Shown piece by piece: positions 1 through 64,000 of a stretch of 64,000 nt of DNA (the stretch's first letter is position 1; every line of letters starts with the position of its first letter). This DNA comes from a virus. A program made the translations under genes and the position numbers. Location of the stretch: IMG/VR virus record IMGVR_UViG_3300026488_000015, positions 1 through 64,000 of that record; one strand, given 5' to 3'. A model generated the notes under the pieces. That model was not told the DNA's origin, searched no databases, and saw only the letters and a program-made list of their open reading frames with translations.

Positions 1-129
1 GTCTTTTATTGTTAAAAGAAGTGATTTATTGTTACCATCGATATTTTCTATCTCAATAATACTATTTTTAGGAATAAGATTTATCCCTAAGCTTGCTTTG
101 TTTGTGAAACTATATATTGTTTTTCTCAT
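1..129 (-). CDS. Partial gene, 5' end only (likely virion protein)
   Basis: The first 43 codons of a minus-strand gene run off the left edge of the window. The ATG is preceded by a good AAGGAG ribosome binding site. The visible residues (start MRKTIYSFTNKASLGINLIP) are not enough to assign a family. It follows the fibre-type gene by 9 nt and probably shares its late transcript, so a structural role is an inference from position only. Confidence 0.75.
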   Translation of the reverse strand, partial: MRKTIYSFTNKASLGINLIPKNSIIEIENIDGNNKSLLLTIKD

Positions 130-138
130 TTTATCTCC

Positions 139-1395
139 TTATTCTAAAATTAGTACATCTGAATTGATTACTAATGGTGTTTTGAGTACTAGTAATCTAC
201 CAGTAATAATATACTCTTTTGGTAACTGAATAATTCCTTCAACAAATACTAAAGCATCTTTGTCGATTTCATACGAGCATAAAAACTCTGCTTGGGCGTC
301 TTGACTAATAAATCTAGTTTTTCTTGTGCTTGACTTGGTAACTGAAGTCGTACCCGATGAAGTTTTAACTTCTTGCCAAATATCTTGTGACTTAACAAAT
401 TGCACACTTGGAACTAATTCTAAAGGTTGTACTTGTGTTTGGATTGTAATAGTTGCTGAAGAATCTGTATTGTTAAACATATTTGCTAAAGTTTCAATGA
501 AATCAGCAGAAACAATATCATAAGCGATAATATACTTATTTCCGTTTAAATATGGTTCTAATATAAGAGAAAGAGAATTATTAATTGAAATATTATACAG
601 CGGTTTACCAGTGTTTTGCTCTAAAGTGATTACAGAATTTGTAATATCAGCTCTATCAAAAACCATACCAAAAGATGTAACGAAATCATCGCCTTCTAAT
701 GTCGAAATTAAGCTATCAAATACCCAAGTATCGGCTGTATCTTGACCTAGTAAATAGTTACCAGTACCATTAATACCATAATCAAGTCCTTTTTCTGTGA
801 ACTGATTGAAAATATCCCCATTTGAGCCTATATCATTTGTAGGTTCGCTATCACCACTATATACTCTAATATCATTAAGTTTTGTCCAATTTCTTGAACC
901 TGAAACTGTACTTATAAGAGCATACCCATCTTCCATAGGTGTACCTAAATCATTCTCTAGGTTTTGAACAGCAGATTGCACTGTGTCTAATGTAGCGATG
1001 TCGTTTGAGTTTTGTGGTGTGTAGTTAGTGTCCATTGATAATGAACCATCAGGAAGTAAGAATGAAGGTAGCGTAATCCACTCTCTGACGCCATCAAGCG
1101 AAGTAGTAAGAATTTGGTCATCTTCTGTTTGTGTTGGTAGTTTTGGTTCTTTTGATGTTTGTAGTGAAGCTACTGTAAGTTCAAGCATATCTAAATCTTC
1201 TTGAACTGAAGCGACATCTCCACCAGGTTTGAATGTAGATAGAGCAACGAATGTCTTTACACCGTCACCTATTTTGATAGCATCTGCTACCCCGTTAGTA
1301 TCTATAACGATACCCATTTCTCCTGAGCGAAGAATAGGGTTTACGGCTGTCCATTGTGCTAGTGTATCTCTTCTTATTAATATTGGTACTGACAT
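139..1395 (-). CDS. Tail-fibre/appendage-type virion protein, 418 aa
   Basis: The N-terminal 50 residues (LIRRDTLAQWTAVNPILRSG, then GEMGIVIDT and IKIGDGVKTF) match the short module found at the N-terminus of many phage fibre and receptor-binding proteins, where it reads like RRDTxxxWxxxNPxLxxGE followed by KIGDG. The rest is low in recognisable motifs and rich in Thr, Ser, Asn and Asp, as is usual for fibres. A TATAAATA late promoter lies about 30 nt upstream, and the ATG has an AGGAG site. It is probably a virion appendage. The exact structural role and the receptor are unknown. Confidence 0.7.
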   Translation of the reverse strand: MSVPILIRRDTLAQWTAVNPILRSGEMGIVIDTNGVADAIKIGDGVKTFVALSTFKPGGDVASVQEDLDMLELTVASLQTSKEPKLPTQTEDDQILTTSLDGVREWITLPSFLLPDGSLSMDTNYTPQNSNDIATLDTVQSAVQNLENDLGTPMEDGYALISTVSGSRNWTKLNDIRVYSGDSEPTNDIGSNGDIFNQFTEKGLDYGINGTGNYLLGQDTADTWVFDSLISTLEGDDFVTSFGMVFDRADITNSVITLEQNTGKPLYNISINNSLSLILEPYLNGNKYIIAYDIVSADFIETLANMFNNTDSSATITIQTQVQPLELVPSVQFVKSQDIWQEVKTSSGTTSVTKSSTRKTRFISQDAQAEFLCSYEIDKDALVFVEGIIQLPKEYIITGRLLVLKTPLVINSDVLILE

Positions 1396-1423
1396 TTAGC
1401 TCTCCTAAATAGTTCTTTTCAAC

Positions 1424-1431
1424 TATTTATA
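1424..1431 (-). promoter_or_regulatory. Late promoter -10 (TATAAATA)
   Basis: A perfect TATAAATA on the minus strand lies just upstream of the fibre-type gene that starts at 1395. This is the T4 late -10 sequence read by the gp55 sigma factor, and a gp55 homologue is encoded in this window. Confidence 0.7.
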
Positions 1432-1440
1432 GGCTTATTT

Positions 1441-1839
1441 TTACCAAAATTTTAGTTTAGCCATCCAAGACTCTGGTCTTTCCGGTTCATTATATCTAGT
1501 TAATGCGAGAATTTCATTATCTTTAGCATCATTTACTTTAGATGCCCATTTGTCGAGTTTCTTAGAGAACATAGCTTCTGCTTCTTCAGGTGTAAAACCA
1601 AGGCTAATGATAATGTCTAGGGTGACATTTAAAACATCACAAGCCTCTTCCAGTACATCTTCCTTAGTATCTCCTGCTGAGGCAGATACATTTTTTGAAC
1701 CATTATAGTGAAGAACTGCTTGAGCTAATTCTCCACCTTCTTCAAAAAGTTTCGTAGTTTTTTCGAGCAATGAAATCTCAATATCTACATTACCTTGTGA
1801 TAAATCTGTGAGTTTTTCCCAATCTATAAAATTCTTCAA
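1441..1839 (-). CDS. MazG-like nucleotide pyrophosphohydrolase, 132 aa
   Basis: This protein belongs to the all-alpha NTP pyrophosphohydrolase family (MazG/dUTPase type), which hydrolyses NTPs or dNTPs to monophosphate and pyrophosphate. The metal-binding pattern is visible: E33, E34 and E37 in LFEEGGELAQ, then E64, E65 and D68 in VLEEACDVLN. The length is typical of single-domain phage versions. The start is TTG with an AAAGGA site, and it overlaps the stop of the upstream 54-residue gene (TTGA), so translation is probably coupled. In phages such enzymes clean nucleotide pools or lower alarmone levels; the substrate here cannot be told from sequence. Confidence 0.8.
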   Translation of the reverse strand: MKNFIDWEKLTDLSQGNVDIEISLLEKTTKLFEEGGELAQAVLHYNGSKNVSASAGDTKEDVLEEACDVLNVTLDIIISLGFTPEEAEAMFSKKLDKWASKVNDAKDNEILALTRYNEPERPESWMAKLKFW

Positions 1840-2000
1840 ATAATTTCCTTTATAATATCAAATATAATACTTGCTTGTACATTGTATTTTTGTTGTACAT
1901 CAGAAACTACTGAGCCAAAATAAACATTATTTACGCCGTGTAAATCTTGGTGCAATTTATATACTCGTTTGATTTCTTTTTCTATTTCTGCTTCAATCAT
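1836..2000 (-). CDS. Small hypothetical protein, 54 aa
   Basis: A short open frame starts with ATG (MIEAEIEKEIKRVYKLHQDL) and fills the gap between two neighbours. Its start overlaps the end of the upstream gene and its stop overlaps the TTG start of the MazG-like gene. This tight packing is the main evidence that it is real. The protein is probably helical. No family is recognised. Confidence 0.6.
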   Translation of the reverse strand: MIEAEIEKEIKRVYKLHQDLHGVNNVYFGSVVSDVQQKYNVQASIIFDIIKEII

Positions 2001-2301
2001 CTTTATCTCCCTCAACTTTATCTTCTACTTCAACTTTACTGAAGACCTTCTCGCCTTCAAGTTTTGTTCTAATGCCAGCATTGATTAGTAGTTGATTATA
2101 AAGTTCTTCAAATTTTTCTTTATAGTCGATATTCGCATCGATACCTTCTGTATAAACTTTTATGTGTCTGAAACTTTTATCTGTTGTCTTAGAGGCAATC
2201 CAATCTTTGGCTAGCTGTTTATCTACAAAGAGCTGGGTACTATCTTTCCAACTACCACCACCATTAACATATTCAGATAGCCTAAAAGTTATAAGATACA
2301 T
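1993..2301 (-). CDS. Hypothetical protein, 102 aa
   Basis: A small protein with a mixed alpha/beta N-terminal half (MYLITFRLSEYVNGGG, then DKQLAKDWI) and a highly acidic, lysine-rich tail ending KVEGDKDD. It starts directly after the stop of the upstream 69-residue gene and overlaps the following 54-residue gene, so it sits in a tight operon. No family is recognised. Confidence 0.75.
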   Translation of the reverse strand: MYLITFRLSEYVNGGGSWKDSTQLFVDKQLAKDWIASKTTDKSFRHIKVYTEGIDANIDYKEKFEELYNQLLINAGIRTKLEGEKVFSKVEVEDKVEGDKDD

Positions 2302-2511
2302 CTAAAATACCGATAGGCGGCCTTCATAATCACCATCAACACTAAAACCAGCATCATCACACATTTCTTCAATAGCTTCTAATACTTCATCATATAATTC
2401 ACTTGAAGGGTTTTTTAACCAAATCTCGATTGTTTCATCTTCAACCTCGTATTCAACTGTTACACCAAAATCACCTAACTCATCTTTTAATTCTTCTAGT
2501 AATTTATTCAT
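2302..2511 (-). CDS. Small acidic hypothetical protein, 69 aa
   Basis: A strongly acidic small protein with a predicted helix-strand-helix pattern (NKLLEELKDELGDFGVTVEY, then LYDEVLEAIEEMCDDAGFSV). It is the first gene of an operon behind the promoter at 2542-2563, with an AAGGAAAG ribosome binding site. Acidic small early phage proteins can be inhibitors of host proteins, but nothing in this sequence shows that here. Confidence 0.75.
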   Translation of the reverse strand: MNKLLEELKDELGDFGVTVEYEVEDETIEIWLKNPSSELYDEVLEAIEEMCDDAGFSVDGDYEGRLSVF

Positions 2512-2541
2512 TTTCTTTCCTTCTTTTGTTTGATATGTAGT

Positions 2542-2563
2542 ATTATAACATAAGGCACCTTAG
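2542..2563 (-). promoter_or_regulatory. Early/middle-type promoter (CTAAG-N11-TATAAT)
   Basis: On the minus strand TGT precedes TATAAT (extended -10) and CTAAG lies 11 nt upstream of the hexamer. It precedes the 69-residue gene. It is one of twelve sites in the window with identical spacing. Confidence 0.75.
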
Positions 2564-2578
2564 AGATACCTTAAATGC

Positions 2579-3529
2579 CTAAGATTTGCCTGTAAGTGCT
2601 GAAAGGTCTACATTTTTGATAAGGTCGTTAATCATCGAATTAACATCGAATGATTGAACCATTTCTACTGCTGCTGACTGAATCATTGCTTCTGAAAGAA
2701 TCTGTGCTTTTTCATTTCCTGGTGCTACTTCTCTAAGAGCTACACCAACGATATTAGCAAGAGCGATATCAAATAGTGGATGTTTCTTCATACCACCAGC
2801 ACCAAATGGTAGTTTAATTTTTTCTTTGATTTGTTTCGTTACTACACGACCTACTTCCAGTTTTGCTGCAAGAATACCTGCTTCTTTGTTAATCTGTACC
2901 GCTTGTGATACTACTGCTTGTGTCTTCTCTGCTGCTGTCATTAGTGTGTTCATTGTTTTTCCTTGTGTTTTTGTATGTATTGATTTTGTTTTAGCCGGTC
3001 TTTTGGCAACTGCTTTAGGTTTATCTCGTAGAGTGAATACTGGTAGACCATCTGAATCTATTTCAATTTCTTCCACTTTTCCTCCTAAGTATCTTATACG
3101 AATAAGTTCCAAATATTTTCTTATGAAACCTACTGTTTCATACAAATCCATATCATATAATGTTGTAAGATTACCTTTATCAAAATTATACCTATCAAGT
3201 TTTACTGTATTATGTGATACAGCCGTACTTAAATATGTTTTTTTCACAAACCTATTGTCATTCGCTACTGTTGAATCTGTTACTGTATAATTGATATAAC
3301 AAGCACTTGCTCGCTTAAAATCATTTTCAACAACATCAGAAAATGTCTTTGAATACGGGATTACATATCTAATAGTTTCATCATCTCCGACCAAATCTAC
3401 TTCCATATAAGTTTTCATATATACCGTATTCATTCTAACAACATTTCTACTTAACTGTACGAACTCATCAGTAATCGATTTCAAATCTTCAACAATGAGT
3501 TCTTTTACATTTAGTTCGATTTCTCTCAA
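2579..3529 (-). CDS. Hypothetical protein with basic linker, 316 aa
   Basis: An unrecognised two-part protein. Residues 1-170 are a mixed alpha/beta region. A Lys/Thr/Pro-rich basic linker (around KPKAVAKRPAKTKSIHTKTQ) leads to an alanine-rich helical C-terminal part ending in NVDLSALTGKS. The start is TTG with an AAGGAG site five bases away; no better ATG is nearby. It has its own promoter at 3554-3575 and is alone between two promoters, so it forms a single-gene unit. The basic linker could contact nucleic acid, which is only a guess. Confidence 0.75.
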   Translation of the reverse strand: MREIELNVKELIVEDLKSITDEFVQLSRNVVRMNTVYMKTYMEVDLVGDDETIRYVIPYSKTFSDVVENDFKRASACYINYTVTDSTVANDNRFVKKTYLSTAVSHNTVKLDRYNFDKGNLTTLYDMDLYETVGFIRKYLELIRIRYLGGKVEEIEIDSDGLPVFTLRDKPKAVAKRPAKTKSIHTKTQGKTMNTLMTAAEKTQAVVSQAVQINKEAGILAAKLEVGRVVTKQIKEKIKLPFGAGGMKKHPLFDIALANIVGVALREVAPGNEKAQILSEAMIQSAAVEMVQSFDVNSMINDLIKNVDLSALTGKS

Positions 3530-3553
3530 TATGTCTCCTTCTTTTTATATAGT

Positions 3554-3575
3554 ATTATAACATAAGGTACCTTAG
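3554..3575 (-). promoter_or_regulatory. Early/middle-type promoter (CTAAG-N11-TATAAT)
   Basis: TGTTATAAT with CTAAG exactly 11 nt upstream on the minus strand, 25 nt from the TTG start of the 316-residue gene. The sequence is nearly identical to the site at 2542 over about 35 bases. Confidence 0.75.
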
Positions 3576-3592
3576 AGATACCTTAAATAATG

Positions 3593-4993
3593 TTAATCTC
3601 TTGAATTTTCTCGAACTTCATCGAATGAAAACTCTTTAAAAAGAACACCATCTTCATAAATCACCGAAAGAACCTCATAAGCATTATCAAAAACTTCTCC
3701 TACAATATCTACGAAATAAGATTTTGATTCTTCACTAAAATATGTAGTGACTTTACCTTTTTTTGATTTCTTACCAGGGTCTGTAATAGGGTCTTTATAA
3801 ACCTCAATTTCTTCACCATTTGGTTTTGTAATAGAACTACATTTGATAGCAAATCTTTGTGTATCACGATTCACATTCTGCATAATATCGCCACCTGAAC
3901 CGAATACCATATTCTCTGCTGCATAACCTTGGTATGTAACTTCTTCAAGAATATCTTCGATTACTTCAGGAGTGATACCGTCCCCCCAAAGAATACCAAA
4001 GTTGCTAGATGCTTTTCTCATTTCTCCATCTTGACCTTTGATTTCAATATCAAAAACCCCATTAGTTTCCATAATATCAATCATTTTACCTATAACAGTT
4101 TCTGCATCACCACTATCTGGTCTTAGAACAAATTTCTGATTAGGTCTTGATTCAATAATCTTACGAATTTCTGAACCTTCTCTCGTTACTTCATCTGTAA
4201 ATTTATACACATCATACGAATCTGCTACAAATGACATAATCGGTGCATCAGGATTATCATTAAGCTGTGAGATTACAAAATCAATCTCATTTCCTTTAGT
4301 CCAAGCCGTTGTTGTCGAGTGCTCAGTAGCAAATACAGAATAACCTGCTGGTGCATCTTCTGGTTGGTTATAAAAATCTTCACAACCAAATAGAGAATTA
4401 AAATTATCAGTTCCCATAAATTGTGTAAGGTGAGCAATACCACCAATCTCAGCTGATTCTACACTTGAAGAACCTCTATCACCGAAATTATGAAAGGCAA
4501 ATTGTGCCCATTCTTTAGCACCATATTTCTCAAGCATCTTACGAACATTATAAGATTTTGTTGCTACTGTCGTTGGGTACCACACTTTCATAAGAATTGT
4601 TTCTAGCCATCCAGCAATCCAAGGTACTTTTGAATCAGTACTTTCAATAGTCATAAGAACCATTTTCACTGGAAGTATAGAACCTTCTCTTACTGCTTTG
4701 ATTCTGACTGGTAGTTTACCACCTAGTTCTTGAACGATATAATCCCACCCATCTTTATCAAATGGAACGCCGTGACCTTTTGCCATTCGTGCTGCTTGAT
4801 TCACTTCTCTTTGAGTAATCGGAGTACCAAAGAATTTCTTAAGGTAGTATTGAAGACCTACAAAAACTGTCTCGGAGTATTTACCACCGCGAGATTCCAT
4901 ATAATCGTACATTGATACCATTTCCGGGTATTGTTTAGCGTGTGAATATTTGTATGAGTCTGCTAGAGCTACTCTGTTAGTTTGGTTTATCAT
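3593..4993 (-). CDS. nadV: Nicotinamide phosphoribosyltransferase (NAMPT)
   Basis: The enzyme joins nicotinamide and PRPP to form NMN, the first step of NAD+ salvage in the cytoplasm. The full-length family pattern is present: DSYKYSHAKQYP near the N-terminus, DYMESRGG, GDRGSSSVESAEIGGIAHL in the middle, EHSTTTAW (which holds the catalytic His of the family), and RPDSGD in the C-terminal barrel. At 466 residues it is intact. It stands alone behind its own promoter (5075-5096) with a leader of about 80 nt that contains a palindrome. Phage NAMPT genes can restore NAD+ after host NADase-type defences act. No PRPP synthetase or NMN adenylyltransferase gene is seen here, so the host enzyme may finish the pathway. 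Confidence 0.93.
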   Translation of the reverse strand: MINQTNRVALADSYKYSHAKQYPEMVSMYDYMESRGGKYSETVFVGLQYYLKKFFGTPITQREVNQAARMAKGHGVPFDKDGWDYIVQELGGKLPVRIKAVREGSILPVKMVLMTIESTDSKVPWIAGWLETILMKVWYPTTVATKSYNVRKMLEKYGAKEWAQFAFHNFGDRGSSSVESAEIGGIAHLTQFMGTDNFNSLFGCEDFYNQPEDAPAGYSVFATEHSTTTAWTKGNEIDFVISQLNDNPDAPIMSFVADSYDVYKFTDEVTREGSEIRKIIESRPNQKFVLRPDSGDAETVIGKMIDIMETNGVFDIEIKGQDGEMRKASSNFGILWGDGITPEVIEDILEEVTYQGYAAENMVFGSGGDIMQNVNRDTQRFAIKCSSITKPNGEEIEVYKDPITDPGKKSKKGKVTTYFSEESKSYFVDIVGEVFDNAYEVLSVIYEDGVLFKEFSFDEVRENSRD

Positions 4994-5034
4994 ATTATTT
5001 CCTTTTATATCTTTCTTTCGTAAAACTTTACTGT

Positions 5035-5056
5035 TGAGAACTAAACTTAGTTCTCA
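5035..5056 (-). repeat. Perfect 10-bp inverted repeat in the NAMPT leader
   Basis: The arms TGAGAACTAA and TTAGTTCTCA are perfectly complementary around two central bases. The site lies about 20 nt downstream of the NAMPT -10 element and about 40 nt before the start codon. It could be a 5' stem-loop in the mRNA or a dimer operator at the promoter. Confidence 0.7.
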
Positions 5057-5074
5057 CCTCTTTCTTTATATGGT

Positions 5075-5096
5075 ATTATAACATACTAGGACTTAA
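5075..5096 (-). promoter_or_regulatory. Early/middle-type promoter of NAMPT
   Basis: TGTTATAAT with TTAAG 11 nt upstream on the minus strand. The spacer between them (TCCTAGTATGT) is shared, apart from one base, with the promoter of the Nudix gene at 9114 and differs from the other promoters. Confidence 0.75.
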
Positions 5097-5200
5097 TTTC
5101 CTCTTAAATCTCTCAAGTATGTGAACGAATTACCAATAATAAACGAACATTCGTATATCACATATAAAACTAATACTGTAGCGATATATAATTCAATCAT
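5093..5200 (-). CDS. Small membrane peptide, 35 aa
   Basis: A 35-codon frame with ATG and a strong AGGAGT site seven bases away. Residues 3-23 (ELYIATVLVLYVIYECSFII) form one hydrophobic segment, so it is probably a single-span inner-membrane peptide. It is the only gene between the promoters at 5225 and 5075, and its stop codon overlaps the NAMPT promoter. Tiny membrane proteins in early phage regions often act on host membrane functions; the role here is unknown. Confidence 0.55.
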   Translation of the reverse strand: MIELYIATVLVLYVIYECSFIIGNSFTYLRDLRGN

Positions 5201-5224
5201 TTGTACTCCTTCTCTTTATACTGT

Positions 5225-5246
5225 ATTATAACATAAAGAACCTTAG
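5225..5246 (-). promoter_or_regulatory. Early/middle-type promoter (CTAAG-N11-TATAAT)
   Basis: TGTTATAAT with CTAAG 11 nt upstream on the minus strand, immediately before the 35-residue membrane peptide gene. Confidence 0.7.
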
Positions 5247-5253
5247 AGCTTCA

Positions 5254-5601
5254 TTAAATAAATAAGTGTGGTTTATCTTTCTTTAAATCGCCGTATGCAT
5301 CTATTTTATTTTTGAGTTTTTTGTACTCAGGCAATAAGTACTGAATATAAAGAAAGCCTTTAGCCTCATCTTCATCTCCATAAGCTTCTTGAAATAATTC
5401 AAAAGAAATTCTTGCACCATCATCACAAATAATTTGAGTACCAGTGACCTCTTTGATTGTATAACAATAAATGATAAGGTCATCTTTATCTACGAGGTAA
5501 TATGTTTTGCCTAAGATTATGCTATACTTGGCAATATTCTCTTCATTCCTAAAAGATTTTAGTGTTTGCTGTTGTTCTTCATTCCAAATTACAGTGCTCA
5601 T
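5254..5601 (-). CDS. Hypothetical protein, 115 aa, PHLFI C-terminus
   Basis: Unrecognised cytoplasmic protein with a beta-rich middle (KYSIILGKTYYLVDKDDLII, then CYTIKEVTGTQIICDDGARI) and a helical C-terminal part. It ends in KKDKPHLFI, a tail resembling those of three other small proteins in this window. The ATG overlaps the stop of the upstream gene (TAATG), so the two are translationally coupled within the operon that starts near 7493 or 7703. Confidence 0.75.
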   Translation of the reverse strand: MSTVIWNEEQQQTLKSFRNEENIAKYSIILGKTYYLVDKDDLIIYCYTIKEVTGTQIICDDGARISFELFQEAYGDEDEAKGFLYIQYLLPEYKKLKNKIDAYGDLKKDKPHLFI

Positions 5602-5867
5602 TATGAAATAGTAGTCTCATTCGATTCTACTCGCTCTATCATAATATAATGCCACCCTACATCAAAATGTGGTTGAATAGGCGAAATAATCCAACCTCTT
5701 TCTATATGAAAATTCAATTTTTCTACTAACCCGGTACCACTGCTTTCTGTTAGGCATTTATATTTTTCTTGTTTTATTGTCTTTTTCTTTTCCGATACAC
5801 CTGATGCCCACACTCGGTGACTAGAACCATCGTGCATTACATCTTGTAAAATATGCTTATTAATCAT
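5601..5867 (-). CDS. DUF1737-like small protein, 88 aa
   Basis: The C-terminal half (LVEKLNFHIERGWIISPIQP followed by a stretch ending YIMIER) resembles the small beta-alpha-beta DUF1737/DUF4177-type domain, with its LxxxVNxxxxxGWxxxG pattern and a final YxxMxxR strand. Three other proteins in the window share it. I chose the ATG at 5865-5867 rather than a TTG six bases upstream, because AAGGA is six bases from the ATG and would touch the TTG. Function unknown. Confidence 0.65.
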   Translation of the reverse strand: MINKHILQDVMHDGSSHRVWASGVSEKKKTIKQEKYKCLTESSGTGLVEKLNFHIERGWIISPIQPHFDVGWHYIMIERVESNETTIS

Positions 5868-5876
5868 TACCAATCC

Positions 5877-6293
5877 TTATAGTGCTAAATGAGGTTTTTC
5901 TTCGATAATCTCTCTGTATTTTTCTGTGTATGGCTCGAGTGCTCGTAAATCCATCTGAAGTCTTTGTATTTTTCTTCTGTGATTGTTGTTATACATATCT
6001 ACAAATGCTTCTTCCTCTGAATCAAACAAAGCAATACTCCTAACATCATATACAAGAGAAATTTTATCTACAATGATTTTCTTAGAACTTAATTCATATT
6101 TGTAGTCTTCTCTCGTTAATTCTTTTTTAAATACTGAATCATCTATCCACATATAAACAATATGTAAATGCTTGAATTCTTCCCATTGCTCATCAGACAA
6201 GCTATTATTATTGAGGATTTCTAAAAGAGTTTTCTCTTTATCTAACCGCTCATCATCCCATCGCTCATTCATTTTTTCAATTCCACCACCCAT
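5877..6293 (-). CDS. Hypothetical protein, 138 aa, PHLAL C-terminus
   Basis: An acidic, mostly helical protein. A segment near the middle (KIISSK region, then ISLVYDVRSIALFDSEEEAF) looks like a small beta-alpha unit. It ends REIIEEKPHLAL, a tail shared in pattern with three neighbours. The ATG has an AAGGAT site. It lies in a compact operon with one- to three-base gaps to its neighbours. No family is recognised. Confidence 0.75.
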   Translation of the reverse strand: MGGGIEKMNERWDDERLDKEKTLLEILNNNSLSDEQWEEFKHLHIVYMWIDDSVFKKELTREDYKYELSSKKIIVDKISLVYDVRSIALFDSEEEAFVDMYNNNHRRKIQRLQMDLRALEPYTEKYREIIEEKPHLAL

Positions 6294-6294
6294 A

Positions 6295-6720
6295 TTAATC
6301 CTTTATAGTACTAAAGTTTTGTTCTTCTTTAGTTTTTCTCTGAATCATTAAAGTAAAAATATAACCGTTTGAACCATTGCCTACATTTGGTTGAATTAGT
6401 GATATTTCAAAATCTTGATTATTTGTCATATATCTCTGGACTTCTTGGTTGAACTCTTTAGAACTATATGCTGTAATAGTCCAATAGTCGAACTCATCAT
6501 CTATAATATACTTGTTATCCTTCTGAATCTTTAGTTGTTCTTTAAAAGATTTAGGTACAACTTCGTACTCGTTAATTTGCAACATTAGTGCTGCTTTTTC
6601 GTTCTCTAATTTTGCTATCTCATTTTTTGAGCGTTGAACAAAATCTAAACCATCATCTAATATTTTTTCTCTACTGTTTTCTCTACTGTTATAATCTAAA
6701 TCACTACCAAAACTAGGCAT
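6295..6720 (-). CDS. Coiled-coil plus DUF1737-like protein, 141 aa
   Basis: Residues 25-60 form a likely coiled coil (FVQRSKNEIAKLENEKAALM). The C-terminal half (YWTITAYSSKEFNQEVQRYM, then FEISLIQPNVGNGSNGYIFT and LMIQR) resembles the DUF1737-like domain of three other small proteins nearby. A short in-frame duplication NSRENSRE is near the N-terminus. The ATG overlaps the stop of the upstream gene. Function unknown. Confidence 0.65.
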   Translation of the reverse strand: MPSFGSDLDYNSRENSREKILDDGLDFVQRSKNEIAKLENEKAALMLQINEYEVVPKSFKEQLKIQKDNKYIIDDEFDYWTITAYSSKEFNQEVQRYMTNNQDFEISLIQPNVGNGSNGYIFTLMIQRKTKEEQNFSTIKD

Positions 6721-7106
6721 TAGAACACTTTCCTTACGACTTTTTTAGTCTTAATTTTCTTCATACTACTAGGATATGCGCCATCCATATTACTCATCCA
6801 ATCTTCGTGTTCCATTAATTGTAAAAAGTCTTGTGGTGTAGGAATGAATTTGTTTCCGTAATCTTCAAAAATGTGCTGTTCAGCAATGCTTCTCGTGTTG
6901 ATTACTGTTCCATCTGAATTCTTAAATGTAGGTCCGAAGACTCTCTCGCAAATATAGATTCCCCAGGAATTATGTAGTAATGCTCTGTGTCTATTATCAG
7001 GAAACATCATTTTAGTGTGGTCAAGAAATTCGTGGATTTCCATATAATCTTCAGGTTCTCCGCCGAATTGTCTTGCACTTGATAATGAGTGTGTGTTTGG
7101 TTTCAT
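6720..7106 (-). CDS. DUF6915 family protein, 128 aa
   Basis: The protein has the conserved pattern of the DUF6915 family: HSLSSARQFGGEPEDYMEIH, then FLDHTKMMFPDNRHRALLHN and SWGIYICERVFG, then a TRSIAEQHIFEDYG stretch. The family is widespread in phages and some bacteria and, as far as I know, has no assigned function. The many conserved His, Asp and Glu residues suggest a metal or nucleotide site. A basic tail (KKIKTKKVVRKVF) follows the domain. The ATG has an AAGGAAA site. Confidence 0.75.
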   Translation of the reverse strand: MKPNTHSLSSARQFGGEPEDYMEIHEFLDHTKMMFPDNRHRALLHNSWGIYICERVFGPTFKNSDGTVINTRSIAEQHIFEDYGNKFIPTPQDFLQLMEHEDWMSNMDGAYPSSMKKIKTKKVVRKVF

Positions 7107-7115
7107 AATATTTCC

Positions 7116-7493
7116 TTATAATAATAATGATGGGTATTCATCAGCGACCATATTTATAAAGTCTTTGGCATCTGCCTTTGAAATACTTTCTACATATTCT
7201 TTAGAGTCTTTCAATCCAGCACCAGTGAGTTTTCTATGTGTTTTAATGGCTACCATTTTCAAACCACCTACGATAGCTTGAACCATCGTAATGATTAAAT
7301 CAGCAGATATTTCGTTATCTTGTTGTAGTACAATATCTGTTCTTGCTTCAATATCTGTTCTTGCTTCAATTTCTTTTATGATTTCATTTATATCAAGTTC
7401 GTATTTTTGTACAATATACGACATTAATAATTCGTTATTAATATGAAGGTCCATTGGGGGCAAATTTGATTTCATTAAAATACTATATAACAT
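7116..7493 (-). CDS. L7/L12 C-terminal-domain-like protein, 125 aa
   Basis: Residues 78-105 (MVAIKTHRKLTGAGLKDSKE and following YVES) match the signature of the ribosomal stalk protein L7/L12 C-terminal domain, which reads IxxIKxxRxxTGLGLKEAKxxVE and binds translation factors. The N-terminal part is unlike L12 and contains a duplicated EARTDI unit encoded by a perfect 18-bp tandem repeat. It ends MVADEYPSLLL, a tail similar to three other small proteins here. A role in binding host translation factors is inferred from the domain only. Confidence 0.65.
   Translation of the reverse strand: MLYSILMKSNLPPMDLHINNELLMSYIVQKYELDINEIIKEIEARTDIEARTDIVLQQDNEISADLIITMVQAIVGGLKMVAIKTHRKLTGAGLKDSKEYVESISKADAKDFINMVADEYPSLLL
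7331..7366. repeat. 18-bp perfect tandem duplication
   Basis: Two adjacent copies of CAATATCTGTTCTTGCTT lie inside the L12-like gene and add six residues in frame. This looks like a recent slippage duplication. Confidence 0.9.
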
Positions 7494-7502
7494 TTCTATT
7501 CC

Positions 7503-7703
7503 TTATCTACTATGTAAGCTATTAAGAAGCTCTTCTTTCTTTTGTTCGATTGTTTTAGGTTCGATTGAAGAAGATTTCCACAAATCTTTAAATGTTTTAG
7601 GTATTTCTTTAGTGAATACTTTATATAAACCTCTAATGATTTCAGCTAGTACTAAAAGAGGTGAAAGAACGATGATTAATAATCTGTTTAGAAATGTTTT
7701 CAT
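7503..7703 (-). CDS. Small membrane protein, 66 aa
   Basis: The N-terminus (MKTFLNRLLIIVLSPLLVLA) is a single hydrophobic segment followed by a basic amphipathic part (residues 25-66). It is probably anchored in the inner membrane with the tail in the cytoplasm. It is the first gene behind a non-coding stretch with the promoter at 7732. No family is recognised. Confidence 0.7.
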   Translation of the reverse strand: MKTFLNRLLIIVLSPLLVLAEIIRGLYKVFTKEIPKTFKDLWKSSSIEPKTIEQKKEELLNSLHSR

Positions 7704-7731
7704 AATATACCTTTGTGTCTTTATATGTAAT

Positions 7732-7753
7732 ATTATAACATAAAAGACCTTAA
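7732..7753 (-). promoter_or_regulatory. Early/middle-type promoter (TTAAG-N11-TATAAT)
   Basis: TGTTATAAT with TTAAG 11 nt upstream on the minus strand. It probably drives the operon from the 66-residue membrane protein down to 5254. Confidence 0.75.
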
Positions 7754-7760
7754 GGCCTTC

Positions 7761-8252
7761 TTAATCGTGCTCTAATTCTTCAACATAAGCACCAGTTTTC
7801 TGAATCGAGACCTTAGCGTGGTCACCAAATAACATCAAGGCAATTTCTTCATTATTCATCAGGAAACCTATGAGATATTCAAATTCTTCTTGGATTTCTT
7901 TGTATTCATTTCTTCGGTCTTCTGATTCATCGTACACTTTTTTCTGTGCTTCAAATAGCTCTTCATCTTCATCAAACAGAATACTACCATAGCATTCGTT
8001 GTATAATGTATCCTTATACTCTGTTGTACCGTTAATACTAAATTCTTCATTCACATAGAATTCGCACGAATCTCCATCGTTGAAATATGGTGTATATTGT
8101 GTCCAAGAAATTTCTTGTAACCAATCGTATTTCTCAAATAAATCAGCAGAGGCTTCTTTAAAAATACTCTGAAATTCTACCTTCATTTCTTCTTTAGTGT
8201 CTTCTAATTTCTTTACTAAGCTTTCTAGTTTTGTCTTTTGTTCTGTTTTCAT
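7761..8252 (-). CDS. Conserved phage protein (YTPYFNDG type), 163 aa
   Basis: An acidic protein with helical ends and a middle that reads ISWTQYTPYFNDGDSCEFYV. I recall this WTQYTPYFNDGDxCxFxV pattern from uncharacterised phage proteins, but no function is known to me. The first 35 residues are a likely coiled coil (KLESLVKKLEDTKEEMKVEF). The stop overlaps nothing, but the gene overlaps the next upstream gene by four bases. Confidence 0.7.
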   Translation of the reverse strand: MKTEQKTKLESLVKKLEDTKEEMKVEFQSIFKEASADLFEKYDWLQEISWTQYTPYFNDGDSCEFYVNEEFSINGTTEYKDTLYNECYGSILFDEDEELFEAQKKVYDESEDRRNEYKEIQEEFEYLIGFLMNNEEIALMLFGDHAKVSIQKTGAYVEELEHD

Positions 8253-8509
8253 TTATTTTCTCCTATTTCTGAAAATCCAGTAAAATCTGGTTTATTTTCT
8301 TGTTTTGGTTTAACAAAATCATTATACAGTTGCTCATATAATTCCTTGTAAGGACTGATTTCTCGTTCTTCTATTACATCTGTGAGTAAACGAACATTAT
8401 TACATTGCTTTTCAGTAAGCTCTAAGATTTCTTCATTAGCTTCTTCTAGCTCAGGAAAACTTCTTGAAGAAAGATTCCCATTCGAATTACTGTATAATAC
8501 AATATACAT
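8249..8509 (-). CDS. Hypothetical protein, 86 aa
   Basis: A short protein with an N-terminal beta strand (MYIVLYSNSNG) and an acidic helical region. It overlaps the downstream gene by four bases and touches the Nudix gene upstream, so it lies in one operon with them behind the promoter at 9114. No family is recognised. Confidence 0.7.
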   Translation of the reverse strand: MYIVLYSNSNGNLSSRSFPELEEANEEILELTEKQCNNVRLLTDVIEEREISPYKELYEQLYNDFVKPKQENKPDFTGFSEIGENK

Positions 8510-9090
8510 TATTTAGCCTCTATAAGGTTGAACTGCATCGCTTTAGCGAATATCCAGACACTTTTCCAGCAGTTGTTATCAAGAAGCTCTGTAATATCGA
8601 ACCATTTGACCGAATTACCAACGAATTCTCCGTGTTCATCTTTATCGGGATTCATTTCGTATTCTGCTTGTTTGGTTTTGTTTATTCCCGTTACATCGAC
8701 AAAGAAACCTTCAACCATCTGTGACATTTGAGAGCTTACAAGCGATTGACCTACTGAGGTGATTCTATCAAGTGGTACGATGTACCCAGCTTCTTCGAGA
8801 ACCTCTGTTTGGCATATCTCCTGATAAGTGGTATTCTCACCCATATCGATTGAACCTCCGAAGGCTGTGGTCATTTTAACCTCTTTTCCTTCGATTTCAT
8901 CACGAGGCGGTTTACTCTCATTGATAAGACAAAATTTCTTCGTATCAGCATCAAAAAGAATAAAACAGATTGAATCCACTCCACCTCTCTCAGCGTACTG
9001 ATAATATCCACGAGCTTGTTTTACTGTCATAAAAGGGTCACCATTTGGTGTTTTGCCTTTTGATTCGTACATTATTTCTGCTTCATTCAT
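8509..9090 (-). CDS. Nudix hydrolase, 193 aa
   Basis: Nudix enzymes cleave nucleoside diphosphates linked to another group, such as ADP-ribose, NADH or capped nucleotides. The Nudix box lies at residues 78-103: GGSIDMGE, then LEEAGYI with the EE metal ligands. The usual REUXEE arginine is replaced (QTEVLEEAGY) and the spacing is two residues longer than the standard box, so the loop is unusual. It shares a special promoter variant with the NAMPT gene, which suggests a role in NAD+ or ADP-ribose metabolism. Substrate not determinable from sequence. Confidence 0.8.
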   Translation of the reverse strand: MNEAEIMYESKGKTPNGDPFMTVKQARGYYQYAERGGVDSICFILFDADTKKFCLINESKPPRDEIEGKEVKMTTAFGGSIDMGENTTYQEICQTEVLEEAGYIVPLDRITSVGQSLVSSQMSQMVEGFFVDVTGINKTKQAEYEMNPDKDEHGEFVGNSVKWFDITELLDNNCWKSVWIFAKAMQFNLIEAK

Positions 9091-9113
9091 TTTCTTTCCT
9101 TTATATTTTATGT

Positions 9114-9135
9114 ATTATAACACACTAGGACTTAA
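9114..9135 (-). promoter_or_regulatory. Early/middle-type promoter of Nudix gene
   Basis: TGTTATAAT with TTAAG 11 nt upstream on the minus strand. The spacer TCCTAGTGTGT differs by one base from the NAMPT promoter at 5075. A 7-bp palindrome ACTAGGA...TCCTAGT (9125-9143) overlaps the upstream half and the end of the preceding gene. Confidence 0.75.
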
Positions 9136-9137
9136 TC

Positions 9138-9347
9138 CTAGTTTAAATCTATCTCGGCTGGCATATCTGTTTTGTTATCTAAATACATTGTTGCTATATA
9201 TTTGTCGATTGAACTATAACTATTACTACCATAAGGTATGCTAGACATTTGAACTGGACCCATCAAGACCCATCCTTTATTGGCTAGCTTATTAATATCA
9301 TTTGTTAAATCTTCCAAGCTACCACCTTTTAGTGCTTCATACTTCAT
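9138..9347 (-). CDS. DUF1737-like small protein, 69 aa
   Basis: The sequence MKYEALKGGSLEDLTNDINK and then LANKGWVLMGPVQMS fits the DUF1737/DUF4177-type pattern best of the four copies in the window. I place the start at the ATG at 9345-9347, which has an AAGGAAT site and begins one base after the stop of the upstream gene. A longer in-frame extension to 9392 lacks such a site and overlaps the neighbour. Function unknown. Confidence 0.7.
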   Translation of the reverse strand: MKYEALKGGSLEDLTNDINKLANKGWVLMGPVQMSSIPYGSNSYSSIDKYIATMYLDNKTDMPAEIDLN

Positions 9348-9348
9348 A

Positions 9349-9516
9349 TTATTCCTTCTCTCTACTAATGACAGCATACCAGATATTATCACTAAAGGTT
9401 GGAAGTTTTTCTATATTCCAACCTTTAGTGAGGTACTCATTGAGTTTTTCATCAAGGTCTTGTGACCTTTCAGATTCCCATTCACTATGGCCTCTTAGTG
9501 TTCTAATTTCTATCAT
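9349..9516 (-). CDS. DUF1737-like small protein, 55 aa
   Basis: A second short copy of the same domain type (LDEKLNEYLTKGWNIEKLP, then IWYAVISRE). The start MIEIRTLRG is preferred because a GGAGA site lies upstream at a workable distance. A longer start at 9534 has no clear site. It overlaps the upstream membrane-protein gene by 14 bases. Function unknown. Confidence 0.6.
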   Translation of the reverse strand: MIEIRTLRGHSEWESERSQDLDEKLNEYLTKGWNIEKLPTFSDNIWYAVISREKE

Positions 9517-9721
9517 ATATAATCTCTCCGGCATCTTCCATCATACCGTAACTAATAACGGGGTCACAAGGTACACCATCGACAGCAATTATTTCATCGT
9601 GAGAATTTACAGTAAGCGTGACTGAAGTGGCTTGCATCACATAAATGAATGAGAAAAGCAATAACATTGATGCTACATATCTGTAACCTATTTTAGTTGT
9701 GATTCGTTGCGAAAGTGTCAT
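9503..9721 (-). CDS. Small membrane-anchored protein, 72 aa
   Basis: Residues 15-33 (VASMLLLFSFIYVMQATSV) form one hydrophobic segment after a basic N-terminus, suggesting an N-in membrane anchor with about 40 residues outside. One Cys and several acidic residues are in the outer part. It is the first gene behind the promoter at 9741 and has an AAAGGAT site. No family is recognised. Confidence 0.65.
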   Translation of the reverse strand: MTLSQRITTKIGYRYVASMLLLFSFIYVMQATSVTLTVNSHDEIIAVDGVPCDPVISYGMMEDAGEIIYDRN

Positions 9722-9740
9722 TAAATATCCTTTATGAAGT

Positions 9741-9762
9741 ATTATAACATAAAGGACCTTAA
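9741..9762 (-). promoter_or_regulatory. Early/middle-type promoter (TTAAG-N11-TATAAT)
   Basis: TGTTATAAT with TTAAG 11 nt upstream on the minus strand, and AGCTTTAAGG around the upstream element. It precedes the 72-residue membrane protein. Confidence 0.75.
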
Positions 9763-9769
9763 AGCTTTA

Positions 9770-11050
9770 TTAAAGCATACCTATTTTAGTTTCTGTATTA
9801 AGAGTTTTGTACTGTGAGATACCATCTTCCAAGATATAAGGTTTCGTATCGACACCCATTAATCTTGCATTGATTAGGTCTTTAGCAAAAGCACCTAAAT
9901 CAGAAGCTGGAATTTCTGTTCTATCACCTAAACATTCATCGAAATCTTCTTCAGATAATTCGTACTCATCTTTCCAAATATTAAGTGCTTCATCAGGCGT
10001 CAAGTATCTAAGATTTAAGATGTCGAATGTTCTACCTTTTCTTAGTACTGCTGTGTCAATTTCTGAAACATCACGATTCGTAGTGATAATGAACTTTGTA
10101 TTGTTGCCATTCTCAAAAATACCATCAGTAAACGAAAGTAATTGGCTAATGAAGGCATTCTTCGAAACATCTTCGCCACTTGAAACTGCTTGCGTTCTCG
10201 GAAGTAAAGCATAATCTAAATCATCTAGGATAACTAGTTGGTATTCTGAACTTTTTAACTGATTCCAGAACTCATCTGTGCTCAGAACATTTTCATTCTT
10301 AACATAAACAACTGCAATCTCATCGTTATCAAACATATCATTAACACGGTCTTCAATACTCTCTAACCAATCTTGTAGTTCTATACCAGTAGGTTGTGAT
10401 TCTCTCTCTGAAAGTTTTTCTTTTTCTTTCTTAATTTCGAGCTTCTCTTGGACTAAATCTGAAGTCAATAGATAATTCAAGTACTCATCGATAAGTTTTG
10501 TTTTTCCTGTCCCTGGTTTACCAGTTAAGACTAACATATTATCTTCGCTTAAGATAAACTGATTAAACATTTCTTTAATGTCTAAGTAAGGATAGAAAGC
10601 AGGCTTAAGCTTCGTAAAATCTTTCGCTTGTTTAGCCATATAAGAATCTTTAAGGTCTGTACCACTTAGGTAGTAGCTATAGATACCAATGAAACTATCT
10701 GCTTTTGTATCTTCAAATTTCTTCAGGAAATTATAAAGAGTGTTTTGTTGTTCATAGCTGTTTGTATAAACATCGAAACTATATTGTTTCTTACCGTTTA
10801 AACTCTCACATAAGAACAAAAATTCCTCGTGTTCAAATACCCAAGTTTCGTGTACTTTATTCGTTTTGAATTGTACAATAGAAACACCCGGGTACATTGC
10901 TGTGATTTCCTCTTTAATATCGGGGAAAGAAATACCTTTTACATATAGGTTAGGTACACAAGTATTGTACTTATCTGCTATCTTTGAGAAAAGTAGCACA
11001 TCCGAAATATCAGTATATGCGTCTTTTACGACTGTCATTTTTGAATTCAT
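9770..11050 (-). CDS. AAA+ ATPase, 426 aa
   Basis: An ATP-driven remodelling-type ATPase. Walker A is GKPGTGKT (residues 177-184), Walker B is LVILDDLDY (272-280), the sensor-1 strand is FIITTNRD (320-327), and an arginine-finger-like VLRKGRTF follows. The last part (PDEALNIWKDEYELSEEDFD) is the small helical lid. The N-terminal 160 residues are unique and probably give specificity. The arrangement is of the Bcs1/FtsH/Rubisco-activase group rather than helicases. The substrate is unknown. Confidence 0.85.
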   Translation of the reverse strand: MNSKMTVVKDAYTDISDVLLFSKIADKYNTCVPNLYVKGISFPDIKEEITAMYPGVSIVQFKTNKVHETWVFEHEEFLFLCESLNGKKQYSFDVYTNSYEQQNTLYNFLKKFEDTKADSFIGIYSYYLSGTDLKDSYMAKQAKDFTKLKPAFYPYLDIKEMFNQFILSEDNMLVLTGKPGTGKTKLIDEYLNYLLTSDLVQEKLEIKKEKEKLSERESQPTGIELQDWLESIEDRVNDMFDNDEIAVVYVKNENVLSTDEFWNQLKSSEYQLVILDDLDYALLPRTQAVSSGEDVSKNAFISQLLSFTDGIFENGNNTKFIITTNRDVSEIDTAVLRKGRTFDILNLRYLTPDEALNIWKDEYELSEEDFDECLGDRTEIPASDLGAFAKDLINARLMGVDTKPYILEDGISQYKTLNTETKIGML

Positions 11051-11070
11051 TATTATCCTTTTGTTTTGAT

Positions 11071-11092
11071 ATTATAGTATAGATTTACTTAA
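11071..11092 (-). promoter_or_regulatory. Early/middle-type promoter (TTAAG-N11-TATAAT)
   Basis: TATAAT with TTAAG 11 nt upstream on the minus strand, before the AAA+ ATPase gene. It is the only site of the twelve that lacks the TGT before the hexamer. Confidence 0.6.
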
Positions 11093-11101
11093 TTTTTGGG
11101 T

Positions 11102-11398
11102 TTATAGAAAAATGTGTGGATATTCTTCAACCAAGTAAAAAAAATCTGTCTTATATTTACTGTATTCTGTTTCTTCGTTATCAAAGAACAACCCGTACAT
11201 ATAGCACGATGCTGATTCGTAATCCAAATATCCTTCTTCTGTTAGTAGAATATCATCACCGAAAGTAATAGCATCGAAATCGCCTTTTGGGGTTGAAATT
11301 GTTACATTGAAATCGTTGTCGTGGATTGTTATTGATTCTATAGGTGTAGCACTCATATGCTTAGAGGCTACAGTATAAAGTGTAGTTGGAGAAGACAT
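11102..11398 (-). CDS. Hypothetical protein, 98 aa, PHIFL C-terminus
   Basis: A beta-rich N-terminal half (SITIHDNDFNVTISTPKGDF) followed by an acidic, Tyr-rich helical part that ends YLVEEYPHIFL. The tail resembles those of three other small proteins of the window. It follows the spanin genes on the same strand and has an AAAGGA site. No family is recognised. Confidence 0.7.
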   Translation of the reverse strand: MSSPTTLYTVASKHMSATPIESITIHDNDFNVTISTPKGDFDAITFGDDILLTEEGYLDYESASCYMYGLFFDNEETEYSKYKTDFFYLVEEYPHIFL

Positions 11399-11416
11399 TG
11401 TAAGTCCTTTGTGTTC

Positions 11417-11779
11417 TTAGTCTAGCTTACTCATATCGTAATCATTAACTTCTTTTGGTTTTTGATTTTTTTGTTTCTCGTTAAGAGCTTCGATTTTTTT
11501 GTTGAACTCGATGAGTTTCGTGTACAATGTATTGTAATCTACCTTTGTAAGCTTAGCATCTTTTAGTATTTTAAGACCATCATCTTTCTTAGTACACAAA
11601 TACTCACCTTCACTATCTTGTTCTTGCCATATTTCGGTACTCTGTTTACCTTTGAGGCTAAATGCTTCTGTTGGAAAAGTTGGATATTCCACTGTTTGAG
11701 GAACAAGTATATATTTTGTGTCAAATATACAACCACTAAATGTGAGTGCTATTAATACAGATAAGGCTAAGTGTTTCAT
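11417..11779 (-). CDS. Probable o-spanin (outer-membrane lipoprotein), 120 aa
   Basis: The N-terminus MKHLALSVLIALTFSGC is a lipoprotein signal peptide with a lipobox ending at Cys17. The mature part is hydrophilic and ends in a coiled-coil-like, Lys/Glu-rich region. It directly follows a membrane-anchored coiled-coil gene with a 4-base ATGA overlap, the usual arrangement of two-component spanins. The pair would fuse the inner and outer membranes in the last step of lysis of a Gram-negative host. The family is assigned by architecture and position, not by similarity. Confidence 0.7.
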   Translation of the reverse strand: MKHLALSVLIALTFSGCIFDTKYILVPQTVEYPTFPTEAFSLKGKQSTEIWQEQDSEGEYLCTKKDDGLKILKDAKLTKVDYNTLYTKLIEFNKKIEALNEKQKNQKPKEVNDYDMSKLD

Positions 11780-12135
11780 ACTTCAACCTTGAATGCTTTT
11801 CCTCTAGTCCTACCTTGAACTTGTACTTGCTTCTCTTTTTGTGTCTCAGCAATTTCTTTTTCAATCTCATCCATTTCGATAAGAGCTTCACCTCTATCTT
11901 TGATAAGAGTTTGTAGAACTTCGATTTCTGTCGATGTTTCTACTTCTTTAGCTTCTGCTTTAGCTTTAGCAACTTGTTTAGCAACGATAACATTTGTTTT
12001 AGCTATCTTCGTTTCAATTTGTTGTAACTTAGATTCAGCTCTTGCTGCTTTAATCTTTTGAGTAATAACATACCCACCAATAATTGCTGTAATTACAGCA
12101 ATTATGATGTTCTTCGTACTTGTAAAAAATCCCAT
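11776..12135 (-). CDS. Probable i-spanin (inner-membrane), 119 aa
   Basis: Residues 8-27 (KNIIIAVITAIIGGYVITQK) form one transmembrane segment; the rest is a long coiled coil rich in Ala, Lys and Glu (residues 28-110). This N-in, periplasmic coiled-coil architecture is that of i-spanins such as lambda Rz. It overlaps the lipoprotein gene by four bases and lies two genes downstream of the holin. Assigned by architecture and context. Confidence 0.7.
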   Translation of the reverse strand: MGFFTSTKNIIIAVITAIIGGYVITQKIKAARAESKLQQIETKIAKTNVIVAKQVAKAKAEAKEVETSTEIEVLQTLIKDRGEALIEMDEIEKEIAETQKEKQVQVQGRTRGKAFKVEV

Positions 12136-12145
12136 CTATCTTCCT

Positions 12146-12379
12146 TTATTGAACTATCGTTTGTAGTTTAGATATTGCTACCAGCACAGTCTTATCTGAT
12201 TTTGGTTTATCTGATTTTTTATTAGTAAGGTCACCCAATGTATATGATGAATCACTAATTTTTTTGATAGTGCCGTATGCTATCCCGTTTCTACCTAGAG
12301 GGTTGAAAGTGACACGCATACCCACTTCTAGTTGCTTTGCTTTTATGTTGCTTTCATTAACTAAATCTGCAAATTTCAT
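12146..12379 (-). CDS. Hypothetical protein within the lysis cassette, 77 aa
   Basis: A small beta-rich protein. The core VGMRVTFNPLGRNGIAYGTI, then KKISDSSYTLGDL, looks like a small SH3-like or KOW-like barrel. It has no signal peptide or membrane segment, so it is probably cytoplasmic. It lies between the holin and the i-spanin and directly follows the holin stop. Its role in lysis, if any, is unknown. Confidence 0.7.
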   Translation of the reverse strand: MKFADLVNESNIKAKQLEVGMRVTFNPLGRNGIAYGTIKKISDSSYTLGDLTNKKSDKPKSDKTVLVAISKLQTIVQ

Positions 12380-12679
12380 CTATCTTCCTTTATCTTGATT
12401 ATATTGGTCCATCTTGTCCATAAGCATATCTGCTGCTTTATCAGCAACTTCAGAAGTCTTATCAGAACTCGTACCCGTGTAGAAACCATAAACTGAAATA
12501 GTTAATCCAGTAAAAACCATATATAAAGAAACCATATTATCTTTGAGACTAAAATCAGTAAACATAGGTGCTACAAATAACGCCAATGTAATCATAATAT
12601 AAACAAATATTGTACCTAATAGTACCACTCTACGACCTCGTGAAGAATTACCTTCTAACCAATTGAAAAAACTTTTCAT
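12380..12679 (-). CDS. Probable holin, 99 aa
   Basis: Two hydrophobic segments are visible: residues 18-39 (VVLLGTIFVYIMITLALFVA) and residues 50-67 (VSLYMVFTGLTISVYGFY), separated by a short loop and followed by a charged C-terminal tail. Size, topology and the location just before the spanin genes under a TATAAATA promoter fit a holin that opens the inner membrane for lysis. It is not assignable to a named holin family by eye. Confidence 0.65.
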   Translation of the reverse strand: MKSFFNWLEGNSSRGRRVVLLGTIFVYIMITLALFVAPMFTDFSLKDNMVSLYMVFTGLTISVYGFYTGTSSDKTSEVADKAADMLMDKMDQYNQDKGR

Positions 12680-12711
12680 CTTATACTCCTTCAGGTTTGA
12701 ACCTTTGAGAG

Positions 12712-12719
12712 TATTTATA
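12712..12719 (-). promoter_or_regulatory. Late promoter -10 (TATAAATA) of lysis cassette
   Basis: A perfect TATAAATA followed by CTC on the minus strand, 33 nt upstream of the holin ATG. It would time the lysis genes with late transcription. Confidence 0.7.
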
Positions 12720-13682
12720 TTATTTAGCCGGAATCTTCATATTGATATTACCTAGCATAATCTCGACTGCCATAGCCGTACTTGGAATAACCTTATCACG
12801 AGCACCGTTAGACATTTCTTGGTATCTAGCAATAATCATAATAGCTTGAGGCATACCTTTAGGGTCAAACCAATCATCTAAATTATTGAAAATATATGTA
12901 TAGATAGATGCAGGGTCAGCTAATGCTTGAATACCTTTTCTTACCTCTGGAAACTTTTTGTTCTTCATACTCGTAAGGATTGCTTTGTGTTGGATACTCG
13001 TATTAAGAATATTCTCATCTAAGATTAGCTCACCTGATGTTGAATTTTGTTGTAAAACCATTATCATTTCACGAATCGATGGTGCAAAGTTAGTGATAAT
13101 AGGCTGTAACTGTTTGTGCTCGAACTTGATACCTTCTTGCTCTAAGATGAAAATCAATCTTTTGTATGCTGAAGTAGCAATATGTTTCTTATTCTTATTG
13201 TAAATGTCATCGAAATCGAATTGTAATAGTCTATTTCTTAGTGGTTCAATAAGTTTTTCTTTGTAGTTAGCTGTGAAAATAAATGAAACTGTCTTACTGA
13301 ATTCTTCAATAACACCTCTTAAAGCCTTTTGGCCTTTCGTTTCAATACCATCTGCTTCATCGATAACACAAATCTTAGGAGAATCATCTATACCTACACC
13401 TGAACCGAAATCAATAAGTTTTCCTCTCATCAAGTCAATACCAGCATCTTTAGAACCATTAACCCACATTACATCAGCATCTAAATCTTTGATAAGTGCA
13501 TTTACTAATGAAGTTTTACCTAATCCAGCTCCAGTACTTGAAAATAACATATTAGGTGTTCTTCTCTCTTTTACATAAGTTTTGAAGTCAGCCAACATTT
13601 TATCAGGAAGAATAACATCTTCTACTGTTTGTGGTCTGTATTTCTCTGCCCAAATATATTCATCTTTATCTACTATTTTCAT
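12720..13682 (-). CDS. 44: Sliding-clamp loader ATPase subunit (gp44-like), 320 aa
   Basis: The protein loads the sliding clamp at replication forks. It follows T4 gp44 throughout: WAEKYRPQTVEDVILPD at the start, Walker A GAGLGKT (51-57), ADVMWVNGSKDAGIDLMRG, Walker B ICVIDEADG (104-112), and SFIFTANYKEKLIEPLRNR with the sensor and arginine finger (T4 has IIITANN and LQSRC). Its length is close to that of gp44 (319). The small subunit gp62 is not clearly recognised next to it, and the clamp gp45 is not in the window. Confidence 0.92.
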   Translation of the reverse strand: MKIVDKDEYIWAEKYRPQTVEDVILPDKMLADFKTYVKERRTPNMLFSSTGAGLGKTSLVNALIKDLDADVMWVNGSKDAGIDLMRGKLIDFGSGVGIDDSPKICVIDEADGIETKGQKALRGVIEEFSKTVSFIFTANYKEKLIEPLRNRLLQFDFDDIYNKNKKHIATSAYKRLIFILEQEGIKFEHKQLQPIITNFAPSIREMIMVLQQNSTSGELILDENILNTSIQHKAILTSMKNKKFPEVRKGIQALADPASIYTYIFNNLDDWFDPKGMPQAIMIIARYQEMSNGARDKVIPSTAMAVEIMLGNINMKIPAK

Positions 13683-13698
13683 CGTTTTCCTTTATGTG

Positions 13699-14031
13699 TT
13701 ATTGTACTGTAATATTACTTAATTTATGCACACAAGCTGTTAATGCATTCTGAAAGCCTGTGTCGTAGCCGTTCTCATAACCACGGACTCTTTCTTCATC
13801 GAATTCCCACTGGTCGTATGCCTTAGCATTAGCATCAGCCTCATCGTAACCTATACCATAACCTTCATCGTGACCTTCTGTGAATGCATCCTCTCTGATT
13901 GCTTGTATCGTGTGGTTCTCGAGCTCATTTCTTAGCTCTATGAATAATTCCTCTAAATCTGCTTTATCATATTCTCCGTTGATTGCACCAATCTGTACCT
14001 CGTATCTATCGTTACCTATGTATTGTACCAT
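13699..14031 (-). CDS. Hypothetical protein with GYxxGY repeats, 110 aa
   Basis: An acidic protein. The second half carries short repeats of the form EGHDEGYGIGYDEA and GYENGYDTGFQNA, on what is probably a long helix. It has an AAGGAGAG ribosome binding site and lies just upstream of the gp44-like gene. No function can be assigned. Confidence 0.7.
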   Translation of the reverse strand: MVQYIGNDRYEVQIGAINGEYDKADLEELFIELRNELENHTIQAIREDAFTEGHDEGYGIGYDEADANAKAYDQWEFDEERVRGYENGYDTGFQNALTACVHKLSNITVQ

Positions 14032-14040
14032 TCTCTCTCC

Positions 14041-14610
14041 TTAATTGAATCTTAAATTATCTGTGAGTATTTCTCTCACTAACAGCATACTGTCTTGACT
14101 AAATGAAACGAAAATTAATAAAGTCTTAATCTTCTTATACAAAAGCCCATTTATTCTACTCTTTTCTAGTTTCTCTAAATCGTAACCACTTACCACAAGA
14201 TAAAAGTACCAAGTGTACCATTTAATCTTATTCGTCCTATAATATTCAGTAATCTCATTGAATGCAATATTCGTACCAAAAACATCTTTGAGCAATTGAA
14301 GGTCATCTTTGAGATATTTTTTGTATTGTACTATTGAATCTTTGAATAACTGAATATCTTTTAATGATACATCACGCAAGAACTCGATAGAACCGAGTGC
14401 CGAACTAGGCATCTTTGTGAAATTCACATACAAACACGCTAGAATAAATACTGACTTGTTATAGCTCTCGTACTTTTTATACGGAAATAACATTTTCATT
14501 TCATCACGCTTCTTTTTTGAATGCCTGACTGCCATTATCTTCTTTGGACTGTGTTTGTCGAACATCATAAATATACCATTTGCTATATTATATTGCTCAT
14601 CATAAACCAT
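14041..14610 (-). CDS. Hypothetical protein upstream of clamp-loader gene, 189 aa
   Basis: A basic, mostly helical protein rich in Lys, Tyr, Phe and Leu. Its size (189) is close to T4 gp62, the small clamp-loader subunit (187), and it is two genes from the gp44-like gene. I could not see sequence similarity to gp62, so this stays a positional guess. It has its own promoter at 14655 and an AAAAGGAT site. Confidence 0.7.
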   Translation of the reverse strand: MVYDEQYNIANGIFMMFDKHSPKKIMAVRHSKKKRDEMKMLFPYKKYESYNKSVFILACLYVNFTKMPSSALGSIEFLRDVSLKDIQLFKDSIVQYKKYLKDDLQLLKDVFGTNIAFNEITEYYRTNKIKWYTWYFYLVVSGYDLEKLEKSRINGLLYKKIKTLLIFVSFSQDSMLLVREILTDNLRFN

Positions 14611-14620
14611 TTATATCCTT

Positions 14621-14992
14621 TTACCACTCATCGAGGTCTTTCTCTGTGTATAGTATTATAACACACGGTTTCTTAATCTTTTTCATTTTGGAAATCATAT
14701 CTTTTGTACCTCTCGATACACCATCCCAAAATATTACAGCCATATCAGAATATTCAGCCATCTGTCCGTTTCTGATATGCCCAGCACCTTTACCATACTG
14801 ATTCCAATCAGCTGGAAATTCTTTTACTGGAATATTATTTTCTTCGGCATATTGCTCACCCATCGTATCAGCACCTTTGGCTGTACCTGAAACGATTTCT
14901 GTGATATTATGTTCTTTTACAAGATAATCTAGCTTCTCAAATGTTATTTTTCTGTCGCTAAAATCTCTCGAACCAGCTACTATACATTTCAT
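14621..14992 (-). CDS. DUF2493/SLOG-type Rossmann protein, 123 aa
   Basis: The pattern CIVAGSRDFSDRKITFEKL, VSGTAKGADTMGEQYA, ADWNQYGKGAGHIRNGQMAE is that of the DUF2493 (YAcAr) group of SLOG proteins, a Rossmann-type fold thought to bind nucleotides or nucleotide derivatives. I chose the ATG that gives the family-typical MKCIVAGSRDF start; an in-frame GTG at 15005-15007 is possible. It ends EKDLDEW, like the tails of gp33 and gp55 in this window. The promoter of the next gene lies inside its 3' end. Confidence 0.8.
   Translation of the reverse strand: MKCIVAGSRDFSDRKITFEKLDYLVKEHNITEIVSGTAKGADTMGEQYAEENNIPVKEFPADWNQYGKGAGHIRNGQMAEYSDMAVIFWDGVSRGTKDMISKMKKIKKPCVIILYTEKDLDEW
14655..14676 (-). 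promoter_or_regulatory. Early/middle-type promoter inside SLOG gene
   Basis: TGTTATAAT with TTAAG 11 nt upstream on the minus strand, inside the 3' end of the SLOG gene. It would drive the 189-residue gene and the clamp-loader region. Confidence 0.65.
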
Positions 14993-15000
14993 TCTTTTTG

Positions 15001-15297
15001 TTACCACTCATCTTCTGTGAAAAAATTATCATCATTATCAGTCCGTGGTACCTGAAAATGGTTGTGCTTGATAGCTTGTTTCTCGAACATTTTTACAAAA
15101 TCTTTAGACTGCGATAGAATATCGCCGACCTCTTCTATTTTGTAGCCGTATTCTTCGCAATATGAGATTATAAGCGTGACCATATCAAAATCGACCCCTC
15201 GCTCTGCTTTGAATCTAAAAATATCATCGAGCAATTCCATTGTTTTGTTATAGTTTATAATGTCACTCGTATTATGTTGTACTTCGCTTAAATCCAT
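15001..15297 (-). CDS. 33: Late transcription co-activator (gp33-like), 98 aa
   Basis: T4 gp33 bridges RNA polymerase and the sliding clamp to activate late promoters. The central part DMVTLIISYCEEYGYKIEEV, then SQSKDFVKMFEKQAIKHNHF, fits the gp33 family, in which a helix of the type FIEKxVxExxxSYxEAxxxxCE leads to a LKxKLExEAxxLNxLP-like stretch. The acidic-aromatic C-terminus (DNDDNFFTEDEW) would be the clamp-binding tail. Together with gp55 in the same window this supports a T4-type late switch. Assigned by pattern, size and context. Confidence 0.7.
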   Translation of the reverse strand: MDLSEVQHNTSDIINYNKTMELLDDIFRFKAERGVDFDMVTLIISYCEEYGYKIEEVGDILSQSKDFVKMFEKQAIKHNHFQVPRTDNDDNFFTEDEW

Positions 15298-15317
15298 ATA
15301 TATTATCCTTATGTGAT

Positions 15318-15339
15318 ATTATAACATAAAGACACTTAA
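15318..15339 (-). promoter_or_regulatory. Early/middle-type promoter of gp33-like gene
   Basis: TGTTATAAT with TTAAG 11 nt upstream on the minus strand, 20 nt from the start of the gp33-like gene and overlapping the end of gene 46. Confidence 0.75.
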
Positions 15340-17075
15340 ATATTCTCAATTTTATAAGAAGTAAAAGTATCCTTAGATGTTGTAACGATTCTACTGAAGA
15401 TTTCTATCTTCTCTTTGATGTCTGCATTATGAGAAACGATGATAATATCCTTCTCTTTACTGAATTCATTCTTCAGTATGTCTAGCAACTCATCACGGCC
15501 CGTAGCATCTAATGAGCTATCTAGTGCTTCATCAAGCGTTAAAATATTTAACCTTGTACCATTTCTTTCTTCAATCAACCTTAAGAAGGCAAACATAATA
15601 GCAAAACTAATTCTAGCTTTCTGTCCGTTACTAAGAAGATTAAATTCTGCTTCTTCACCACGAGATATAATATGCTCTTTGAAATCTTTATCGACTATAA
15701 AATTATATCCAAGTAAGCTGAATTTTTCTAGGTACATATTGATAAATTTATTCAGAATAGGTAACTGCTTAGAAATAATCAAGCCTTTAAGGTTATCTGA
15801 AGAAACTAATTGGCTAATCCAAGTGTAATCAATGATTTTCTCATTAAATACAGTTAAAGCATCTTTAGCTTGTACTAAATCATCTTCTTTTTTCTGTATT
15901 TCATCATAGGTAATCTCGATAGGTTTAAAAGCATTCATTTGTTCAATCTGAGCATTCTTTTGTTGTACCTGGACCTTAAAATCATCAATATTTTGTTTGA
16001 TTCTCTTACCATTAAGAAGACCTTCTTTCTGTTTATCTGAAATACCTCTTATCTCATTGATTTCTATATCCACTTTGTCTTCTAGCTCTGAAATTCTTAA
16101 AAACTCTGATTCTAGGTAATCTTTGTTTGTTACATCCACTTCTACCAAATAATTTGTGTGCTGACATTCCTCACAAACGATAGCATTATGCTCAGCTGAT
16201 TCAATATGCTGTTTCTGTACCTGAAGCGAATTTCGTAGGCTCATATGCCCGTTCTTTTCTTGAATCAATCCGTTCATTTCTGTTATATTGGCATCATATT
16301 TTGTTTTGACTGCTTTAAGCTTAAGGAGACCTTCAGTATATTTTGCTATATTAGCTTCTAAAATGATAATCTCATCTAGGATTTGCTGTTTCCTGATGTC
16401 GTGATTTTTATTAAAATCTTCATTCTGTCTTTTCATCTGCTCAATAGTGACCTTCTCTGAAGATATTGTGCTTACTAAAAGATTTACCTTGTAGTTTAAT
16501 TCTGTTACCTGAGTTTTATTCTCTTGGACTTTCTTCTTAATGATGTCTTTCATATACCCAAAAATTTGTGTATCTGTGATGGTACTAAACATTTCTTCCT
16601 TCTCTGTAGCATTAAGCTCTAAGAAAGGTTTCGAGCTGTTAGAATTCGTACCTAGAATCATTAATTGGCGAATAATCGTTTCATTCGTACAAATAACATA
16701 TTCCTCTAGGTATTTCTGATATTCTTTAATAGTAGCATTCTGTGGAATCAAATCGTTCTCGTTTGTGCCATCTTTATATATTTTGAAAATATTTGGGTTC
16801 ATTCCACGAACGATTCTGTATGGTGCTCCATCAACGGTAAAATCCAGTGTTACCTGCAGTTTTTTCTTGTTAATTTTATTCTGTAATGAACCAGTCTTAA
16901 CCTTTCTGTAAGGTTTTCCAAAGAGTGAGTAGAAAATAGCATCACTCGAAATAAGAGATTTTCCTGTCCCATTTGTACCTACGATTAAATCTATACCATT
17001 ATTGAAAGGGAATACTATTTCTTTCCCTACACTTAAAAAGTTTTGCACTCTGATTTCTTTAAAATTTATATCCAT
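15336..17075 (-). CDS. 46: Recombination nuclease subunit gp46-like (SbcC/Rad50 type), 579 aa
   Basis: This is the ATPase half of the gp46/gp47 nuclease, which resects DNA ends for recombination-dependent replication. Walker A is GTNGTGKS (33-40). A long coiled coil (about 180-400) holds a zinc-hook CEEC (C301, C304) at its tip. The ABC signature LSNGQKARISFA and Walker B LNILTLDEALDSSLD lie near the C-terminus. Length is close to T4 gp46 (560). It works with the gp47-like nuclease encoded just upstream. Confidence 0.93.
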   Translation of the reverse strand: MDINFKEIRVQNFLSVGKEIVFPFNNGIDLIVGTNGTGKSLISSDAIFYSLFGKPYRKVKTGSLQNKINKKKLQVTLDFTVDGAPYRIVRGMNPNIFKIYKDGTNENDLIPQNATIKEYQKYLEEYVICTNETIIRQLMILGTNSNSSKPFLELNATEKEEMFSTITDTQIFGYMKDIIKKKVQENKTQVTELNYKVNLLVSTISSEKVTIEQMKRQNEDFNKNHDIRKQQILDEIIILEANIAKYTEGLLKLKAVKTKYDANITEMNGLIQEKNGHMSLRNSLQVQKQHIESAEHNAIVCEECQHTNYLVEVDVTNKDYLESEFLRISELEDKVDIEINEIRGISDKQKEGLLNGKRIKQNIDDFKVQVQQKNAQIEQMNAFKPIEITYDEIQKKEDDLVQAKDALTVFNEKIIDYTWISQLVSSDNLKGLIISKQLPILNKFINMYLEKFSLLGYNFIVDKDFKEHIISRGEEAEFNLLSNGQKARISFAIMFAFLRLIEERNGTRLNILTLDEALDSSLDATGRDELLDILKNEFSKEKDIIIVSHNADIKEKIEIFSRIVTTSKDTFTSYKIENI

Positions 17076-17079
17076 TCTA

Positions 17080-17409
17080 TTATATCCTTTTAGTACAATC
17101 GGGTACCATACATTGTTTAGTTGCTAATTTTACTAATAATTCATTAGTTACCGTAGATAAATGCATCATTATTTGTTTTTTATGTTTGTCATTTACTCTT
17201 GTCATATTTCCAGTTTTACTGAAATTTTTTTTGATGTGTTCTTCTATGCAGCAATATAAATCAATTAATGATTCACAATCACTCTCCAGCAATTTAATAA
17301 TAGTATCTATTGCTGATAAATTCTCTTGTAGTGAACCACTAAATGCAAATCTTGATGAAACTTTATTGCAGTCTATCGACTCAAACATAAACTCGCTATA
17401 AGTTTTCAT
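17080..17409 (-). CDS. Hypothetical protein between genes 46 and 47, 109 aa
   Basis: An unrecognised, mostly helical protein with six cysteines: one near the N-terminus, four in the middle and one in CMVPDCTKRI at the end. It overlaps the upstream 76-residue gene by 14 bases and precedes gene 46 by four. T4 also has small genes between 47 and 46. No function is visible. Confidence 0.7.
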   Translation of the reverse strand: MKTYSEFMFESIDCNKVSSRFAFSGSLQENLSAIDTIIKLLESDCESLIDLYCCIEEHIKKNFSKTGNMTRVNDKHKKQIMMHLSTVTNELLVKLATKQCMVPDCTKRI

Positions 17410-17626
17410 ATTTACCGTCTTTTATTATGTTCTTGATAGCTTCTAATGATTCTTTAATCTTTCTATCTGCTATATCCTCAATTCTTTTTCTTGCTTTAGT
17501 GGACATTTGTTTTATCTTATTGAATCGTTTTGTCTTATCTTTAGGTAAATAAGATTCAATAAGTTCCTCTGAAGATTCTAAAATAAAAATTTCAATTTCT
17601 TGATTAGTACTACTTTCATTTATCAT
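17396..17626 (-). CDS. Hypothetical protein between genes 46 and 47, 76 aa
   Basis: A small charged helical protein (SEELIESYLPKDKTKRFNKI and a Lys/Arg-rich C-terminal helix). It starts two bases after gene 47 and overlaps the next small gene, so it belongs to the 47-46 operon. No family is recognised. Confidence 0.7.
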   Translation of the reverse strand: MINESSTNQEIEIFILESSEELIESYLPKDKTKRFNKIKQMSTKARKRIEDIADRKIKESLEAIKNIIKDGKYENL

Positions 17627-17628
17627 TG

Positions 17629-18765
17629 CTATTCTCCTAGCATTACAGAATCTAGCTCTGTGAATATTTCGTTTAAAAGAACCACTAATGAGGGATTGTT
17701 CTCTTTAACGGTTCTTGTTATTAGCTGTCGTGTACTCTCGTTATCTTCAGGAATTTCTTCATCACCCACATAATCAATCTCGATGAGCTCTGTAACTAAT
17801 TGGTTGTTTATAAGAGTAAAATTGATACATTTTTCTTTAAGAAGGTATAAGTACTCATCATATTTCGTATCTTTTGCTTTATTCACAAAGAATTTAATCT
17901 CGTGCTTCTGAAGCTCTTTAAGTTTCTTAACAAATCCAGTCATATCATAAAACTTAGGTTTATCGTACAGACCTGAAATCTCTATTAGACCTTTCTCACT
18001 CTCATCGTTGTACTTAATCTTCACGAACTTTTTAGAAGATGTGTTACTAATGTACTTTAGTTTCTGCTCCTCGTCCCAAATATAGAAACCTTTTGGTTCA
18101 TCATAATCGTTCCAATTCAGTGCAAAAGGCGTACCTAAATAGTAAATTAATCCATCAGTCGATTTAATGTGATAATGCCCACTAAATACATTCTTTATAT
18201 TGAAGCCTCTCTTAAAGAAATCCGAAGTCAATTTACTTGTTTCATCTAAGTGTCCCTTTACAACTGCAAAGTTTCTAATCTCAAGGTGACCGAAAATATA
18301 ATCTTTACCTTTGAGTTCTGAAGGTTCAAGTACATCATTTTCAGTAAGCCAAGGAATTACGAAAACATTAGCGCCATTCATCGTAACTGTTTCTTTCTCT
18401 TTAAAAAGAGAGAAATTATCGGGGTACAAATCCTCGAAGTGTTCAATAAGCGAAATATCTCTATTCTCACGGTAATATATGTCGTGATTACCTATTAAAG
18501 AGTACATTATAATATCATTTTCTTTCATATAATTAAACAACCTATCTCTAAGATTCTTAATCATACGAATATCTGTGTTTGTTCTATGGTCGAAGAAATC
18601 TCCGAACTGAAAAATGTATTTAATATTATTCTTCTTCATATAAGGAAATATTTGTTCTTCAAAAATCAACATTTGGTTCTCGAAGAATTCAGCTGAGCTC
18701 TTCTTGACCCCGAAATGTAAATCACCAAGAAATACAATAGGGCCATCGATTGTAGTATGCTTCAA
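17629..18765 (-). CDS. 47: Recombination nuclease subunit gp47-like (SbcD/Mre11 type), 378 aa
   Basis: The nuclease half of the gp46/gp47 complex. All calcineurin-type phosphoesterase motifs are present: GDLHFG (14-19), GDFFDHR (55-61), GNHD (92-95), and the histidines of FGHLE (H160) and GHYHIK (H197, H199), which bind two metal ions. Length is near T4 gp47 (339). The start is TTG with a GAGGAG site and overlaps the end of the gp55-like gene, so the three functions are co-transcribed from the promoter at 20034. Confidence 0.93.
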   Translation of the reverse strand: MKHTTIDGPIVFLGDLHFGVKKSSAEFFENQMLIFEEQIFPYMKKNNIKYIFQFGDFFDHRTNTDIRMIKNLRDRLFNYMKENDIIMYSLIGNHDIYYRENRDISLIEHFEDLYPDNFSLFKEKETVTMNGANVFVIPWLTENDVLEPSELKGKDYIFGHLEIRNFAVVKGHLDETSKLTSDFFKRGFNIKNVFSGHYHIKSTDGLIYYLGTPFALNWNDYDEPKGFYIWDEEQKLKYISNTSSKKFVKIKYNDESEKGLIEISGLYDKPKFYDMTGFVKKLKELQKHEIKFFVNKAKDTKYDEYLYLLKEKCINFTLINNQLVTELIEIDYVGDEEIPEDNESTRQLITRTVKENNPSLVVLLNEIFTELDSVMLGE

Positions 18766-18766
18766 A

Positions 18767-20005
18767 TTACCACTCCTCAGAAATATCTTCTAGGACTAAC
18801 GGTAATTCATCTTCAATAACAATTTTTTGTTTTACTCTACCTTTCTCTTCAATAATCAATTCCATCAATGAAGGCTTCTCATCGAACATTTTAATCCTAT
18901 TCTCTGTGCTTATGATGCAATTTTTTGGCGTAATGATTTTAACGATGTCAATATTGTAAGGATAATCTAAAGGTTCAATTTTTCTCTCTAATTCTCTGAT
19001 ATACGAAATATAATCAGGACCTTTATCTTCTGCTTTCGTTGTCTTCATAGTAATATCGATTTCAGTCTGATACATTTTATTGCTGTCTCGTTTCTCGTTT
19101 TGTTTGACAGCATATTCTAACTGCCATTCTACAAATTCTACTACATCATCCATATCTCCGCCAATCTCTGCTGAGCTAGGAATGTATTCTGCTTGATAAG
19201 TGTTTTGGTGTATTTCCATTTCTGTACCTTCTAATAAATTTTCGTTCTTATACGGAGTATAACCATCGATAGTATTGGCTTCCAATGTTATCGTGTCTTT
19301 TACTAATTTCTCTTCTTTTTTTCTCTCGTTAATGATAGCGATGAAAGCATTAAAACAAATCTGTGTGATATAAGCGAATGCCTTTGACATTTTTCCTGTC
19401 CGTTTAGATAACAGATTTTCATCAAAATTGTGAGAATATAATAATGTTTTTTCGATAGCATTACTAAAAAATTCATCTTTCCAATTATCCGTATATCCAG
19501 CGAATGAAGGCTTCACAGCGAGATTCCTGATGATGAGCATTAACATCTTACCAAAATGTTCTTTACTGTGGTTTGGTGTTAGAATGAGGTTATCTACATA
19601 ATCCAATTCTTCCTCTACACTCGTTCGCTTCAATCCTCTAAGCTCTTCATCCTTGAGGCGTTCTAAGATGCTATCTCTGTAAGATTCTTTAGATAACCTG
19701 AAATCTTCACGGACTACAGCTTCATCTAAAGGAATCACTAAGGCATTAATGTATTTGATGTTTTTCTTTAGTGAATCAACACCAATAAGACCAATGTCAT
19801 CGCCTTCCTTGATGATGGTTTTCTCGATTTTATCTGTTCTTTTTAGTCGTTCTTTGTTGAATTCCTCGATAATAATATCGTGGTCTACGGTCTGTAGCCT
19901 ATGAAGCTGTGAGGAATATTTCATAGCCATTAGTTCAAATTTTAATTCAAACTCATTGACATATTCTCTGATTGATTTTTTGGGTTCAAAATTTTGTTCT
20001 ATCAA
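18767..20005 (-). CDS. 55: Late sigma factor (gp55-like) with long extensions, 412 aa
   Basis: T4 gp55 is a small sigma factor that directs RNA polymerase to TATAAATA late promoters. Residues 151-234 match its core: [46 protein letters not shown] (T4: [38 protein letters not shown]). The protein is over twice the T4 length (185): about 150 extra residues at the N-terminus and about 180 after the core. The start is TTG with an AAGGAT site. The C-terminus [10 protein letters not shown] is a plausible clamp-binding tail. Confidence 0.88.
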   Translation of the reverse strand: [412 protein letters not shown]

Positions 20006-20033
20006 ATACTATCCTTTATTAAATAATTGTACT

Positions 20034-20055
20034 ATTATAACAAAATATCACTTAA
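20034..20055 (-). promoter_or_regulatory. Early/middle-type promoter of the 55-47-46 operon
   Basis: TGTTATAAT with TTAAG 11 nt upstream on the minus strand, about 30 nt from the gp55 TTG start. It lies back to back with the plus-strand late promoter at 20067. Confidence 0.75.
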
Positions 20056-20066
20056 CCTTTAGGTAT

Positions 20067-20074
20067 TATAAATA
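20067..20074 (+). promoter_or_regulatory. Plus-strand late promoter -10 (TATAAATA)
   Basis: A perfect TATAAATA on the plus strand 24 nt before the ATG of the only plus-strand gene, which also has an AAGGAAA site. Confidence 0.7.
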
Positions 20075-20097
20075 ATAGTAAACCCTAAGGAAATACA

Positions 20098-20559
20098 ATG
20101 AATAACATAAGAAATTTTCAAAGAGATACACAAATCGAATTCGGTACACGATTATTCGATGAGGTTATAACATATAATGTGCAGAATGTGCTGTTACCTG
20201 GAATCGATATGGATGATGCTGAAGCCCACACACGAGGTATCAAGGCGCTTATTCAAGGTGATTCAGTGGAATTTCAGGAATTGAGCTTAACGATTATCGT
20301 TGATGAAGAAATGAAAGTATGGAAAGACCTAATGAAAAAAATGTTCGAACATATAGAAATTCCTGATAATACTTTTACTCTTAATCCTGCTGACTCGTGG
20401 ATTACTATAAGAAATTCCAAAGGTGAAGATGTTATGACTGTGACATTTTATGAATCTCACATTACTACAATAGGTTCATTAAGCTACGACTCGACTGGTG
20501 AAGATGATGAACTCATTATGGACATTAGCATTCGTTATGATTACTTTTTAATCACTTAA
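20098..20559 (+). CDS. Probable tail/baseplate protein (tail-tube-like), 153 aa
   Basis: The pattern VQNVLLPGIDMDDAE, GDSVEFQELSLTIIVDEEMK, VWKDLMKKM resembles a family of small T4-type virion proteins with LPGI, GDxLxFxxLxxxFxVDEDLxxW and a beta-rich fold like tail-tube proteins. It is the only gene on the plus strand and has its own late promoter. Its 3' end overlaps the sugar dehydrogenase gene on the other strand by 12 bases. The exact T4 counterpart is unclear to me. Confidence 0.65.
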   Translation: MNNIRNFQRDTQIEFGTRLFDEVITYNVQNVLLPGIDMDDAEAHTRGIKALIQGDSVEFQELSLTIIVDEEMKVWKDLMKKMFEHIEIPDNTFTLNPADSWITIRNSKGEDVMTVTFYESHITTIGSLSYDSTGEDDELIMDISIRYDYFLIT

Positions 20560-21285
20560 TCGTATTCTTTCATTATACCTCATTAAGAATGAAGATAGTT
20601 CGTGTGGTACTGAATTATGTTTTGCTAATAAATCTTTAGGAAAACAAGCACCACCAAAACCCATCTTACCATCTGCCCCTACATTAGACATAATGCCGTT
20701 AGGTAATTTGCTGTATATCTGTGCCAATTTCCTCGTATCAGAATTAAATGTTTCTTGTACAAAATTCCAAAACATAACCTCATAAGCCCCGTGAATATTT
20801 CTAAGGTATTTAAACTCTATAGCCTCTTCCTGAGTACAAAATTCGACTTCATCTACAACTACATCGAAATCAGTATTAAAACACTCTAAGACTATATTAG
20901 CATAGTCTATACGACCGCCTAGAATAAGCAGTTTTTGTGTGCTGAAATCTTTGTAAGAGGATATTTGGTTCAGAAATTCAGGATTAAAAACTATATTAAA
21001 ATCTTTATTGTACATTTTGATGTTATCATATAATACTGTGCTCTTAATAACGATGATGCCATTATACCCTCTCACCTTTTCAAAAAATTCAACGAATGGT
21101 GTTATATTTTGTTTCTCGTTGTCATTCAATGAAGGAAGGCACACAAAAATTATATCCGTTTCAGATAAATCTGTTTCTTTGTGTTCTTCCATATATTTGT
21201 CAAAAATCAATACATCTTTTTTATCTATGATGCTGTTATAGACAGCCTGTCCCACGAAACCAAACCCAGCTATTCCTATTTTCAT
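20548..21285 (-). CDS. UDP-sugar dehydrogenase-like protein, short form, 245 aa
   Basis: Nucleotide-sugar dehydrogenases oxidise a sugar C6 to a carboxylate with NAD+. The NAD site is GIAGFGFVG (4-12), K159 sits in the EFKYLRN motif, and the catalytic Cys214 sits in GFGGACFPKD. The C-terminal UDP-binding domain found in typical members (about 430 residues) is missing, so either this form is catalytically different or another subunit is used. It is the last gene of the radical SAM and sugar island and overlaps the deacetylase gene by four bases. Confidence 0.85.
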   Translation of the reverse strand: MKIGIAGFGFVGQAVYNSIIDKKDVLIFDKYMEEHKETDLSETDIIFVCLPSLNDNEKQNITPFVEFFEKVRGYNGIIVIKSTVLYDNIKMYNKDFNIVFNPEFLNQISSYKDFSTQKLLILGGRIDYANIVLECFNTDFDVVVDEVEFCTQEEAIEFKYLRNIHGAYEVMFWNFVQETFNSDTRKLAQIYSKLPNGIMSNVGADGKMGFGGACFPKDLLAKHNSVPHELSSFLMRYNERIRLSD

Positions 21286-21824
21286 TTCAAATCCTCTATT
21301 GGTATTCGTTCTTTGCCGAATAATCTGTTAATATTATATTTCTTTAATTCTGTTTTTACTAATGGTACCTCGTTGTTGTACGGGTAGCAGTAGCTATCAA
21401 CCGAGATATTATGCTCTTTGAAGGCTTCATTCATATCAGATAAATCTTTCTTTATTATATCATATATTTCCTTAATACCTTGTCGATGGTCTAAGAAAAA
21501 ATGATTATGAGAGTGCCCACCTATTTCTGCATTATCTGAATCGTGGATTTCTTTAATCTGGTCCCAATCCATATAAGCTGAGGTGTCACCATTATCGAAA
21601 AAATTCTTATGAGCCGCAGCACAAGCTATTACCTCAGGATTTTGTTCACCTTCTGAAATAATACCAGTACTCACAAAAAATATGAGAGGTATGCCTAGAC
21701 CCAAGAAAAAATCAAGGTTCAGGTACTGCGTGTACAAGCCATCATCGAAGGTAATCAAATCAAACGATGAAAAATCTACATCAAGCATCCAAGGATGGAC
21801 CTCGTGTATCATTAATGTTTTCAT
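21282..21824 (-). CDS. Polysaccharide deacetylase (NodB/CE4 type), 180 aa
   Basis: CE4 enzymes remove N- or O-acetyl groups from sugars using a metal. The catalytic TFDDG (D27, D28) and the metal-binding HSHNH (H104, H108) motifs are both intact. At 180 residues it is near a minimal NodB domain, with no signal peptide, so it acts in the cytoplasm on a soluble sugar, nucleotide sugar or modified protein. It overlaps both neighbours by four bases. Confidence 0.85.
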   Translation of the reverse strand: MKTLMIHEVHPWMLDVDFSSFDLITFDDGLYTQYLNLDFFLGLGIPLIFFVSTGIISEGEQNPEVIACAAAHKNFFDNGDTSAYMDWDQIKEIHDSDNAEIGGHSHNHFFLDHRQGIKEIYDIIKKDLSDMNEAFKEHNISVDSYCYPYNNEVPLVKTELKKYNINRLFGKERIPIEDLK

Positions 21825-22438
21825 CGTTTGAATACCAATGAAAATTCCTCTGCATACTGGTACCCAAAAATATTACCGATGTGCTTGTGATATTCTCTAA
21901 TGCCGTCTAGTGAGCCTATACCACCAGATTTTATTTCTGTACTGTACTCTGAACACATTTCTAGTTTTTTCTCGATGGTTTCTGTTATATCTACGCAGAC
22001 ATTAAATAACCTAGGCGTAAAATTCCACTCATTGGAACCAGTAACGGGGAAGCTGTATAGTTCTTTAACAGAACATTCTTTCCTTGGTCTACAAACGAGC
22101 TTTACACTCTCTGCTACTGTTTTATGGTCGCGGTGCATATCCGTATCAGAATTTGTATAGACAATATCAGGTCTGAAGGAATCTACCTCATTCTGGATGG
22201 TGTAGGTGACACCGTTAAAAAAATCCTCTAAAGTGAGGTCTTCGGCTTCATAAATCTTATACGAAAAACCTAACGAAAGCATATTTTTTGTGAATGCTTT
22301 CTCTCTAGCAACTCTATCTGCTTTAGCCCTACCTTTACAGAGAACGACAACCTTAATCTCACCTTTAAGTAAAGCGAGAGCTCCACCCATACCTATTTCA
22401 GCATCATCAAGATGAGCTACAACTATTAATGTTTTCAT
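21821..22438 (-). CDS. PIG-L/LmbE-type N-deacetylase, 205 aa
   Basis: PIG-L family enzymes are zinc-dependent N-acetylglucosaminyl deacetylases. The metal motif AHLDDAEIGMGG (H9, D12 region) and the HRDH motif (H102-H105) are present, and the length is typical. A second deacetylase of another family lies next to it, so the island encodes two different ways to make free amino sugars. Substrate unknown. Confidence 0.85.
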   Translation of the reverse strand: MKTLIVVAHLDDAEIGMGGALALLKGEIKVVVLCKGRAKADRVAREKAFTKNMLSLGFSYKIYEAEDLTLEDFFNGVTYTIQNEVDSFRPDIVYTNSDTDMHRDHKTVAESVKLVCRPRKECSVKELYSFPVTGSNEWNFTPRLFNVCVDITETIEKKLEMCSEYSTEIKSGGIGSLDGIREYHKHIGNIFGYQYAEEFSLVFKR

Positions 22439-23334
22439 TTAAGGCTCTTGATAATATCATCGACTGAATATTTAGGCTCGTAGAATGCTTTAATCTTATC
22501 GATACAAGGTTTTCTCTCGTAAATCTCGCCAAAATTAGAGCTAAAATCAACCGAATAATCCCGGTACTCGATGTCATCGGATATTTTGAGAGCTAATTCC
22601 TTGATGCTGATGGAATTTTTATCATTCCCAATATTGTAAATCTCATTATTGTGCTCATCATTCAACCCAAGAAGCGTAAGCATCTCAACGGCATCACGGA
22701 TATCACAAAATGTTCTCGTTTGTTCGCCATCACCGTATACCACTAACGGTTGCTGTTCTTTTTCATTTTTGATAAAATTGGGAAGCACCATACCGTAATC
22801 AGGTAGCTGTCCTGGTCCCACCACATTGAAAAATCTTACGATGACGCTTGGGAAAGAATAAGATTTTAATAAAAATTCCGACATAAGCTTAGCACAAGCA
22901 TACGACCATCGTGCTGTATCAGGAGAGCCTATTTTTAGCGTGTCCGTTTCTTTAGCATTATTCGTTTCGCCGTACACCTCTGAGGTACTAGCGAATACCA
23001 CTTTCTTCTGATACTTTTCAAAGAGAGGAAAGAGGTTATTATTGATACCGAAAGAATTCCTTAAGGTGCTTGATGGATTTTCATCGATGTATTTCACACC
23101 GACTGAGCCTGCTAAATGGTATATCAGGTCGGCTTCTTTGATGGCTGACTCGACATCAGTAGCAATATCCCCACCAAGGTCGCCTTGTATCATAATAATA
23201 TCAGAATCGATATTATTTTCAGTTCTTGAAGTGCTCATATTATCGATTACTGTGATAGTATGTTTATCCTCTTGTAATCTGGTTGTTAGGTTTCTACCTA
23301 TGAAACCTTGTCCGCCTGTTATTAAAATATTCAT
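22435..23334 (-). CDS. NAD-dependent sugar epimerase/dehydratase (extended SDR), 299 aa
   Basis: An extended short-chain dehydrogenase acting on a nucleotide sugar (4-epimerase or 4,6-dehydratase-like). The NAD site is TGGQGFIGRNL, the serine strand is ASTSEVYGE, and the catalytic Tyr-Lys pair is in SYACAK. RFFNVVGPGQLPDYGMVLPN follows as in GalE-type enzymes. It overlaps the PIG-L gene by four bases. The precise reaction cannot be decided from sequence. Confidence 0.87.
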   Translation of the reverse strand: MNILITGGQGFIGRNLTTRLQEDKHTITVIDNMSTSRTENNIDSDIIMIQGDLGGDIATDVESAIKEADLIYHLAGSVGVKYIDENPSSTLRNSFGINNNLFPLFEKYQKKVVFASTSEVYGETNNAKETDTLKIGSPDTARWSYACAKLMSEFLLKSYSFPSVIVRFFNVVGPGQLPDYGMVLPNFIKNEKEQQPLVVYGDGEQTRTFCDIRDAVEMLTLLGLNDEHNNEIYNIGNDKNSISIKELALKISDDIEYRDYSVDFSSNFGEIYERKPCIDKIKAFYEPKYSVDDIIKSLK

Positions 23335-23368
23335 TTATTTCCTTTTGTTTATTATATCTAATTTCCTC

Positions 23369-24379
23369 TTAATAATAACTATCACGATAAAATATCGGGT
23401 CTGTAATTTTTTCGCCTTCTTCGGGTATTACTTTTATATCCATCTTGTTTTCTATCCCATCGCATAAGAAGAAATGCTTACATTCTTTGCACTCTTTTGG
23501 CTTTGTGTACGAATTATTTCTATTCATTTTAGCAGCATCGAATAGAGCCTTAATCGGGTCTTCTCTGTATTCTTCAGCTGTAAGATTGTAGTTATAGACT
23601 GCCATATTCCAATCGTACACATCATAGATGTGCTGATAATAATCGCACACATATTTTTCATACCCTTTCATATAGCAATAAGGAGTATAACGGACATTCA
23701 CTATACAGAAATCTTTCAATAAATCGATAGCTTCGTGGATTTTTGGTGTGACCTCGTTATAATCTATTGGAATCTGTTTACCGGCATCAGACCAGTAATT
23801 TAAGGTCAAAAAATTCACCTCAAAAACATTGAACTGCTTTACAATATCCACAAACCGTTTAAGATACATATAATTTTCGTGAGTAACGGTGCAGTTTATT
23901 CTTACAACAATACCTACATCATTAGCATTCTGAATAGCTTCGAGCATCCGTCTGAAACCACCTTTCTTTTGTACTAATGAATCGTGAAGCTCTTCACTCG
24001 AACCGTGTAAGCTAAATAATATTTCTTTGAGGCCGTGGTCTTTGGATTCCAGTGCGAATTCTTTGTCGGCAAATTTATATCCGTTGGATAATGTTGTAAC
24101 GCTTCGGAATCTCCCGTTACAGTAATCTAAAATTTTAAACCAGTCTTTGTGTATAGAGCTTTCTCCACCACTCAAATCAACCTCTTGGATACCACAATCG
24201 TAGAAATAATCTATTCTCTCTTTGATTATGTTAAATTCTGTTACATCGTTGAGGTGGTCGATATAATAGCAGAATTTACACTCGTAATTGCAGTGAGTGC
24301 CTGTATCTAGCTTAGCTCTTGTGCATATATTATTTTCTGTGTTGTGTTCTAATCTATTTGATACTAGATTGTAATTCAT
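23369..24379 (-). CDS. Radical SAM protein with C-terminal Cys cluster, 336 aa
   Basis: Radical SAM enzymes use a 4Fe-4S cluster to cleave S-adenosylmethionine and start radical chemistry. The cluster motif is CNYECKFC (C30, C34, C37), the SAM-binding glycine motif is SGGESS, and LSNG and SLHGSSEELHDSLV follow in the barrel. The C-terminal CKECKHFFLCDG resembles a SPASM-like auxiliary cluster site. It is the last of nine radical SAM genes in the island. Confidence 0.9.
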   Translation of the reverse strand: MNYNLVSNRLEHNTENNICTRAKLDTGTHCNYECKFCYYIDHLNDVTEFNIIKERIDYFYDCGIQEVDLSGGESSIHKDWFKILDYCNGRFRSVTTLSNGYKFADKEFALESKDHGLKEILFSLHGSSEELHDSLVQKKGGFRRMLEAIQNANDVGIVVRINCTVTHENYMYLKRFVDIVKQFNVFEVNFLTLNYWSDAGKQIPIDYNEVTPKIHEAIDLLKDFCIVNVRYTPYCYMKGYEKYVCDYYQHIYDVYDWNMAVYNYNLTAEEYREDPIKALFDAAKMNRNNSYTKPKECKECKHFFLCDGIENKMDIKVIPEEGEKITDPIFYRDSYY

Positions 24380-24403
24380 TTATACCCTTTATTGCAAAAT
24401 ATA

Positions 24404-25000
24404 CTAATCATTGCTCCATACCCTCATATTATGAATATCTACATAACTACTGTAAGATAACAAAAAATCATCTTGTCGTTTTTTTGTGAGTTGGTTTAGC
24501 AATAACAGCCCTCTTGCTGCATCATCAGGTATCATATTGAAATGATACCCTAGAATAGTTTCTCTAATACCACTCATATCTCTACCGTCCCAAGCCATCT
24601 GCTTAAGCACCTCATAATCTTTTTTGTTATTTAGTAATATTGCTCCACCTTTTCCTATATTAATACATTTCTTCTGTTGGAAACTCAAACATTGTATTTC
24701 GTTGTTGTACATATTTTTTTTGAACCCAACAGCACAATCCCATATATTTGTGTTTGCTAGTTTATAAGTTTCATACCATTGAATATGTTCGAACGACGGA
24801 GTATAACCTGCGTGCATGATAGACATAGGTACACTAAGGTAAGTATTTTGGGGTATAGATATTATTTTAGTATCTGGTTTAAAATATTTTAAACATAATA
24901 ATATAGCATTAGTACAGCTATCAGTGAGCACAACAAATGGTGCTCCAGTAAACTCTGATAGTTCTCTCTCAAACATATCAATAAATTCATTATTATTCAT
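24404..25000 (-). CDS. DegT/DnrJ-type PLP protein, short form, 198 aa
   Basis: DegT-type enzymes are PLP-dependent sugar aminotransferases. The phosphate-binding LTDSCTNAI (26-33) and the PLP lysine region SFQQKKCINIGKGGAI (K111 by alignment with SFxxxKxxxxGxGG) are visible. Typical enzymes have about 370 residues; the C-terminal small domain is almost entirely missing. I use the ATG at 24998-25000, which has an AAGGAT site, and not an upstream frame extension. It could be a truncated relic or a specialised short form. Confidence 0.75.
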   Translation of the reverse strand: MNNNEFIDMFERELSEFTGAPFVVLTDSCTNAILLCLKYFKPDTKIISIPQNTYLSVPMSIMHAGYTPSFEHIQWYETYKLANTNIWDCAVGFKKNMYNNEIQCLSFQQKKCINIGKGGAILLNNKKDYEVLKQMAWDGRDMSGIRETILGYHFNMIPDDAARGLLLLNQLTKKRQDDFLLSYSSYVDIHNMRVWSND

Positions 25001-25913
25001 TAGTATCCTTCGGGTAACGCTTAGTGAACTCACATTCAGTACAGTAATCAAGATGGCAAGTAATAGTTCGGTTCACATTATATAGAGTTTCATTAGAATC
25101 GTTTATATTTACTGGTGTTTTACTCCCAATACAATTATGTGTTTCTACTCTACCATCTAAATAAAAGAATAGAGTATCTGTTTCACACTGGAGGCCTTTT
25201 GTTTTGTATTTTGTTTTGTATATTTCATTGCAATCAAATTCTTCACCATTTATGATTATTATACCATCGCTCTTAAAGCCAAAACCATCATTTGTAAATT
25301 TTTTGACTTCTACTGCATCTATAAATGGTGCAAAGTTTATAGGGAAACCTTCTCTTGTTAGCATAGTACTAACAAGAGATAATTTAGGGGATAATTTAGG
25401 GGTATTATAATCCAGTAAAAGCCTAATATAGTCAATATTATCTTTAAATCTTATTATATTTCTTAATGTTACTGTCATCTGTTTTTTATCAATAACAGTA
25501 TAATGGAAGCTGGGTGTAATAACTATTTTTAGATGTTTATATTTCTCTAAAATATAAGCTATATTTTCGGTTTTTAACATATTAGATAAAATCATAATCT
25601 TATTGTATTTTACATCAAGTTTGCTAAACTCCCCTAAGAAAAAATCTAAAGTATCCACTGTCATAAACGGTTCGCCACCTTCTACTGAAATGAGATTATC
25701 AAATTCGCTTCTTCTGTTAAAACTATATTCAATAAAATTAACTAATCTCACCAAAACTTCTTTGGAAGCGGTTAAACCATTATACATATTCTTATTTTGG
25801 TAGCAGTAGGGGCATTTCAAATTGCAAATATCATTTATCATAAAACCTATTATATTATTAGGTCTAAGGTCTTTTAGAATGTAAGTGTTATTATTTATAT
25901 CACTTGTTACCAT
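24993..25913 (-). CDS. Radical SAM protein with C-terminal Cys cluster, 306 aa
   Basis: The cluster motif is CNLKCPYC (C30, C34, C37) and the SAM motif is VEGGEPFMT. Near the end, a Cys before FFYLDGRVETHNC and then CHLDYCTEC resemble a SPASM or twitch auxiliary cluster. An 11-bp inverted repeat and a 12-bp tandem duplication (giving PKLSPKLS) lie in the middle of the gene. It overlaps the DegT-type gene by eight bases. Substrate unknown. Confidence 0.9.
   Translation of the reverse strand: MVTSDINNNTYILKDLRPNNIIGFMINDICNLKCPYCYQNKNMYNGLTASKEVLVRLVNFIEYSFNRRSEFDNLISVEGGEPFMTVDTLDFFLGEFSKLDVKYNKIMILSNMLKTENIAYILEKYKHLKIVITPSFHYTVIDKKQMTVTLRNIIRFKDNIDYIRLLLDYNTPKLSPKLSLVSTMLTREGFPINFAPFIDAVEVKKFTNDGFGFKSDGIIIINGEEFDCNEIYKTKYKTKGLQCETDTLFFYLDGRVETHNCIGSKTPVNINDSNETLYNVNRTITCHLDYCTECEFTKRYPKDTNE
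25351..25379 (-). repeat. Perfect 11-bp inverted repeat inside a radical SAM gene
   Basis: Arms TCTCTTGTTAG and CTAACAAGAGA are separated by seven bases. In the mRNA this would be a stable hairpin in the coding region. A 12-bp tandem duplication of GATAATTTAGGG directly follows on the plus strand. Confidence 0.8.
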
Positions 25914-25925
25914 TTTTGGCTCCTG

Positions 25926-26855
25926 TTATTCTGTGTAATTGTAATTTCTAGCTGTACCAGTAATACATATAGTTTCATCAAGTACTGGTACTATTTCGTG
26001 TTCGATTAAATCATCTATTTCTTTCTTGACTTTGCTTACGCTTTCTATTGGTATGTGTATGCTTTTTTCTATAGCAATATCAGTCCCGTATAGGTTGAAC
26101 AATATTTTATACTTTTTGGGTATATCCATTCTTTCTAATACTGAATAATAGTCATAATGGTAAAATGAGTAATCTACAAAGGTTATATCTTTATTTATAT
26201 ATGCATTAGTATAGTTTAGTTCTCTAGCATCAACTATAAATCTGAACTTCTTCTCTAAAAGGTATATAGCTATTTCTTCGCAGAAATTCTGAAGTCTATA
26301 ATTTATGACTATATTTTTATGAGCGATACCTTTTTTAGCTATATTTATGCTTTCTTCCAACCATAATCTAGCAAAATCTTGATTCTTTGTGTAAATAAAA
26401 AAAGTGTCATAATGTTCTTTGTAAGATTCATCTAAAAATTTAGTAAAACAGTATGTGAGCATCGATTCTTCTACACTTTCGGGTGTTTTGAAAACATAAA
26501 CATCTTCATTATTGATTTTAGGTAACGATGACACGCAGTAAACATCGGGGTCTAAAAATACATAACCATCTAAGTCTGGATACTCATTAACTACAAAATT
26601 AAATACTTCAGGCATCAGCAAGAAAAAACACTCTGTTTTGTAGTAAAATTTGTTGTTTGTAAGCTCTATATTAAGTAGAGTTACATTATCGTATTTTTCA
26701 ATAAATCTCACAAAAATATCTGGTAGGACTGAATTATTGTGATTGACTACAATAATTCTATGTTCTTTATCAAAATTATTTTTTATAGACTCTAAAGCTA
26801 CTACAAGTTGAGGTATAGTATTTGGGTGGGCCTCTATCGGGAATATGAAGGTCAT
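25926..26855 (-). CDS. Glycosyltransferase-like protein (GT-A, DPD motif), 309 aa
   Basis: A nucleotide-sugar-dependent glycosyltransferase is likely. The region GYVFLDPDVYCV (D102, D104) is a DxD-type metal and donor site like those of GT8-like or related GT-A enzymes, after an alpha/beta start (residues 1-60). A second region with YSFYHYDYY lies further on. No membrane segment is visible. It lies between radical SAM genes with gaps of only a few bases. Confidence 0.65.
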   Translation of the reverse strand: MTFIFPIEAHPNTIPQLVVALESIKNNFDKEHRIIVVNHNNSVLPDIFVRFIEKYDNVTLLNIELTNNKFYYKTECFFLLMPEVFNFVVNEYPDLDGYVFLDPDVYCVSSLPKINNEDVYVFKTPESVEESMLTYCFTKFLDESYKEHYDTFFIYTKNQDFARLWLEESINIAKKGIAHKNIVINYRLQNFCEEIAIYLLEKKFRFIVDARELNYTNAYINKDITFVDYSFYHYDYYSVLERMDIPKKYKILFNLYGTDIAIEKSIHIPIESVSKVKKEIDDLIEHEIVPVLDETICITGTARNYNYTE

Positions 26856-26857
26856 TG

Positions 26858-27769
26858 CTAATCCTTTGTTTTATAATGGTCAAGTGAACTTGCCCATAAA
26901 CAGGAGTTCTCAAATGGGCAAATAATAGGTTTAGTCATATCATATGCTTTGAAAAAATCTAAGTGCGTAAAAATATTCATTGGTTCAAATAAAGTACACA
27001 TCTGTTTTACTCTACCTGAACGGCACTCGATTGTGAAGAATATATAGTAGCATTTCCACCCATAAGTGTCCATAGGTAGCATATCGTGAGTGTATAAATC
27101 ATAATCATTCCATTCTACGCCAAAGTTATCTATGTATTCTTTGGTATTATTTAATTTCATTGTATTTAGTATATAATTGTTAGACTTGAACTTAGAGTTG
27201 ATATAAACAGGCTTAATATTATAATTTTTGTTGTGTTCTTCGGCAAAGTTTTGCATATCAATAATATCATTGTAATATTTCTTGTTTGGGTGTATCATTA
27301 TGTTTAGTTCTACATTCTTTATGGTTAAAAGTTTTTCTTTGAACTCTAAATCTTTTAGTGTATCTGCGTGCCAAGAAATATGATAAACTATATCAGGATT
27401 GATATAGTTTATTTTGTGTAGTTTCTCTGGACTTAATTGTAAATTAGTGTTAATATGCAAATCTTTAATTTTTCCTTCATCTATGTATTTTTGAATGTAT
27501 TCTACAATATAAACGATTTTGTAGTGTAATGTGCATTCCCCACCACTCAAACAGATAGATACTGGATGAGGTATCTTCGCTAGTTCATCGATTACAGCTA
27601 GAACTTCTTTAGTAGAACTAAATTTACCCCAAGTTTCTGAATCATTTCTCATATAACAATAACTACAATGCATATTACATATTTCTGTGATTAACAATTC
27701 AAAAATAAGAAAGTCGTGGTCCTTAATTGCACCTTTACTAGAAAACGATGTTATGTCTTTGTTATTCAT
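26858..27769 (-). CDS. Radical SAM protein, 303 aa
   Basis: The cluster motif is CNMHCSYC (C31, C35, C38) and the SAM motif is LSGGECTLH, an unusual GGEC variant. The C-terminal part has a Cys in QMCTLFEP and a pair in CPFENSC, which may bind an auxiliary cluster. I place the start at the ATG at 27767-27769 (AGAGGAT site), which overlaps the upstream gene by eight bases; an 11-codon extension lies within that gene. Confidence 0.88.
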   Translation of the reverse strand: MNNKDITSFSSKGAIKDHDFLIFELLITEICNMHCSYCYMRNDSETWGKFSSTKEVLAVIDELAKIPHPVSICLSGGECTLHYKIVYIVEYIQKYIDEGKIKDLHINTNLQLSPEKLHKINYINPDIVYHISWHADTLKDLEFKEKLLTIKNVELNIMIHPNKKYYNDIIDMQNFAEEHNKNYNIKPVYINSKFKSNNYILNTMKLNNTKEYIDNFGVEWNDYDLYTHDMLPMDTYGWKCYYIFFTIECRSGRVKQMCTLFEPMNIFTHLDFFKAYDMTKPIICPFENSCLWASSLDHYKTKD

Positions 27770-28565
27770 TTGGTATCCTCTTTTTGGGTAATAAGAAAGC
27801 ACAATCTAACTTACAAGACTCTCTGCTACATATTGTTTTATTATATTCTTTTATGATATTTAGATTTTCTTCGTTCATTTCCATATCAATATTATGGTTG
27901 CAGTCATTGGAACGCATATAGTTATTCACTACATCTATTTCGTTATAATCACACTCGTAGTCTTTGAAGTGGACTTGTACATCATTGTATCTAGCCATAT
28001 TTTTAAGATGGGGTAGTTTAATATCGTATACCCAATCTTCTATGATGTCTTTATCGTTGTCGCCATTTGTTACATCGTGAATAAATGTTATAACTGTATT
28101 AACTTTCAGTCTAGTTATCAATTTCAGCAAAGGTTTAGTCATATTTTGGGCAGGTACCGTTAATTCTACTGTAATACCATTAGAAACAAATTTCTCTATA
28201 TTTCTAAAGAATAGTTCATCATCTGTTTCTTGTAAGTGATACGAAAATGTCCAAGTAAAATTTGAGGCGAGTTCTAAATCGGCCGTGTCAAAAAAATTAG
28301 TGGTACCATTAGTGTATATGTGGCCTTCGTGGTCTAAATCTCTAACTACTACTAATACTCGCGAAAATCTAGGGTATAATGTAGGTTCACCACCTATAAG
28401 ACTTATGATACTTCTCGGAAAGTCTTTTAATAATGAAAGACCTTCTTTAATTTTATCGAAACTTAATAAAGTATTCCATTTCATATCAGCACGAGCATAA
28501 CAATACGAGCAGTTCTGGTTGCACATAGTATTGATATAATAATTGAACTGATATTTTAAATTAAT
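27762..28565 (-). CDS. Radical SAM protein with probable AUU start, 267 aa
   Basis: The cluster motif is CNQNCSYC (C15, C19, C22 with the start used here) and the SAM motif is LIGGEPTLY; a C-terminal CSRESCKLDC may bind a second cluster. The first ATG (28524-28526) lies directly before the first cluster cysteine, would remove the first beta strand and has no ribosome binding site. The frame opens after a TAG and holds no upstream ATG, GTG or TTG, but an ATT at 28563-28565 lies six bases after AAGGA and gives a normal start (NLKYQFNYYINTMCNQNC). An AUU start is therefore likely. Confidence 0.8.
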   Translation of the reverse strand: MNLKYQFNYYINTMCNQNCSYCYARADMKWNTLLSFDKIKEGLSLLKDFPRSIISLIGGEPTLYPRFSRVLVVVRDLDHEGHIYTNGTTNFFDTADLELASNFTWTFSYHLQETDDELFFRNIEKFVSNGITVELTVPAQNMTKPLLKLITRLKVNTVITFIHDVTNGDNDKDIIEDWVYDIKLPHLKNMARYNDVQVHFKDYECDYNEIDVVNNYMRSNDCNHNIDMEMNEENLNIIKEYNKTICSRESCKLDCAFLLPKKRIPNE

Positions 28566-29389
28566 GTCATATCCTTTGTTGTTCTAATTGTACCAGTACA
28601 ATCAGTGCATTCACTTCTTTGGCAATCAAATTTATTATTATAACTCTTAAAGAACATAGGGTTCGTAAATATGTTATCCATAACATTATTACAATCGTTA
28701 GAAATACTTCCGTCTATTGCTATATTTAGCTCTTGTATAGTACATAGACCAATATCTTTAGGTATTATTTTTTTGTGTATTTTAAAATAATCACGATAGT
28801 TATATAGGATTCCATCATATAAGTATTCCTTATCACCCATATTCAAAAAGAGCATATCACTCAAATCTTCATTTACAATCGTATCATCATCATAAACCAT
28901 AGAATGTTCAATTTTATAACCCAAGGTATCTAATTCTATATAACGCATCTTGAATAATTCTGTCTGCGTCAAAACTACATTAACGATTGCATCACCAGGT
29001 ATTTTTAAATTATCCTTAAAAGCGTTGTATTCTGTAATATTTATATCGTGGAGAGTAAATACATAAATAGCATCTAAGCCGTACTTGCCTTTAATACAAC
29101 CATTAGTCAAAATAACGGTGTTCAATACTTTAGTATTGCTGTTGCATTCATTCACTATTTCTTCGATATTGGGGTGGGCTAATGCCTCTCCACCAAATAA
29201 TAAGATATTAAAGTCAAACCTAGAAAATTTAGTGCATTTTAGAATATACTTAATTCTATCTAGCGTTTGTACTTCATCCCACTTCTTATCTTTTCTAGCA
29301 AAACAGTAAGGGCAATTCAAATTACAAACTGTGGTAATATCTATGAAAAGATTTATTGTGTTATCTTCAGTTTCGGTATATTTGAACAT
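28556..29389 (-). CDS. Radical SAM protein with C-terminal Cys cluster, 277 aa
   Basis: The cluster motif is CNLNCPYC (C22, C26, C29). The SAM glycine motif is LFGGEALAH, with Ala in place of the common Pro. The C-terminal part has a Cys before TIQELNIAIDGSISNDC and then CQRSECTDC, a SPASM-like arrangement. The ATG has an AAAGGAG site and the gene overlaps the upstream glycosyltransferase by 37 bases. Confidence 0.9.
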   Translation of the reverse strand: MFKYTETEDNTINLFIDITTVCNLNCPYCFARKDKKWDEVQTLDRIKYILKCTKFSRFDFNILLFGGEALAHPNIEEIVNECNSNTKVLNTVILTNGCIKGKYGLDAIYVFTLHDINITEYNAFKDNLKIPGDAIVNVVLTQTELFKMRYIELDTLGYKIEHSMVYDDDTIVNEDLSDMLFLNMGDKEYLYDGILYNYRDYFKIHKKIIPKDIGLCTIQELNIAIDGSISNDCNNVMDNIFTNPMFFKSYNNKFDCQRSECTDCTGTIRTTKDMTLI

Positions 29390-29994
29390 ATTATCTCCTT
29401 TAGTGATAAATTTTTGTTATCTATTCCTTGTTCAAAGAACATATCTTTATACAATTTATAATCATAAATATTTAATAGTTCTTGTAATAATTTTTCATCA
29501 TTTTCGTTGTGATATTTAGTAGGGAATTGTATTTCTGTTTTTTTGAATATAATTTGAGATAACTGGAATAAGGCAAAGTCTCTCGATGTCAATTTATATT
29601 TAGTTTTATTCAAAATATACTCTTTAAACATAAAAACTGTTTTGTTATCATCGTATGCTTTATATAAACCTATATGCAAACTAGACTGGTTTATATTATA
29701 TAATACATTTGCCAAATTCATTATTATATCATCATCTTCTAAGTACATAATATATTCACCAGTACTTAAATCGTATAAGTATTCGTACAAATCATTAACA
29801 TTTGCTGTCGAGTAATAGTAGCGCACTTTGCTATGAGGTATTTCGGTAATATCGTTGCTATCATTATTTACGATTATCTCAAAATCTTCAAAGCTGTTTA
29901 TACTTAATTCCTTTAGTAAGCTGTTTATACACTCTTCAAATAACTTTGGTCTATTATGTGTTAGAATCAGCACACTTAATTTTAGGGCTCTCAT
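29353..29994 (-). CDS. Family 2 glycosyltransferase, 213 aa
   Basis: A cytoplasmic GT-A glycosyltransferase. The start KLSVLILTHNRPKLFEECIN is the typical GT2 opening, FEIIVNNDSND follows, and the metal and donor motif is YLEDDD (D87-D89). At 213 residues it is a minimal catalytic domain with no membrane helices. It lies between radical SAM genes, so its acceptor may be a product of those enzymes. Confidence 0.85.
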   Translation of the reverse strand: MRALKLSVLILTHNRPKLFEECINSLLKELSINSFEDFEIIVNNDSNDITEIPHSKVRYYYSTANVNDLYEYLYDLSTGEYIMYLEDDDIIMNLANVLYNINQSSLHIGLYKAYDDNKTVFMFKEYILNKTKYKLTSRDFALFQLSQIIFKKTEIQFPTKYHNENDEKLLQELLNIYDYKLYKDMFFEQGIDNKNLSLKEIICSNIPKLKITQ

Positions 29995-29996
29995 AC

Positions 29997-30863
29997 TTAT
30001 TTCTTTTTGTTGAATTTATAATAATCAGAACACCTGCAGCAATCAACTATACAAGTATTATATTGTAATAATTTTTCTGTTGTTATCATAAGCCCCATAT
30101 TTGCACTCGTACAACTATCATAGAAATTGCCGTTAGGCGATATTCTATAAGTAGTTTGCCTACATTGATAGCCTTTGAACTTATGTAGATTCTGTGAGTG
30201 TATTTCAAATTTCTTGAATGTTTTTGTTGTGCCGTCAGAAAAAGCATAAGGTATATCTACTTCATCAGCACCCTCTACAAAATATCTGTTAAAACTCTCT
30301 GGTATTCTATTTTCGTTTTTCCAACCAGTCGTATCTGATAAGAAAGCTGGGCTACTAGGGAACTTAGTATTTTCCAAAACAATTTTACATTTATCAAGGT
30401 AATCATCCAACAAAGAGACTGATATTTTAAGACCGAAAGTTGGAGTAAAATCATATAATTTCTCCATAAATACAGTATCGTATTCAGGATGGTAGGATAT
30501 CATCATATCAAATTTGTCATTTAGCTTATTAAATTGCTCGTAATATTTGTTTGGTTTAGCAAAATTAGTTATTAACTCGGTATTAGTGCAATTAGGTATA
30601 TTTGTTAGTGCCTCTAATATCTCATATAAATCTTCGTGTAGTGTAGGTTCACCACCAAGCACCAAAATAGTAAAAGGCATATCTATTTTTTTGAGTTTAG
30701 CTATTACAAATTTCCACATCTTGTTTTTTTGAATATATGCATCTGGAACTTTATTGCTAGCAAATACATTACAATATGAACATTGGAACTGGCAATAATC
30801 AGTAATAACCCAATTAAATTCTAACACTTTGGGGTCTTTATACCCGGCCTCAATCACTTCCAT
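29997..30863 (-). CDS. Radical SAM protein with SPASM-like end, 288 aa
   Basis: The cluster motif is CQFQCSYC (C24, C28, C31) and the SAM motif is VLGGEPTLHEDLYEI. The C-terminal region has a Cys before RQTTYRISPNGNFYDSC and then CIVDCCRC, as in SPASM domains that hold auxiliary 4Fe-4S clusters in peptide-modifying enzymes. The Cys pairs are more numerous than needed for one cluster. It precedes the GT2 gene with a two-base gap. Confidence 0.9.
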   Translation of the reverse strand: MEVIEAGYKDPKVLEFNWVITDYCQFQCSYCNVFASNKVPDAYIQKNKMWKFVIAKLKKIDMPFTILVLGGEPTLHEDLYEILEALTNIPNCTNTELITNFAKPNKYYEQFNKLNDKFDMMISYHPEYDTVFMEKLYDFTPTFGLKISVSLLDDYLDKCKIVLENTKFPSSPAFLSDTTGWKNENRIPESFNRYFVEGADEVDIPYAFSDGTTKTFKKFEIHSQNLHKFKGYQCRQTTYRISPNGNFYDSCTSANMGLMITTEKLLQYNTCIVDCCRCSDYYKFNKKK

Positions 30864-30872
30864 TATATATCC

Positions 30873-31466
30873 TTATACTAGTATTGTAAGTTTCGGTGTC
30901 TTACTATGATTAAATAAGTTCACTAAATCTGATTTATCTACATTCATTTTATCTTTCACTATGCTATAAATTTTAAACATATTCTTTTTTGATAAGCCAA
31001 CTACATTGTCACCTATATCAGCACCAGTTACTCGTATGATTTTATCATTGTTGGTATCCAAGAACTGACCTAAGTTATGTATGTTATTATCAGTAACTAC
31101 AACCATATAATCTATATTTTTGAAATCAATAATAGGTACATACGCATCAAGATGCTCAGAGCAATGATAATATATATCGTTTATTTCAGTTAAGTAGTCT
31201 TGGTAGTTCTTCATAAACAAACCATTAGTATTTACAGCTATTATACATTCTTTCTTCTTCAGTTCCCTTAGAGTATAAATTAGTATATCTTCAGATACAA
31301 GGCCTGGTTCACCACCACTTAAAGAAACCATAGAACCTTTTTCTATGCTATTAAGGTGTTCTTTTATTGAATCAAAAGTAATCGTAGGTTTATTGTGAGT
31401 ATCCACCACACAAAAGTCACAAAACCAATTACATCTGTGTGTTAGCATTATACAATATTCTTTCAT
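30873..31466 (-). CDS. Compact radical SAM protein, 197 aa
   Basis: The cluster motif is CNWFCDFC (C12, C16, C19) and the SAM motif is LSGGEPGLV, with NTNG further on. At 197 residues it is close to a minimal radical SAM domain, and no C-terminal cysteine cluster is present. Small stand-alone forms are known among activases and QueE-like enzymes, but nothing links it to either. It overlaps the upstream gene by four bases. Confidence 0.88.
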   Translation of the reverse strand: MKEYCIMLTHRCNWFCDFCVVDTHNKPTITFDSIKEHLNSIEKGSMVSLSGGEPGLVSEDILIYTLRELKKKECIIAVNTNGLFMKNYQDYLTEINDIYYHCSEHLDAYVPIIDFKNIDYMVVVTDNNIHNLGQFLDTNNDKIIRVTGADIGDNVVGLSKKNMFKIYSIVKDKMNVDKSDLVNLFNHSKTPKLTILV

Positions 31467-32359
31467 ATAATACTCTTTATAATCTCTATGATACTATCAT
31501 CTTTTTTGAGTTCTATTTTGCTCATTGTTTCTAAATCCTTTATCCGCGCTTCTAATCCTTTATCTATGTAATCAACATCGTATTGGACTCCCAACCCGTA
31601 GTGTTTGCATTCTGCAATAAATCTTGGTGAGCAATCGAACTGCCTTTCTATTGGCGTATAGATGTATTTATTGAATTCAGAAAAAATGTCTTTGACTGGC
31701 ATTTCTATTTGTGTGATTCTATCATCTGTAAATGTTAATTTATTTTCTGAATTTGTTAGTACAAGGAAATTATCGTTGTTTTTCTCTAGTAGTGCTTTAT
31801 AATAATCGTTATTTAATGCCCTACAATTTTTTGTGGCGTATATTAATGTTCTATTTTTGTGTGTCGGGACTTCTTTGAATCTACTAAACAATATTTTTTT
31901 GATGTATTCGATAGAATTTACTTTAGCTCTCTCATAGATTCTGTGGTCTTGTAGAACATAGACATTTTCTTTAGTGTTTTCTTTAATGGGTAGATGACCA
32001 CAGCTGAATAAGAACATATTATCGTATATTATTTTTGTTTCATTTATCTTGTTTACGGCACCATCAGTAAATAGAATATTGTTACAAAGCACCACGAGGG
32101 GTTGCCTACTGAAAACAATTTTATCTGTTATTTGTTTAATTTCGTTATCAGTAAAATTGTATTTGCTTTTGATAGCTACTACATATTCTTCTAATGTTAT
32201 TTTCTCTGCATTTAATATGCAAACATTGAAGTGGTCTTTCAGTAGCCAAAAGTACTCGATGACTTCAAAAGTGTGACCACATATACCTTGGTCGTTGTTT
32301 TTGTGCCAAGAATATGTCAATACTAAATCGTATTGTTTCAGATTTATTATCTTGCTCAT
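31463..32359 (-). CDS. Putative GT-B-type glycosyltransferase, 298 aa
   Basis: The C-terminal part reads KYIYTPIERQFDCSPRFIAE, then CKHYGLGVQYDVDYIDKGLEAR. This has the layout of the C-terminal donor-binding part of GT-B enzymes (R-[FI]-[IV]-x-EA, then a GKE-like step and a final R). The two following genes share the same RxxxEAxYFxxxL core, so the three look like distant paralogues. No recognised family by eye. Confidence 0.5.
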   Translation of the reverse strand: MSKIINLKQYDLVLTYSWHKNNDQGICGHTFEVIEYFWLLKDHFNVCILNAEKITLEEYVVAIKSKYNFTDNEIKQITDKIVFSRQPLVVLCNNILFTDGAVNKINETKIIYDNMFLFSCGHLPIKENTKENVYVLQDHRIYERAKVNSIEYIKKILFSRFKEVPTHKNRTLIYATKNCRALNNDYYKALLEKNNDNFLVLTNSENKLTFTDDRITQIEMPVKDIFSEFNKYIYTPIERQFDCSPRFIAECKHYGLGVQYDVDYIDKGLEARIKDLETMSKIELKKDDSIIEIIKSII

Positions 32360-32367
32360 CTAGTTCC

Positions 32368-33147
32368 TTAATACGCTATAAAATCTTTTGTCACCTTGTA
32401 CTCAGCATCTATTTGGAAGATACTAGCACCCATTTCCATACAAGCTGTATACCGTTCATTGACTGAATCGTTTGTGTCTTCAGCATTGAGGACAACGAGG
32501 CTATTACCAAAATAGAATGCTTCAGGAATTATTCTGTTATTTCGTTCAAGATGCCTAGTGTGGTAGTAGATTATTTCTTTAAAATTGAAAATATCCAAAT
32601 CTTTATTGAAATCTTTGTACACGACATCATATTTTGCTACTTCTTCTATTGTGCTTTTATCGATAGAACCAATACCAAGAGCTAGATGAGAACAAAAGGT
32701 CTTATCTAGGTGTGGTGTCTTAGGTTTCATAAATTGAAAACCTATTTTAAATCGTTCTTTAATATTAAACTTTTGATAATCGTAAAAACCATATACAGAA
32801 TCTTGCTCTCTAGCATTATGGTCACCATCATTAGAATACAGAAAAATTTTATCTATCTTCTGTGTAAAGTTTTGTATTTTATTATAAGTAAAGGTATCGA
32901 GTACTAATGCCTTTTTTGTTACACTCTTAAGCAAATCGATAGGCTTTATCTTTACTACATTATCAAGATTTATTATATCATACTTTTCCTTAATAATACC
33001 TTTAATGACATCTATATCACCATCAAAAATGACGCATAACTGTACATCTTCGTACTTGGAAATATATAAGAAATGTTCTATACAGTAAAATAATATACCA
33101 GTCATAATGAGGTTTGGGTTTACATAGATTATAATTTTTGAATTCAT
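32368..33147 (-). CDS. Putative glycosyltransferase, paralogue of next gene, 259 aa
   Basis: It shares with the upstream gene (33149-33868) the block LVLDTFTYNKIQ, IFLYSNDGDHN, YGFYDYQKFNIKERFKIGF and NNRIIPEAFYFGNSLVV. The last block resembles the end of GT-B glycosyltransferases. The start MNSKIIIYVNPNLIMTGILF is a beta strand followed by a helix, as in such enzymes. Function is inferred from context and fold pattern only. Confidence 0.55.
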   Translation of the reverse strand: MNSKIIIYVNPNLIMTGILFYCIEHFLYISKYEDVQLCVIFDGDIDVIKGIIKEKYDIINLDNVVKIKPIDLLKSVTKKALVLDTFTYNKIQNFTQKIDKIFLYSNDGDHNAREQDSVYGFYDYQKFNIKERFKIGFQFMKPKTPHLDKTFCSHLALGIGSIDKSTIEEVAKYDVVYKDFNKDLDIFNFKEIIYYHTRHLERNNRIIPEAFYFGNSLVVLNAEDTNDSVNERYTACMEMGASIFQIDAEYKVTKDFIAY

Positions 33148-33148
33148 A

Positions 33149-33868
33149 CTAATCCTTAAGGAAATCTTGTATCATTGAATCGCTAGCATCTAAGATGAAT
33201 TCTTCTATCGGGGATTGTAACCTATCTTGAATGCTATCATCAAAATCTAGTTTATTGTCTATTATTAGTTCTTTGTTGAAATATCTTGCTTCAATAACAA
33301 ATCTATTATTAGTATCAAAACCATTATGTACATACTTCCAAGTTTTGTATTCCATCAAATTCATAAAGGTATTAGGTTTTTTTGCGTCCTCTCCATTTAT
33401 TTTATGCATATCTAAAGATGAACGAAAAACCTCATATTTTTCTTCATATTTCTTATGGTATTTTAGCCCTAATTTTAGTCGCTCTCTTCTGTTGAATTTT
33501 TGATAATTATAATACCCGTAAGTGTTTGTAGATACCTCATTATTACCGTTTTCAGAATACAAGAAAATACTATATCTGATTAATGGTTTACATTTAATAT
33601 AGGTATTGGTATCTAATATCAAAACTTTGTCGTTTATTATTTTAAGTAGGTTTGTGTAATTTGAAAATATTATGAATTCGTTTAGTTTTTTATCGTAGTT
33701 ATACTTGGCACTAAACACTTCCATAATTTTACTGAAAGTGGCTTCATCAGTTCTCAATATAAGTTGAGTAGGTTCTATCTCGTTAAGAACCAAAAAGTAC
33801 TCCATAGCATAGAAAAGTGTACCGTTAATGATTTTTTTAGGCATTACATAATATAGTACACTTTTCAC
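33149..33868 (-). CDS. Putative glycosyltransferase, 239 aa, GTG start
   Basis: A paralogue of the downstream 259-residue protein: LILDTNTYIKC, IFLYSENGNNE, YGYYNYQKFNRRERLKLGLK and NNRFVIEARYFNKELII are in the same order. The start is a GTG (33866-33868) after AAGAG; the next in-frame ATG would remove the first strand. Both genes probably arose by duplication. It is likely a cytoplasmic glycosyltransferase of an unnamed phage family. Confidence 0.55.
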   Translation of the reverse strand: MKSVLYYVMPKKIINGTLFYAMEYFLVLNEIEPTQLILRTDEATFSKIMEVFSAKYNYDKKLNEFIIFSNYTNLLKIINDKVLILDTNTYIKCKPLIRYSIFLYSENGNNEVSTNTYGYYNYQKFNRRERLKLGLKYHKKYEEKYEVFRSSLDMHKINGEDAKKPNTFMNLMEYKTWKYVHNGFDTNNRFVIEARYFNKELIIDNKLDFDDSIQDRLQSPIEEFILDASDSMIQDFLKD

Positions 33869-33876
33869 AAAAACTC

Positions 33877-34485
33877 TTATCTATTCATTTTATCGTAAGC
33901 AATATAAAAATCACCGAGAATTTTATCAACCTCTTCTGTATCTTTTGCATTAATGATTTTCTTCACAAAATCAGCACACATATTCCCAAAGTCAATAGAT
34001 GTAGTTACTTTATCTAAGAGTATTAAGTAGCTTTCTAGTTTTTCTATGATTGCTTCATCATCTTTTTCAATAATTTCAATATATTTTTCTTCACGATTAC
34101 TATTAGTGATTACAAACCCTTCGGCAGTAAGTTCATTGTTTAAAACAGTAAAAGAAACAATATCTAAAGATGTCATATTTGCCATATTATATGACATCTT
34201 CTTATTTACTCTCATCATATTAATTTTCTTATATACTTCAAATTCATCTACTGCTTCATCAGAAATATTAATATCCCCTGGAAGTGCTTCATCAGTTATC
34301 ATTTCTTTATTAATAGTGATGGTCTTCCCTTCTGAAAGACCATCACTAATCAACTGATAACTATTATAAGAAAGCTTAATAACTTTATCCTCTCTATTTG
34401 CTAAACCGTCAAACGAACTTTTAGTAGTACCAGTCACTAAATAATGAGTACCTCTATCTTCTACTATTGCTAATTCAAATATCAT
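33877..34485 (-). CDS. Hypothetical protein downstream of the Cys-rich gene, 202 aa
   Basis: A beta-rich N-terminal part (MIFELAIVEDRGTHYLVTGT) is followed by a helical C-terminal part rich in Glu, Asp, Lys and Ile. It has a strong AAAGGAG site and comes directly after the Cys-rich protein gene, so it may be a partner, chaperone or co-substrate of it. No family is recognised. Confidence 0.7.
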   Translation of the reverse strand: MIFELAIVEDRGTHYLVTGTTKSSFDGLANREDKVIKLSYNSYQLISDGLSEGKTITINKEMITDEALPGDINISDEAVDEFEVYKKINMMRVNKKMSYNMANMTSLDIVSFTVLNNELTAEGFVITNSNREEKYIEIIEKDDEAIIEKLESYLILLDKVTTSIDFGNMCADFVKKIINAKDTEEVDKILGDFYIAYDKMNR

Positions 34486-34509
34486 TTTAAATCTCCTTTA
34501 ATTTTATTT

Positions 34510-35010
34510 TTATGCATAGTTACAACCACAATTACCGTGACAAGTACACACGCTGTGGCCGCCGCAGTCACTATTACATATACAATCAGTTCTAAGCGAA
34601 TTGTATAATGCTAACATATCTGATGCTAATTTACTTGCATAAACAATGCTACCAGCAGAGACGGCACCAGTCGAACCGTGCCCTGTGCCGTTTAAATCAA
34701 CAATCAATTTATTAAAATCGTTTGCATAAACAGTATCACCTACAGCGATTCCCGCTGTAGCAGTTGTACTAAAATTATAGTTACCATTCTGATTCCATCT
34801 AGCAATTTCATTAATTGTGTTTGCTCTTAATAATTCTAAATCTGATGCGTTAATTATATTCCCAGCAGTTGCATTTGATAATGCAACTACTCTATTAGAA
34901 GCACAAGATGCTCTATTATACGAGCAACTATCAGTAGTACAATTACTAGTACAATGCGAAGGAGTACACCACCCCGTAGATGTTGCCGCCGTCCCTGAAC
35001 CTACTGCCAT
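34510..35010 (-). CDS. Cys-rich protein, candidate substrate of the radical SAM enzymes, 166 aa
   Basis: The N-terminal 36 residues carry five cysteines at spacings C-x4-C-x3-C-x4-C-x6-C (C15, C20, C24, C29, C36) among Ser and Thr. The last 25 residues carry seven (TDCICNSDCGGHSVCTCHGN, then CGC). The middle holds three units of the type GxxIxAxxLxxL (GNIINASDLELL, GDTVYANDFNKL, GSIVYASKLASD), a pattern I associate with phage virion proteins. The ribosome binding site TAGGAGGA is the best in the island. It directly follows a SPASM radical SAM gene. I infer a modified virion or secreted peptide; a metal-binding protein is the main alternative. Confidence 0.8.
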   Translation of the reverse strand: MAVGSGTAATSTGWCTPSHCTSNCTTDSCSYNRASCASNRVVALSNATAGNIINASDLELLRANTINEIARWNQNGNYNFSTTATAGIAVGDTVYANDFNKLIVDLNGTGHGSTGAVSAGSIVYASKLASDMLALYNSLRTDCICNSDCGGHSVCTCHGNCGCNYA

Positions 35011-35011
35011 A

Positions 35012-36130
35012 TTATTTTCCTCCTAAAAGTTGCGAGAGAGCTCTATCTACTTTTCCAAACGCTTGATAGTAACCACATAAACCGTGAACTTGGTTATCTA
35101 ACCATTTATCTTCGTAAGAATCCTTTTGTGAAGCAGCATAAGATGAAGTAGGACAAACAAAACAAGTAGTTGCTACACAACTTTTGCATTGCTCGTTTGT
35201 CTTAGCTATCATCTTACTAAACTTCTCTCTATCTAACTTATTTATATCACCGTCAAGCGATAAAAGTTTGTGGTTCTCTTTATCATCAAGATATAAAGCA
35301 CCGTGGCACGGGTAGAAATTACCATCTGTGTCAAGTATAGTCATATTCTTACCAGAAGAACAAGTAAATCTAGTATCATCTCCTCTGTACCAACTGAATA
35401 GCATATGACCAAATTCTGAATAAAAGTCTAATTCTAGTGCACTTATTTCTCTAATTGCTTGTTCAAAATAAGGCAAATAAGTATTAGGGTCTTGAAGTTT
35501 TGTATGGTAATCAAGAGTAGGTGAATATCTAACATAGGTCGTTTCGCTATCATATTTTCTTTTTAAATCTCTAAATTCTTTCCATACAGTAACCATATTA
35601 TGCACCTCAGATAAAGGGAGTGTGCTTTTTAGGCTTAATGATTTTAGTCCTGCTTTACTCAACCAATCGAAAGTTTTAAGTACTTTATCGGCTGTTGATT
35701 CGCCTTTATGGTCTATACGGAATTTATCGTTAATTATTCTACCATCATACGATACTTGTACTCGTAGCTTAGAAGCATCAACACTATTAATGAATTTTTC
35801 CATAGTGCTTTGGTTAAAAGCATTAGTATATAAGTGATAATCAATATTATCATAATCGTGGAAATAGTTCATAAGCTCAGTCATAACATAGTTATTAAGA
35901 GTAGGTTCTCCACCCCAAAAATCTACACCAAGAGTATCATATTCTGCTTTAAACCAATCAGACGCTAAGGTTTCTTTAATTTTTTCTATATATTGAGGTA
36001 TATTTTGGTTTACTTGTTTATTATCAACAGCTTTTTCACCTTCAAAACAATATGTACAAGCCATATCGCAAGTCGTTACTGTGGTAATTTCAAAATTGAA
36101 CCCTCCTTTTGTCTGTATTCTATCACTCAT
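35012..36130 (-). CDS. SPASM radical SAM protein (peptide-maturase-like), 372 aa
   Basis: The cluster motif is CDMACTYC (C21, C25, C28) and the SAM motif is FWGGEPTLN. The C-terminal part is a full SPASM-type arrangement: a Cys before SSGKNMTILDTDGNFYPC, then CKSCVATTCFVC and a final HGLCGYY, which would hold two auxiliary clusters. This layout is found in sulfatase maturases and in enzymes that make cross-links in ribosomal peptides. It precedes the Cys-rich protein gene by one base, which makes that protein the obvious candidate substrate. Confidence 0.92.
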   Translation of the reverse strand: MSDRIQTKGGFNFEITTVTTCDMACTYCFEGEKAVDNKQVNQNIPQYIEKIKETLASDWFKAEYDTLGVDFWGGEPTLNNYVMTELMNYFHDYDNIDYHLYTNAFNQSTMEKFINSVDASKLRVQVSYDGRIINDKFRIDHKGESTADKVLKTFDWLSKAGLKSLSLKSTLPLSEVHNMVTVWKEFRDLKRKYDSETTYVRYSPTLDYHTKLQDPNTYLPYFEQAIREISALELDFYSEFGHMLFSWYRGDDTRFTCSSGKNMTILDTDGNFYPCHGALYLDDKENHKLLSLDGDINKLDREKFSKMIAKTNEQCKSCVATTCFVCPTSSYAASQKDSYEDKWLDNQVHGLCGYYQAFGKVDRALSQLLGGK

Positions 36131-36402
36131 TACATTTTCCCTTTCATTGATAGAATATCATCTATTATGGTTTGTAATTCAGCTTCTTCCATTTTATCTG
36201 CTTCAAGTTTTATCTCTTCTAGCATTTTATTACCCATATCCGCCAATATTGCACTCATTTCAGTAGATACTGGTAGCAACTCTACTGATGCCTCCATCAG
36301 TTTTGTAGAAGCCGCAAATAGATGAGCGTTTCTATCATTCTTAGATAAGATAATTTTCTCTACTCTATTAGCAGAATTCTCGTTTAGTGTTTTATTAATC
36401 AT
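36130..36402 (-). CDS. Small helical protein between two SPASM genes, 90 aa
   Basis: A mostly helical protein (MINKTLNENSANRVEKIILS, then ELLPVSTEMSAILADMGNKM and an acidic helix). No cysteines or membrane segments. It lies between two SPASM radical SAM genes and overlaps the next by one base. A small helical adapter or leader-binding protein would make sense there, but it does not show the winged-helix pattern of the usual leader-binding (RRE) domain. Function unknown. Confidence 0.7.
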   Translation of the reverse strand: MINKTLNENSANRVEKIILSKNDRNAHLFAASTKLMEASVELLPVSTEMSAILADMGNKMLEEIKLEADKMEEAELQTIIDDILSMKGKM

Positions 36403-36411
36403 TATGTTCCT

Positions 36412-37368
36412 TTAAACCCAGCTAACTAAATCAGCAATGAGGTCTTTATTTAATTTATTTATATTGCCTACAAGTATACCGTAGATAAACACATACATTT
36501 CGCATAGATATTCTATCGGTTTTTGGTTTTCTAGCTGTTGTATCAGACAACCTTTCTCGCAATATTGGTTTACGCTACAACTCTTACAGAAATCTTGTAT
36601 TGTTTCTGAATTTACTTGCGAATTAAAAATATCTTCTTTATCAAAATATCTGTAACAACTAAAAAATTTATTATCGTGAAATGCTAGAACAGTATCCCCA
36701 GCACCACAATCTTTTGGTGAGTATCCTTTTTTATGGTATCTAAGTATATGAGTTAAAAAATGAATGAAAAATGCTGGTATAGTATTTGTTGATGTAGCAT
36801 AATCCATTAATCCAGAAATATCTTCTTTGGCTTGCTCTATATTATCTTTATGCCATATACCGATATCCCTGACAATAGTAATCCCAGGATTAACTCCAAA
36901 CATATTGTACAATAATTTATGATTATCTTTCAACCCAAACATTGTACCATTCCACATAGCGTGTATTTTCAAATCATCGATAGTTCTAATAAGCTCTATT
37001 AAAGCCGGATGGAAGTCTTTTCCTCGCTCTGATTGCCAAATACCATCGTGAGATACAGAAACAGTCACTTTATTGTCGTTGAATATTTTGATTATGCCCG
37101 GTGCTAGTAGCAACCCATTAGTCATAATATTAGTTTTGAACCCATTACTATTACTGTACTCTATGAATTGTATGACTAAAGGCATTTGCATTAAAGGTTC
37201 TCCGCCCATAATATCAAAAATGTAATTTTCGTTTTCCTCGTATATATCTTCAAATTCTTTCTTAAATGTATCGAATGATATTTTTTCCGTTGATTTTTTG
37301 TCTATTATATAACAGTAAGAGCAGTCTAAATTGCACCCTTCTGATAATATCAGCGATATATGCTTCAT
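36412..37368 (-). CDS. SPASM radical SAM protein, 318 aa
   Basis: The cluster motif is CNLDCSYC (C12, C16, C19) and the SAM motif is IMGGEPLMQ. The C-terminal part has a Cys before GAGDTVLAFHDNKFFSC, then CKSCSVNQYCEKGC and CEMY, the SPASM pattern seen in peptide-modifying enzymes. It is the first gene of the island, behind the promoter at 37428, so it and the next SPASM gene are made before the other seven. Confidence 0.92.
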   Translation of the reverse strand: MKHISLILSEGCNLDCSYCYIIDKKSTEKISFDTFKKEFEDIYEENENYIFDIMGGEPLMQMPLVIQFIEYSNSNGFKTNIMTNGLLLAPGIIKIFNDNKVTVSVSHDGIWQSERGKDFHPALIELIRTIDDLKIHAMWNGTMFGLKDNHKLLYNMFGVNPGITIVRDIGIWHKDNIEQAKEDISGLMDYATSTNTIPAFFIHFLTHILRYHKKGYSPKDCGAGDTVLAFHDNKFFSCYRYFDKEDIFNSQVNSETIQDFCKSCSVNQYCEKGCLIQQLENQKPIEYLCEMYVFIYGILVGNINKLNKDLIADLVSWV

Positions 37369-37427
37369 AAAATTCCTTTCCTCTTCATCAGAGCCGTTGA
37401 GTGGTTTATCTATCCTTTATTTACAGT

Positions 37428-37449
37428 ATTATAACATAAGAGCACTTAA
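37428..37449 (-). promoter_or_regulatory. Early/middle-type promoter of the radical SAM island
   Basis: TGTTATAAT with TTAAG 11 nt upstream on the minus strand. It is the only clear promoter I see upstream of the island, which then runs to about 20548 with gaps of at most a few dozen bases. The island is thus on the early/middle class, not the late class. Confidence 0.75.
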
Positions 37450-37464
37450 AATACTCTTAAATTT

Positions 37465-40400
37465 CTAAACTTTTACTGTTACTGTTCCATCGATTGAATC
37501 TTCTAAACAAATTCCGATTAATCTTTTTGATTCGTTGAAGTCGTAATCATCAACACCATAACCTTTACCATCTTTTCCAGCTAGCAAATATTGACCTTTC
37601 TTGGCTTCTGTTACAAAACAAGGAATCTTTCCTTTAAGTGCTATTGCTAAGTAAAGTTCATTTTCTGCTATCTCATCAGTATTATTCATTAGTAACGCAG
37701 GGTCAGTAGAAACAACTCCTGCTAGTTTCATACCTTCTTCGTACATAGTGATTTCATTATCCCCGCCGATACCCATTACAGTACCTGGAACCTGAACTTC
37801 ATCACTAAAGTAGTTTTCTGCTACATCGGCATATCTAGCAGATGTAGCAGTTAAGTAAGCTTTACCGTTTGAACCGTTTAAGAATATTCTTGCATCACCA
37901 TCAGAAGCAACATACATACCCCAACCCGCACCAGTTTGAGAACCGATGAACGAAGCAGATGCATCAGTAAAACCTATACCGTACATATTACCTAATGATG
38001 CATCTGAAGGGTTATAACTAGAACCGATAGTATAAATTGGGTTAGATTTAAGACTATTACCACCAACATTATTATAAGAACCTTCTAAGTGACCAGTGTG
38101 GTGATTATGTCTAGCATAAGTAACAGCTTTTACTCTATTTGAGAATGTAGCATACTCATCAACTTGTAAAGTACCTTCGATTTTGGTATTTTTACCATTG
38201 TCGCTTAATGTTACAACACCTCTAATTCTTGTAGTATCAGTCGTAGCGTTACCAAGAGTTGTATTACCTGAAACAGAAAGATTCGATTGTACATATAATG
38301 AACCACTATTAAGTGACATTCTAGTTATATCTGCTGAACTACCTGATTTAGTTACCCAAGCAAAGTTTTCGTTCCCGTTATCTCCAGTTCTAAATTCTAG
38401 TCTATTATTCGATGCAGAATCAGTAGTCGTAATGAACTTGATACTAGCTGTATCAGTTACAGAACTCCAATAAATACCTTCACCTGATGAGTTGAATTGG
38501 ACTGTACCTTCTACTGTTACACCAGAACTATTAGTAGCTAGTTTTTCTACGCCATTATTGTATAAATGAACACCAGCATTTTGGTCACACCAAATAGCGT
38601 TTTCTGAAGAACTATTTCTAAGTATTAAATCTCCACCAGTACTTTGGATATATAAGTTACCAGTACCTTGTTCTTCAATATAAGAGTGGCTACCTGAGTG
38701 GTAAATATCTAAATCAGAACTGTTACCTAAGTATAAGTGCTTATTATCATCGAATCTCATATCAGCTTGTACAGTTGTAGTGGCTTTAATTGTTAAAGCA
38801 TCACCCGTTGAGTCACCTAGTGTAGTATCGTTATATACTAATAAAGAAGTTAAATTAATATGATTCATTCTTGAAGTACCAGCAAAGTTACCGTAGTAAC
38901 CCGTAATATCTGAATCATAATAAATTGGTGCATAAACTGAAGTACCAACATATAATTTCTTAGCTATAGCAACACCACCTCTGAATCTTGCTCCTGCAAC
39001 AGTAGTACTACTTGCATCTAAAATACTTAAAAAGTCTGTATTATTATTTGTGTAAAATATTCTCATTGCTTCATAAGCAGGTATTCCAGTCGTTGTACTA
39101 AGTGAACCCATACCGATGTGACCGTAACCATCGCCAGTATAAGTCATACTTATAGAAGCACCAGCACTTTCACCTAATGTGATACCTGCTGATTGCTCGA
39201 TTGTACCTTCACTTGAAGAATCTAATGTAATCCAAGGTCTATTTTTTGTAATATTAATATCACCTTTAGTATCAAGTGCACCATCTCCATATACTCTGAA
39301 TCTAGTATTAGCTGATGTAGTTAGAGAAGCTGATGTATTAGCTCTTAAATCCATAAGAACATCTGAACCAGATACCCCCTTACCTTCTCCATCCATTTCT
39401 AGTACGATTCCGTAAGAATCGCTAACATCTACTTTATGTGAGATATAAAGTGAAGGACTTGCAGATGCACTAACATCGCTAATTGTCATTTTACCATTAA
39501 CAGTAGCACCAGTACTAGTAGTTTCAAATCTTTGAGAACCGTTGTAGTATAAATGAACACCTTCGTTTTGGTCACACCAGATTGCATTCTCTGTCGTTGA
39601 TGTTCTAAGATATAAATCACCTGAAGTACTTCTAATGTACATACTTCCAGTACCTTGGTCTTCAATGAAAGAATTTGAACCATCGTGGTAGATGTCTAAA
39701 TCTTTACCTGAACCGAAGTATAAGTGGTCGTTATCAGTAAATCTCATATCAGCTGTAACAGTTGTAGTAGCATTAATCGTTAATGTATCACTTGTACTAT
39801 TTCCAAGAATATTATTACCATTAAATGTTCCATTACCCGTTACTGTAAGATTACTACCAAATGATACTGATTGAGCAACATCTAATGAACCATTAATAAC
39901 AGTAGCTCTACCAGTGTCACTTAAAGTAACAGTACCTCTGATTCTTGTAATGTCTGCTGAACTATCACCTAGTGTAGTTGTTCCTAGAACATATAAAGAA
40001 CTTTTTAACTTAGTTGCTTCATCTACATCTAATGTACCTTCAACTCTCGTTAATTTACCATTATCAGATAATGTAACAGTACCTCTAATTCTTGTAGTAT
40101 CAGTCACAGCATTACCAAGAGTCGTGTTACCTAGAACATATAGTGTGTTGTTGAGCGTTGTCGCGCCTGTCACTGCTAGAGTACTTAAAAGTCTTGTCGC
40201 GCCCGTTACATCTAATGTCTTAGCGAAATCTACATCACCACCAACATTTAGTCTTCTAGCGATTCCTACTCCACCCTTAATAGCTAATGAACCACTATTA
40301 TAATTTGAACTATCCAAAGTACTTCTGAATTCTAAAGTTCCTTCAGTTGAACCATCTTGGACATCGATATAGCTAGTATTATTACCATCGATACCTTGTT

Positions 40401-43400
40401 TGAAGTAAACTAACCCACCATCTTGCGACATTTCGATAGCAACATTATCGCTCTCATCTACATTATCTGTGTCGCTTTGTAATCTGATAACCAAATCACC
40501 TTTTGCTTTCACATCATATAAGAAATTATCTGTAATGATTGTTTCTGTGTAATTACCACTTGAAGTGATTGTACTTACAATATCATTAACTGTTGTAGTG
40601 CTAACAATATCACCTGATACTGCAGTAGCTCTAGTAATATTTGTAGCATTAATAGTTTCACTAATATTAACAGCATCTAATAGGTATCGGAAATCATCGT
40701 GTGCATCGTATGTTACTTCGATGTCATCATCAGGTGATGTCATACTCCAAATAAAGTTACCGTGACTATCTTCAGCAACTAATTCATTGCTTTTGTTATC
40801 TCTAAGAGTTTTCGTCCAAACTCTCCATACACCAGCAATCTTTTGTCTTACCCAAATATTGTTAGAAGCATCATTCATTGCATAAGCAACTTGTGTACCA
40901 TAAGTATCACTATTTGTGTGCATCATCGTTACAACGAATGCCCAAGCACCTAAATCATCTGGTTCATTTGTAACTGAACCTTTATCGATATTGTAAACAC
41001 TATTTCTAACGATAGCATCTAAATTACCAGTATATGTTTCGTGTCTTTTGTTCTCTTTGTAACCATCTAAATTCCACTTACTAAGAAGCTCTTCTTGTGT
41101 ACCAGAAATTGTTCTAATAGGTGTTTCATCGTTAAATTCTTTAAGACCAGAGATTAATTCGTGCTCATCAGTCGTAACCATATGAGAATCAATCTCAATA
41201 AGACCATCAACTAAATTCTGTGCTACAAATCTTTCACTAAAATCATCACCTGAATCTGTTGTTTCTTGTAATTTTGAGATTCTACCAATTTCTGCATCGT
41301 GAATATTATGTGCTCTAACTAAATCTTCAGCAGGCGTATTATCATCGTAATATGTCGTAGTCATTGTAGCTAAATCACCGATTTCAAAATCGTGTTCATT
41401 AATACTAGAAACAACATCGATACCCGTTGTTGTTAGTTCATAAATGTTACCAATCTCTAAATCGTGTACATTTAGTGCAGTGATAATATCTTTAGCAATC
41501 TCACCCTGATTAGGGTCAATATCTTCTGTATGCTGTACTGTTAATTCTCTGTAATCACCCTTTTCAACTTCATTGATATTAATTGATTTAACTAAAGAAT
41601 CACCATTAACACCTTCTTGGAAGGCTGGAGAATACATAATAATATCTTCTTTGTCGCCAACATCGATTTCAAGATTGTGTAATCTTAATGAGTTTTCAGC
41701 AGAAACATCTACATATCCGTAATACTCACGGAATTCAATAATCCAACCTTCTTCCATTGTATCAACAAAACGAACACGACGCTCATCTACTTCAATATAA
41801 TCATCATTTTCTCTAAGAATAAGACCGTTTAAGTAAACATCTAATGATTTTCTATCATTTGTATATTTTCTTTGATTGGGTACAGTAATAATCTCACCTT
41901 TCTCTACATCTTCAGGAACCTCGTAATACTCTCTCATACGACCAGTGCTCATTCCAGAGATACCATCTTCATCATATAAGATGCCGTAAGAATAAAGGTA
42001 TGCTGCATCGTGCTCAGGTCTTAATGCTGTATCATTTCTAACAAATCTGAACCACATATTATCTTGTGCAGGGTCTGTTATGATATGCTGTTGATGCTTA
42101 CCATCGTACCAAATACCGTCTGTTCCATCGCTAGAATCGAATGAGTATTGAACATCATAATAAGCACCGTTATTGTTATCATTGATATAAGGGTAAACCA
42201 TATCGTAAAGGTCTGTGTTATCAGGACCAAAGATACTTTCGTTAGTACCAATAATATCACCTTCATTTTGAGCTAAGTATGCAGTTTCTCTTGCAACATA
42301 AACAACTGAACCAGTCGTAAGTGCTGTATAAGGTCTTTCAAAAGTTTCTACATAACATTTACTGAAAGGTGATTGCTGTAAGAAAAACTCATATTCAAGA
42401 GCTTCAGGAATAACACCATCACTTGCTGGATTATCAATATCTATTGCGAATAAAGTATCTGTAACTGCGATACCTGCTTTAACTGCTCCTGGGAATTTAT
42501 CTAATGTGATTCCACCTTTAACAGTAGCATCGATGTAGTAAATGCTACCTACTTCAAATCTTTCACCGACACCAAACATTGAATCAAGTCTAGCAGGAGT
42601 GAATTCTAGTGCTCCAGCAAAAATAATGTAATGCTGTAGTCCCATATTCATATAGAATCCTACTGCGTTTCCAGTTTCTGAACCATCACTAAGTGCTTTT
42701 TCATATAAACCAGTATCTAATTCTTTGTAAACAATATCAAAGTTCACAATATCACCGATTTCAGAACTAACAACTGGAAGACTGAAGAATGTAGCAGAAG
42801 CTTTATTTCTATCTACTGAAACGATTAAGTGTTGAGCATCAACAGCAATACCAACAGAAACAGAAACTTCTGTGTATTCTAGTTGTACTTTACCTTTGTC
42901 TAATTCATCTGTGCTTAAATAGTATTGTTTACCTGGAACTAAAGTCGTATTTGTAACACGAACATAACCATCATAAACGATATAATGTCTTGAATCGTAA
43001 ATCTTGTACATACCAGCAATAACTTCTTCATTAACACCAGAGTTAAAACCTTTCTCGTATTTTCCAGTATCTACATCAAAGAAAACGAAATCAGAATCAG
43101 AAATTGTTCCCACTTTACTTGAAGCGAACTCATAAACACCATTTTCGTGATATTCGTGTCTTTGAATGTCTAAAAGAAGTACACCTGCATCGATACCTCT
43201 ACCAATTTTCATACTTTGTGGTGGAGTTAAATCATCGTATGTTTTATATACGCCTTCTACTGTATCAGAAAGATAATAATCTTGTCCTGCTACGATACCT
43301 GATAATTCGACTAAACCAGCATAAACAATGTAATGTTTACCTTCATATAATTTGTATATACCAACAACTTCAGAAGCATCATCTGTATCAGATATAGCTT

Positions 43401-44355
43401 TTGAATAGATAGCTCCGTTTTTGTAAACGATGTCACCATCAGCTAATGTTGCTACTTCTGTACTATGTACTTGAAATAATGATTTTTCAGGAATAACTCT
43501 TTCGCTAATATTAACAACGATGTAATCTGTGCTTACTGCTCTACCAATTTTGATAGCGTTAGGTGCTTCATAACCATTGTAGTCGAATTTCTTGTAATCA
43601 CCTGAAACTGAATCAGATAAAAAGTAATCTTTTCCTACTTCTAAATCGTTATTAACAACTTTAACAAGACCATCATAAACGATGTAATGCTTAGTACCGT
43701 AAGATTTATAGAAACCTACAAGTCTATTTTCATCATCTTCAGAATTCTTTGCTTTCTCGTACTTTGTACCAGTGAAGTAAACTAAATCAGAATCATCGAT
43801 GTCGCCTTTTTGATTATCAGGGAATTCATAAGAACCTTGTTCAATAACTCTGTCTTCATCAACTTCTACTAAAATATGTGTAGGTGTTAGTGCTTTACCT
43901 ATTCTGATAGCACCTGGAAAAGGTTTATCATCAGAAAAACTCATAACTCCACCTAAAGTAGTGTCGCTTAAGTATTGGAATTGACCAACATTAAAGTTTG
44001 AACCTTCAATTTCTACTGCACCAGCAAAGATTAAGTACCAAGAACCTTCGTAGTTCTTAACTACACCAAAAGGTTTGTCTTTTCTGTAAGTATTGTTTGT
44101 TTCTGTATTGAAGATTGCTTTACCGTAGATGTATTCTCCGGCAACAAGTGGATTTTCGTAACGATATACTACATCTCCATCTTCTACTGAATTAATACCA
44201 CCTTCAAGGTCGATGTCAGCTAATGGAATTGTACTATTTGTGTACTCATAGTTATCAAGTTTAGTTACTAGTTGTTTAAGTGGACGATTAGCTACTTCAG
44301 GAGTTCCTCTTTCGCTTTCGTGTATCCAGTCTATTTCATTATATAAAGTTCCCAT
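37465..44355 (-). CDS. Very large modular tail-fibre-type protein, 2296 aa
   Basis: Residues from about 60 to 620 hold repeats of a module of roughly 80-90 residues with the pattern DGDIVYKN...VVGIYKLYEGKHYIVYAGLV...YYLSDT. A middle part has beta-repeat units such as TLYVLGNTTLG and TDTTRIRGTVTLSDNGK, and two long near-copies of HLYxGxxxDLDIYHxG. The C-terminal YADVAENYFSDEVQVPGTVM and LAGVVSTDPALLMN match the end domain of many T4-type phage fibre proteins. A late promoter lies upstream. It is probably a virion fibre used for host contact. Confidence 0.85.
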   Translation of the reverse strand: MGTLYNEIDWIHESERGTPEVANRPLKQLVTKLDNYEYTNSTIPLADIDLEGGINSVEDGDVVYRYENPLVAGEYIYGKAIFNTETNNTYRKDKPFGVVKNYEGSWYLIFAGAVEIEGSNFNVGQFQYLSDTTLGGVMSFSDDKPFPGAIRIGKALTPTHILVEVDEDRVIEQGSYEFPDNQKGDIDDSDLVYFTGTKYEKAKNSEDDENRLVGFYKSYGTKHYIVYDGLVKVVNNDLEVGKDYFLSDSVSGDYKKFDYNGYEAPNAIKIGRAVSTDYIVVNISERVIPEKSLFQVHSTEVATLADGDIVYKNGAIYSKAISDTDDASEVVGIYKLYEGKHYIVYAGLVELSGIVAGQDYYLSDTVEGVYKTYDDLTPPQSMKIGRGIDAGVLLLDIQRHEYHENGVYEFASSKVGTISDSDFVFFDVDTGKYEKGFNSGVNEEVIAGMYKIYDSRHYIVYDGYVRVTNTTLVPGKQYYLSTDELDKGKVQLEYTEVSVSVGIAVDAQHLIVSVDRNKASATFFSLPVVSSEIGDIVNFDIVYKELDTGLYEKALSDGSETGNAVGFYMNMGLQHYIIFAGALEFTPARLDSMFGVGERFEVGSIYYIDATVKGGITLDKFPGAVKAGIAVTDTLFAIDIDNPASDGVIPEALEYEFFLQQSPFSKCYVETFERPYTALTTGSVVYVARETAYLAQNEGDIIGTNESIFGPDNTDLYDMVYPYINDNNNGAYYDVQYSFDSSDGTDGIWYDGKHQQHIITDPAQDNMWFRFVRNDTALRPEHDAAYLYSYGILYDEDGISGMSTGRMREYYEVPEDVEKGEIITVPNQRKYTNDRKSLDVYLNGLILRENDDYIEVDERRVRFVDTMEEGWIIEFREYYGYVDVSAENSLRLHNLEIDVGDKEDIIMYSPAFQEGVNGDSLVKSININEVEKGDYRELTVQHTEDIDPNQGEIAKDIITALNVHDLEIGNIYELTTTGIDVVSSINEHDFEIGDLATMTTTYYDDNTPAEDLVRAHNIHDAEIGRISKLQETTDSGDDFSERFVAQNLVDGLIEIDSHMVTTDEHELISGLKEFNDETPIRTISGTQEELLSKWNLDGYKENKRHETYTGNLDAIVRNSVYNIDKGSVTNEPDDLGAWAFVVTMMHTNSDTYGTQVAYAMNDASNNIWVRQKIAGVWRVWTKTLRDNKSNELVAEDSHGNFIWSMTSPDDDIEVTYDAHDDFRYLLDAVNISETINATNITRATAVSGDIVSTTTVNDIVSTITSSGNYTETIITDNFLYDVKAKGDLVIRLQSDTDNVDESDNVAIEMSQDGGLVYFKQGIDGNNTSYIDVQDGSTEGTLEFRSTLDSSNYNSGSLAIKGGVGIARRLNVGGDVDFAKTLDVTGATRLLSTLAVTGATTLNNTLYVLGNTTLGNAVTDTTRIRGTVTLSDNGKLTRVEGTLDVDEATKLKSSLYVLGTTTLGDSSADITRIRGTVTLSDTGRATVINGSLDVAQSVSFGSNLTVTGNGTFNGNNILGNSTSDTLTINATTTVTADMRFTDNDHLYFGSGKDLDIYHDGSNSFIEDQGTGSMYIRSTSGDLYLRTSTTENAIWCDQNEGVHLYYNGSQRFETTSTGATVNGKMTISDVSASASPSLYISHKVDVSDSYGIVLEMDGEGKGVSGSDVLMDLRANTSASLTTSANTRFRVYGDGALDTKGDINITKNRPWITLDSSSEGTIEQSAGITLGESAGASISMTYTGDGYGHIGMGSLSTTTGIPAYEAMRIFYTNNNTDFLSILDASSTTVAGARFRGGVAIAKKLYVGTSVYAPIYYDSDITGYYGNFAGTSRMNHINLTSLLVYNDTTLGDSTGDALTIKATTTVQADMRFDDNKHLYLGNSSDLDIYHSGSHSYIEEQGTGNLYIQSTGGDLILRNSSSENAIWCDQNAGVHLYNNGVEKLATNSSGVTVEGTVQFNSSGEGIYWSSVTDTASIKFITTTDSASNNRLEFRTGDNGNENFAWVTKSGSSADITRMSLNSGSLYVQSNLSVSGNTTLGNATTDTTRIRGVVTLSDNGKNTKIEGTLQVDEYATFSNRVKAVTYARHNHHTGHLEGSYNNVGGNSLKSNPIYTIGSSYNPSDASLGNMYGIGFTDASASFIGSQTGAGWGMYVASDGDARIFLNGSNGKAYLTATSARYADVAENYFSDEVQVPGTVMGIGGDNEITMYEEGMKLAGVVSTDPALLMNNTDEIAENELYLAIALKGKIPCFVTEAKKGQYLLAGKDGKGYGVDDYDFNESKRLIGICLEDSIDGTVTVKV
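38521..39770. repeat. Duplicated module within the fibre gene
   Basis: Two stretches, near 38530-38790 and 39500-39760, encode almost the same residues, with DLDIYHxGSxSxIExQGTG and ENAIWCDQNxGVHLY in both. They show internal duplication within the fibre gene. Borders are approximate. Confidence 0.7.
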
Positions 44356-44382
44356 ATTAGTCCTACATTGTGAATTTATATG

Positions 44383-44390
44383 TATTTATA
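44383..44390 (-). promoter_or_regulatory. Late promoter -10 (TATAAATA) of large fibre gene
   Basis: A perfect TATAAATA on the minus strand 28 nt upstream of the 2296-residue fibre gene. Confidence 0.7.
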
Positions 44391-44412
44391 TAATGAATAC
44401 CTCTCTGTAATA

Positions 44413-47400
44413 TTATACAGTAAAGTGTCTTAAATCTAACTGAATGGCTCCAGTTCTTTTTAAGAAAGATTGCCCTATTTGAACGATGTTATCAAATTTA
44501 TCAGTCTCCCTAACAAAAACGATTTCATCTGTGAAAGCAACATCATTGTGGTAAGTATATAAATCTGTATCAATTTTATTAGGTTGGTAGTAAATACATT
44601 TAGTTTCTCCACCAGTAACAGTAAAACTGTTTGGAAGTACTGGTTCAGCACCATAATATCCGATTGTGATAACATCATCTTCATTTATATAAACTGAATT
44701 TACGCTAATCATTTCTGCAGGTACTATATCTGTATTTCTTGTGTACAAATCAAAAACTCTGAACTCATTTTTTCTGAATTGCTTAATGTGTAAATCTCTA
44801 CCATTAGCATAGATGAAATATTCACCTGATTCTGAAATAGTAATAGCTGTATAATCTACAATTCTATCAGTCGAAAGCACATCGTTAGATAACTTCCCTA
44901 GAGAATCAATAGTTGTATCAGTTATATTGTCTAAATCACTCACATCGTAAGCTTTGACCTCTGCGTTGATACTTCCTACATATAAAGTACCATTATAAGC
45001 TAATGTAGTACCAAAATCTTTACTAACTTCTACACCATCAATATATCTTAATGTATTCAAACCTGAAGTGCTCTCATTCCATTGTTCATTTTCTCTTTGA
45101 AAAATTACAACTCTACCTATATTATTAAGAATAGTTCCATTATCATCACCGTTATATCCTGGGATACCAACTGCTACTTTGTCGTTTCCAAGAATTTTAA
45201 CACTCATACCAATACCATCCCAAGGTAGAATACTTTCATCAGCATTACCAAATAGGTATTTGTCTGTAAGTTGAGATTTAACTTCCTTATCTAGTATTTC
45301 TGCCCATAAAACAAATTCAGTACCATCGAACTCGAATGTACTGATGCTGTTATAGTTTGGTGTATAAGTACCACCTTGTCCTACTACAATTAGTTGCCCA
45401 TTGTCTGAAATTGTAACACTTGTACCAAATTTCTCATAAGCAGAATCCGATTTAGGTGAAACTAGTGTATCAATAAGAGTCCAAGTTTTCTTTGTCTCAT
45501 CAAAATCAAATACGAAAGCAACACCACGACCTATACCGAATGATGTATCTGCTCCGTTTGGTGCTGTGATAACGATTCTCTTAATATCTTTTGCTCTAGC
45601 AATACTATACCCGAACCAGTTACCTTGTGCTCCCGGGTTTTGAATCTCTTTGTCTAATATATAGAATGGTGCTTCTTCAAAATCAATACTTGCAAGTACT
45701 TTGTCTTCTGGATTAGCATATACAGAACCTACAGTTTTTACGATAGGCGAACGATAATCGAAATCATTTGAATCAACAGCAAAATGTTTTAAGTAATTTA
45801 CCGAATTGTGGTCACGCTTGATTTTAAGATTCAAGTGCTCAGTATCTTCATCTTGTACTTGTGGAAATTTAGCTAATGAACTCATAAACATATTACTATA
45901 TTTCTTAGCATTTGTAGCAGTAACATCTGAATAGCTAAACATTTTTCTGTCTTGTACTAGTGTACTACCTTGTTTATAATCTAAGATTCCATTATACATA
46001 ATATCATAAATGTAACCTTTTTCTGTGTCTAAAATGAAACCGTTTCTATTTTCTTGTACTGTAAGACCAGTAACTTCAGTCCAAGTAAAACCATAATCAT
46101 TACTCTTAATAACCTTAAGGCCTGCTGAATAAATGTAGTTAAAAACAATAAATTGTTTATGTCCTTCTACGGTATGAGAAGCATTTTCTTTTCTGTTGAT
46201 ATTGTTTACTTCGATTGTAACACTATCTTTGTACCAATTATGTACTGGTTTCTTTGTTTCATTTGTAGAATTAACAAAAACCCAAAAACCACCACCAGGT
46301 ACGATTACTGTGTTATCTGTATCTCTATAAGTACCATCATATAAATTTGTACTGTTGTCAAGTGTATCAGCACCTAAGAAAGTTCTATGAATACCCATAA
46401 ATTCTAGCACACTTAATTCTGTATTACTTAAAAGCACATCGTAATTTGAATTGTTAGTAATTATATATTTTTGATTATCACTTGATAATTCTACTGTGCA
46501 TTCTTTAGATAAGTTAGTACCCGTTGGGAATAATGTAACATCTCCAAATACTTCATTAACGAATAGTGTTCCGTTAGCAGGTCTGATACTATTAGTTATT
46601 ACTAAGAAATTATAAACTCTAGGAGGTAAAGAAAAACTAGGGACATCATTAGTGCTTGTTGGTACTGTATAGATTTTATTGAAAGTACCAGTATCAACGA
46701 TGCTATAAATTTCAAAATTTACTCCATTATCATCTGTTAAATAAGCTTTCTGGTTACCTTGTAATTTTCCAGGTAAATCTAGTAAAGATAATCTACCACT
46801 AATATTGAATGAGAATGATGGTGCACCAAGATAAAATTCGTGACCTTCTGCAATTGGGTCGAATCTCGATACTGTAACATCATAAATCGTACAATCTTTA
46901 TTTGCACTATATCCTCTAAGGTCATTGTCTTCGATTTTCTTAGCTAAGTATTCTGTTGGATTGCTTAATTTTGGAGAATACATTCTAAAATCTGTAATAT
47001 CTCTATCATCGATAGTCCTAGATTTCTGAACTAAATCAGAATAATCGTGATATCCTAATGGTTGATTTTTTTTATCTGCTTCGTTATTGAAAGCAGTAAC
47101 TGTACCACCCCATAATCCCCAAGCGTCTAAAGGTGTTTCTGAACCACTTCTTTGGTACCATTCACCTGAAACTGATTTTTTAGAACCTTTGTTATTGAAA
47201 TTAACATCATAAAGTGCATTATTTCTTCTTTGTACTTCAAAAAGAGTTATGTAATTTTCATTTGCTTTTTGTACGAGTCCTTTATCTGTAGCGTGTGGAG
47301 TGTATCCAAACTCAGCTACAAAATCTGAACCTGAAGCGAATCTTGTTTCAACGATAAATTTGTATTGCGTTTGAATCACTTCATCTTGCTCAACACGGAT

Positions 47401-48102
47401 ATTATTTGTACCAGTATAGAATGCAACTCTATCTTCATCGCTCATATCAGCATATACGATAGCAGGAGTATTCATATCCCCATTCATATATACATTACCA
47501 TCACCTTTAGTAATATTAACATCATTTACCTTAATAAGAACTAAATCTTGAAAAGTAGCTTCAGGTAATTCAATAATATCTCCAGCGGCAACGATATTTT
47601 CTAATAAATCACCAATCTGTACATCACGCATAATAGTATAGATTTTACCCGATTCAGGTGCTGTGTCATTTGTTTTTAGGACTAAATAGTTACCTGCAGT
47701 GTGAGGACCATCAAGGTTATCAAGTCTTGATACTATATCGATTTCAATATCGCTAACCATTTCTAAAGGACGACTCAATTCGATTTTATCTCCAGCGGCA
47801 CAAAAACATTGTACACCATTGTAGTTGAAACTGAAATCTTTTTTGATTCCAATAGTGTCTTTTACTGTAAAATCTAGTAAATCTGCGATAAGAATTTCAT
47901 CGATAAAACCAGTATGAGTCATTTTCTCTTTGAAAAGCTCTCTACGAAAATTGAACTCGTTAGAATCTATGAAAGAATGTTTTAGGTTGATGTCGTATAA
48001 AGGTCTATTTGTAATATACTCTTCTGAATTTTCGCCATTTGCTATCCATCGTGGTTCTGCATTGTTTGTATTAATATCTGTTGCGTTTTCTTTAGTGAAC
48101 AT
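44413..48102 (-). CDS. Large virion protein with beta-propeller-like part, 1229 aa
   Basis: A large, Asn-, Thr- and Asp-rich protein of fibre type. The part at about 830-1010 has FG-GAP-like or propeller-like repeats (WFGYSIARAKDIKRIVITAP, FGTSVTISDNGQLIVVGQGG, GMSVKILGNDKVAVGIPG), which may form a propeller involved in surface contact. A TATAAATA lies upstream. Probably a tail-tip or fibre protein; the T4 counterpart is unclear. Confidence 0.75.
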   Translation of the reverse strand: MFTKENATDINTNNAEPRWIANGENSEEYITNRPLYDINLKHSFIDSNEFNFRRELFKEKMTHTGFIDEILIADLLDFTVKDTIGIKKDFSFNYNGVQCFCAAGDKIELSRPLEMVSDIEIDIVSRLDNLDGPHTAGNYLVLKTNDTAPESGKIYTIMRDVQIGDLLENIVAAGDIIELPEATFQDLVLIKVNDVNITKGDGNVYMNGDMNTPAIVYADMSDEDRVAFYTGTNNIRVEQDEVIQTQYKFIVETRFASGSDFVAEFGYTPHATDKGLVQKANENYITLFEVQRRNNALYDVNFNNKGSKKSVSGEWYQRSGSETPLDAWGLWGGTVTAFNNEADKKNQPLGYHDYSDLVQKSRTIDDRDITDFRMYSPKLSNPTEYLAKKIEDNDLRGYSANKDCTIYDVTVSRFDPIAEGHEFYLGAPSFSFNISGRLSLLDLPGKLQGNQKAYLTDDNGVNFEIYSIVDTGTFNKIYTVPTSTNDVPSFSLPPRVYNFLVITNSIRPANGTLFVNEVFGDVTLFPTGTNLSKECTVELSSDNQKYIITNNSNYDVLLSNTELSVLEFMGIHRTFLGADTLDNSTNLYDGTYRDTDNTVIVPGGGFWVFVNSTNETKKPVHNWYKDSVTIEVNNINRKENASHTVEGHKQFIVFNYIYSAGLKVIKSNDYGFTWTEVTGLTVQENRNGFILDTEKGYIYDIMYNGILDYKQGSTLVQDRKMFSYSDVTATNAKKYSNMFMSSLAKFPQVQDEDTEHLNLKIKRDHNSVNYLKHFAVDSNDFDYRSPIVKTVGSVYANPEDKVLASIDFEEAPFYILDKEIQNPGAQGNWFGYSIARAKDIKRIVITAPNGADTSFGIGRGVAFVFDFDETKKTWTLIDTLVSPKSDSAYEKFGTSVTISDNGQLIVVGQGGTYTPNYNSISTFEFDGTEFVLWAEILDKEVKSQLTDKYLFGNADESILPWDGIGMSVKILGNDKVAVGIPGYNGDDNGTILNNIGRVVIFQRENEQWNESTSGLNTLRYIDGVEVSKDFGTTLAYNGTLYVGSINAEVKAYDVSDLDNITDTTIDSLGKLSNDVLSTDRIVDYTAITISESGEYFIYANGRDLHIKQFRKNEFRVFDLYTRNTDIVPAEMISVNSVYINEDDVITIGYYGAEPVLPNSFTVTGGETKCIYYQPNKIDTDLYTYHNDVAFTDEIVFVRETDKFDNIVQIGQSFLKRTGAIQLDLRHFTV

Positions 48103-48131
48103 TTATGATATCCTCTTTATGAATTTACTAT

Positions 48132-48139
48132 TATTTATA
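48132..48139 (-). promoter_or_regulatory. Late promoter -10 (TATAAATA)
   Basis: A perfect TATAAATA on the minus strand 30 nt before the 1229-residue virion gene. Confidence 0.7.
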
Positions 48140-48150
48140 AAGAGAATGAG

Positions 48151-48181
48151 GTTAGAAAGGAGTTAGAAAGGAGTTAGAAAG
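48151..48181. repeat. 11-bp tandem repeat, 2.8 copies
   Basis: Units of GTTAGAAAGGA are repeated head to tail across the stop codon of the 366-residue gene. Probably slippage; no function is evident. Confidence 0.85.
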
Positions 48182-49274
48182 TTATTACCCAAGTGATAAC
48201 ATATTCAAGTGAGTTATCTTTTGTTCTAGCGGGAAAAGTTTTCATACTAAATATTTGGTCATCACAATAAAGTGCTGCTTCTGTGTATGCAACAACACCA
48301 CCACCTTCATCGTTACCTTGAGTCTGTGGTATAGTAACTTTATAAGTCACTTTATTATTTTCAGCAATAACATTGATATTTACACCTGAAGATATAGGTG
48401 CTACCGGTAAACCGATAAATGATTGGATACCTTCAATTTTATGCGATTTAGTCGTACCGTCTGCTGCTAGTATAATCGTTTCGTGTATTGTAGGGTGTGT
48501 CATAAGCGTATTATCAGTACTATCAAAATCTACTACGAAAGTATGCCCCAATGTAACATCTGTATAAGGCTCTAAAGTATTATACTGAATATCGTATAAT
48601 CCACCATCTTTAGGTATAATTGTATTACCTAATTTAGTAAACTCTTTTATATCACCTGAAGCCAAAGTAACGACATATACCACATTATTTTCTAATGTTA
48701 CTGGATAATTGTTGGCATTTGTTAAAATACTCACGCCATCAAATAAGAAACCTAAATCTCTGATAACATCGACAAACTTTTTACTTTGTTCTATTGTTTC
48801 GTACCCATTTGAGTTGATAACATAAGTCCCACCTGCTACTATCTCAGCACTTTCAATTTTCTTGAATTCCTTAACCTTACCATCTAGCATAATGAGACTA
48901 TAAGAAATAGTATGCTTAAGAACTACTGAAGCAGCAGTAGGATTTGTTAGGGTATCAGTACCATCAAAAGTAAGACCTAAATCTGTTACATTTTTAATAT
49001 CTTGGTGCGATTCAGAAAAAAGATTTGTTCTTGTATTTTCAAAATCTTTAGGGTCAAGGATAGAGCTCTTCCAACCCATATCACCTAAGATGAATCTGTT
49101 AATAGGTGAAGTAGTATTCACTTTACCTGACATATTTCTAGCCATTGCTGTTCTAGCACTAACCATAATCTTATTTTTCTCTTCATAGGTATCTATGATG
49201 ACACCATCTTTAAGAGTATCTACCTTAAATAGACCTTCTATCACTTTTCCATATTCTTCAATTGCTGTTTTCAT
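48174..49274 (-). CDS. Virion protein with internal repeats, 366 aa
   Basis: After a helical N-terminal part, three related beta-rich units follow (LGLTFDGTDTLTNPTAASVV, LGFLFDGVSILTNANNYPVT, HTFVVDFDSTDNTLMTHPTI), each followed by a KEFKKI-like stretch. It lies between baseplate genes and the large fibre genes, where T4 has baseplate and short fibre genes. Probably structural; no direct counterpart recognised. Confidence 0.7.
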   Translation of the reverse strand: MKTAIEEYGKVIEGLFKVDTLKDGVIIDTYEEKNKIMVSARTAMARNMSGKVNTTSPINRFILGDMGWKSSILDPKDFENTRTNLFSESHQDIKNVTDLGLTFDGTDTLTNPTAASVVLKHTISYSLIMLDGKVKEFKKIESAEIVAGGTYVINSNGYETIEQSKKFVDVIRDLGFLFDGVSILTNANNYPVTLENNVVYVVTLASGDIKEFTKLGNTIIPKDGGLYDIQYNTLEPYTDVTLGHTFVVDFDSTDNTLMTHPTIHETIILAADGTTKSHKIEGIQSFIGLPVAPISSGVNINVIAENNKVTYKVTIPQTQGNDEGGGVVAYTEAALYCDDQIFSMKTFPARTKDNSLEYVITWVITF

Positions 49275-49302
49275 TGATTAATCCCTTATAGTATTTCTTA
49301 TT

Positions 49303-49310
49303 ATTTATCT
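49303..49310 (-). promoter_or_regulatory. Possible late promoter -10 variant (GATAAATA)
   Basis: A one-base variant of TATAAATA on the minus strand, 29 nt before the 366-residue gene, in the position where other late genes have the exact sequence. Confidence 0.4.
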
Positions 49311-51228
49311 AATCTTGCCAATTAACGACAAAATCTTTTAGCGTAACCATATCTAGGCTAAGTAGATTGGTTCCTTTCATTTCTATCACATAGTTACCAT
49401 CTACCAAACCAGGTACTGTATGCGTGTATTGCCCGTTCGTGACACTCGAAGCAGTGGTGCTGAATATAAGGTCTTGTTCATTCTCGAATGAGTGTTCTAT
49501 ACTCGTTACCTTGATGCTAAGAGGTGTACCGTCTGCGAAGTGAAAAAGTGTACCACTAAAAGTAGTATTACCATTAGCTACATCGACTGAAATATCAATA
49601 TCAAAAATTAAATCTGAATCAATATCTGAATCTGTTTCCATATGATATTCTCTCTCAAGGTATGATGTACCTACACTAGAAGCTCCACCACCATCGATTA
49701 CTACACCATCATCATCTGAATCTAATGCGTGCCCACCATTAGCAAATCTTCTTTTTGTTATAAGCGTACTGTTAATTCCACCATAAACCCAAGAACCATC
49801 GAAATTAAATAAATCGTGTTTATTATCGCCCGTAAATGTAACCAAACCTACTAGACCATCATTAAGATTTTCTTCAATATCTTTAACGACTATTACTCTA
49901 GCAATATGATTACCATATTGTGCACTAACATAATCTTCAGGTGAGATACTTACATCTTTATATTTCTCTAATAAAACAAGCTTAGAAGTATCTTCTATAC
50001 CACTCAAATGATAATAATCAGCATTATCTTCGTATTTGTACACGAAAAAATTATAGTTGTACGAATCTTCTTCACCAAATTTGAATGTATTGAAAAGTCT
50101 CCAATCAGTTTCAAGATTATTATAGTGGATATGTTTATCCCAAAAATCAATGTTGAAATGGTCTTGGTAGTCTGTTACTTCATCAGCTAGTAGAAATTCA
50201 TAATCGTACTCGATTTTTGAATACATTAAACAAGATGAACCACTGAAAGTAGTTACTGGAATTTCGTGGTCATCACCAACATATATGTTAATGTCGCCCG
50301 AATCTACTAATTCTATATAACTAGCTAGTACAATACCATCGATAGTTTGAATTGGAGCATCATCTAACCAAGCTCTGATTGTCGTTACTGTCGTGGCATT
50401 ATAAATTCTAACATCTTCTTCATAACGATAGTTTCCTTCTGCATCTTTAGCTATATCTGTGATAATCTGTTCAGGATTACCTCTACAAGCAATAACAAGT
50501 TCCATATAACGAACTGTTGCTTTTTCAGAATAATTATCTTCAAAGAATGAAGAAATAATAGCCTTATAGATTACTTCAAAACCAACCGGGTGAAGAATTT
50601 TTCTTAGTACTCTATCGAAAATAATACTTGATACACTCGATTCGATACTATATACAAAAGGCTCTTTATCGTATTCTTTAGTATGTTCATTGAATTTACC
50701 TTCGTGCGTTCTAAGGAAGTATTCATTGAATGAAGATAGAATCTTAACAATATTAAGCTCTTTCATAATCCTAAAAGTATAATCATAAGACTTAAATGAA
50801 CCTTTTGTTTGAGAAAGTTCTTTACCAGTCATTACAGTTTCTTCGGTAATGGCTACATCTGTATTGATAAGAGAATCATTTGTTTGGAATTCATCGATTC
50901 CATACATCGCCAATATGTTTGATATTTTTGATGTGATTGTATAATCGTTTATTGATTCCTTAATACCGTCAAAAATATGTCTTAGATATATGCTAGTAAA
51001 ATCGTTTCTTAGAGCTTCAGCATCAACTCCTGCATCTTTTGCTGTTTCTGATTCATTCATTGTCAAGAAATCTAAAATATCATTTGGTCTTGATACTAAT
51101 TCTCGTTTTGAATCCATCGAATCCAAGAACATATTGAACGATTCATATAAGATTGGCGTATCGTGTTTTATGTTATCTGGTATAATCTTATCAAAATACT
51201 CTTTCATCGAATTATGTTTATTTGCCAT
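49309..51228 (-). CDS. Baseplate wedge-type protein (gp7 position), 639 aa
   Basis: A long helical N-terminal part (residues 1-260) is followed by beta-rich parts, and the last 100 residues look like an Ig-like domain (TFSGTLFHFADGTPLSIKVT, then DGNYVIEMKG). It directly follows the gp6-like gene, as gene 7 follows gene 6 in T4. T4 gp7 is larger (1032), and I see no clear sequence match, so the role is inferred from gene order. Confidence 0.6.
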   Translation of the reverse strand: MANKHNSMKEYFDKIIPDNIKHDTPILYESFNMFLDSMDSKRELVSRPNDILDFLTMNESETAKDAGVDAEALRNDFTSIYLRHIFDGIKESINDYTITSKISNILAMYGIDEFQTNDSLINTDVAITEETVMTGKELSQTKGSFKSYDYTFRIMKELNIVKILSSFNEYFLRTHEGKFNEHTKEYDKEPFVYSIESSVSSIIFDRVLRKILHPVGFEVIYKAIISSFFEDNYSEKATVRYMELVIACRGNPEQIITDIAKDAEGNYRYEEDVRIYNATTVTTIRAWLDDAPIQTIDGIVLASYIELVDSGDINIYVGDDHEIPVTTFSGSSCLMYSKIEYDYEFLLADEVTDYQDHFNIDFWDKHIHYNNLETDWRLFNTFKFGEEDSYNYNFFVYKYEDNADYYHLSGIEDTSKLVLLEKYKDVSISPEDYVSAQYGNHIARVIVVKDIEENLNDGLVGLVTFTGDNKHDLFNFDGSWVYGGINSTLITKRRFANGGHALDSDDDGVVIDGGGASSVGTSYLEREYHMETDSDIDSDLIFDIDISVDVANGNTTFSGTLFHFADGTPLSIKVTSIEHSFENEQDLIFSTTASSVTNGQYTHTVPGLVDGNYVIEMKGTNLLSLDMVTLKDFVVNWQD

Positions 51229-51238
51229 CTAATTCTCC

Positions 51239-53293
51239 TTATATGAATTTAACACCAGCAAGTCTAGGTACTGTGTTTTTAACGAAACCGAAATTTTTAG
51301 ATTTAAAATCTACATCAGCAGTTTTAGGTATATTAAAGTCACTCTCTCTTAGAGTAACACCATCAATATCAATATCGATTCTGACTGATTTATCTCTAAT
51401 GGTATTTACAAAATTGTATATTCCTACTGGTATTAAACCCAAATAAATCTTGAAAGATATTAATTGGTTTGTTTTGTCAAGGTTACTTAAAGGTGTATCG
51501 AAATCTACATATAAATCCTTATACTCATCTGATTCTATATCAAAGTTAAAATCTTTACCAAAAATACTAGGAAGAACATCTACATTAATATCAGAAACAC
51601 CATAAATCTTTTGTTCGTTTACAGCTAAGTTCATAACAATCTTCTTACTTATTGAACCATCAACAGCTAACTCATCTTTAATTTGTGCTCTGAAGAAATT
51701 TATTTTTGTCTTAAATGTGTAGTCAAAACCAGAACTATCTCCTGCTGAAACATCCATCTTTTTAATAAGAGTTGAATTATAGTAATCAACATCATACTGC
51801 TCTAGCTCTTCAAAGAAATACTTTTTCATAATATCAAATAGAGTATTATGCACATAAGCTTTATTGATACTACTATATTTTGCCATTTCAATTTCATAGA
51901 AGAAATCGATAAAAACCGGGTGTCTATCGTTTAGTTCTATGGTAATAACTTTAAGATTAGATACTTCTTTCTTGATATTATTAATGTCAGCATCTAGTAG
52001 ATACATTTTCTCTGCATCAAGTAAATCGTTTCTTTTGAACTCGAATGAAACATCGTTTACATTTGTAAATGTTCTAGGAATATTTGCCGATAGAAGAGAG
52101 AACCAAACATTACCTAGTTGTTTAACGAGCTCATCTTCTCCACCCCAAATAAAGGCATTCTTAACTAAAGAATTACTTTCAATAAAAGTCTTGTAATCTA
52201 AAGTTGTTACAAGTCTGTTTCCTGAGTTGAAGAACATCGGAGCATTTGTCTTAATATCCTCATCTACTTCCTCATCTGTACCAGTAATAAAAGGAATGTC
52301 TGATTGCAATTCTGTAATAATTTCGTAGTTTGTCTCGACAAGAGCATCTTTCAGCGTAATCTTTTCAGAAGCAATACCTTCTGTACCAGAACTAACAATA
52401 ATATCTACATCTATTTTCGTATCTACAAGCAATGGGTTACCCATACCAGCAAATGTGAAATAAACTCTTACAGTTTCTTTTTCTATATTTCTAAGCTGTA
52501 AGTATTCGTTTGAGTATTTGAAGTCTTCATTTTGCTCTACAATAAGACTATCTCTCTTTTTCCACTCTTGCGATAACTCATTACCTTGGTCATTCACTGG
52601 AGTAACATAAACAAACACACCGTCATTTTCGATATTTTTATAAGGGATATCAATAAAGTTTTCTTCTACAATCGTACCTGCGTTATTTGTTGTTACACCG
52701 ATAGTGTATGAAAGTATAGCATTGTCTTGGTAACGAATTAATGTACCTTCTTTAACAATTAGTTCAAACTTCTTAATAATCTGCACACCGTGTTCATCAG
52801 TGCCATCGATTGGAGACCAAACTCCTGGTGCTAGTTCTTCTTTGGGTATGTATTCACCATTTTCAAAATCCCTAGGATGCGGTTCAATACTAATATCTTC
52901 ACCCAAATAGTAATAAGATTTTTCTCCTGCCGAGAAATTACTATATCTAAGTATATCCATAGGTGGATATAGTCCAGTAAAAGGCGAAACGGGTACAGTC
53001 GGTTCTTTTACTCTAAGATAAACTTTATATTGAAATGATTTCTTTAATGTGGCTTCGTAACCTATCTGTCTAGCAAGTGCCAAGATATTTTTTCGTTGTT
53101 CTGAGCTATTAAGCGTAATATCAGAAAGACCAAAACTCATATTCGTATTAACTATATTGATGGCATATGCCATTAAGTCTGTGAGAATAGCTGTATTAGA
53201 TGCATTTGAATCTACATCGTAACCTTTATTTCTCCATTGCTTCTTTAGGTCTTCGGCAATGTCTTCATATTCATAAGGTATAATTTTTGTCAT
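51239..53293 (-). CDS. 6: Baseplate wedge protein gp6-like (baseplate J-like), 684 aa
   Basis: gp6 forms the inner ring of the T4 baseplate. The N-terminal region AILTDLMAYAINIVNTNMSF and SEQRKNILALARQIGYEATL corresponds to T4 gp6 (LNVLCDLLAYNTLY and LRSSVVQAAQDNGYLP), and the middle region with VTTLDYKTFIES corresponds to the CVTATDYDTFVSE part of gp6. The length (684) is near that of gp6 (660). A late promoter inside an inverted repeat lies upstream. Confidence 0.85.
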   Translation of the reverse strand: MTKIIPYEYEDIAEDLKKQWRNKGYDVDSNASNTAILTDLMAYAINIVNTNMSFGLSDITLNSSEQRKNILALARQIGYEATLKKSFQYKVYLRVKEPTVPVSPFTGLYPPMDILRYSNFSAGEKSYYYLGEDISIEPHPRDFENGEYIPKEELAPGVWSPIDGTDEHGVQIIKKFELIVKEGTLIRYQDNAILSYTIGVTTNNAGTIVEENFIDIPYKNIENDGVFVYVTPVNDQGNELSQEWKKRDSLIVEQNEDFKYSNEYLQLRNIEKETVRVYFTFAGMGNPLLVDTKIDVDIIVSSGTEGIASEKITLKDALVETNYEIITELQSDIPFITGTDEEVDEDIKTNAPMFFNSGNRLVTTLDYKTFIESNSLVKNAFIWGGEDELVKQLGNVWFSLLSANIPRTFTNVNDVSFEFKRNDLLDAEKMYLLDADINNIKKEVSNLKVITIELNDRHPVFIDFFYEIEMAKYSSINKAYVHNTLFDIMKKYFFEELEQYDVDYYNSTLIKKMDVSAGDSSGFDYTFKTKINFFRAQIKDELAVDGSISKKIVMNLAVNEQKIYGVSDINVDVLPSIFGKDFNFDIESDEYKDLYVDFDTPLSNLDKTNQLISFKIYLGLIPVGIYNFVNTIRDKSVRIDIDIDGVTLRESDFNIPKTADVDFKSKNFGFVKNTVPRLAGVKFI

Positions 53294-53304
53294 AAGTTGT
53301 ATCC

Positions 53305-53329
53305 CGTTTCTTATTATTTATAAGAAACG
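53305..53329 (-). repeat. Perfect 10-bp inverted repeat around a late promoter
   Basis: Arms CGTTTCTTAT and ATAAGAAACG around five bases. The TATAAATA of the gp6 promoter lies within the repeat. Confidence 0.85.
53315..53322 (-). promoter_or_regulatory. Late promoter -10 (TATAAATA) of gp6-like gene
   Basis: A perfect TATAAATA on the minus strand, 22 nt before the gp6-like start and within a 25-nt inverted repeat. Confidence 0.65.
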
Positions 53330-53330
53330 A

Positions 53331-53867
53331 TTACCAATTGTAACTAAGTACCTCTTCTACATCTACTGCTGTCGAAATAGCATTAAAAAGTGTTTGTTTC
53401 TTAGCGAAATCTGTCTGATATTTTACACCTATCGTTAAAATAACTGTCTCTGCTTCTGTCAATGTCAATGTATGAGGTACATTATCTACATCGAAAAATG
53501 TTACTGTTGTAGCACCACCCATTTCTGATAGTCTTTTAGCACCATCCAATTTTGTTACTGAAATATCTCCGCCGAACCAAGAAATATCATCTACAACGAC
53601 TTGCGTAAGTACCTCTGCGTCAAAACCTACACGGATAATTGATTTTTGTTCTTCTTTAATTCTCTCTAAATCAGATAAAATAGTTTCTTCAGACTTTCCA
53701 ACCCAAGTAATCTTCTTATCTTCAGTGCTTACTGTGTACTCATTTAGTGGTTTATCTACAACAACAGCTAAAATGTCGATTGTTGGTGCAGTAAATTCTG
53801 TACCCGCTTTGTTAAAAGTTGTTATACCAGTGACTCTTAGTGTAGTTTCATCATAATGTACAAACAT
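53331..53867 (-). CDS. DUF4376-like protein, 178 aa
   Basis: The C-terminal half has the pattern of the DUF4376 domain (IRVGFDAEVLTQVVVDDISW, KLDGAKRLSEMGGATTVTFF, LTLTEAETVILTIGVKYQTD). The family is common next to phage tail-fibre genes and is thought to aid tail-fibre assembly or be part of fibres. It follows the repeat fibre protein in the same transcript. Confidence 0.65.
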   Translation of the reverse strand: MFVHYDETTLRVTGITTFNKAGTEFTAPTIDILAVVVDKPLNEYTVSTEDKKITWVGKSEETILSDLERIKEEQKSIIRVGFDAEVLTQVVVDDISWFGGDISVTKLDGAKRLSEMGGATTVTFFDVDNVPHTLTLTEAETVILTIGVKYQTDFAKKQTLFNAISTAVDVEEVLSYNW

Positions 53868-53868
53868 A

Positions 53869-55209
53869 TTATTCTCCTTTCCATATTTCGCTGAAATCTA
53901 ATGCTGTTGGCACTGTCCCATTTTTAAGTAAATATCCTTTGATTCTCCAACCTTCAGATATTACATATATTCTATCTCCATTTTCAGGTAAGATAGATTC
54001 TGTTCCCTCTGGATTACTCATTGGGTTATAATCACTTGCAAACTGACTAACAGCTAAGTGACCTTGTGTATGAATTTCTAATAAAACAGAAATCTTATGT
54101 ATAGGTTGTGGTGAACCTGGAACACCGTAAAAAATATCGGGACTATGGTCGAATGTTTCAAAAATTACTTTGTATAATCCTGGAACTAATGTGAGTTCTA
54201 AATCAGAACTTACTCCACCCCATTGTTGTTGCCACCAGATACCAGGCACAAGATTACCTGCATCCCACACATCGTTCCCATTTACTGTTGGTCTTGTAGT
54301 AAAATCTTTAAGTGCTGAAATCGTTTGTACTGTATTAGTCGTAACAGCATTTGAAGCATTTTGTTTCAGGTTAAGTGCTGCTTGTGTAGCATTACTAATA
54401 GGTTTATCAAGGTCAAAAACATTATCCACATTTGTTAATCTTGAATTAATATCATCAAGCTTACCTTGAGTAATAGTATTTGTAGGTTTCTCTAAATCGT
54501 TTGTATTATCTACACGCTCTAATTCAAGGTTTGTTTTTGATACAGTAATATCATCGAATGTATTATCACATCTTCTACTATCAGCTAATCTAGGGTCGTT
54601 ACCTACTGTCACTTCTGAAGCAGTTACACCAAAATTCTTATTGAAAGCTGTGTTTTTAGTGAAAGCATCTTCTTTAGTGTCAATTTCAGTCTGTGTAGCT
54701 GTACTAATAGGTTTTTCTAAATCGTTTGTGTTATCTACACGCTCTAATTCAAGGTTTGTTTTTGAAATAACTATATCATCGAATTCATTATTACATTTAC
54801 GAGAATCCGAAAGCCTAGCATCATCACCTCTTGTTACAGTACTCGAAGTTGCTCCAAAGTTTCTATTGAAAGCTGAGTTCTTAGAGAAAGCATCTTCTTT
54901 AGTGTCGCTCTCAGTTTGTTGTGCTGTACTAACTGGTTTATCCATATCAGAAGTGTTATCCACATTATCCAGGCTTAAGTTTACTTTAGAAATATCAGCA
55001 TCATCGAATGTATTATTACATCTTCTCGAATCGACCAATCTAGGGTCTGAATCGTGAACACCTTCAAGTCTAGTAATTTCATCATAGAAAAAATCAATCG
55101 CTGCTTGTGTAGCTGTACTGATTGGTTTCTCTAAATCATTCGTGTTTTCTACTCTATCAAATTTCTTCTCTATCGCCTTTATTTTAGTATAATCAAAAAT
55201 ATCCATCAT
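53869..55209 (-). CDS. Repeat-containing tail-fibre-type protein, 446 aa
   Basis: Residues 83-232 hold two nearly identical 75-residue repeats (VDNTxDxxKPxSTAxQ, KEDAFxKNxAFNxNFG, RLxDSRxCxNxFDD), with partial copies on both sides. The VDNTSDxxKPxS motif is typical of phage fibre shafts. The C-terminal part (NDVWDAGNLVPGIWWQQQWG onward) is a beta domain at the tip. It probably forms a trimeric fibre. The gene for the DUF4376-like protein follows it. Confidence 0.8.
   Translation of the reverse strand: MMDIFDYTKIKAIEKKFDRVENTNDLEKPISTATQAAIDFFYDEITRLEGVHDSDPRLVDSRRCNNTFDDADISKVNLSLDNVDNTSDMDKPVSTAQQTESDTKEDAFSKNSAFNRNFGATSSTVTRGDDARLSDSRKCNNEFDDIVISKTNLELERVDNTNDLEKPISTATQTEIDTKEDAFTKNTAFNKNFGVTASEVTVGNDPRLADSRRCDNTFDDITVSKTNLELERVDNTNDLEKPTNTITQGKLDDINSRLTNVDNVFDLDKPISNATQAALNLKQNASNAVTTNTVQTISALKDFTTRPTVNGNDVWDAGNLVPGIWWQQQWGGVSSDLELTLVPGLYKVIFETFDHSPDIFYGVPGSPQPIHKISVLLEIHTQGHLAVSQFASDYNPMSNPEGTESILPENGDRIYVISEGWRIKGYLLKNGTVPTALDFSEIWKGE
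54514..54963. repeat. Tandem 225-bp repeats encoding fibre units
   Basis: Two 75-codon units in tandem inside the fibre gene, with partial units on both sides. Copy number could vary by recombination. Confidence 0.8.
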
Positions 55210-56033
55210 TAAACCCCGTTCTTGAATTGTGAAGTTATCATTCTATTTTTTGAATCATAACCCATATAGTGAGTTGCTCTTCTCTCACCTTGTGTTTTCT
55301 TAACTTTACTAATAGTAATATCAATACTAGCACCTGATGGTATAACAACACCATCTTCAGGTACTATATAAGCATAGTTTTCTTCGTATGGTCTAGGTGC
55401 AATAGTTGTACTTCTGGCAATAACAAAGTCAGCTGGAATTACAACTGTACCACTGTGCCCAATATTATATGTACCTGCTTTGATTGTAATATCATCATCT
55501 AAGCTAATATTTCTGAATTTGAATTTTAAATAACTAGAAATTACAATATCAATATCATCAGGTAGAATACCAAATACAGTTAAATCAGACAAATCTAAGT
55601 CGATATAAGTATCACCAGTTAGTGTAACTGAAACTGCACTACTATTAGTTATTTCATTATCTAATGGTTCATAAGTTACACCATTAGGTAAACGGCGAAG
55701 AACTAAATCTGACTCGTGGTATCTGATTTCATTAACAATTCTTAATGTATCATTCCAATACATAGTTTTTCTTATGTAACGCTTTAAATAATATTCTGTG
55801 ATTTCATCTTCAGGGACTTCATACCAAATATCTAAGCTATCATTAAGGTCATTGTATTCAATCCATACAATATCATAATCTTCTAATTTATTGTCGTATC
55901 TATATATAATTCTTGCTTTACTCGTAAGTGCAGCGATGTCATTTGAAACAGATAGTAGCGAACTCCTACTAATATCCATTTCAGGTGAATAGATTTTATA
56001 AATCTGATTACCTTCTTTTTTGATGAGAGCCAT
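55209..56033 (-). CDS. Virion protein of unknown role, 274 aa
   Basis: A beta-rich protein with Asp-, Tyr- and Ile-rich strands. It starts MALIKKEGNQIYKIYSPEMD and ends YMGYDSKNRMITSQFKNGV. It lies between gp25-like and fibre genes behind a late promoter and directly precedes the fibre gene (one-base overlap), so it probably belongs to the tail tip. No family is recognised. Confidence 0.7.
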   Translation of the reverse strand: MALIKKEGNQIYKIYSPEMDISRSSLLSVSNDIAALTSKARIIYRYDNKLEDYDIVWIEYNDLNDSLDIWYEVPEDEITEYYLKRYIRKTMYWNDTLRIVNEIRYHESDLVLRRLPNGVTYEPLDNEITNSSAVSVTLTGDTYIDLDLSDLTVFGILPDDIDIVISSYLKFKFRNISLDDDITIKAGTYNIGHSGTVVIPADFVIARSTTIAPRPYEENYAYIVPEDGVVIPSGASIDITISKVKKTQGERRATHYMGYDSKNRMITSQFKNGV

Positions 56034-56057
56034 TTAATCACCTTCCATATTTCTAAG

Positions 56058-56065
56058 TATTTATA
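56058..56065 (-). promoter_or_regulatory. Late promoter -10 (TATAAATA)
   Basis: A perfect TATAAATA followed by CTT on the minus strand, 25 nt before the 274-residue gene. It overlaps the stop of the gp25-like gene. Confidence 0.7.
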
Positions 56066-56405
56066 TTACTATACTAATTGAAGTAAAATCTGTTTCTTCT
56101 TCAGTTCGTATTCTGTATTGTACATTTATCGTTAAACGATTATATTCGGGAGCGAATGTCACTTTTGTATTAACTTTATCGACCCTAGGTTCATTTGCCG
56201 TAACTAGAGTATTTACATAAGATTCTAAGTCAATAATATCAAGTTCATCTAAATCACTAAAAATATAATCCATTATCTTCGAACCCTTTGTTGGTTGAGC
56301 AGGGATAGTACCTTTTGGTGTACTAATGATATTCTTTATGCTTCTACGGATGACATCACGATTTTCTATATCATCGCCTTCTATATCTTTATATTTTAAA
56401 GCCAT
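56061..56405 (-). CDS. 25: Baseplate wedge protein gp25-like, 114 aa
   Basis: gp25 joins the baseplate wedge and starts the sheath. The pattern RDVIRRSIKNIISTPKGTIP, then SKIMDYIFSDLDELDIIDLE and the family-typical ANEPRVD (EPR motif), is clear. I place the start at the ATG (56403-56405) with an AAGGAGAG site, one base after the stop of the upstream gene; a 13-codon extension is unlikely. Length is close to T4 gp25 (132). Confidence 0.88.
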   Translation of the reverse strand: MALKYKDIEGDDIENRDVIRRSIKNIISTPKGTIPAQPTKGSKIMDYIFSDLDELDIIDLESYVNTLVTANEPRVDKVNTKVTFAPEYNRLTINVQYRIRTEEETDFTSISIVI

Positions 56406-56406
56406 T

Positions 56407-56838
56407 CTACTCTCCTTGTTCTTCTTTAAGTTTATCTTCAGCAATCTGTGCTTTCGTTCTTCGTTTCTTCTTAGTGGGTTTCACTTCTACAATTTTTTCA
56501 ACGATTACTTCTACAATTTTTTCTATTTCTACAATTTTCTCAACTTCAACGATTTTAATCTTATCAGGATTCTCATCTAAGTGTTTTCCTATGTAGTCTT
56601 CAAGGACTTTAGGTTGTCGTTTGAAATAATCTTCAATTGCTTCATCATCGAAAAGGTCTTCATTTTCTTTTTTATAAATAGTAGTAGATTTATCGTAACT
56701 GTTCCCGAATGGTTCAAAATTAAGAAGATTTGCTTGTACAATAGGCGTGTAAGGGACTATTTGACCCATTCTGTAATTGTAAAACTGTCCTTCGTGTCGG
56801 TAGTGAACTAAATCTCTGGTACATCTGTAATATTTCAA
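56407..56838 (-). CDS. Hypothetical virion-region protein with charged repeats, 143 aa
   Basis: Residues 90-120 have a repeat of the type VEKIVEIEKIVEVIVEKIVE, and the end is Lys-rich (KPTKKKRRTKAQIAEDKLKE). The N-terminal part has a YRCTRDLVHYRHEGQFYNYR pattern. A late promoter (56869) precedes it and gp25 follows it. A baseplate-linked role is likely by position; function unknown. Confidence 0.7.
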   Translation of the reverse strand: MKYYRCTRDLVHYRHEGQFYNYRMGQIVPYTPIVQANLLNFEPFGNSYDKSTTIYKKENEDLFDDEAIEDYFKRQPKVLEDYIGKHLDENPDKIKIVEVEKIVEIEKIVEVIVEKIVEVKPTKKKRRTKAQIAEDKLKEEQGE

Positions 56839-56868
56839 GAATACTCCTTATTTTAATATACTTTTAAG

Positions 56869-56876
56869 TATTTATA
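56869..56876 (-). promoter_or_regulatory. Late promoter -10 (TATAAATA)
   Basis: A perfect TATAAATA followed by CTT on the minus strand, 30 nt before the 143-residue gene. Confidence 0.7.
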
Positions 56877-56969
56877 TGTTATAATCTCTTGGATAGAAAA
56901 TTTATTGTCTTTGTGTAGAAGCAAAAACAAAAAAAGTTTTTTTTACTTTATCGTGTGATAACCCTGCCT

Positions 56970-58838
56970 TTAAGGTAAGTAAGTATAATAAGTCCTCTTA
57001 TCTATAATAGATTGAGTAAGATAACCTAGAGATTCTTTAGCTCTCAATACTTCAAAAAAGAACCCATAAGTTTTATTGATACATAAATTAACTGCACCAT
57101 AAACATCTTTAACATATCCTGAATCTATATCCCCAATATAACTTTCCAACTCGATAGTTCTATCGCTAATATTCATATCGATAATTCTAGTCACAAATAA
57201 CTCCCAAATGCTTGTACTATCTGAAGGTTGCACATATGCTGTTGTATCTGTTAGCGTAAAAATATCAATAACTTGATTCATACTCTCTTGCACTAATAAC
57301 ACTTTAGAGAAGAATTCGTTATCGCTATTATTCTGGTCGTTATTGATAGAATTAGTACGATTACCCAAATTAATGATTCTATCAATAATGTTTTTTATCT
57401 TAGCAATCTTATCTGAATCAAATAAAGCCCTAATATTATTATATCCACAATTAACCAAAACATCTGTACTTGCCCACTTATCTGATTCATTAATTCCAGT
57501 CTTCACTTCTTCTGTAATAATGTATTCATCATCAACTAGTAGTGAGAGGCTCCCAATCTTTGAAAATATTGTTTGTCCATCAAGCTCGTATGTAGTTCCC
57601 CCAACTAATGTTATTGTAGAAAATCCAGTATTAGTAATTGTATTATTATCATAAGTAAGACCACTAGGTAATGCCTCAGAAGAATAAGACCAAGTGCTAT
57701 TATAAATCTTATTATCGATTACTTGTGAACTATAAATGTCACCAGGTACATTTGCTGGACCAAAAGAAGCTGGAAAAAATATTGGTTCTATTATAAGAGA
57801 TATAAATTCTAAAAAATATTCAATATCTATTTCTTGTATTTCTGCACTAGGATAATTTAATAAGTCCGGGCTTCTCATTTTGTAATTCCATTTTTGTTTT
57901 GGGTTTACTGACCACAGTTTTTCTCCTAGTATTTCCATCGTCCAATTCATATAAGACGGATAAGTTGCATCTAATATTTCAAAAACTTCAAGACTCATTG
58001 CTGGAAACATAGGGCTTAAATTTATCTTATCGTATGGTGCACTAGCATTAGATATAGATGATAAGGCTTTCATTAAATCATCACTTACTACATTAGTAAA
58101 AAAATCACCCAATAAATCTTCAAAAATCTCATCAGGGACTTCACTAATGCTAGAGATAAATTCACCATCAGTAAGATTATTGATGCTTGTAAAATTCTTA
58201 TGTTGTAATGAGCCTTCTACAATCACTGCAAGAAAACCAACTACTCTTTTTGAGGTAGGGTGTACAAGTATTAATTTTTCTGAAATACTCGGCTCAATAT
58301 CCACTTCAGAAAAATTAATGCTATCCAATTCAAAAGAACCTCCGTATGATGTAGTGCTTATTACGAAATCTGTACTTTTTTCTCCTAACCCATCAAAAAG
58401 AAGGCCCATTACATCACCTAAATCTTTATCTGTAGCTATCTTAGTACCATCAGGCGTATCAAGAGTAACTATTTTATAATCTCCAGGTAGGATTAAATCT
58501 GTAGGTTCGAATTTATCATTAAGTGTAGTAAAACCTGCTGATGTTTTAGTGGGGAAAGTAAACTTACTATCAAATAAGTTTTTATAATAAGAAGAATTAT
58601 TTATGTCAAAATGTAATACATCTGATGCATTACGCCCTTTAAGTATAGCTCTCTGTTTTGCATAGTATAAGGCTTGTTGATGGTATTCTCCCGTGTGTAC
58701 GAGAGCAGGTAATAATGCCAGCATTTCTTTCGTAAAAGTAAGTTTTTCAACAATTTTTATGCGTTTCTTTGATTTACCTGAAGCGCCACTTTCAATTCCA
58801 TCGATAGTTTCTTGTTTAACTCGGTCAATAGCTGTCAT
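56970..58838 (-). CDS. Large baseplate/virion protein of unknown role, 622 aa
   Basis: Rich in Ile, Asp, Ser and Asn, with an N-terminal helical part (KIVEKLTFTKEMLALLPALV, then HTGEYHQQALYYAKQRAIL) and several beta regions. It lies between the hub genes and gp25 and has its own late promoter. I could not assign a T4 counterpart. The 131 bases between it and the next gene (56839-56969) hold the next promoter and a run of A then T (56928-56944), with no gene seen. Confidence 0.7.
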   Translation of the reverse strand: MTAIDRVKQETIDGIESGASGKSKKRIKIVEKLTFTKEMLALLPALVHTGEYHQQALYYAKQRAILKGRNASDVLHFDINNSSYYKNLFDSKFTFPTKTSAGFTTLNDKFEPTDLILPGDYKIVTLDTPDGTKIATDKDLGDVMGLLFDGLGEKSTDFVISTTSYGGSFELDSINFSEVDIEPSISEKLILVHPTSKRVVGFLAVIVEGSLQHKNFTSINNLTDGEFISSISEVPDEIFEDLLGDFFTNVVSDDLMKALSSISNASAPYDKINLSPMFPAMSLEVFEILDATYPSYMNWTMEILGEKLWSVNPKQKWNYKMRSPDLLNYPSAEIQEIDIEYFLEFISLIIEPIFFPASFGPANVPGDIYSSQVIDNKIYNSTWSYSSEALPSGLTYDNNTITNTGFSTITLVGGTTYELDGQTIFSKIGSLSLLVDDEYIITEEVKTGINESDKWASTDVLVNCGYNNIRALFDSDKIAKIKNIIDRIINLGNRTNSINNDQNNSDNEFFSKVLLVQESMNQVIDIFTLTDTTAYVQPSDSTSIWELFVTRIIDMNISDRTIELESYIGDIDSGYVKDVYGAVNLCINKTYGFFFEVLRAKESLGYLTQSIIDKRTYYTYLP

Positions 58839-58855
58839 AAATATACCTTTTCAAG

Positions 58856-58863
58856 TATTTATA
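58856..58863 (-). promoter_or_regulatory. Late promoter -10 (TATAAATA)
   Basis: A perfect TATAAATA followed by CTT on the minus strand, 17 nt before the 622-residue gene. It overlaps the stop of the gene before it. Confidence 0.65.
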
Positions 58864-59344
58864 AAATAGGGCCTGATACTGGAACTGGTGGTACACTAGG
58901 GATAATTCCAGTGACTAAACTGTTAATTGTATAATTCATAATAGCCATAGCTTCTTTCATCGCCGCTACTGGTGCTGTATTTTCGCCGCTATAAATACCC
59001 TTTAGTTCTTGTTCGAGTGAAGATTTACCAAAACCAGATAAAGATAATTGAATTGCTGGGCCTGCAGTCATTAATGTTAAAAAAGCAGAATCGATAGTCG
59101 CTGCTACTTTTTTAGCCTGAGAAGCAGCATCTTCAGTCTTATCCATATACATACTCTCTATATCTGGTTTAATTATACTCACTACACCTGCAGCATTGAC
59201 TACTGCATTACCAAAAGGGCACATTCCAGTCGCCCAAAATGATGAAATAGCTGTAGCATATTGTAATGCTGCTGCACCCTCATCGTTTTCAGCTGAGTAC
59301 ATCGCCGTTAAAGAACCTGATAGACCTGAGAGTGCTAAAGGCAT
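58859..59344 (-). CDS. Conserved small virion protein near hub, 161 aa
   Basis: An Ala-, Gly- and Ser-rich, mostly helical protein with two related parts (LSGLSGSLTAMYSAENDEGA, and LSGFGKSSLEQELKGIYSGE, both followed by AA.....A.A..). This suggests an internal duplication. It follows the gp5-like gene with a one-base overlap. No family is recognised. Confidence 0.7.
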   Translation of the reverse strand: MPLALSGLSGSLTAMYSAENDEGAAALQYATAISSFWATGMCPFGNAVVNAAGVVSIIKPDIESMYMDKTEDAASQAKKVAATIDSAFLTLMTAGPAIQLSLSGFGKSSLEQELKGIYSGENTAPVAAMKEAMAIMNYTINSLVTGIIPSVPPVPVSGPIL

Positions 59345-60471
59345 TATTCAACCTTCGATTTAGCACTCAAATCTGATACTGCTAAAGGAGGATTAGCTGG
59401 TCCAGATGGTCCGACACCGGTTGGATGAATATGAGTATTACACCAAGTGAGTAGTTTATTACCTAGAGGTATTGGTTCAGAAGAAGCACCAATACCGATT
59501 TTTATATCAGAACCCTCGAATGTTGCTGTAGCGCCAGACTTAATCACTATCTCTCCACTAGCATCCATTTCAAACATAGCATCTATTTTTTGTAGTACAT
59601 TACCAGTTATATTTTCTGTCAATGTACCTTTAAGCGTTCTTAATACATCACCAGCGATTTTCTCTGTAAGTTTTGCTTCGAGCGTACTAAGAACATCTCC
59701 AGTGATTTTCTCTGTGTGCGTACCGACAATTTTTAAATCGTTATTTCCTGTTACATTCTCATTCTTATTCATTTCAACAACTTCATTGCTGTTACCTTGA
59801 ACAATCTGATAATTATCTTTAACAGTCTTTACAGTAATAGAACCTTCTTTGTCAATCTCAATATAAGTGCCGAGTTTGTGCATTATATGAATTCTCTCAT
59901 TTCCTTCGGTATCATCAATTTCAATCGTATGACCACCGTGAGTTTCGATAACATTATTATTAGGATATACAGCTTTAGAACTACCTTCTTCTAATTCAGA
60001 CCACTTTTCTCCAGCAGCATTTTCAACATCTTTTGTAATACCATCTACTTTGATTTTGTGGTTATGGCAAGTCTTATCAATTAAACCAGTCGAATCGCTT
60101 CTATTGAAAGGATGTAAATCCGATTCAGTCAATCTTTCTGCTATGTAAACACCTTCTTTGGTACCAACAAACCCATCTGCTGGTGCTTCAGCCATTTGAC
60201 CAATCATCGTACCGAATATAATAGGTTTAGTCCAATCATCATTTTCAAAGAACAGCCATACCCAAGTACCTTGTACTAAAATACTTGATACACCTACTCC
60301 TGATGTCATTCCACCAAAAGATGTTCCTTGTACTACTTCTGCCCAAGGTAGAGAATCAGTAGGTGCATCAGTTTTTGAATCCGAGTGCACTCCCATTATT
60401 CTTACTTGAACTCTTCCAAGAAATTTTAAATCTTCGTTGTTTTCTACAACACCTCTATAAAAACTAGTCAT
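59344..60471 (-). CDS. 5: Baseplate central spike gp5-like, without lysozyme, 375 aa
   Basis: The N-terminal 120 residues are the OB-fold of gp5/VgrG-type spikes (DLKFLGRVQVRIMGVHSD, SLPWAEVVQG, GTWVWLFFENDDWTKPIIFG). Residues from about 180 to 330 are beta-prism repeats (HTEKITGDVLSTLEAKLTEK, IAGDVLRTLKGTLTENITGN), and the end has CNTHIHPTG. T4 gp5 (575) has a lysozyme domain between OB-fold and prism; here a short stretch takes its place. The spike would pierce the outer membrane. Confidence 0.85.
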   Translation of the reverse strand: MTSFYRGVVENNEDLKFLGRVQVRIMGVHSDSKTDAPTDSLPWAEVVQGTSFGGMTSGVGVSSILVQGTWVWLFFENDDWTKPIIFGTMIGQMAEAPADGFVGTKEGVYIAERLTESDLHPFNRSDSTGLIDKTCHNHKIKVDGITKDVENAAGEKWSELEEGSSKAVYPNNNVIETHGGHTIEIDDTEGNERIHIMHKLGTYIEIDKEGSITVKTVKDNYQIVQGNSNEVVEMNKNENVTGNNDLKIVGTHTEKITGDVLSTLEAKLTEKIAGDVLRTLKGTLTENITGNVLQKIDAMFEMDASGEIVIKSGATATFEGSDIKIGIGASSEPIPLGNKLLTWCNTHIHPTGVGPSGPANPPLAVSDLSAKSKVE

Positions 60472-60473
60472 AG

Positions 60474-61598
60474 TTACTCCTTCTCATCTGCTCTAATCAA
60501 AGTTAGAGTTTGTGTAAAATGTCCCATTGTAATCTTATCGATACAAGTATGGATTAAATATTTTCCTGCTAGAGGCTTGAATTCATCATTTGGTTTGTCG
60601 GGGTCTGTATTTATTGATTCAATCGAACACATTTTCCCCGCATCTGCTTCCCAAGTACCATTTACTGTGATTAACATTTCTACATTATCAAGTAAATCGT
60701 TACCATAAGATGCCTTTAAGCCTCTTTCGTCCCTATGAACATTGTAAAAGAATTTCTCTTGGTCTGATTTCTCATTCACAATCATATTAAGCTTACTTTC
60801 AATTTTGTAATCAGCGTGTATATCTTCTTTCTTAATGTCTTCGGGGATAGTTGTTTTTGTTTCTATTTCGTATTTGAATGATTTTCCTTCAGGCAAGTTT
60901 ACTAGGTTATTTATTAGGCTGTTATTCTTTGAGTTTTTCTTAATAATTCTTTGAAAATCTCTCATTAAGGTTGTATCTTTGTACTCTAGCATAGCATCTA
61001 CTGGTTCAGCAGTCAATTCTGTAATGTCTTTAAGTGCGTATTTAAGTTTGCTTCTGAATACCAATAAACCTCTATCTCTAGCTAGTTTTTTAACTGTGTC
61101 GATGACATTTATTGCCTTTGAAGTAGTGATGGTATCCCAAGTATAATCATCTTTTGAACCCAAATCCAATTCATATAAACCTATATCAATATCTCCCATC
61201 AATGCTTTAACTACATCATAGATACCTTTCTCTTTGAAACCTTTTGAAATATAAGCTTGTGATGCATTGTAATATAATTTATCGACAAAATATAGATTCA
61301 CGGCTGTACCGTTTTCGTATTCTGTTTTATTCTGTGTTATCTCGATAATTTTGTATTCGGAATTATTAAAATTTATTTTGTTATGGTCTGTTAGATATAA
61401 TGAAATTCCAGTATCAAGATTAATAGGTAGAGTACTATAAAGACCTAGTGGGTCTAAGAATGTTATAGTACCATACGAAATACTTGAATCGATACTTCTT
61501 TCTAAAGTTAAATCTAAAACTTGTGCTGCAGGCACTGTTGTGTCCCCTATTTGTACTAGGAATTCAATTAAGGTATTTGAACTATTTAATGTTGTCAT
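60474..61598 (-). CDS. 27: Baseplate hub gp27-like protein, 374 aa
   Basis: The pattern of hub proteins related to T4 gp27 and the D protein of other phages is visible: SLYLTDHNKINFNNSEYKII, an AINVIDTVKKLARDRGL helix, and the final GTWEADAGKMCSIES and LAGKYLIHTCIDKITMGHFT with QTLTLIRAD. It precedes the gp5-like gene with a two-base gap, as expected for a hub and its spike. Length is near gp27 (391). Confidence 0.8.
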   Translation of the reverse strand: MTTLNSSNTLIEFLVQIGDTTVPAAQVLDLTLERSIDSSISYGTITFLDPLGLYSTLPINLDTGISLYLTDHNKINFNNSEYKIIEITQNKTEYENGTAVNLYFVDKLYYNASQAYISKGFKEKGIYDVVKALMGDIDIGLYELDLGSKDDYTWDTITTSKAINVIDTVKKLARDRGLLVFRSKLKYALKDITELTAEPVDAMLEYKDTTLMRDFQRIIKKNSKNNSLINNLVNLPEGKSFKYEIETKTTIPEDIKKEDIHADYKIESKLNMIVNEKSDQEKFFYNVHRDERGLKASYGNDLLDNVEMLITVNGTWEADAGKMCSIESINTDPDKPNDEFKPLAGKYLIHTCIDKITMGHFTQTLTLIRADEKE

Positions 61599-62526
61599 TT
61601 TCTATCCTCAATGCAACTACATAATCATCAAGAAGCTTAAGAAATTCTGTAATCTTCTCACCTTTAACTATCCTAAAAGTTCTGTATTTTTCATTTTCGT
61701 TTTCTAGTTCTAATTGTAGTTCTGCTTTCTTTGCTATAATATAATCATCAACTGCAGATTCAGGTTGAACTCTCGTGTTTATTTTGTATTCTGTACCAGG
61801 TAAAATATCTGTATTTACTGTAATCTTAGTTTTGTATTTATTATTATCTGAATCAGTAAATGAATAGTACCAACCACCTATTAATGATATTATATCTTGT
61901 GTTTCATTAATAAGAGAGACATTTGTTTTGCTTATGAAATTTATTGTGAGCCCTATTTTTGTAACTGGCACTCTTTTCTCTACTAGCTCTAATGGTTCTG
62001 TTAAATCATAATAAGTCCCATCTAAAATTTTGTGTGATTGATTCTTAGTAAATTTTGATATTTTGTCTTCATCTGTGTTGTGCACTGTATAAATCTGTGC
62101 ATTCTCTAATATTACATCATCGCCATTAGCGTTTAATGGATTTCTAATCTTTAAATAGAGAGGGTCTGAATAATCATATTCTAGTCCTAATGAACCAACT
62201 GAAGGGTATTCTGCTATACTAAAATATCTTAGATGTTCTTCAAGGTCGGCATCAACCTTTTGTAATACTGTATCCATATCTTTAGGTAGTTTATTAATAT
62301 CAATCATATTGTTTAACATCATTAAAATATCCCAATAGTCAAGTGTATTGTAGTACTGGAGAGAAATATATTCTAATTTTACATTATCTTCTAGTTCTAT
62401 TGTTACAAAAAGGTCTTCCATAGAAGATATACTTTCGGGTATGGTTCTTCCTTTAGTAAAATTCTTAAATGTTTGCCCACTTTCGGAATTTATTATATCA
62501 TCAAAAGTGTAAAATCTTTTCTTCAT
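61582..62526 (-). CDS. 53: Baseplate wedge protein gp53-like, 314 aa
   Basis: The region VKLEYISLQYYNTLDYWDIL, then MMLNNMIDINKLPKD, matches the LysM-like part of T4 gp53 (IAYDLYGDPELYWVLLMANN). The part after residue 150 is larger than in T4 gp53 (196). The last 60 residues are a helix. It overlaps the hub gene by 17 bases. Assigned with moderate confidence. Confidence 0.7.
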   Translation of the reverse strand: MKKRFYTFDDIINSESGQTFKNFTKGRTIPESISSMEDLFVTIELEDNVKLEYISLQYYNTLDYWDILMMLNNMIDINKLPKDMDTVLQKVDADLEEHLRYFSIAEYPSVGSLGLEYDYSDPLYLKIRNPLNANGDDVILENAQIYTVHNTDEDKISKFTKNQSHKILDGTYYDLTEPLELVEKRVPVTKIGLTINFISKTNVSLINETQDIISLIGGWYYSFTDSDNNKYKTKITVNTDILPGTEYKINTRVQPESAVDDYIIAKKAELQLELENENEKYRTFRIVKGEKITEFLKLLDDYVVALRIENDNIK

Positions 62527-62535
62527 TAGTATCTC

Positions 62536-63297
62536 CTATTTTTCAAATACCCAATCTTCTTTCTCTTTAGGTTCAAACTCTAAGAAAGTCATATTAACTG
62601 CTATAGATTTTGGTTTTGCACCATCACTTAAACCCATCGTACCATCAGCACCGTAGTTTATATCCATAGATGCCAAGGCACATAAATCAAACTGTATAAC
62701 TCTATTTATATGCGATTTTTCTCTACCAAATCGTAAACTAAATAATCTAGGTGGGGCTTGAAAAACTTCATTTGCTGCAGTAGAAGCAGTACCTTGTGTT
62801 GCATTAGCTGATTCTGATTTCCCTCCCTCTGAAGAACCAATAGGTCCTCCTGGTAGCATATCAGCTTTAAGGTTTCTCAAAGCTGATTCTATATTATCAA
62901 AAATTGTTTCTGTTTCAGCATTCAATAAAAAAGAAACAGAAACGCTTCTAGGCACTTGTCCTTTGTATGTCTGAGCATAAAATGGTTTGATACCAAAACC
63001 CGTGATACCTTGTAACCCTCTTGCTGCTTCTGATAAACCACTCATTACTGAAGAGGTTAGTGAATTCTTGCTCCAATTTTGGCTGTAATCATCATCGATT
63101 GTTAGAGGCATAGGAAAATTATATGTTTTAACGCTATCTCCTGCAGCATCTTTGAGAGCTGTTATAACGCTCGATGATTTATCAGTTGTAAAAAAGTTCT
63201 CGATTAATGTGGATAAGTTTATGTTATAGCTACTAATCGTAAGGACTCTATCTGGTACTAAATCTTTACCTACTTTGAATATTGCTTTTCCTGCCAT
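62536..63297 (-). CDS. Tail-tube initiator/cap-type protein (gp48/gp54-like), 253 aa
   Basis: The C-terminal half has the shared pattern PPRLFSLRFGREKSHINRVI, CALASMDINYGADGTMGLSD, GAKPKSIAVNMTFLEFEPK, DW. This is found in the gp48/gp54 type of baseplate-tube proteins of T4-type phages. The next upstream gene has the same pattern (SYGVDGSMAMF...DGLTPK), so they are paralogues. Which one is gp48 and which gp54 cannot be told. Confidence 0.7.
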   Translation of the reverse strand: MAGKAIFKVGKDLVPDRVLTISSYNINLSTLIENFFTTDKSSSVITALKDAAGDSVKTYNFPMPLTIDDDYSQNWSKNSLTSSVMSGLSEAARGLQGITGFGIKPFYAQTYKGQVPRSVSVSFLLNAETETIFDNIESALRNLKADMLPGGPIGSSEGGKSESANATQGTASTAANEVFQAPPRLFSLRFGREKSHINRVIQFDLCALASMDINYGADGTMGLSDGAKPKSIAVNMTFLEFEPKEKEDWVFEK

Positions 63298-64000
63298 TAT
63301 TTATCTCCCCAATCAGATTTATCTTTTGGTGCATATTCAGAAAAAGTTAAGGAAAGCGTACTCATTTTAGGAGTTAATCCATCTTCTGTTATGAACATAG
63401 CCATACTCCCATCTACACCGTATGATACTTTTGCAGATGTTAGTACACAAGCACTAAAGTTTATATTGTTATTTAGAAAAGAACTATCTTCACCAAAAGT
63501 TAAACTAAAAATATCAGGAGAAGATAAAAATATTCTACCAAATCCAGGTGACATAGCATTTTTGATGGCTATGATTCCTTCTGTAATAATGTTTGCTTCT
63601 TCCTCATTCTTAGGCATAAATGAAAACATCAAAGAAATACTTCTTGGTTCGTTCTCTCTAAATGTTAAATATGAGTTCGGGTTCACTGCTTCACCTTGTA
63701 CTGAAGCAATCTTAGTTGCAACACCAGACATTCCTTTGACTAAGGCTGCTATTTTTCCAGTTGCTTTGGCTACACCAGTCGAATTTCCATTTTTATCTGT
63801 CATACCAGCACCTGCTGCTCCAGCTTTATCGGCCATCCCTTGTGCTGCTCCAGTCAAACCAAAACCTTCCCAACCTACTGAAGAATTATCATTGATTACA
63901 TTAGGTAAAGGTAAATGCCAAGTCTGTGTGGCAGTACCTAATTCCCCTTTAATACCGTCTTTCTTCGATGGGGTACCTTTAAGTAGCTCCTTGTATAAAC
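63297..64000 (-). CDS. Partial tail-tube initiator/cap-type protein (gp48/gp54-like)
   Basis: The frame remains open from the stop at 63297 to the right edge of the window, so the gene begins outside it. A TTG at 63855-63857 is not likely to be the start, because conserved-looking residues (TWHLPLPNVINDNSSVGWEG) lie upstream. The end pattern SYGVDGSMAMFITEDGLTPK, then LSLTFSEYAPKDKSDW, equals that of the next gene. A Gly/Ala-rich linker is in the middle. Confidence 0.7.
   Translation of the reverse strand, partial: LYKELLKGTPSKKDGIKGELGTATQTWHLPLPNVINDNSSVGWEGFGLTGAAQGMADKAGAAGAGMTDKNGNSTGVAKATGKIAALVKGMSGVATKIASVQGEAVNPNSYLTFRENEPRSISLMFSFMPKNEEEANIITEGIIAIKNAMSPGFGRIFLSSPDIFSLTFGEDSSFLNNNINFSACVLTSAKVSYGVDGSMAMFITEDGLTPKMSTLSLTFSEYAPKDKSDWGDK

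Follow-up and report, generated by a model that had tools for sequence, protein, structure and literature searches.

The closest described systems are the ranthipeptide systems PapA/PapB and SCIFF/CteB, in which a SPASM radical SAM enzyme is encoded beside a short Cys-rich leader-core peptide that serves as its substrate; PapB links Cys to Asp or Glu (PMC9413430). In the His-Xaa-Ser system several radical SAM enzymes act together, with HxsB and HxsC as the radical SAM pair. Among phages, the Firehammervirus Campylobacter phages CP220 and CPt10 carry 11 and 12 radical SAM genes, respectively, which were read as metabolic helpers, and their Cys-repeat gene was recorded only as a 21-bp repeat (PMC2853527). 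In T4-like marine phages, hypervariable tail-fibre regions also bring together tail fibres, glycosyltransferases and radical SAM genes; the sections of that report used here mention no Cys-repeat substrate or maturase link (PMC7029224).

Here we analyze an island of radical SAM and sugar genes in a window of 64,000 nucleotides, part of a 146.5-kb T4-like phage record. To our knowledge, the presence of 11-12 radical SAM genes in some T4-like phages has been unexplained since 2010, and such genes are usually filed as metabolic helpers. We describe a constant association between such enzymes and a Cys-repeat fibre gene, whose product is a candidate substrate that can be tested in isolated Campylobacter phages.

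Nine radical SAM proteins, two with SPASM-type ends

All features described below lie on the minus strand of the window. The nine radical SAM genes of the original prediction are real, each product having the CxxxCxxC motif and a match to PF04055. Eight exceed the curated Pfam cut-off, and the ninth (24993..25913) stays under it with 25.4-26.5 bits against 29.5. A search of the whole 146.5-kb record gave no radical SAM match beyond these nine. We also considered a QueE-type base modification and rejected it, as QueE was the best NCBIfam match of none of the nine proteins.

Two of the enzymes, rSAM1 (36412..37368; PF04055 49 bits) and rSAM2 (35012..36130; PF04055 36 bits), each have the seven extra Cys of a SPASM end. 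rSAM2 fits the full SPASM pattern (C257, C275, C315, C318, C323, C326, and C352), and rSAM1 has a SPASM-like end of CX2CX5CX3C plus three further Cys. The radical SAM and SPASM Cys of rSAM2 are invariant across 10 aligned homologues; the NCBIfam SPASM model scores this protein at 26.4 against a cut-off of 27, and a relative passes Pfam SPASM. The best NCBIfam match of rSAM2 is the PapB ranthipeptide maturase (NF047865, 5.9e-24), with 84.9 bits against a curated cut-off of 340 bits; the SCIFF maturase model matches as well (1.4e-14), and the PDB match is 5wgg (4.6e-9). Because the NCBIfam scores are far under the curated cut-offs, the enzyme belongs to no named maturase family, and judged by its sequence it is a distant relative of PapB, not a member. 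rSAM1 also matches PapB best (5e-17), under that model's cut-off.

A third enzyme, rSAM3 (23369..24379), is conserved at 41-61% identity in many related loci and is closest to HxsC (TIGR03977, 8e-22), with 77.5 bits against a curated cut-off of 267.9 bits; unlike in the His-Xaa-Ser system, no His-Xaa-Ser repeat substrate was seen here. The remaining PF04055-matching proteins are a short one of 197 aa (30873..31466), present in 2-4 tandem copies in several relatives, one that is fused to a GT2 domain in a related locus (29997..30863; fusion gene at L017:18941-20401), and three in the variable part of the island (28556..29389, 27762..28526, and 26858..27802).

The Cys-rich protein belongs to a family of probable fibre-tip proteins

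The predicted Cys-rich protein is encoded at 34510..35010 and has 12 Cys in 166 aa, with the C-terminal end ...DCICNSDCGGHSVCTCHGNCGCNYA. It has 10 relatives by sequence, in which the Cys are invariant. The C-terminal Cys motif, CICNSD-CGGHSV-CTCHGN-CGC, has a 6-residue period (residues 143-163; 34522..34584), and an N-terminal Cys patch (residues 15-36; 34903..34968) includes C29, which is nearly invariant, and C36, which is invariant in A2. An AlphaFold2 model has a folded helical core with residues 145-166 at low confidence, and both Cys-rich ends are predicted to be disordered without a ligand. A fold search with the protein returned nothing significant.

Relatives of this protein continue directly past the Cys motif into Peptidase_S74 (PF13884), a fibre chaperone into which most Cys-repeat proteins run on. 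The domain was above cut-off in all five chaperone-bearing members tested (L009, L010, L012, L017, and L193), and in each it began where the Cys motif stops. The window protein lacks it and terminates at the position that corresponds to the cleavage site, its Cys motif stopping where the chaperone of the relatives begins. Since the Cys motif passes directly into Peptidase_S74, we concluded that the Cys-repeat proteins are fibre-tip proteins. The gene comes after that of a 2296-aa long tail-fibre protein (37465..44355; PHROG tail fiber families phrog_8745, 2e-23, and phrog_6162, 6e-22), which is the upstream neighbour of the island and has homologues at the corresponding position in many related loci. 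A modified peptide or virion protein had been proposed as the product; the chaperone directly after the Cys motif in relatives and the position of the gene after a tail-fibre gene favour the virion protein over the peptide.

The fibre gene is paired with a PapB-like enzyme

In ranthipeptide systems the gene for the Cys-rich substrate lies beside that of the maturase. We found the same arrangement from both directions. Starting from homologues of rSAM2, we found a Cys-repeat gene at most about 5 kb away in 33 of the 36 unique viral loci. In 28 of these 36 loci a Cys-rich ORF immediately follows the enzyme gene, and in 31 its distance from the enzyme is no more than 3 kb on the downstream side or 4.2 kb on the upstream side; in two Campylobacter loci the ORF precedes the enzyme gene by ~4 kb. 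Elsewhere in the loci there were only two Cys-rich ORFs (644 plus-strand ORFs). A reverse search with the Cys-repeat DNA pattern yielded 45 stretches, 44 of which encode a Cys-repeat ORF, and the enzyme was found in 13 of the 16 unique Cys-repeat loci with at least 4.5 kb upstream. Neither an RRE domain nor a leader was noticed among the Pfam and NCBIfam matches, and the neighbouring protein 33877 is not RRE-sized.

The repeats are of two types, a 6-residue CxC[NDH]xx and a 7-residue CTC[ND]CNY (the latter in L193 and L162, for example), which co-segregate with enzyme clade: repeat type changes twice on the enzyme tree compared with 14 times when labels are shuffled. In this labelling, the pattern assigned L034 wrongly (by eye it is of the 6-residue type), and the last repeat unit of L024, L031, and L032 reads CDCNY. 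Co-inheritance alone makes adjacent genes co-segregate.

The conserved set of radical SAM and sugar genes beside a Cys-repeat fibre gene, which is present in many large T4-like phages, suggests that the enzymes chemically finish the fibre tip. The island is, in our judgement, probably a tail-fibre maturation cassette in which SPASM radical SAM enzymes cross-link the Cys-repeat tip and sugar enzymes decorate it. The substrate would be the small fibre protein with its helical core and Cys-rich ends, whose C-terminal repeat would form the distal tip of the fibre, exposed in relatives once the S74 chaperone has cut itself off. Homology to enzymes of the PapB/SCIFF type and the gene linkage point to a modification of this protein, and the rSAM2-type enzyme is rather likely to act on it. 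rSAM1 and rSAM2 would work on the repeat in the cytoplasm, joining Cys thiols to nearby residues as ranthipeptide- or sactipeptide-type thioethers, and could so produce a rigid tip under conditions in which disulfides would not form. We propose the thioether product itself only tentatively. PapB targets Asp or Glu, whereas most 7-residue repeats (CTCNCNY) provide Asn, Thr, or Tyr, a point against this reading. The locus also differs from PapA/PapB and SCIFF/CteB in its substrate, here a fibre protein that has a folded core and in many cases a chaperone that cuts itself off, as well as in its repeat sequences and in maturase scores far below the family cut-offs.

The same fibre-tip features could be read another way, namely that metal or Fe-S clusters are held by the Cys repeats over the length of a trimeric spike, and that the radical SAM enzymes load the metal or act elsewhere. 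Iron is held by His-X-His motifs in the tip of T4 gp37. A metal-bound tip would be in keeping with the CxC repeats of a fibre-tip protein, with S74 chaperones, which belong to trimeric fibres, and with Cys-rich ends that are disordered in ligand-free models. We nevertheless consider this unlikely, as it leaves unexplained both the linkage of a PapB/SCIFF-type SPASM enzyme in nearly all loci and the co-segregation of enzyme and repeat type.

The core of the island is conserved across divergent phages

Gene order in relatives had been set beforehand as a test that could refute the prediction. The order proved to be strongly conserved, being kept in ten related loci and far beyond, and the refutation failed. 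The sugar dehydrogenase, both SPASM enzymes, the Cys fibre, 33877, 31463, rSAM3, and the GT2 gene recur together even at 24-28% enzyme identity, and rSAM1 is present in most loci having rSAM2. The island is not uniform, with rSAM1, rSAM2, the Cys fibre, 33877, 31463, rSAM3, and the dehydrogenase recurring and most of the other radical SAM genes varying between phages.

Relatives of rSAM1, rSAM2, 31463, and rSAM3 share one set of 15 Campylobacter phage records out of 50,697 phage records (at an identity of about 35% for 31463 and 45-47% for rSAM3), and occur otherwise in a few faecal contigs only. A megablast search of the island against phage records gave no match, nor did a tblastn search of isolated phages with the Cys protein; its Campylobacter relative was found via the neighbours of the enzyme match. 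CP220 and CPt10 share with the window homologues of rSAM1, rSAM2, rSAM3, 31463, and 33877 and have a CTCDCNY-repeat protein as well as annotated sugar dehydrogenase, epimerase, and PIG-L genes, but these cassette genes are scattered over their genomes. In a Firehammervirus such as CP220 the Cys-repeat protein is gp140 (CPT_0180), and the rSAM2 homologue is gp136. The scatter of the cassette genes is a point against the cassette reading, as are three Cys-repeat contigs, all of them fragments, that have no enzyme despite enough flank (L164, L165, and L187). A bacterial source was considered and rejected: among the matches listed, most were Clostridia at about 25% identity, with no close relative.

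The variability of many of the nine radical SAM genes would also suit a role in altering the host's surface glycans or metabolism, with radical SAM and sugar genes gathered in a hypervariable host-recognition region and placed near fibre genes by modular exchange. The pelagimyophage hypervariable region, with tail fibres, glycosyltransferases, and radical SAM cassettes, was read as changing the host surface in the sections of the report used here (PMC7029224), and the radical SAM genes of CP220/CPt10 were seen as a boost to host metabolism (PMC2853527). Such a role may be right for the variable radical SAM genes. As an account of the island it has, we think, a low probability: a particular enzyme adjoins a particular Cys-repeat gene in phages that are very divergent, and the best family matches of that enzyme modify Cys-rich peptides. 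That the island instead yields a secreted, modified peptide with a killing or signalling effect on bacteria, the fibre-like protein being only its precursor, fits the maturase homology to RiPP enzymes and the small Cys-rich product, yet is very improbable given the folded helical core, the S74 fibre chaperone in most relatives, and the lack of any recognised transporter or leader peptidase among the island genes.

There is about an even chance that the island represents a virus-wide class, in which dedicated phage enzymes covalently cross-link, and perhaps glycosylate, the Cys-repeat fibre tips of many T4-like phages, and in which the puzzling abundance of radical SAM genes serves to build the receptor-binding tip. 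We know of no virion protein matured by radical SAM chemistry, so this would be the first. If this holds, structural proteins would join small peptides as targets of RiPP-like modification, and the natural pairs of enzyme and substrate, with their long repeat arrays, would be a source for making stable cross-linked protein spikes.

Sugar genes and other members of the island

Much of the predicted sugar set was recovered by family searches. It comprises a GT2 glycosyltransferase (29353..29994; PF00535, 2.9e-7), an NAD-dependent sugar epimerase/dehydratase (22435..23334; PF01370, 2e-47), and two deacetylases that are, as claimed, of different families, one of the PIG-L/LmbE type (21821..22438; PF02585, 1e-12) and one polysaccharide deacetylase (21282..21824; Polysacc_deac_1, PF01522, 8e-8; phrog_26430, 6e-26). 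The claimed sugar dehydrogenase (20548..21285) is UDP-glucose-dehydrogenase-like (phrog_9148, 2e-25), though short and at the Pfam cut-off (PF03721); in many relatives its gene immediately precedes the maturase genes. A short DegT/DnrJ/EryC1 aminotransferase-like protein (24404..25051; PF01041, 8e-18) matches the predicted type, but only part of the domain is covered, as in a fragment. The claims of a DPD-type glycosyltransferase (25926..26855, 309 aa), which matched nothing in Pfam or PHROGs, and of GT-B enzymes (31463..32359, 32368..33147, and 33149..33868), which matched no glycosyltransferase family there, found no backing. The 298-aa conserved protein 31463 falls in phrog_24441 (2e-33; function unassigned), and a profile of 19 members matched no PDB chain; it is a possible glycosyltransferase candidate.

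The dehydrogenase, epimerase, deacetylases, GT2, and further radical SAM enzymes might make a sugar and attach it to the fibre. Fibre glycosylation is a somewhat doubtful proposal, for which the sequences offer one GT2, the nucleotide-sugar genes, and the GT2-radical SAM fusion in a relative.

Next to the Cys-rich gene, the core member 33877..34485 encodes a 202-aa accessory protein of phrog_25260, the family of CPt10 gp016, and in most loci its homologue is found on the downstream side of the Cys gene. Its AlphaFold2 model has a pLDDT of 90. Fold searches gave nothing below E 0.1 against the PDB and weak matches only against viral models, DUF4376 phage proteins among them, and a profile search against the PDB gave no match. 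It is a possible fibre-assembly helper that might aid assembly or presentation of the fibre.

The gene for a 90-aa protein between rSAM1 and rSAM2 (36130..36402) has no Pfam or PHROG match and a homologue in the closest relative, L022, only. The products of 33149 and 32368 are paralogues A and B of a ~262-aa core-flanking protein, and both align to a single gene in relatives.

Gene order around enzyme 35012

Relatives of the Cys-rich fibre protein (34510-35010), the proposed substrate, are encoded in ten viral loci. The original prediction had treated the island genes as parts of one system, which a lack of conserved gene order in relatives would have refuted; the comparison did not refute it, and all ten loci share the same order, with a homologue of the SPASM-type radical SAM (rSAM) enzyme 35012 (genes are named by their start coordinates) immediately 5' of the Cys-rich gene (10/10) and a homologue of 33877, a 202-aa accessory protein, immediately 3' (10/10). 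A homologue of the conserved protein 31463 comes after that of 33877 in 10/10 loci, and 9/10 have a homologue of the paralogues 33149/32368. The second SPASM-type enzyme, 36412, has homologues in 9/10, and the sugar dehydrogenase lies upstream of it in 9/10. The best-conserved protein across the ten loci is a third rSAM protein, 23369 (44-61%).

A search with the 35012 family gave 40 loci, extending to Campylobacter phages, of which 36 were counted after removal of duplicates. The gene immediately after the enzyme is Cys-rich in 28 of the 36 unique loci, and in 31/36 a Cys-rich ORF lies no more than 3 kb away on the downstream side or 4.2 kb on the upstream side; two Campylobacter loci add to these, their Cys-rich gene preceding that of the enzyme by about 4 kb. 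Outside the enzyme neighbourhood, only 2 of 644 plus-strand ORFs were Cys-rich. No Cys-rich gene was found near the enzyme in 3/36 loci: L060 and L061 are weak matches, and in L044 the enzyme is followed by tail genes. In L047, the protein encoded after a divergent 35012 relative (L047:11124-11627) has a different, Cys/His-rich repeat (CHSNCHSDC).

The reverse test used a degenerate DNA pattern of the 7-residue Cys repeat, built without any enzyme information. It matched 45 stretches, 44 of them with a Cys-repeat ORF, and the enzyme family was nearby in 13 of the 16 unique stretches with at least 4.5 kb upstream. L164, L165 and L187, all fragments but with enough flank, lack it. For stretches with short flanks, whole-record searches recovered the family in L158, L174, L172 and L182, four of the records checked. 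Four loci of the 7-residue type (L150, L162, L183, L193) have kept the dehydrogenase, both enzymes, an extra rSAM gene, the Cys fibre and a short 33877 homologue, along with low-identity 31463, 23369 and GT2 homologues where the stretch is long enough. L162 has four tandem Cys-fibre genes within one cassette (L162:4721-7285), with differing bodies and near-identical CTCNCNY tips, which suggests exchangeable fibre tips.

The Cys-rich fibre protein

The Cys and neighbouring residues of DCICNSDCxCNxVCxCxxxCxCNY are invariant in the family. In relatives the motif runs on into SDxRLK..., the beginning of Peptidase_S74, a domain above its Pfam cut-off in 5/5 chaperone-bearing members tested. Because Peptidase_S74 is a self-cleaving chaperone in tail spikes, the Cys motif would become the mature C-terminus of these relatives. 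The window protein stops where S74 starts in relatives (ending NYA); its AF2 model shows residues 38-144 as a helical core and is of low confidence at both Cys-rich ends. Long CTC[ND]CNY arrays occur in distant members and likewise in CP220 gp140, whose 21-bp DNA repeat was already noted in 2010 (PMC2853527). The Cys-fibre proteins of L040, L041, L043, L046, L048 and L057 end after about the first ten S74 residues (SDxRLKxxIxYL), as if a short chaperone remnant were still needed.

Enzyme family and proposed chemistry

All rSAM and SPASM Cys of 35012 are conserved. The models that it matches best are those of peptide maturases (PapB, 5.9e-24; Nif11; SCIFF), each match scoring below the model's own cut-off, and the nearest solved structure is PDB 5wgg, the SCIFF maturase CteB. 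The matches listed in bacterial genomes were only distant relatives (~25% identity, mostly Clostridia), and the phage enzymes thus appear to be a group apart. A tree of 44 enzymes splits the partners of 6-residue from those of 7-residue repeats with 2 changes, versus 14 when shuffled; one of the 2 was judged by eye to be a pattern error at L034. This split supports enzyme-repeat pairing rather than proving action on the repeat, because co-inheritance of neighbouring genes would give the same result.

Disulfides are not expected in fibre proteins, whose assembly takes place in the reducing cytoplasm. A SPASM enzyme could lock the Cys repeats through thioethers instead. PapB accepts many Cys-Xn-Asp spacings (PMC9413430), but most phage repeats carry Asn, so that Asn, Thr or Tyr may serve as the acceptor. 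The predicted structure of 33877 is confident and novel-looking and weakly resembles DUF4376 phage proteins, and from its gene position we guess that it helps fibre assembly. The cassette would work like a ranthipeptide system but differ in acting on a virion protein. Previously, rSAM-rich T4-like phages were interpreted in terms of metabolism or Fe-S biology (PMC2853527, PMC3322345, PMC5332604, PMC7029224), and we found no report of a maturase-fibre pairing in the literature searched, chiefly open-access journal papers.

Isolated phages

One and the same set of 15 Campylobacter phage records (among 50,697 phage records) contains relatives of 36412, 35012, 23369 and 31463, and for 35012 and 23369 a few faecal contigs do so too; 33877 falls in phrog_25260 (CPt10 gp016). 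Among isolates, the terminase is closest to that of a Vibrio phage (38%) and next to that of a Campylobacter phage (33%), yet no Vibrio phage was among the enzyme matches; shared ancestry therefore contributes to this profile without fully explaining it. Homologues of the cassette genes are scattered over the Campylobacter phage genomes, yet all are retained. CPt10 gp169 (NC_027996 138920-139345), three genes before the 23369 homologue, is a 141-aa Cys-rich protein with a repeat of another kind (CxxC), possibly a second substrate type.

Island content and sugar genes

Judged by its genes for baseplate hub/lysozyme gp5, baseplate wedge, tail tube, tail sheath and terminase, the phage (record length 146,525 bases, of which the window covers 1-64000) is T4-like. 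A 2296-aa tail-fibre gene directly precedes the island (20548-37368, minus strand) on the same strand. The nine predicted radical SAM genes are all real, eight above the Pfam cut-off and 24993 slightly below, and the whole record holds no further rSAM match. Among the proposed sugar genes, the epimerase, PIG-L deacetylase, polysaccharide deacetylase and GT2 each exceeded their own Pfam cut-off. The sugar dehydrogenase is a UDP-glucose-dehydrogenase-like protein scoring right at the cut-off, the DegT-type protein has a DegT-like match but is short, and the glycosyltransferase calls for 31463, 32368, 33149 and 25926 are unproven. The dehydrogenase, epimerase and both deacetylase genes recur in related islands and Campylobacter phages. 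GT2 and 29997 adjoin each other in the window, and a natural GT2-rSAM fusion (L017:18941-20401, minus strand) has an rSAM part related to 29997; the fusion connects sugar transfer with radical SAM chemistry but does not name the acceptor.

Just outside the island, on the opposite strand, lies a tail-tube-like protein (20098-20559, plus strand; phrog_45, 6e-18). The phage record also encodes a flagellin (100285-101109, plus strand, equal to L146:16285-17109; Flagellin_N 3e-42, Flagellin_C 1.5e-14). Similar genes occur in only ten phage records, none from Campylobacter phages. This flagellin could be a decoy or a host-derived gene, and may point to the host group.
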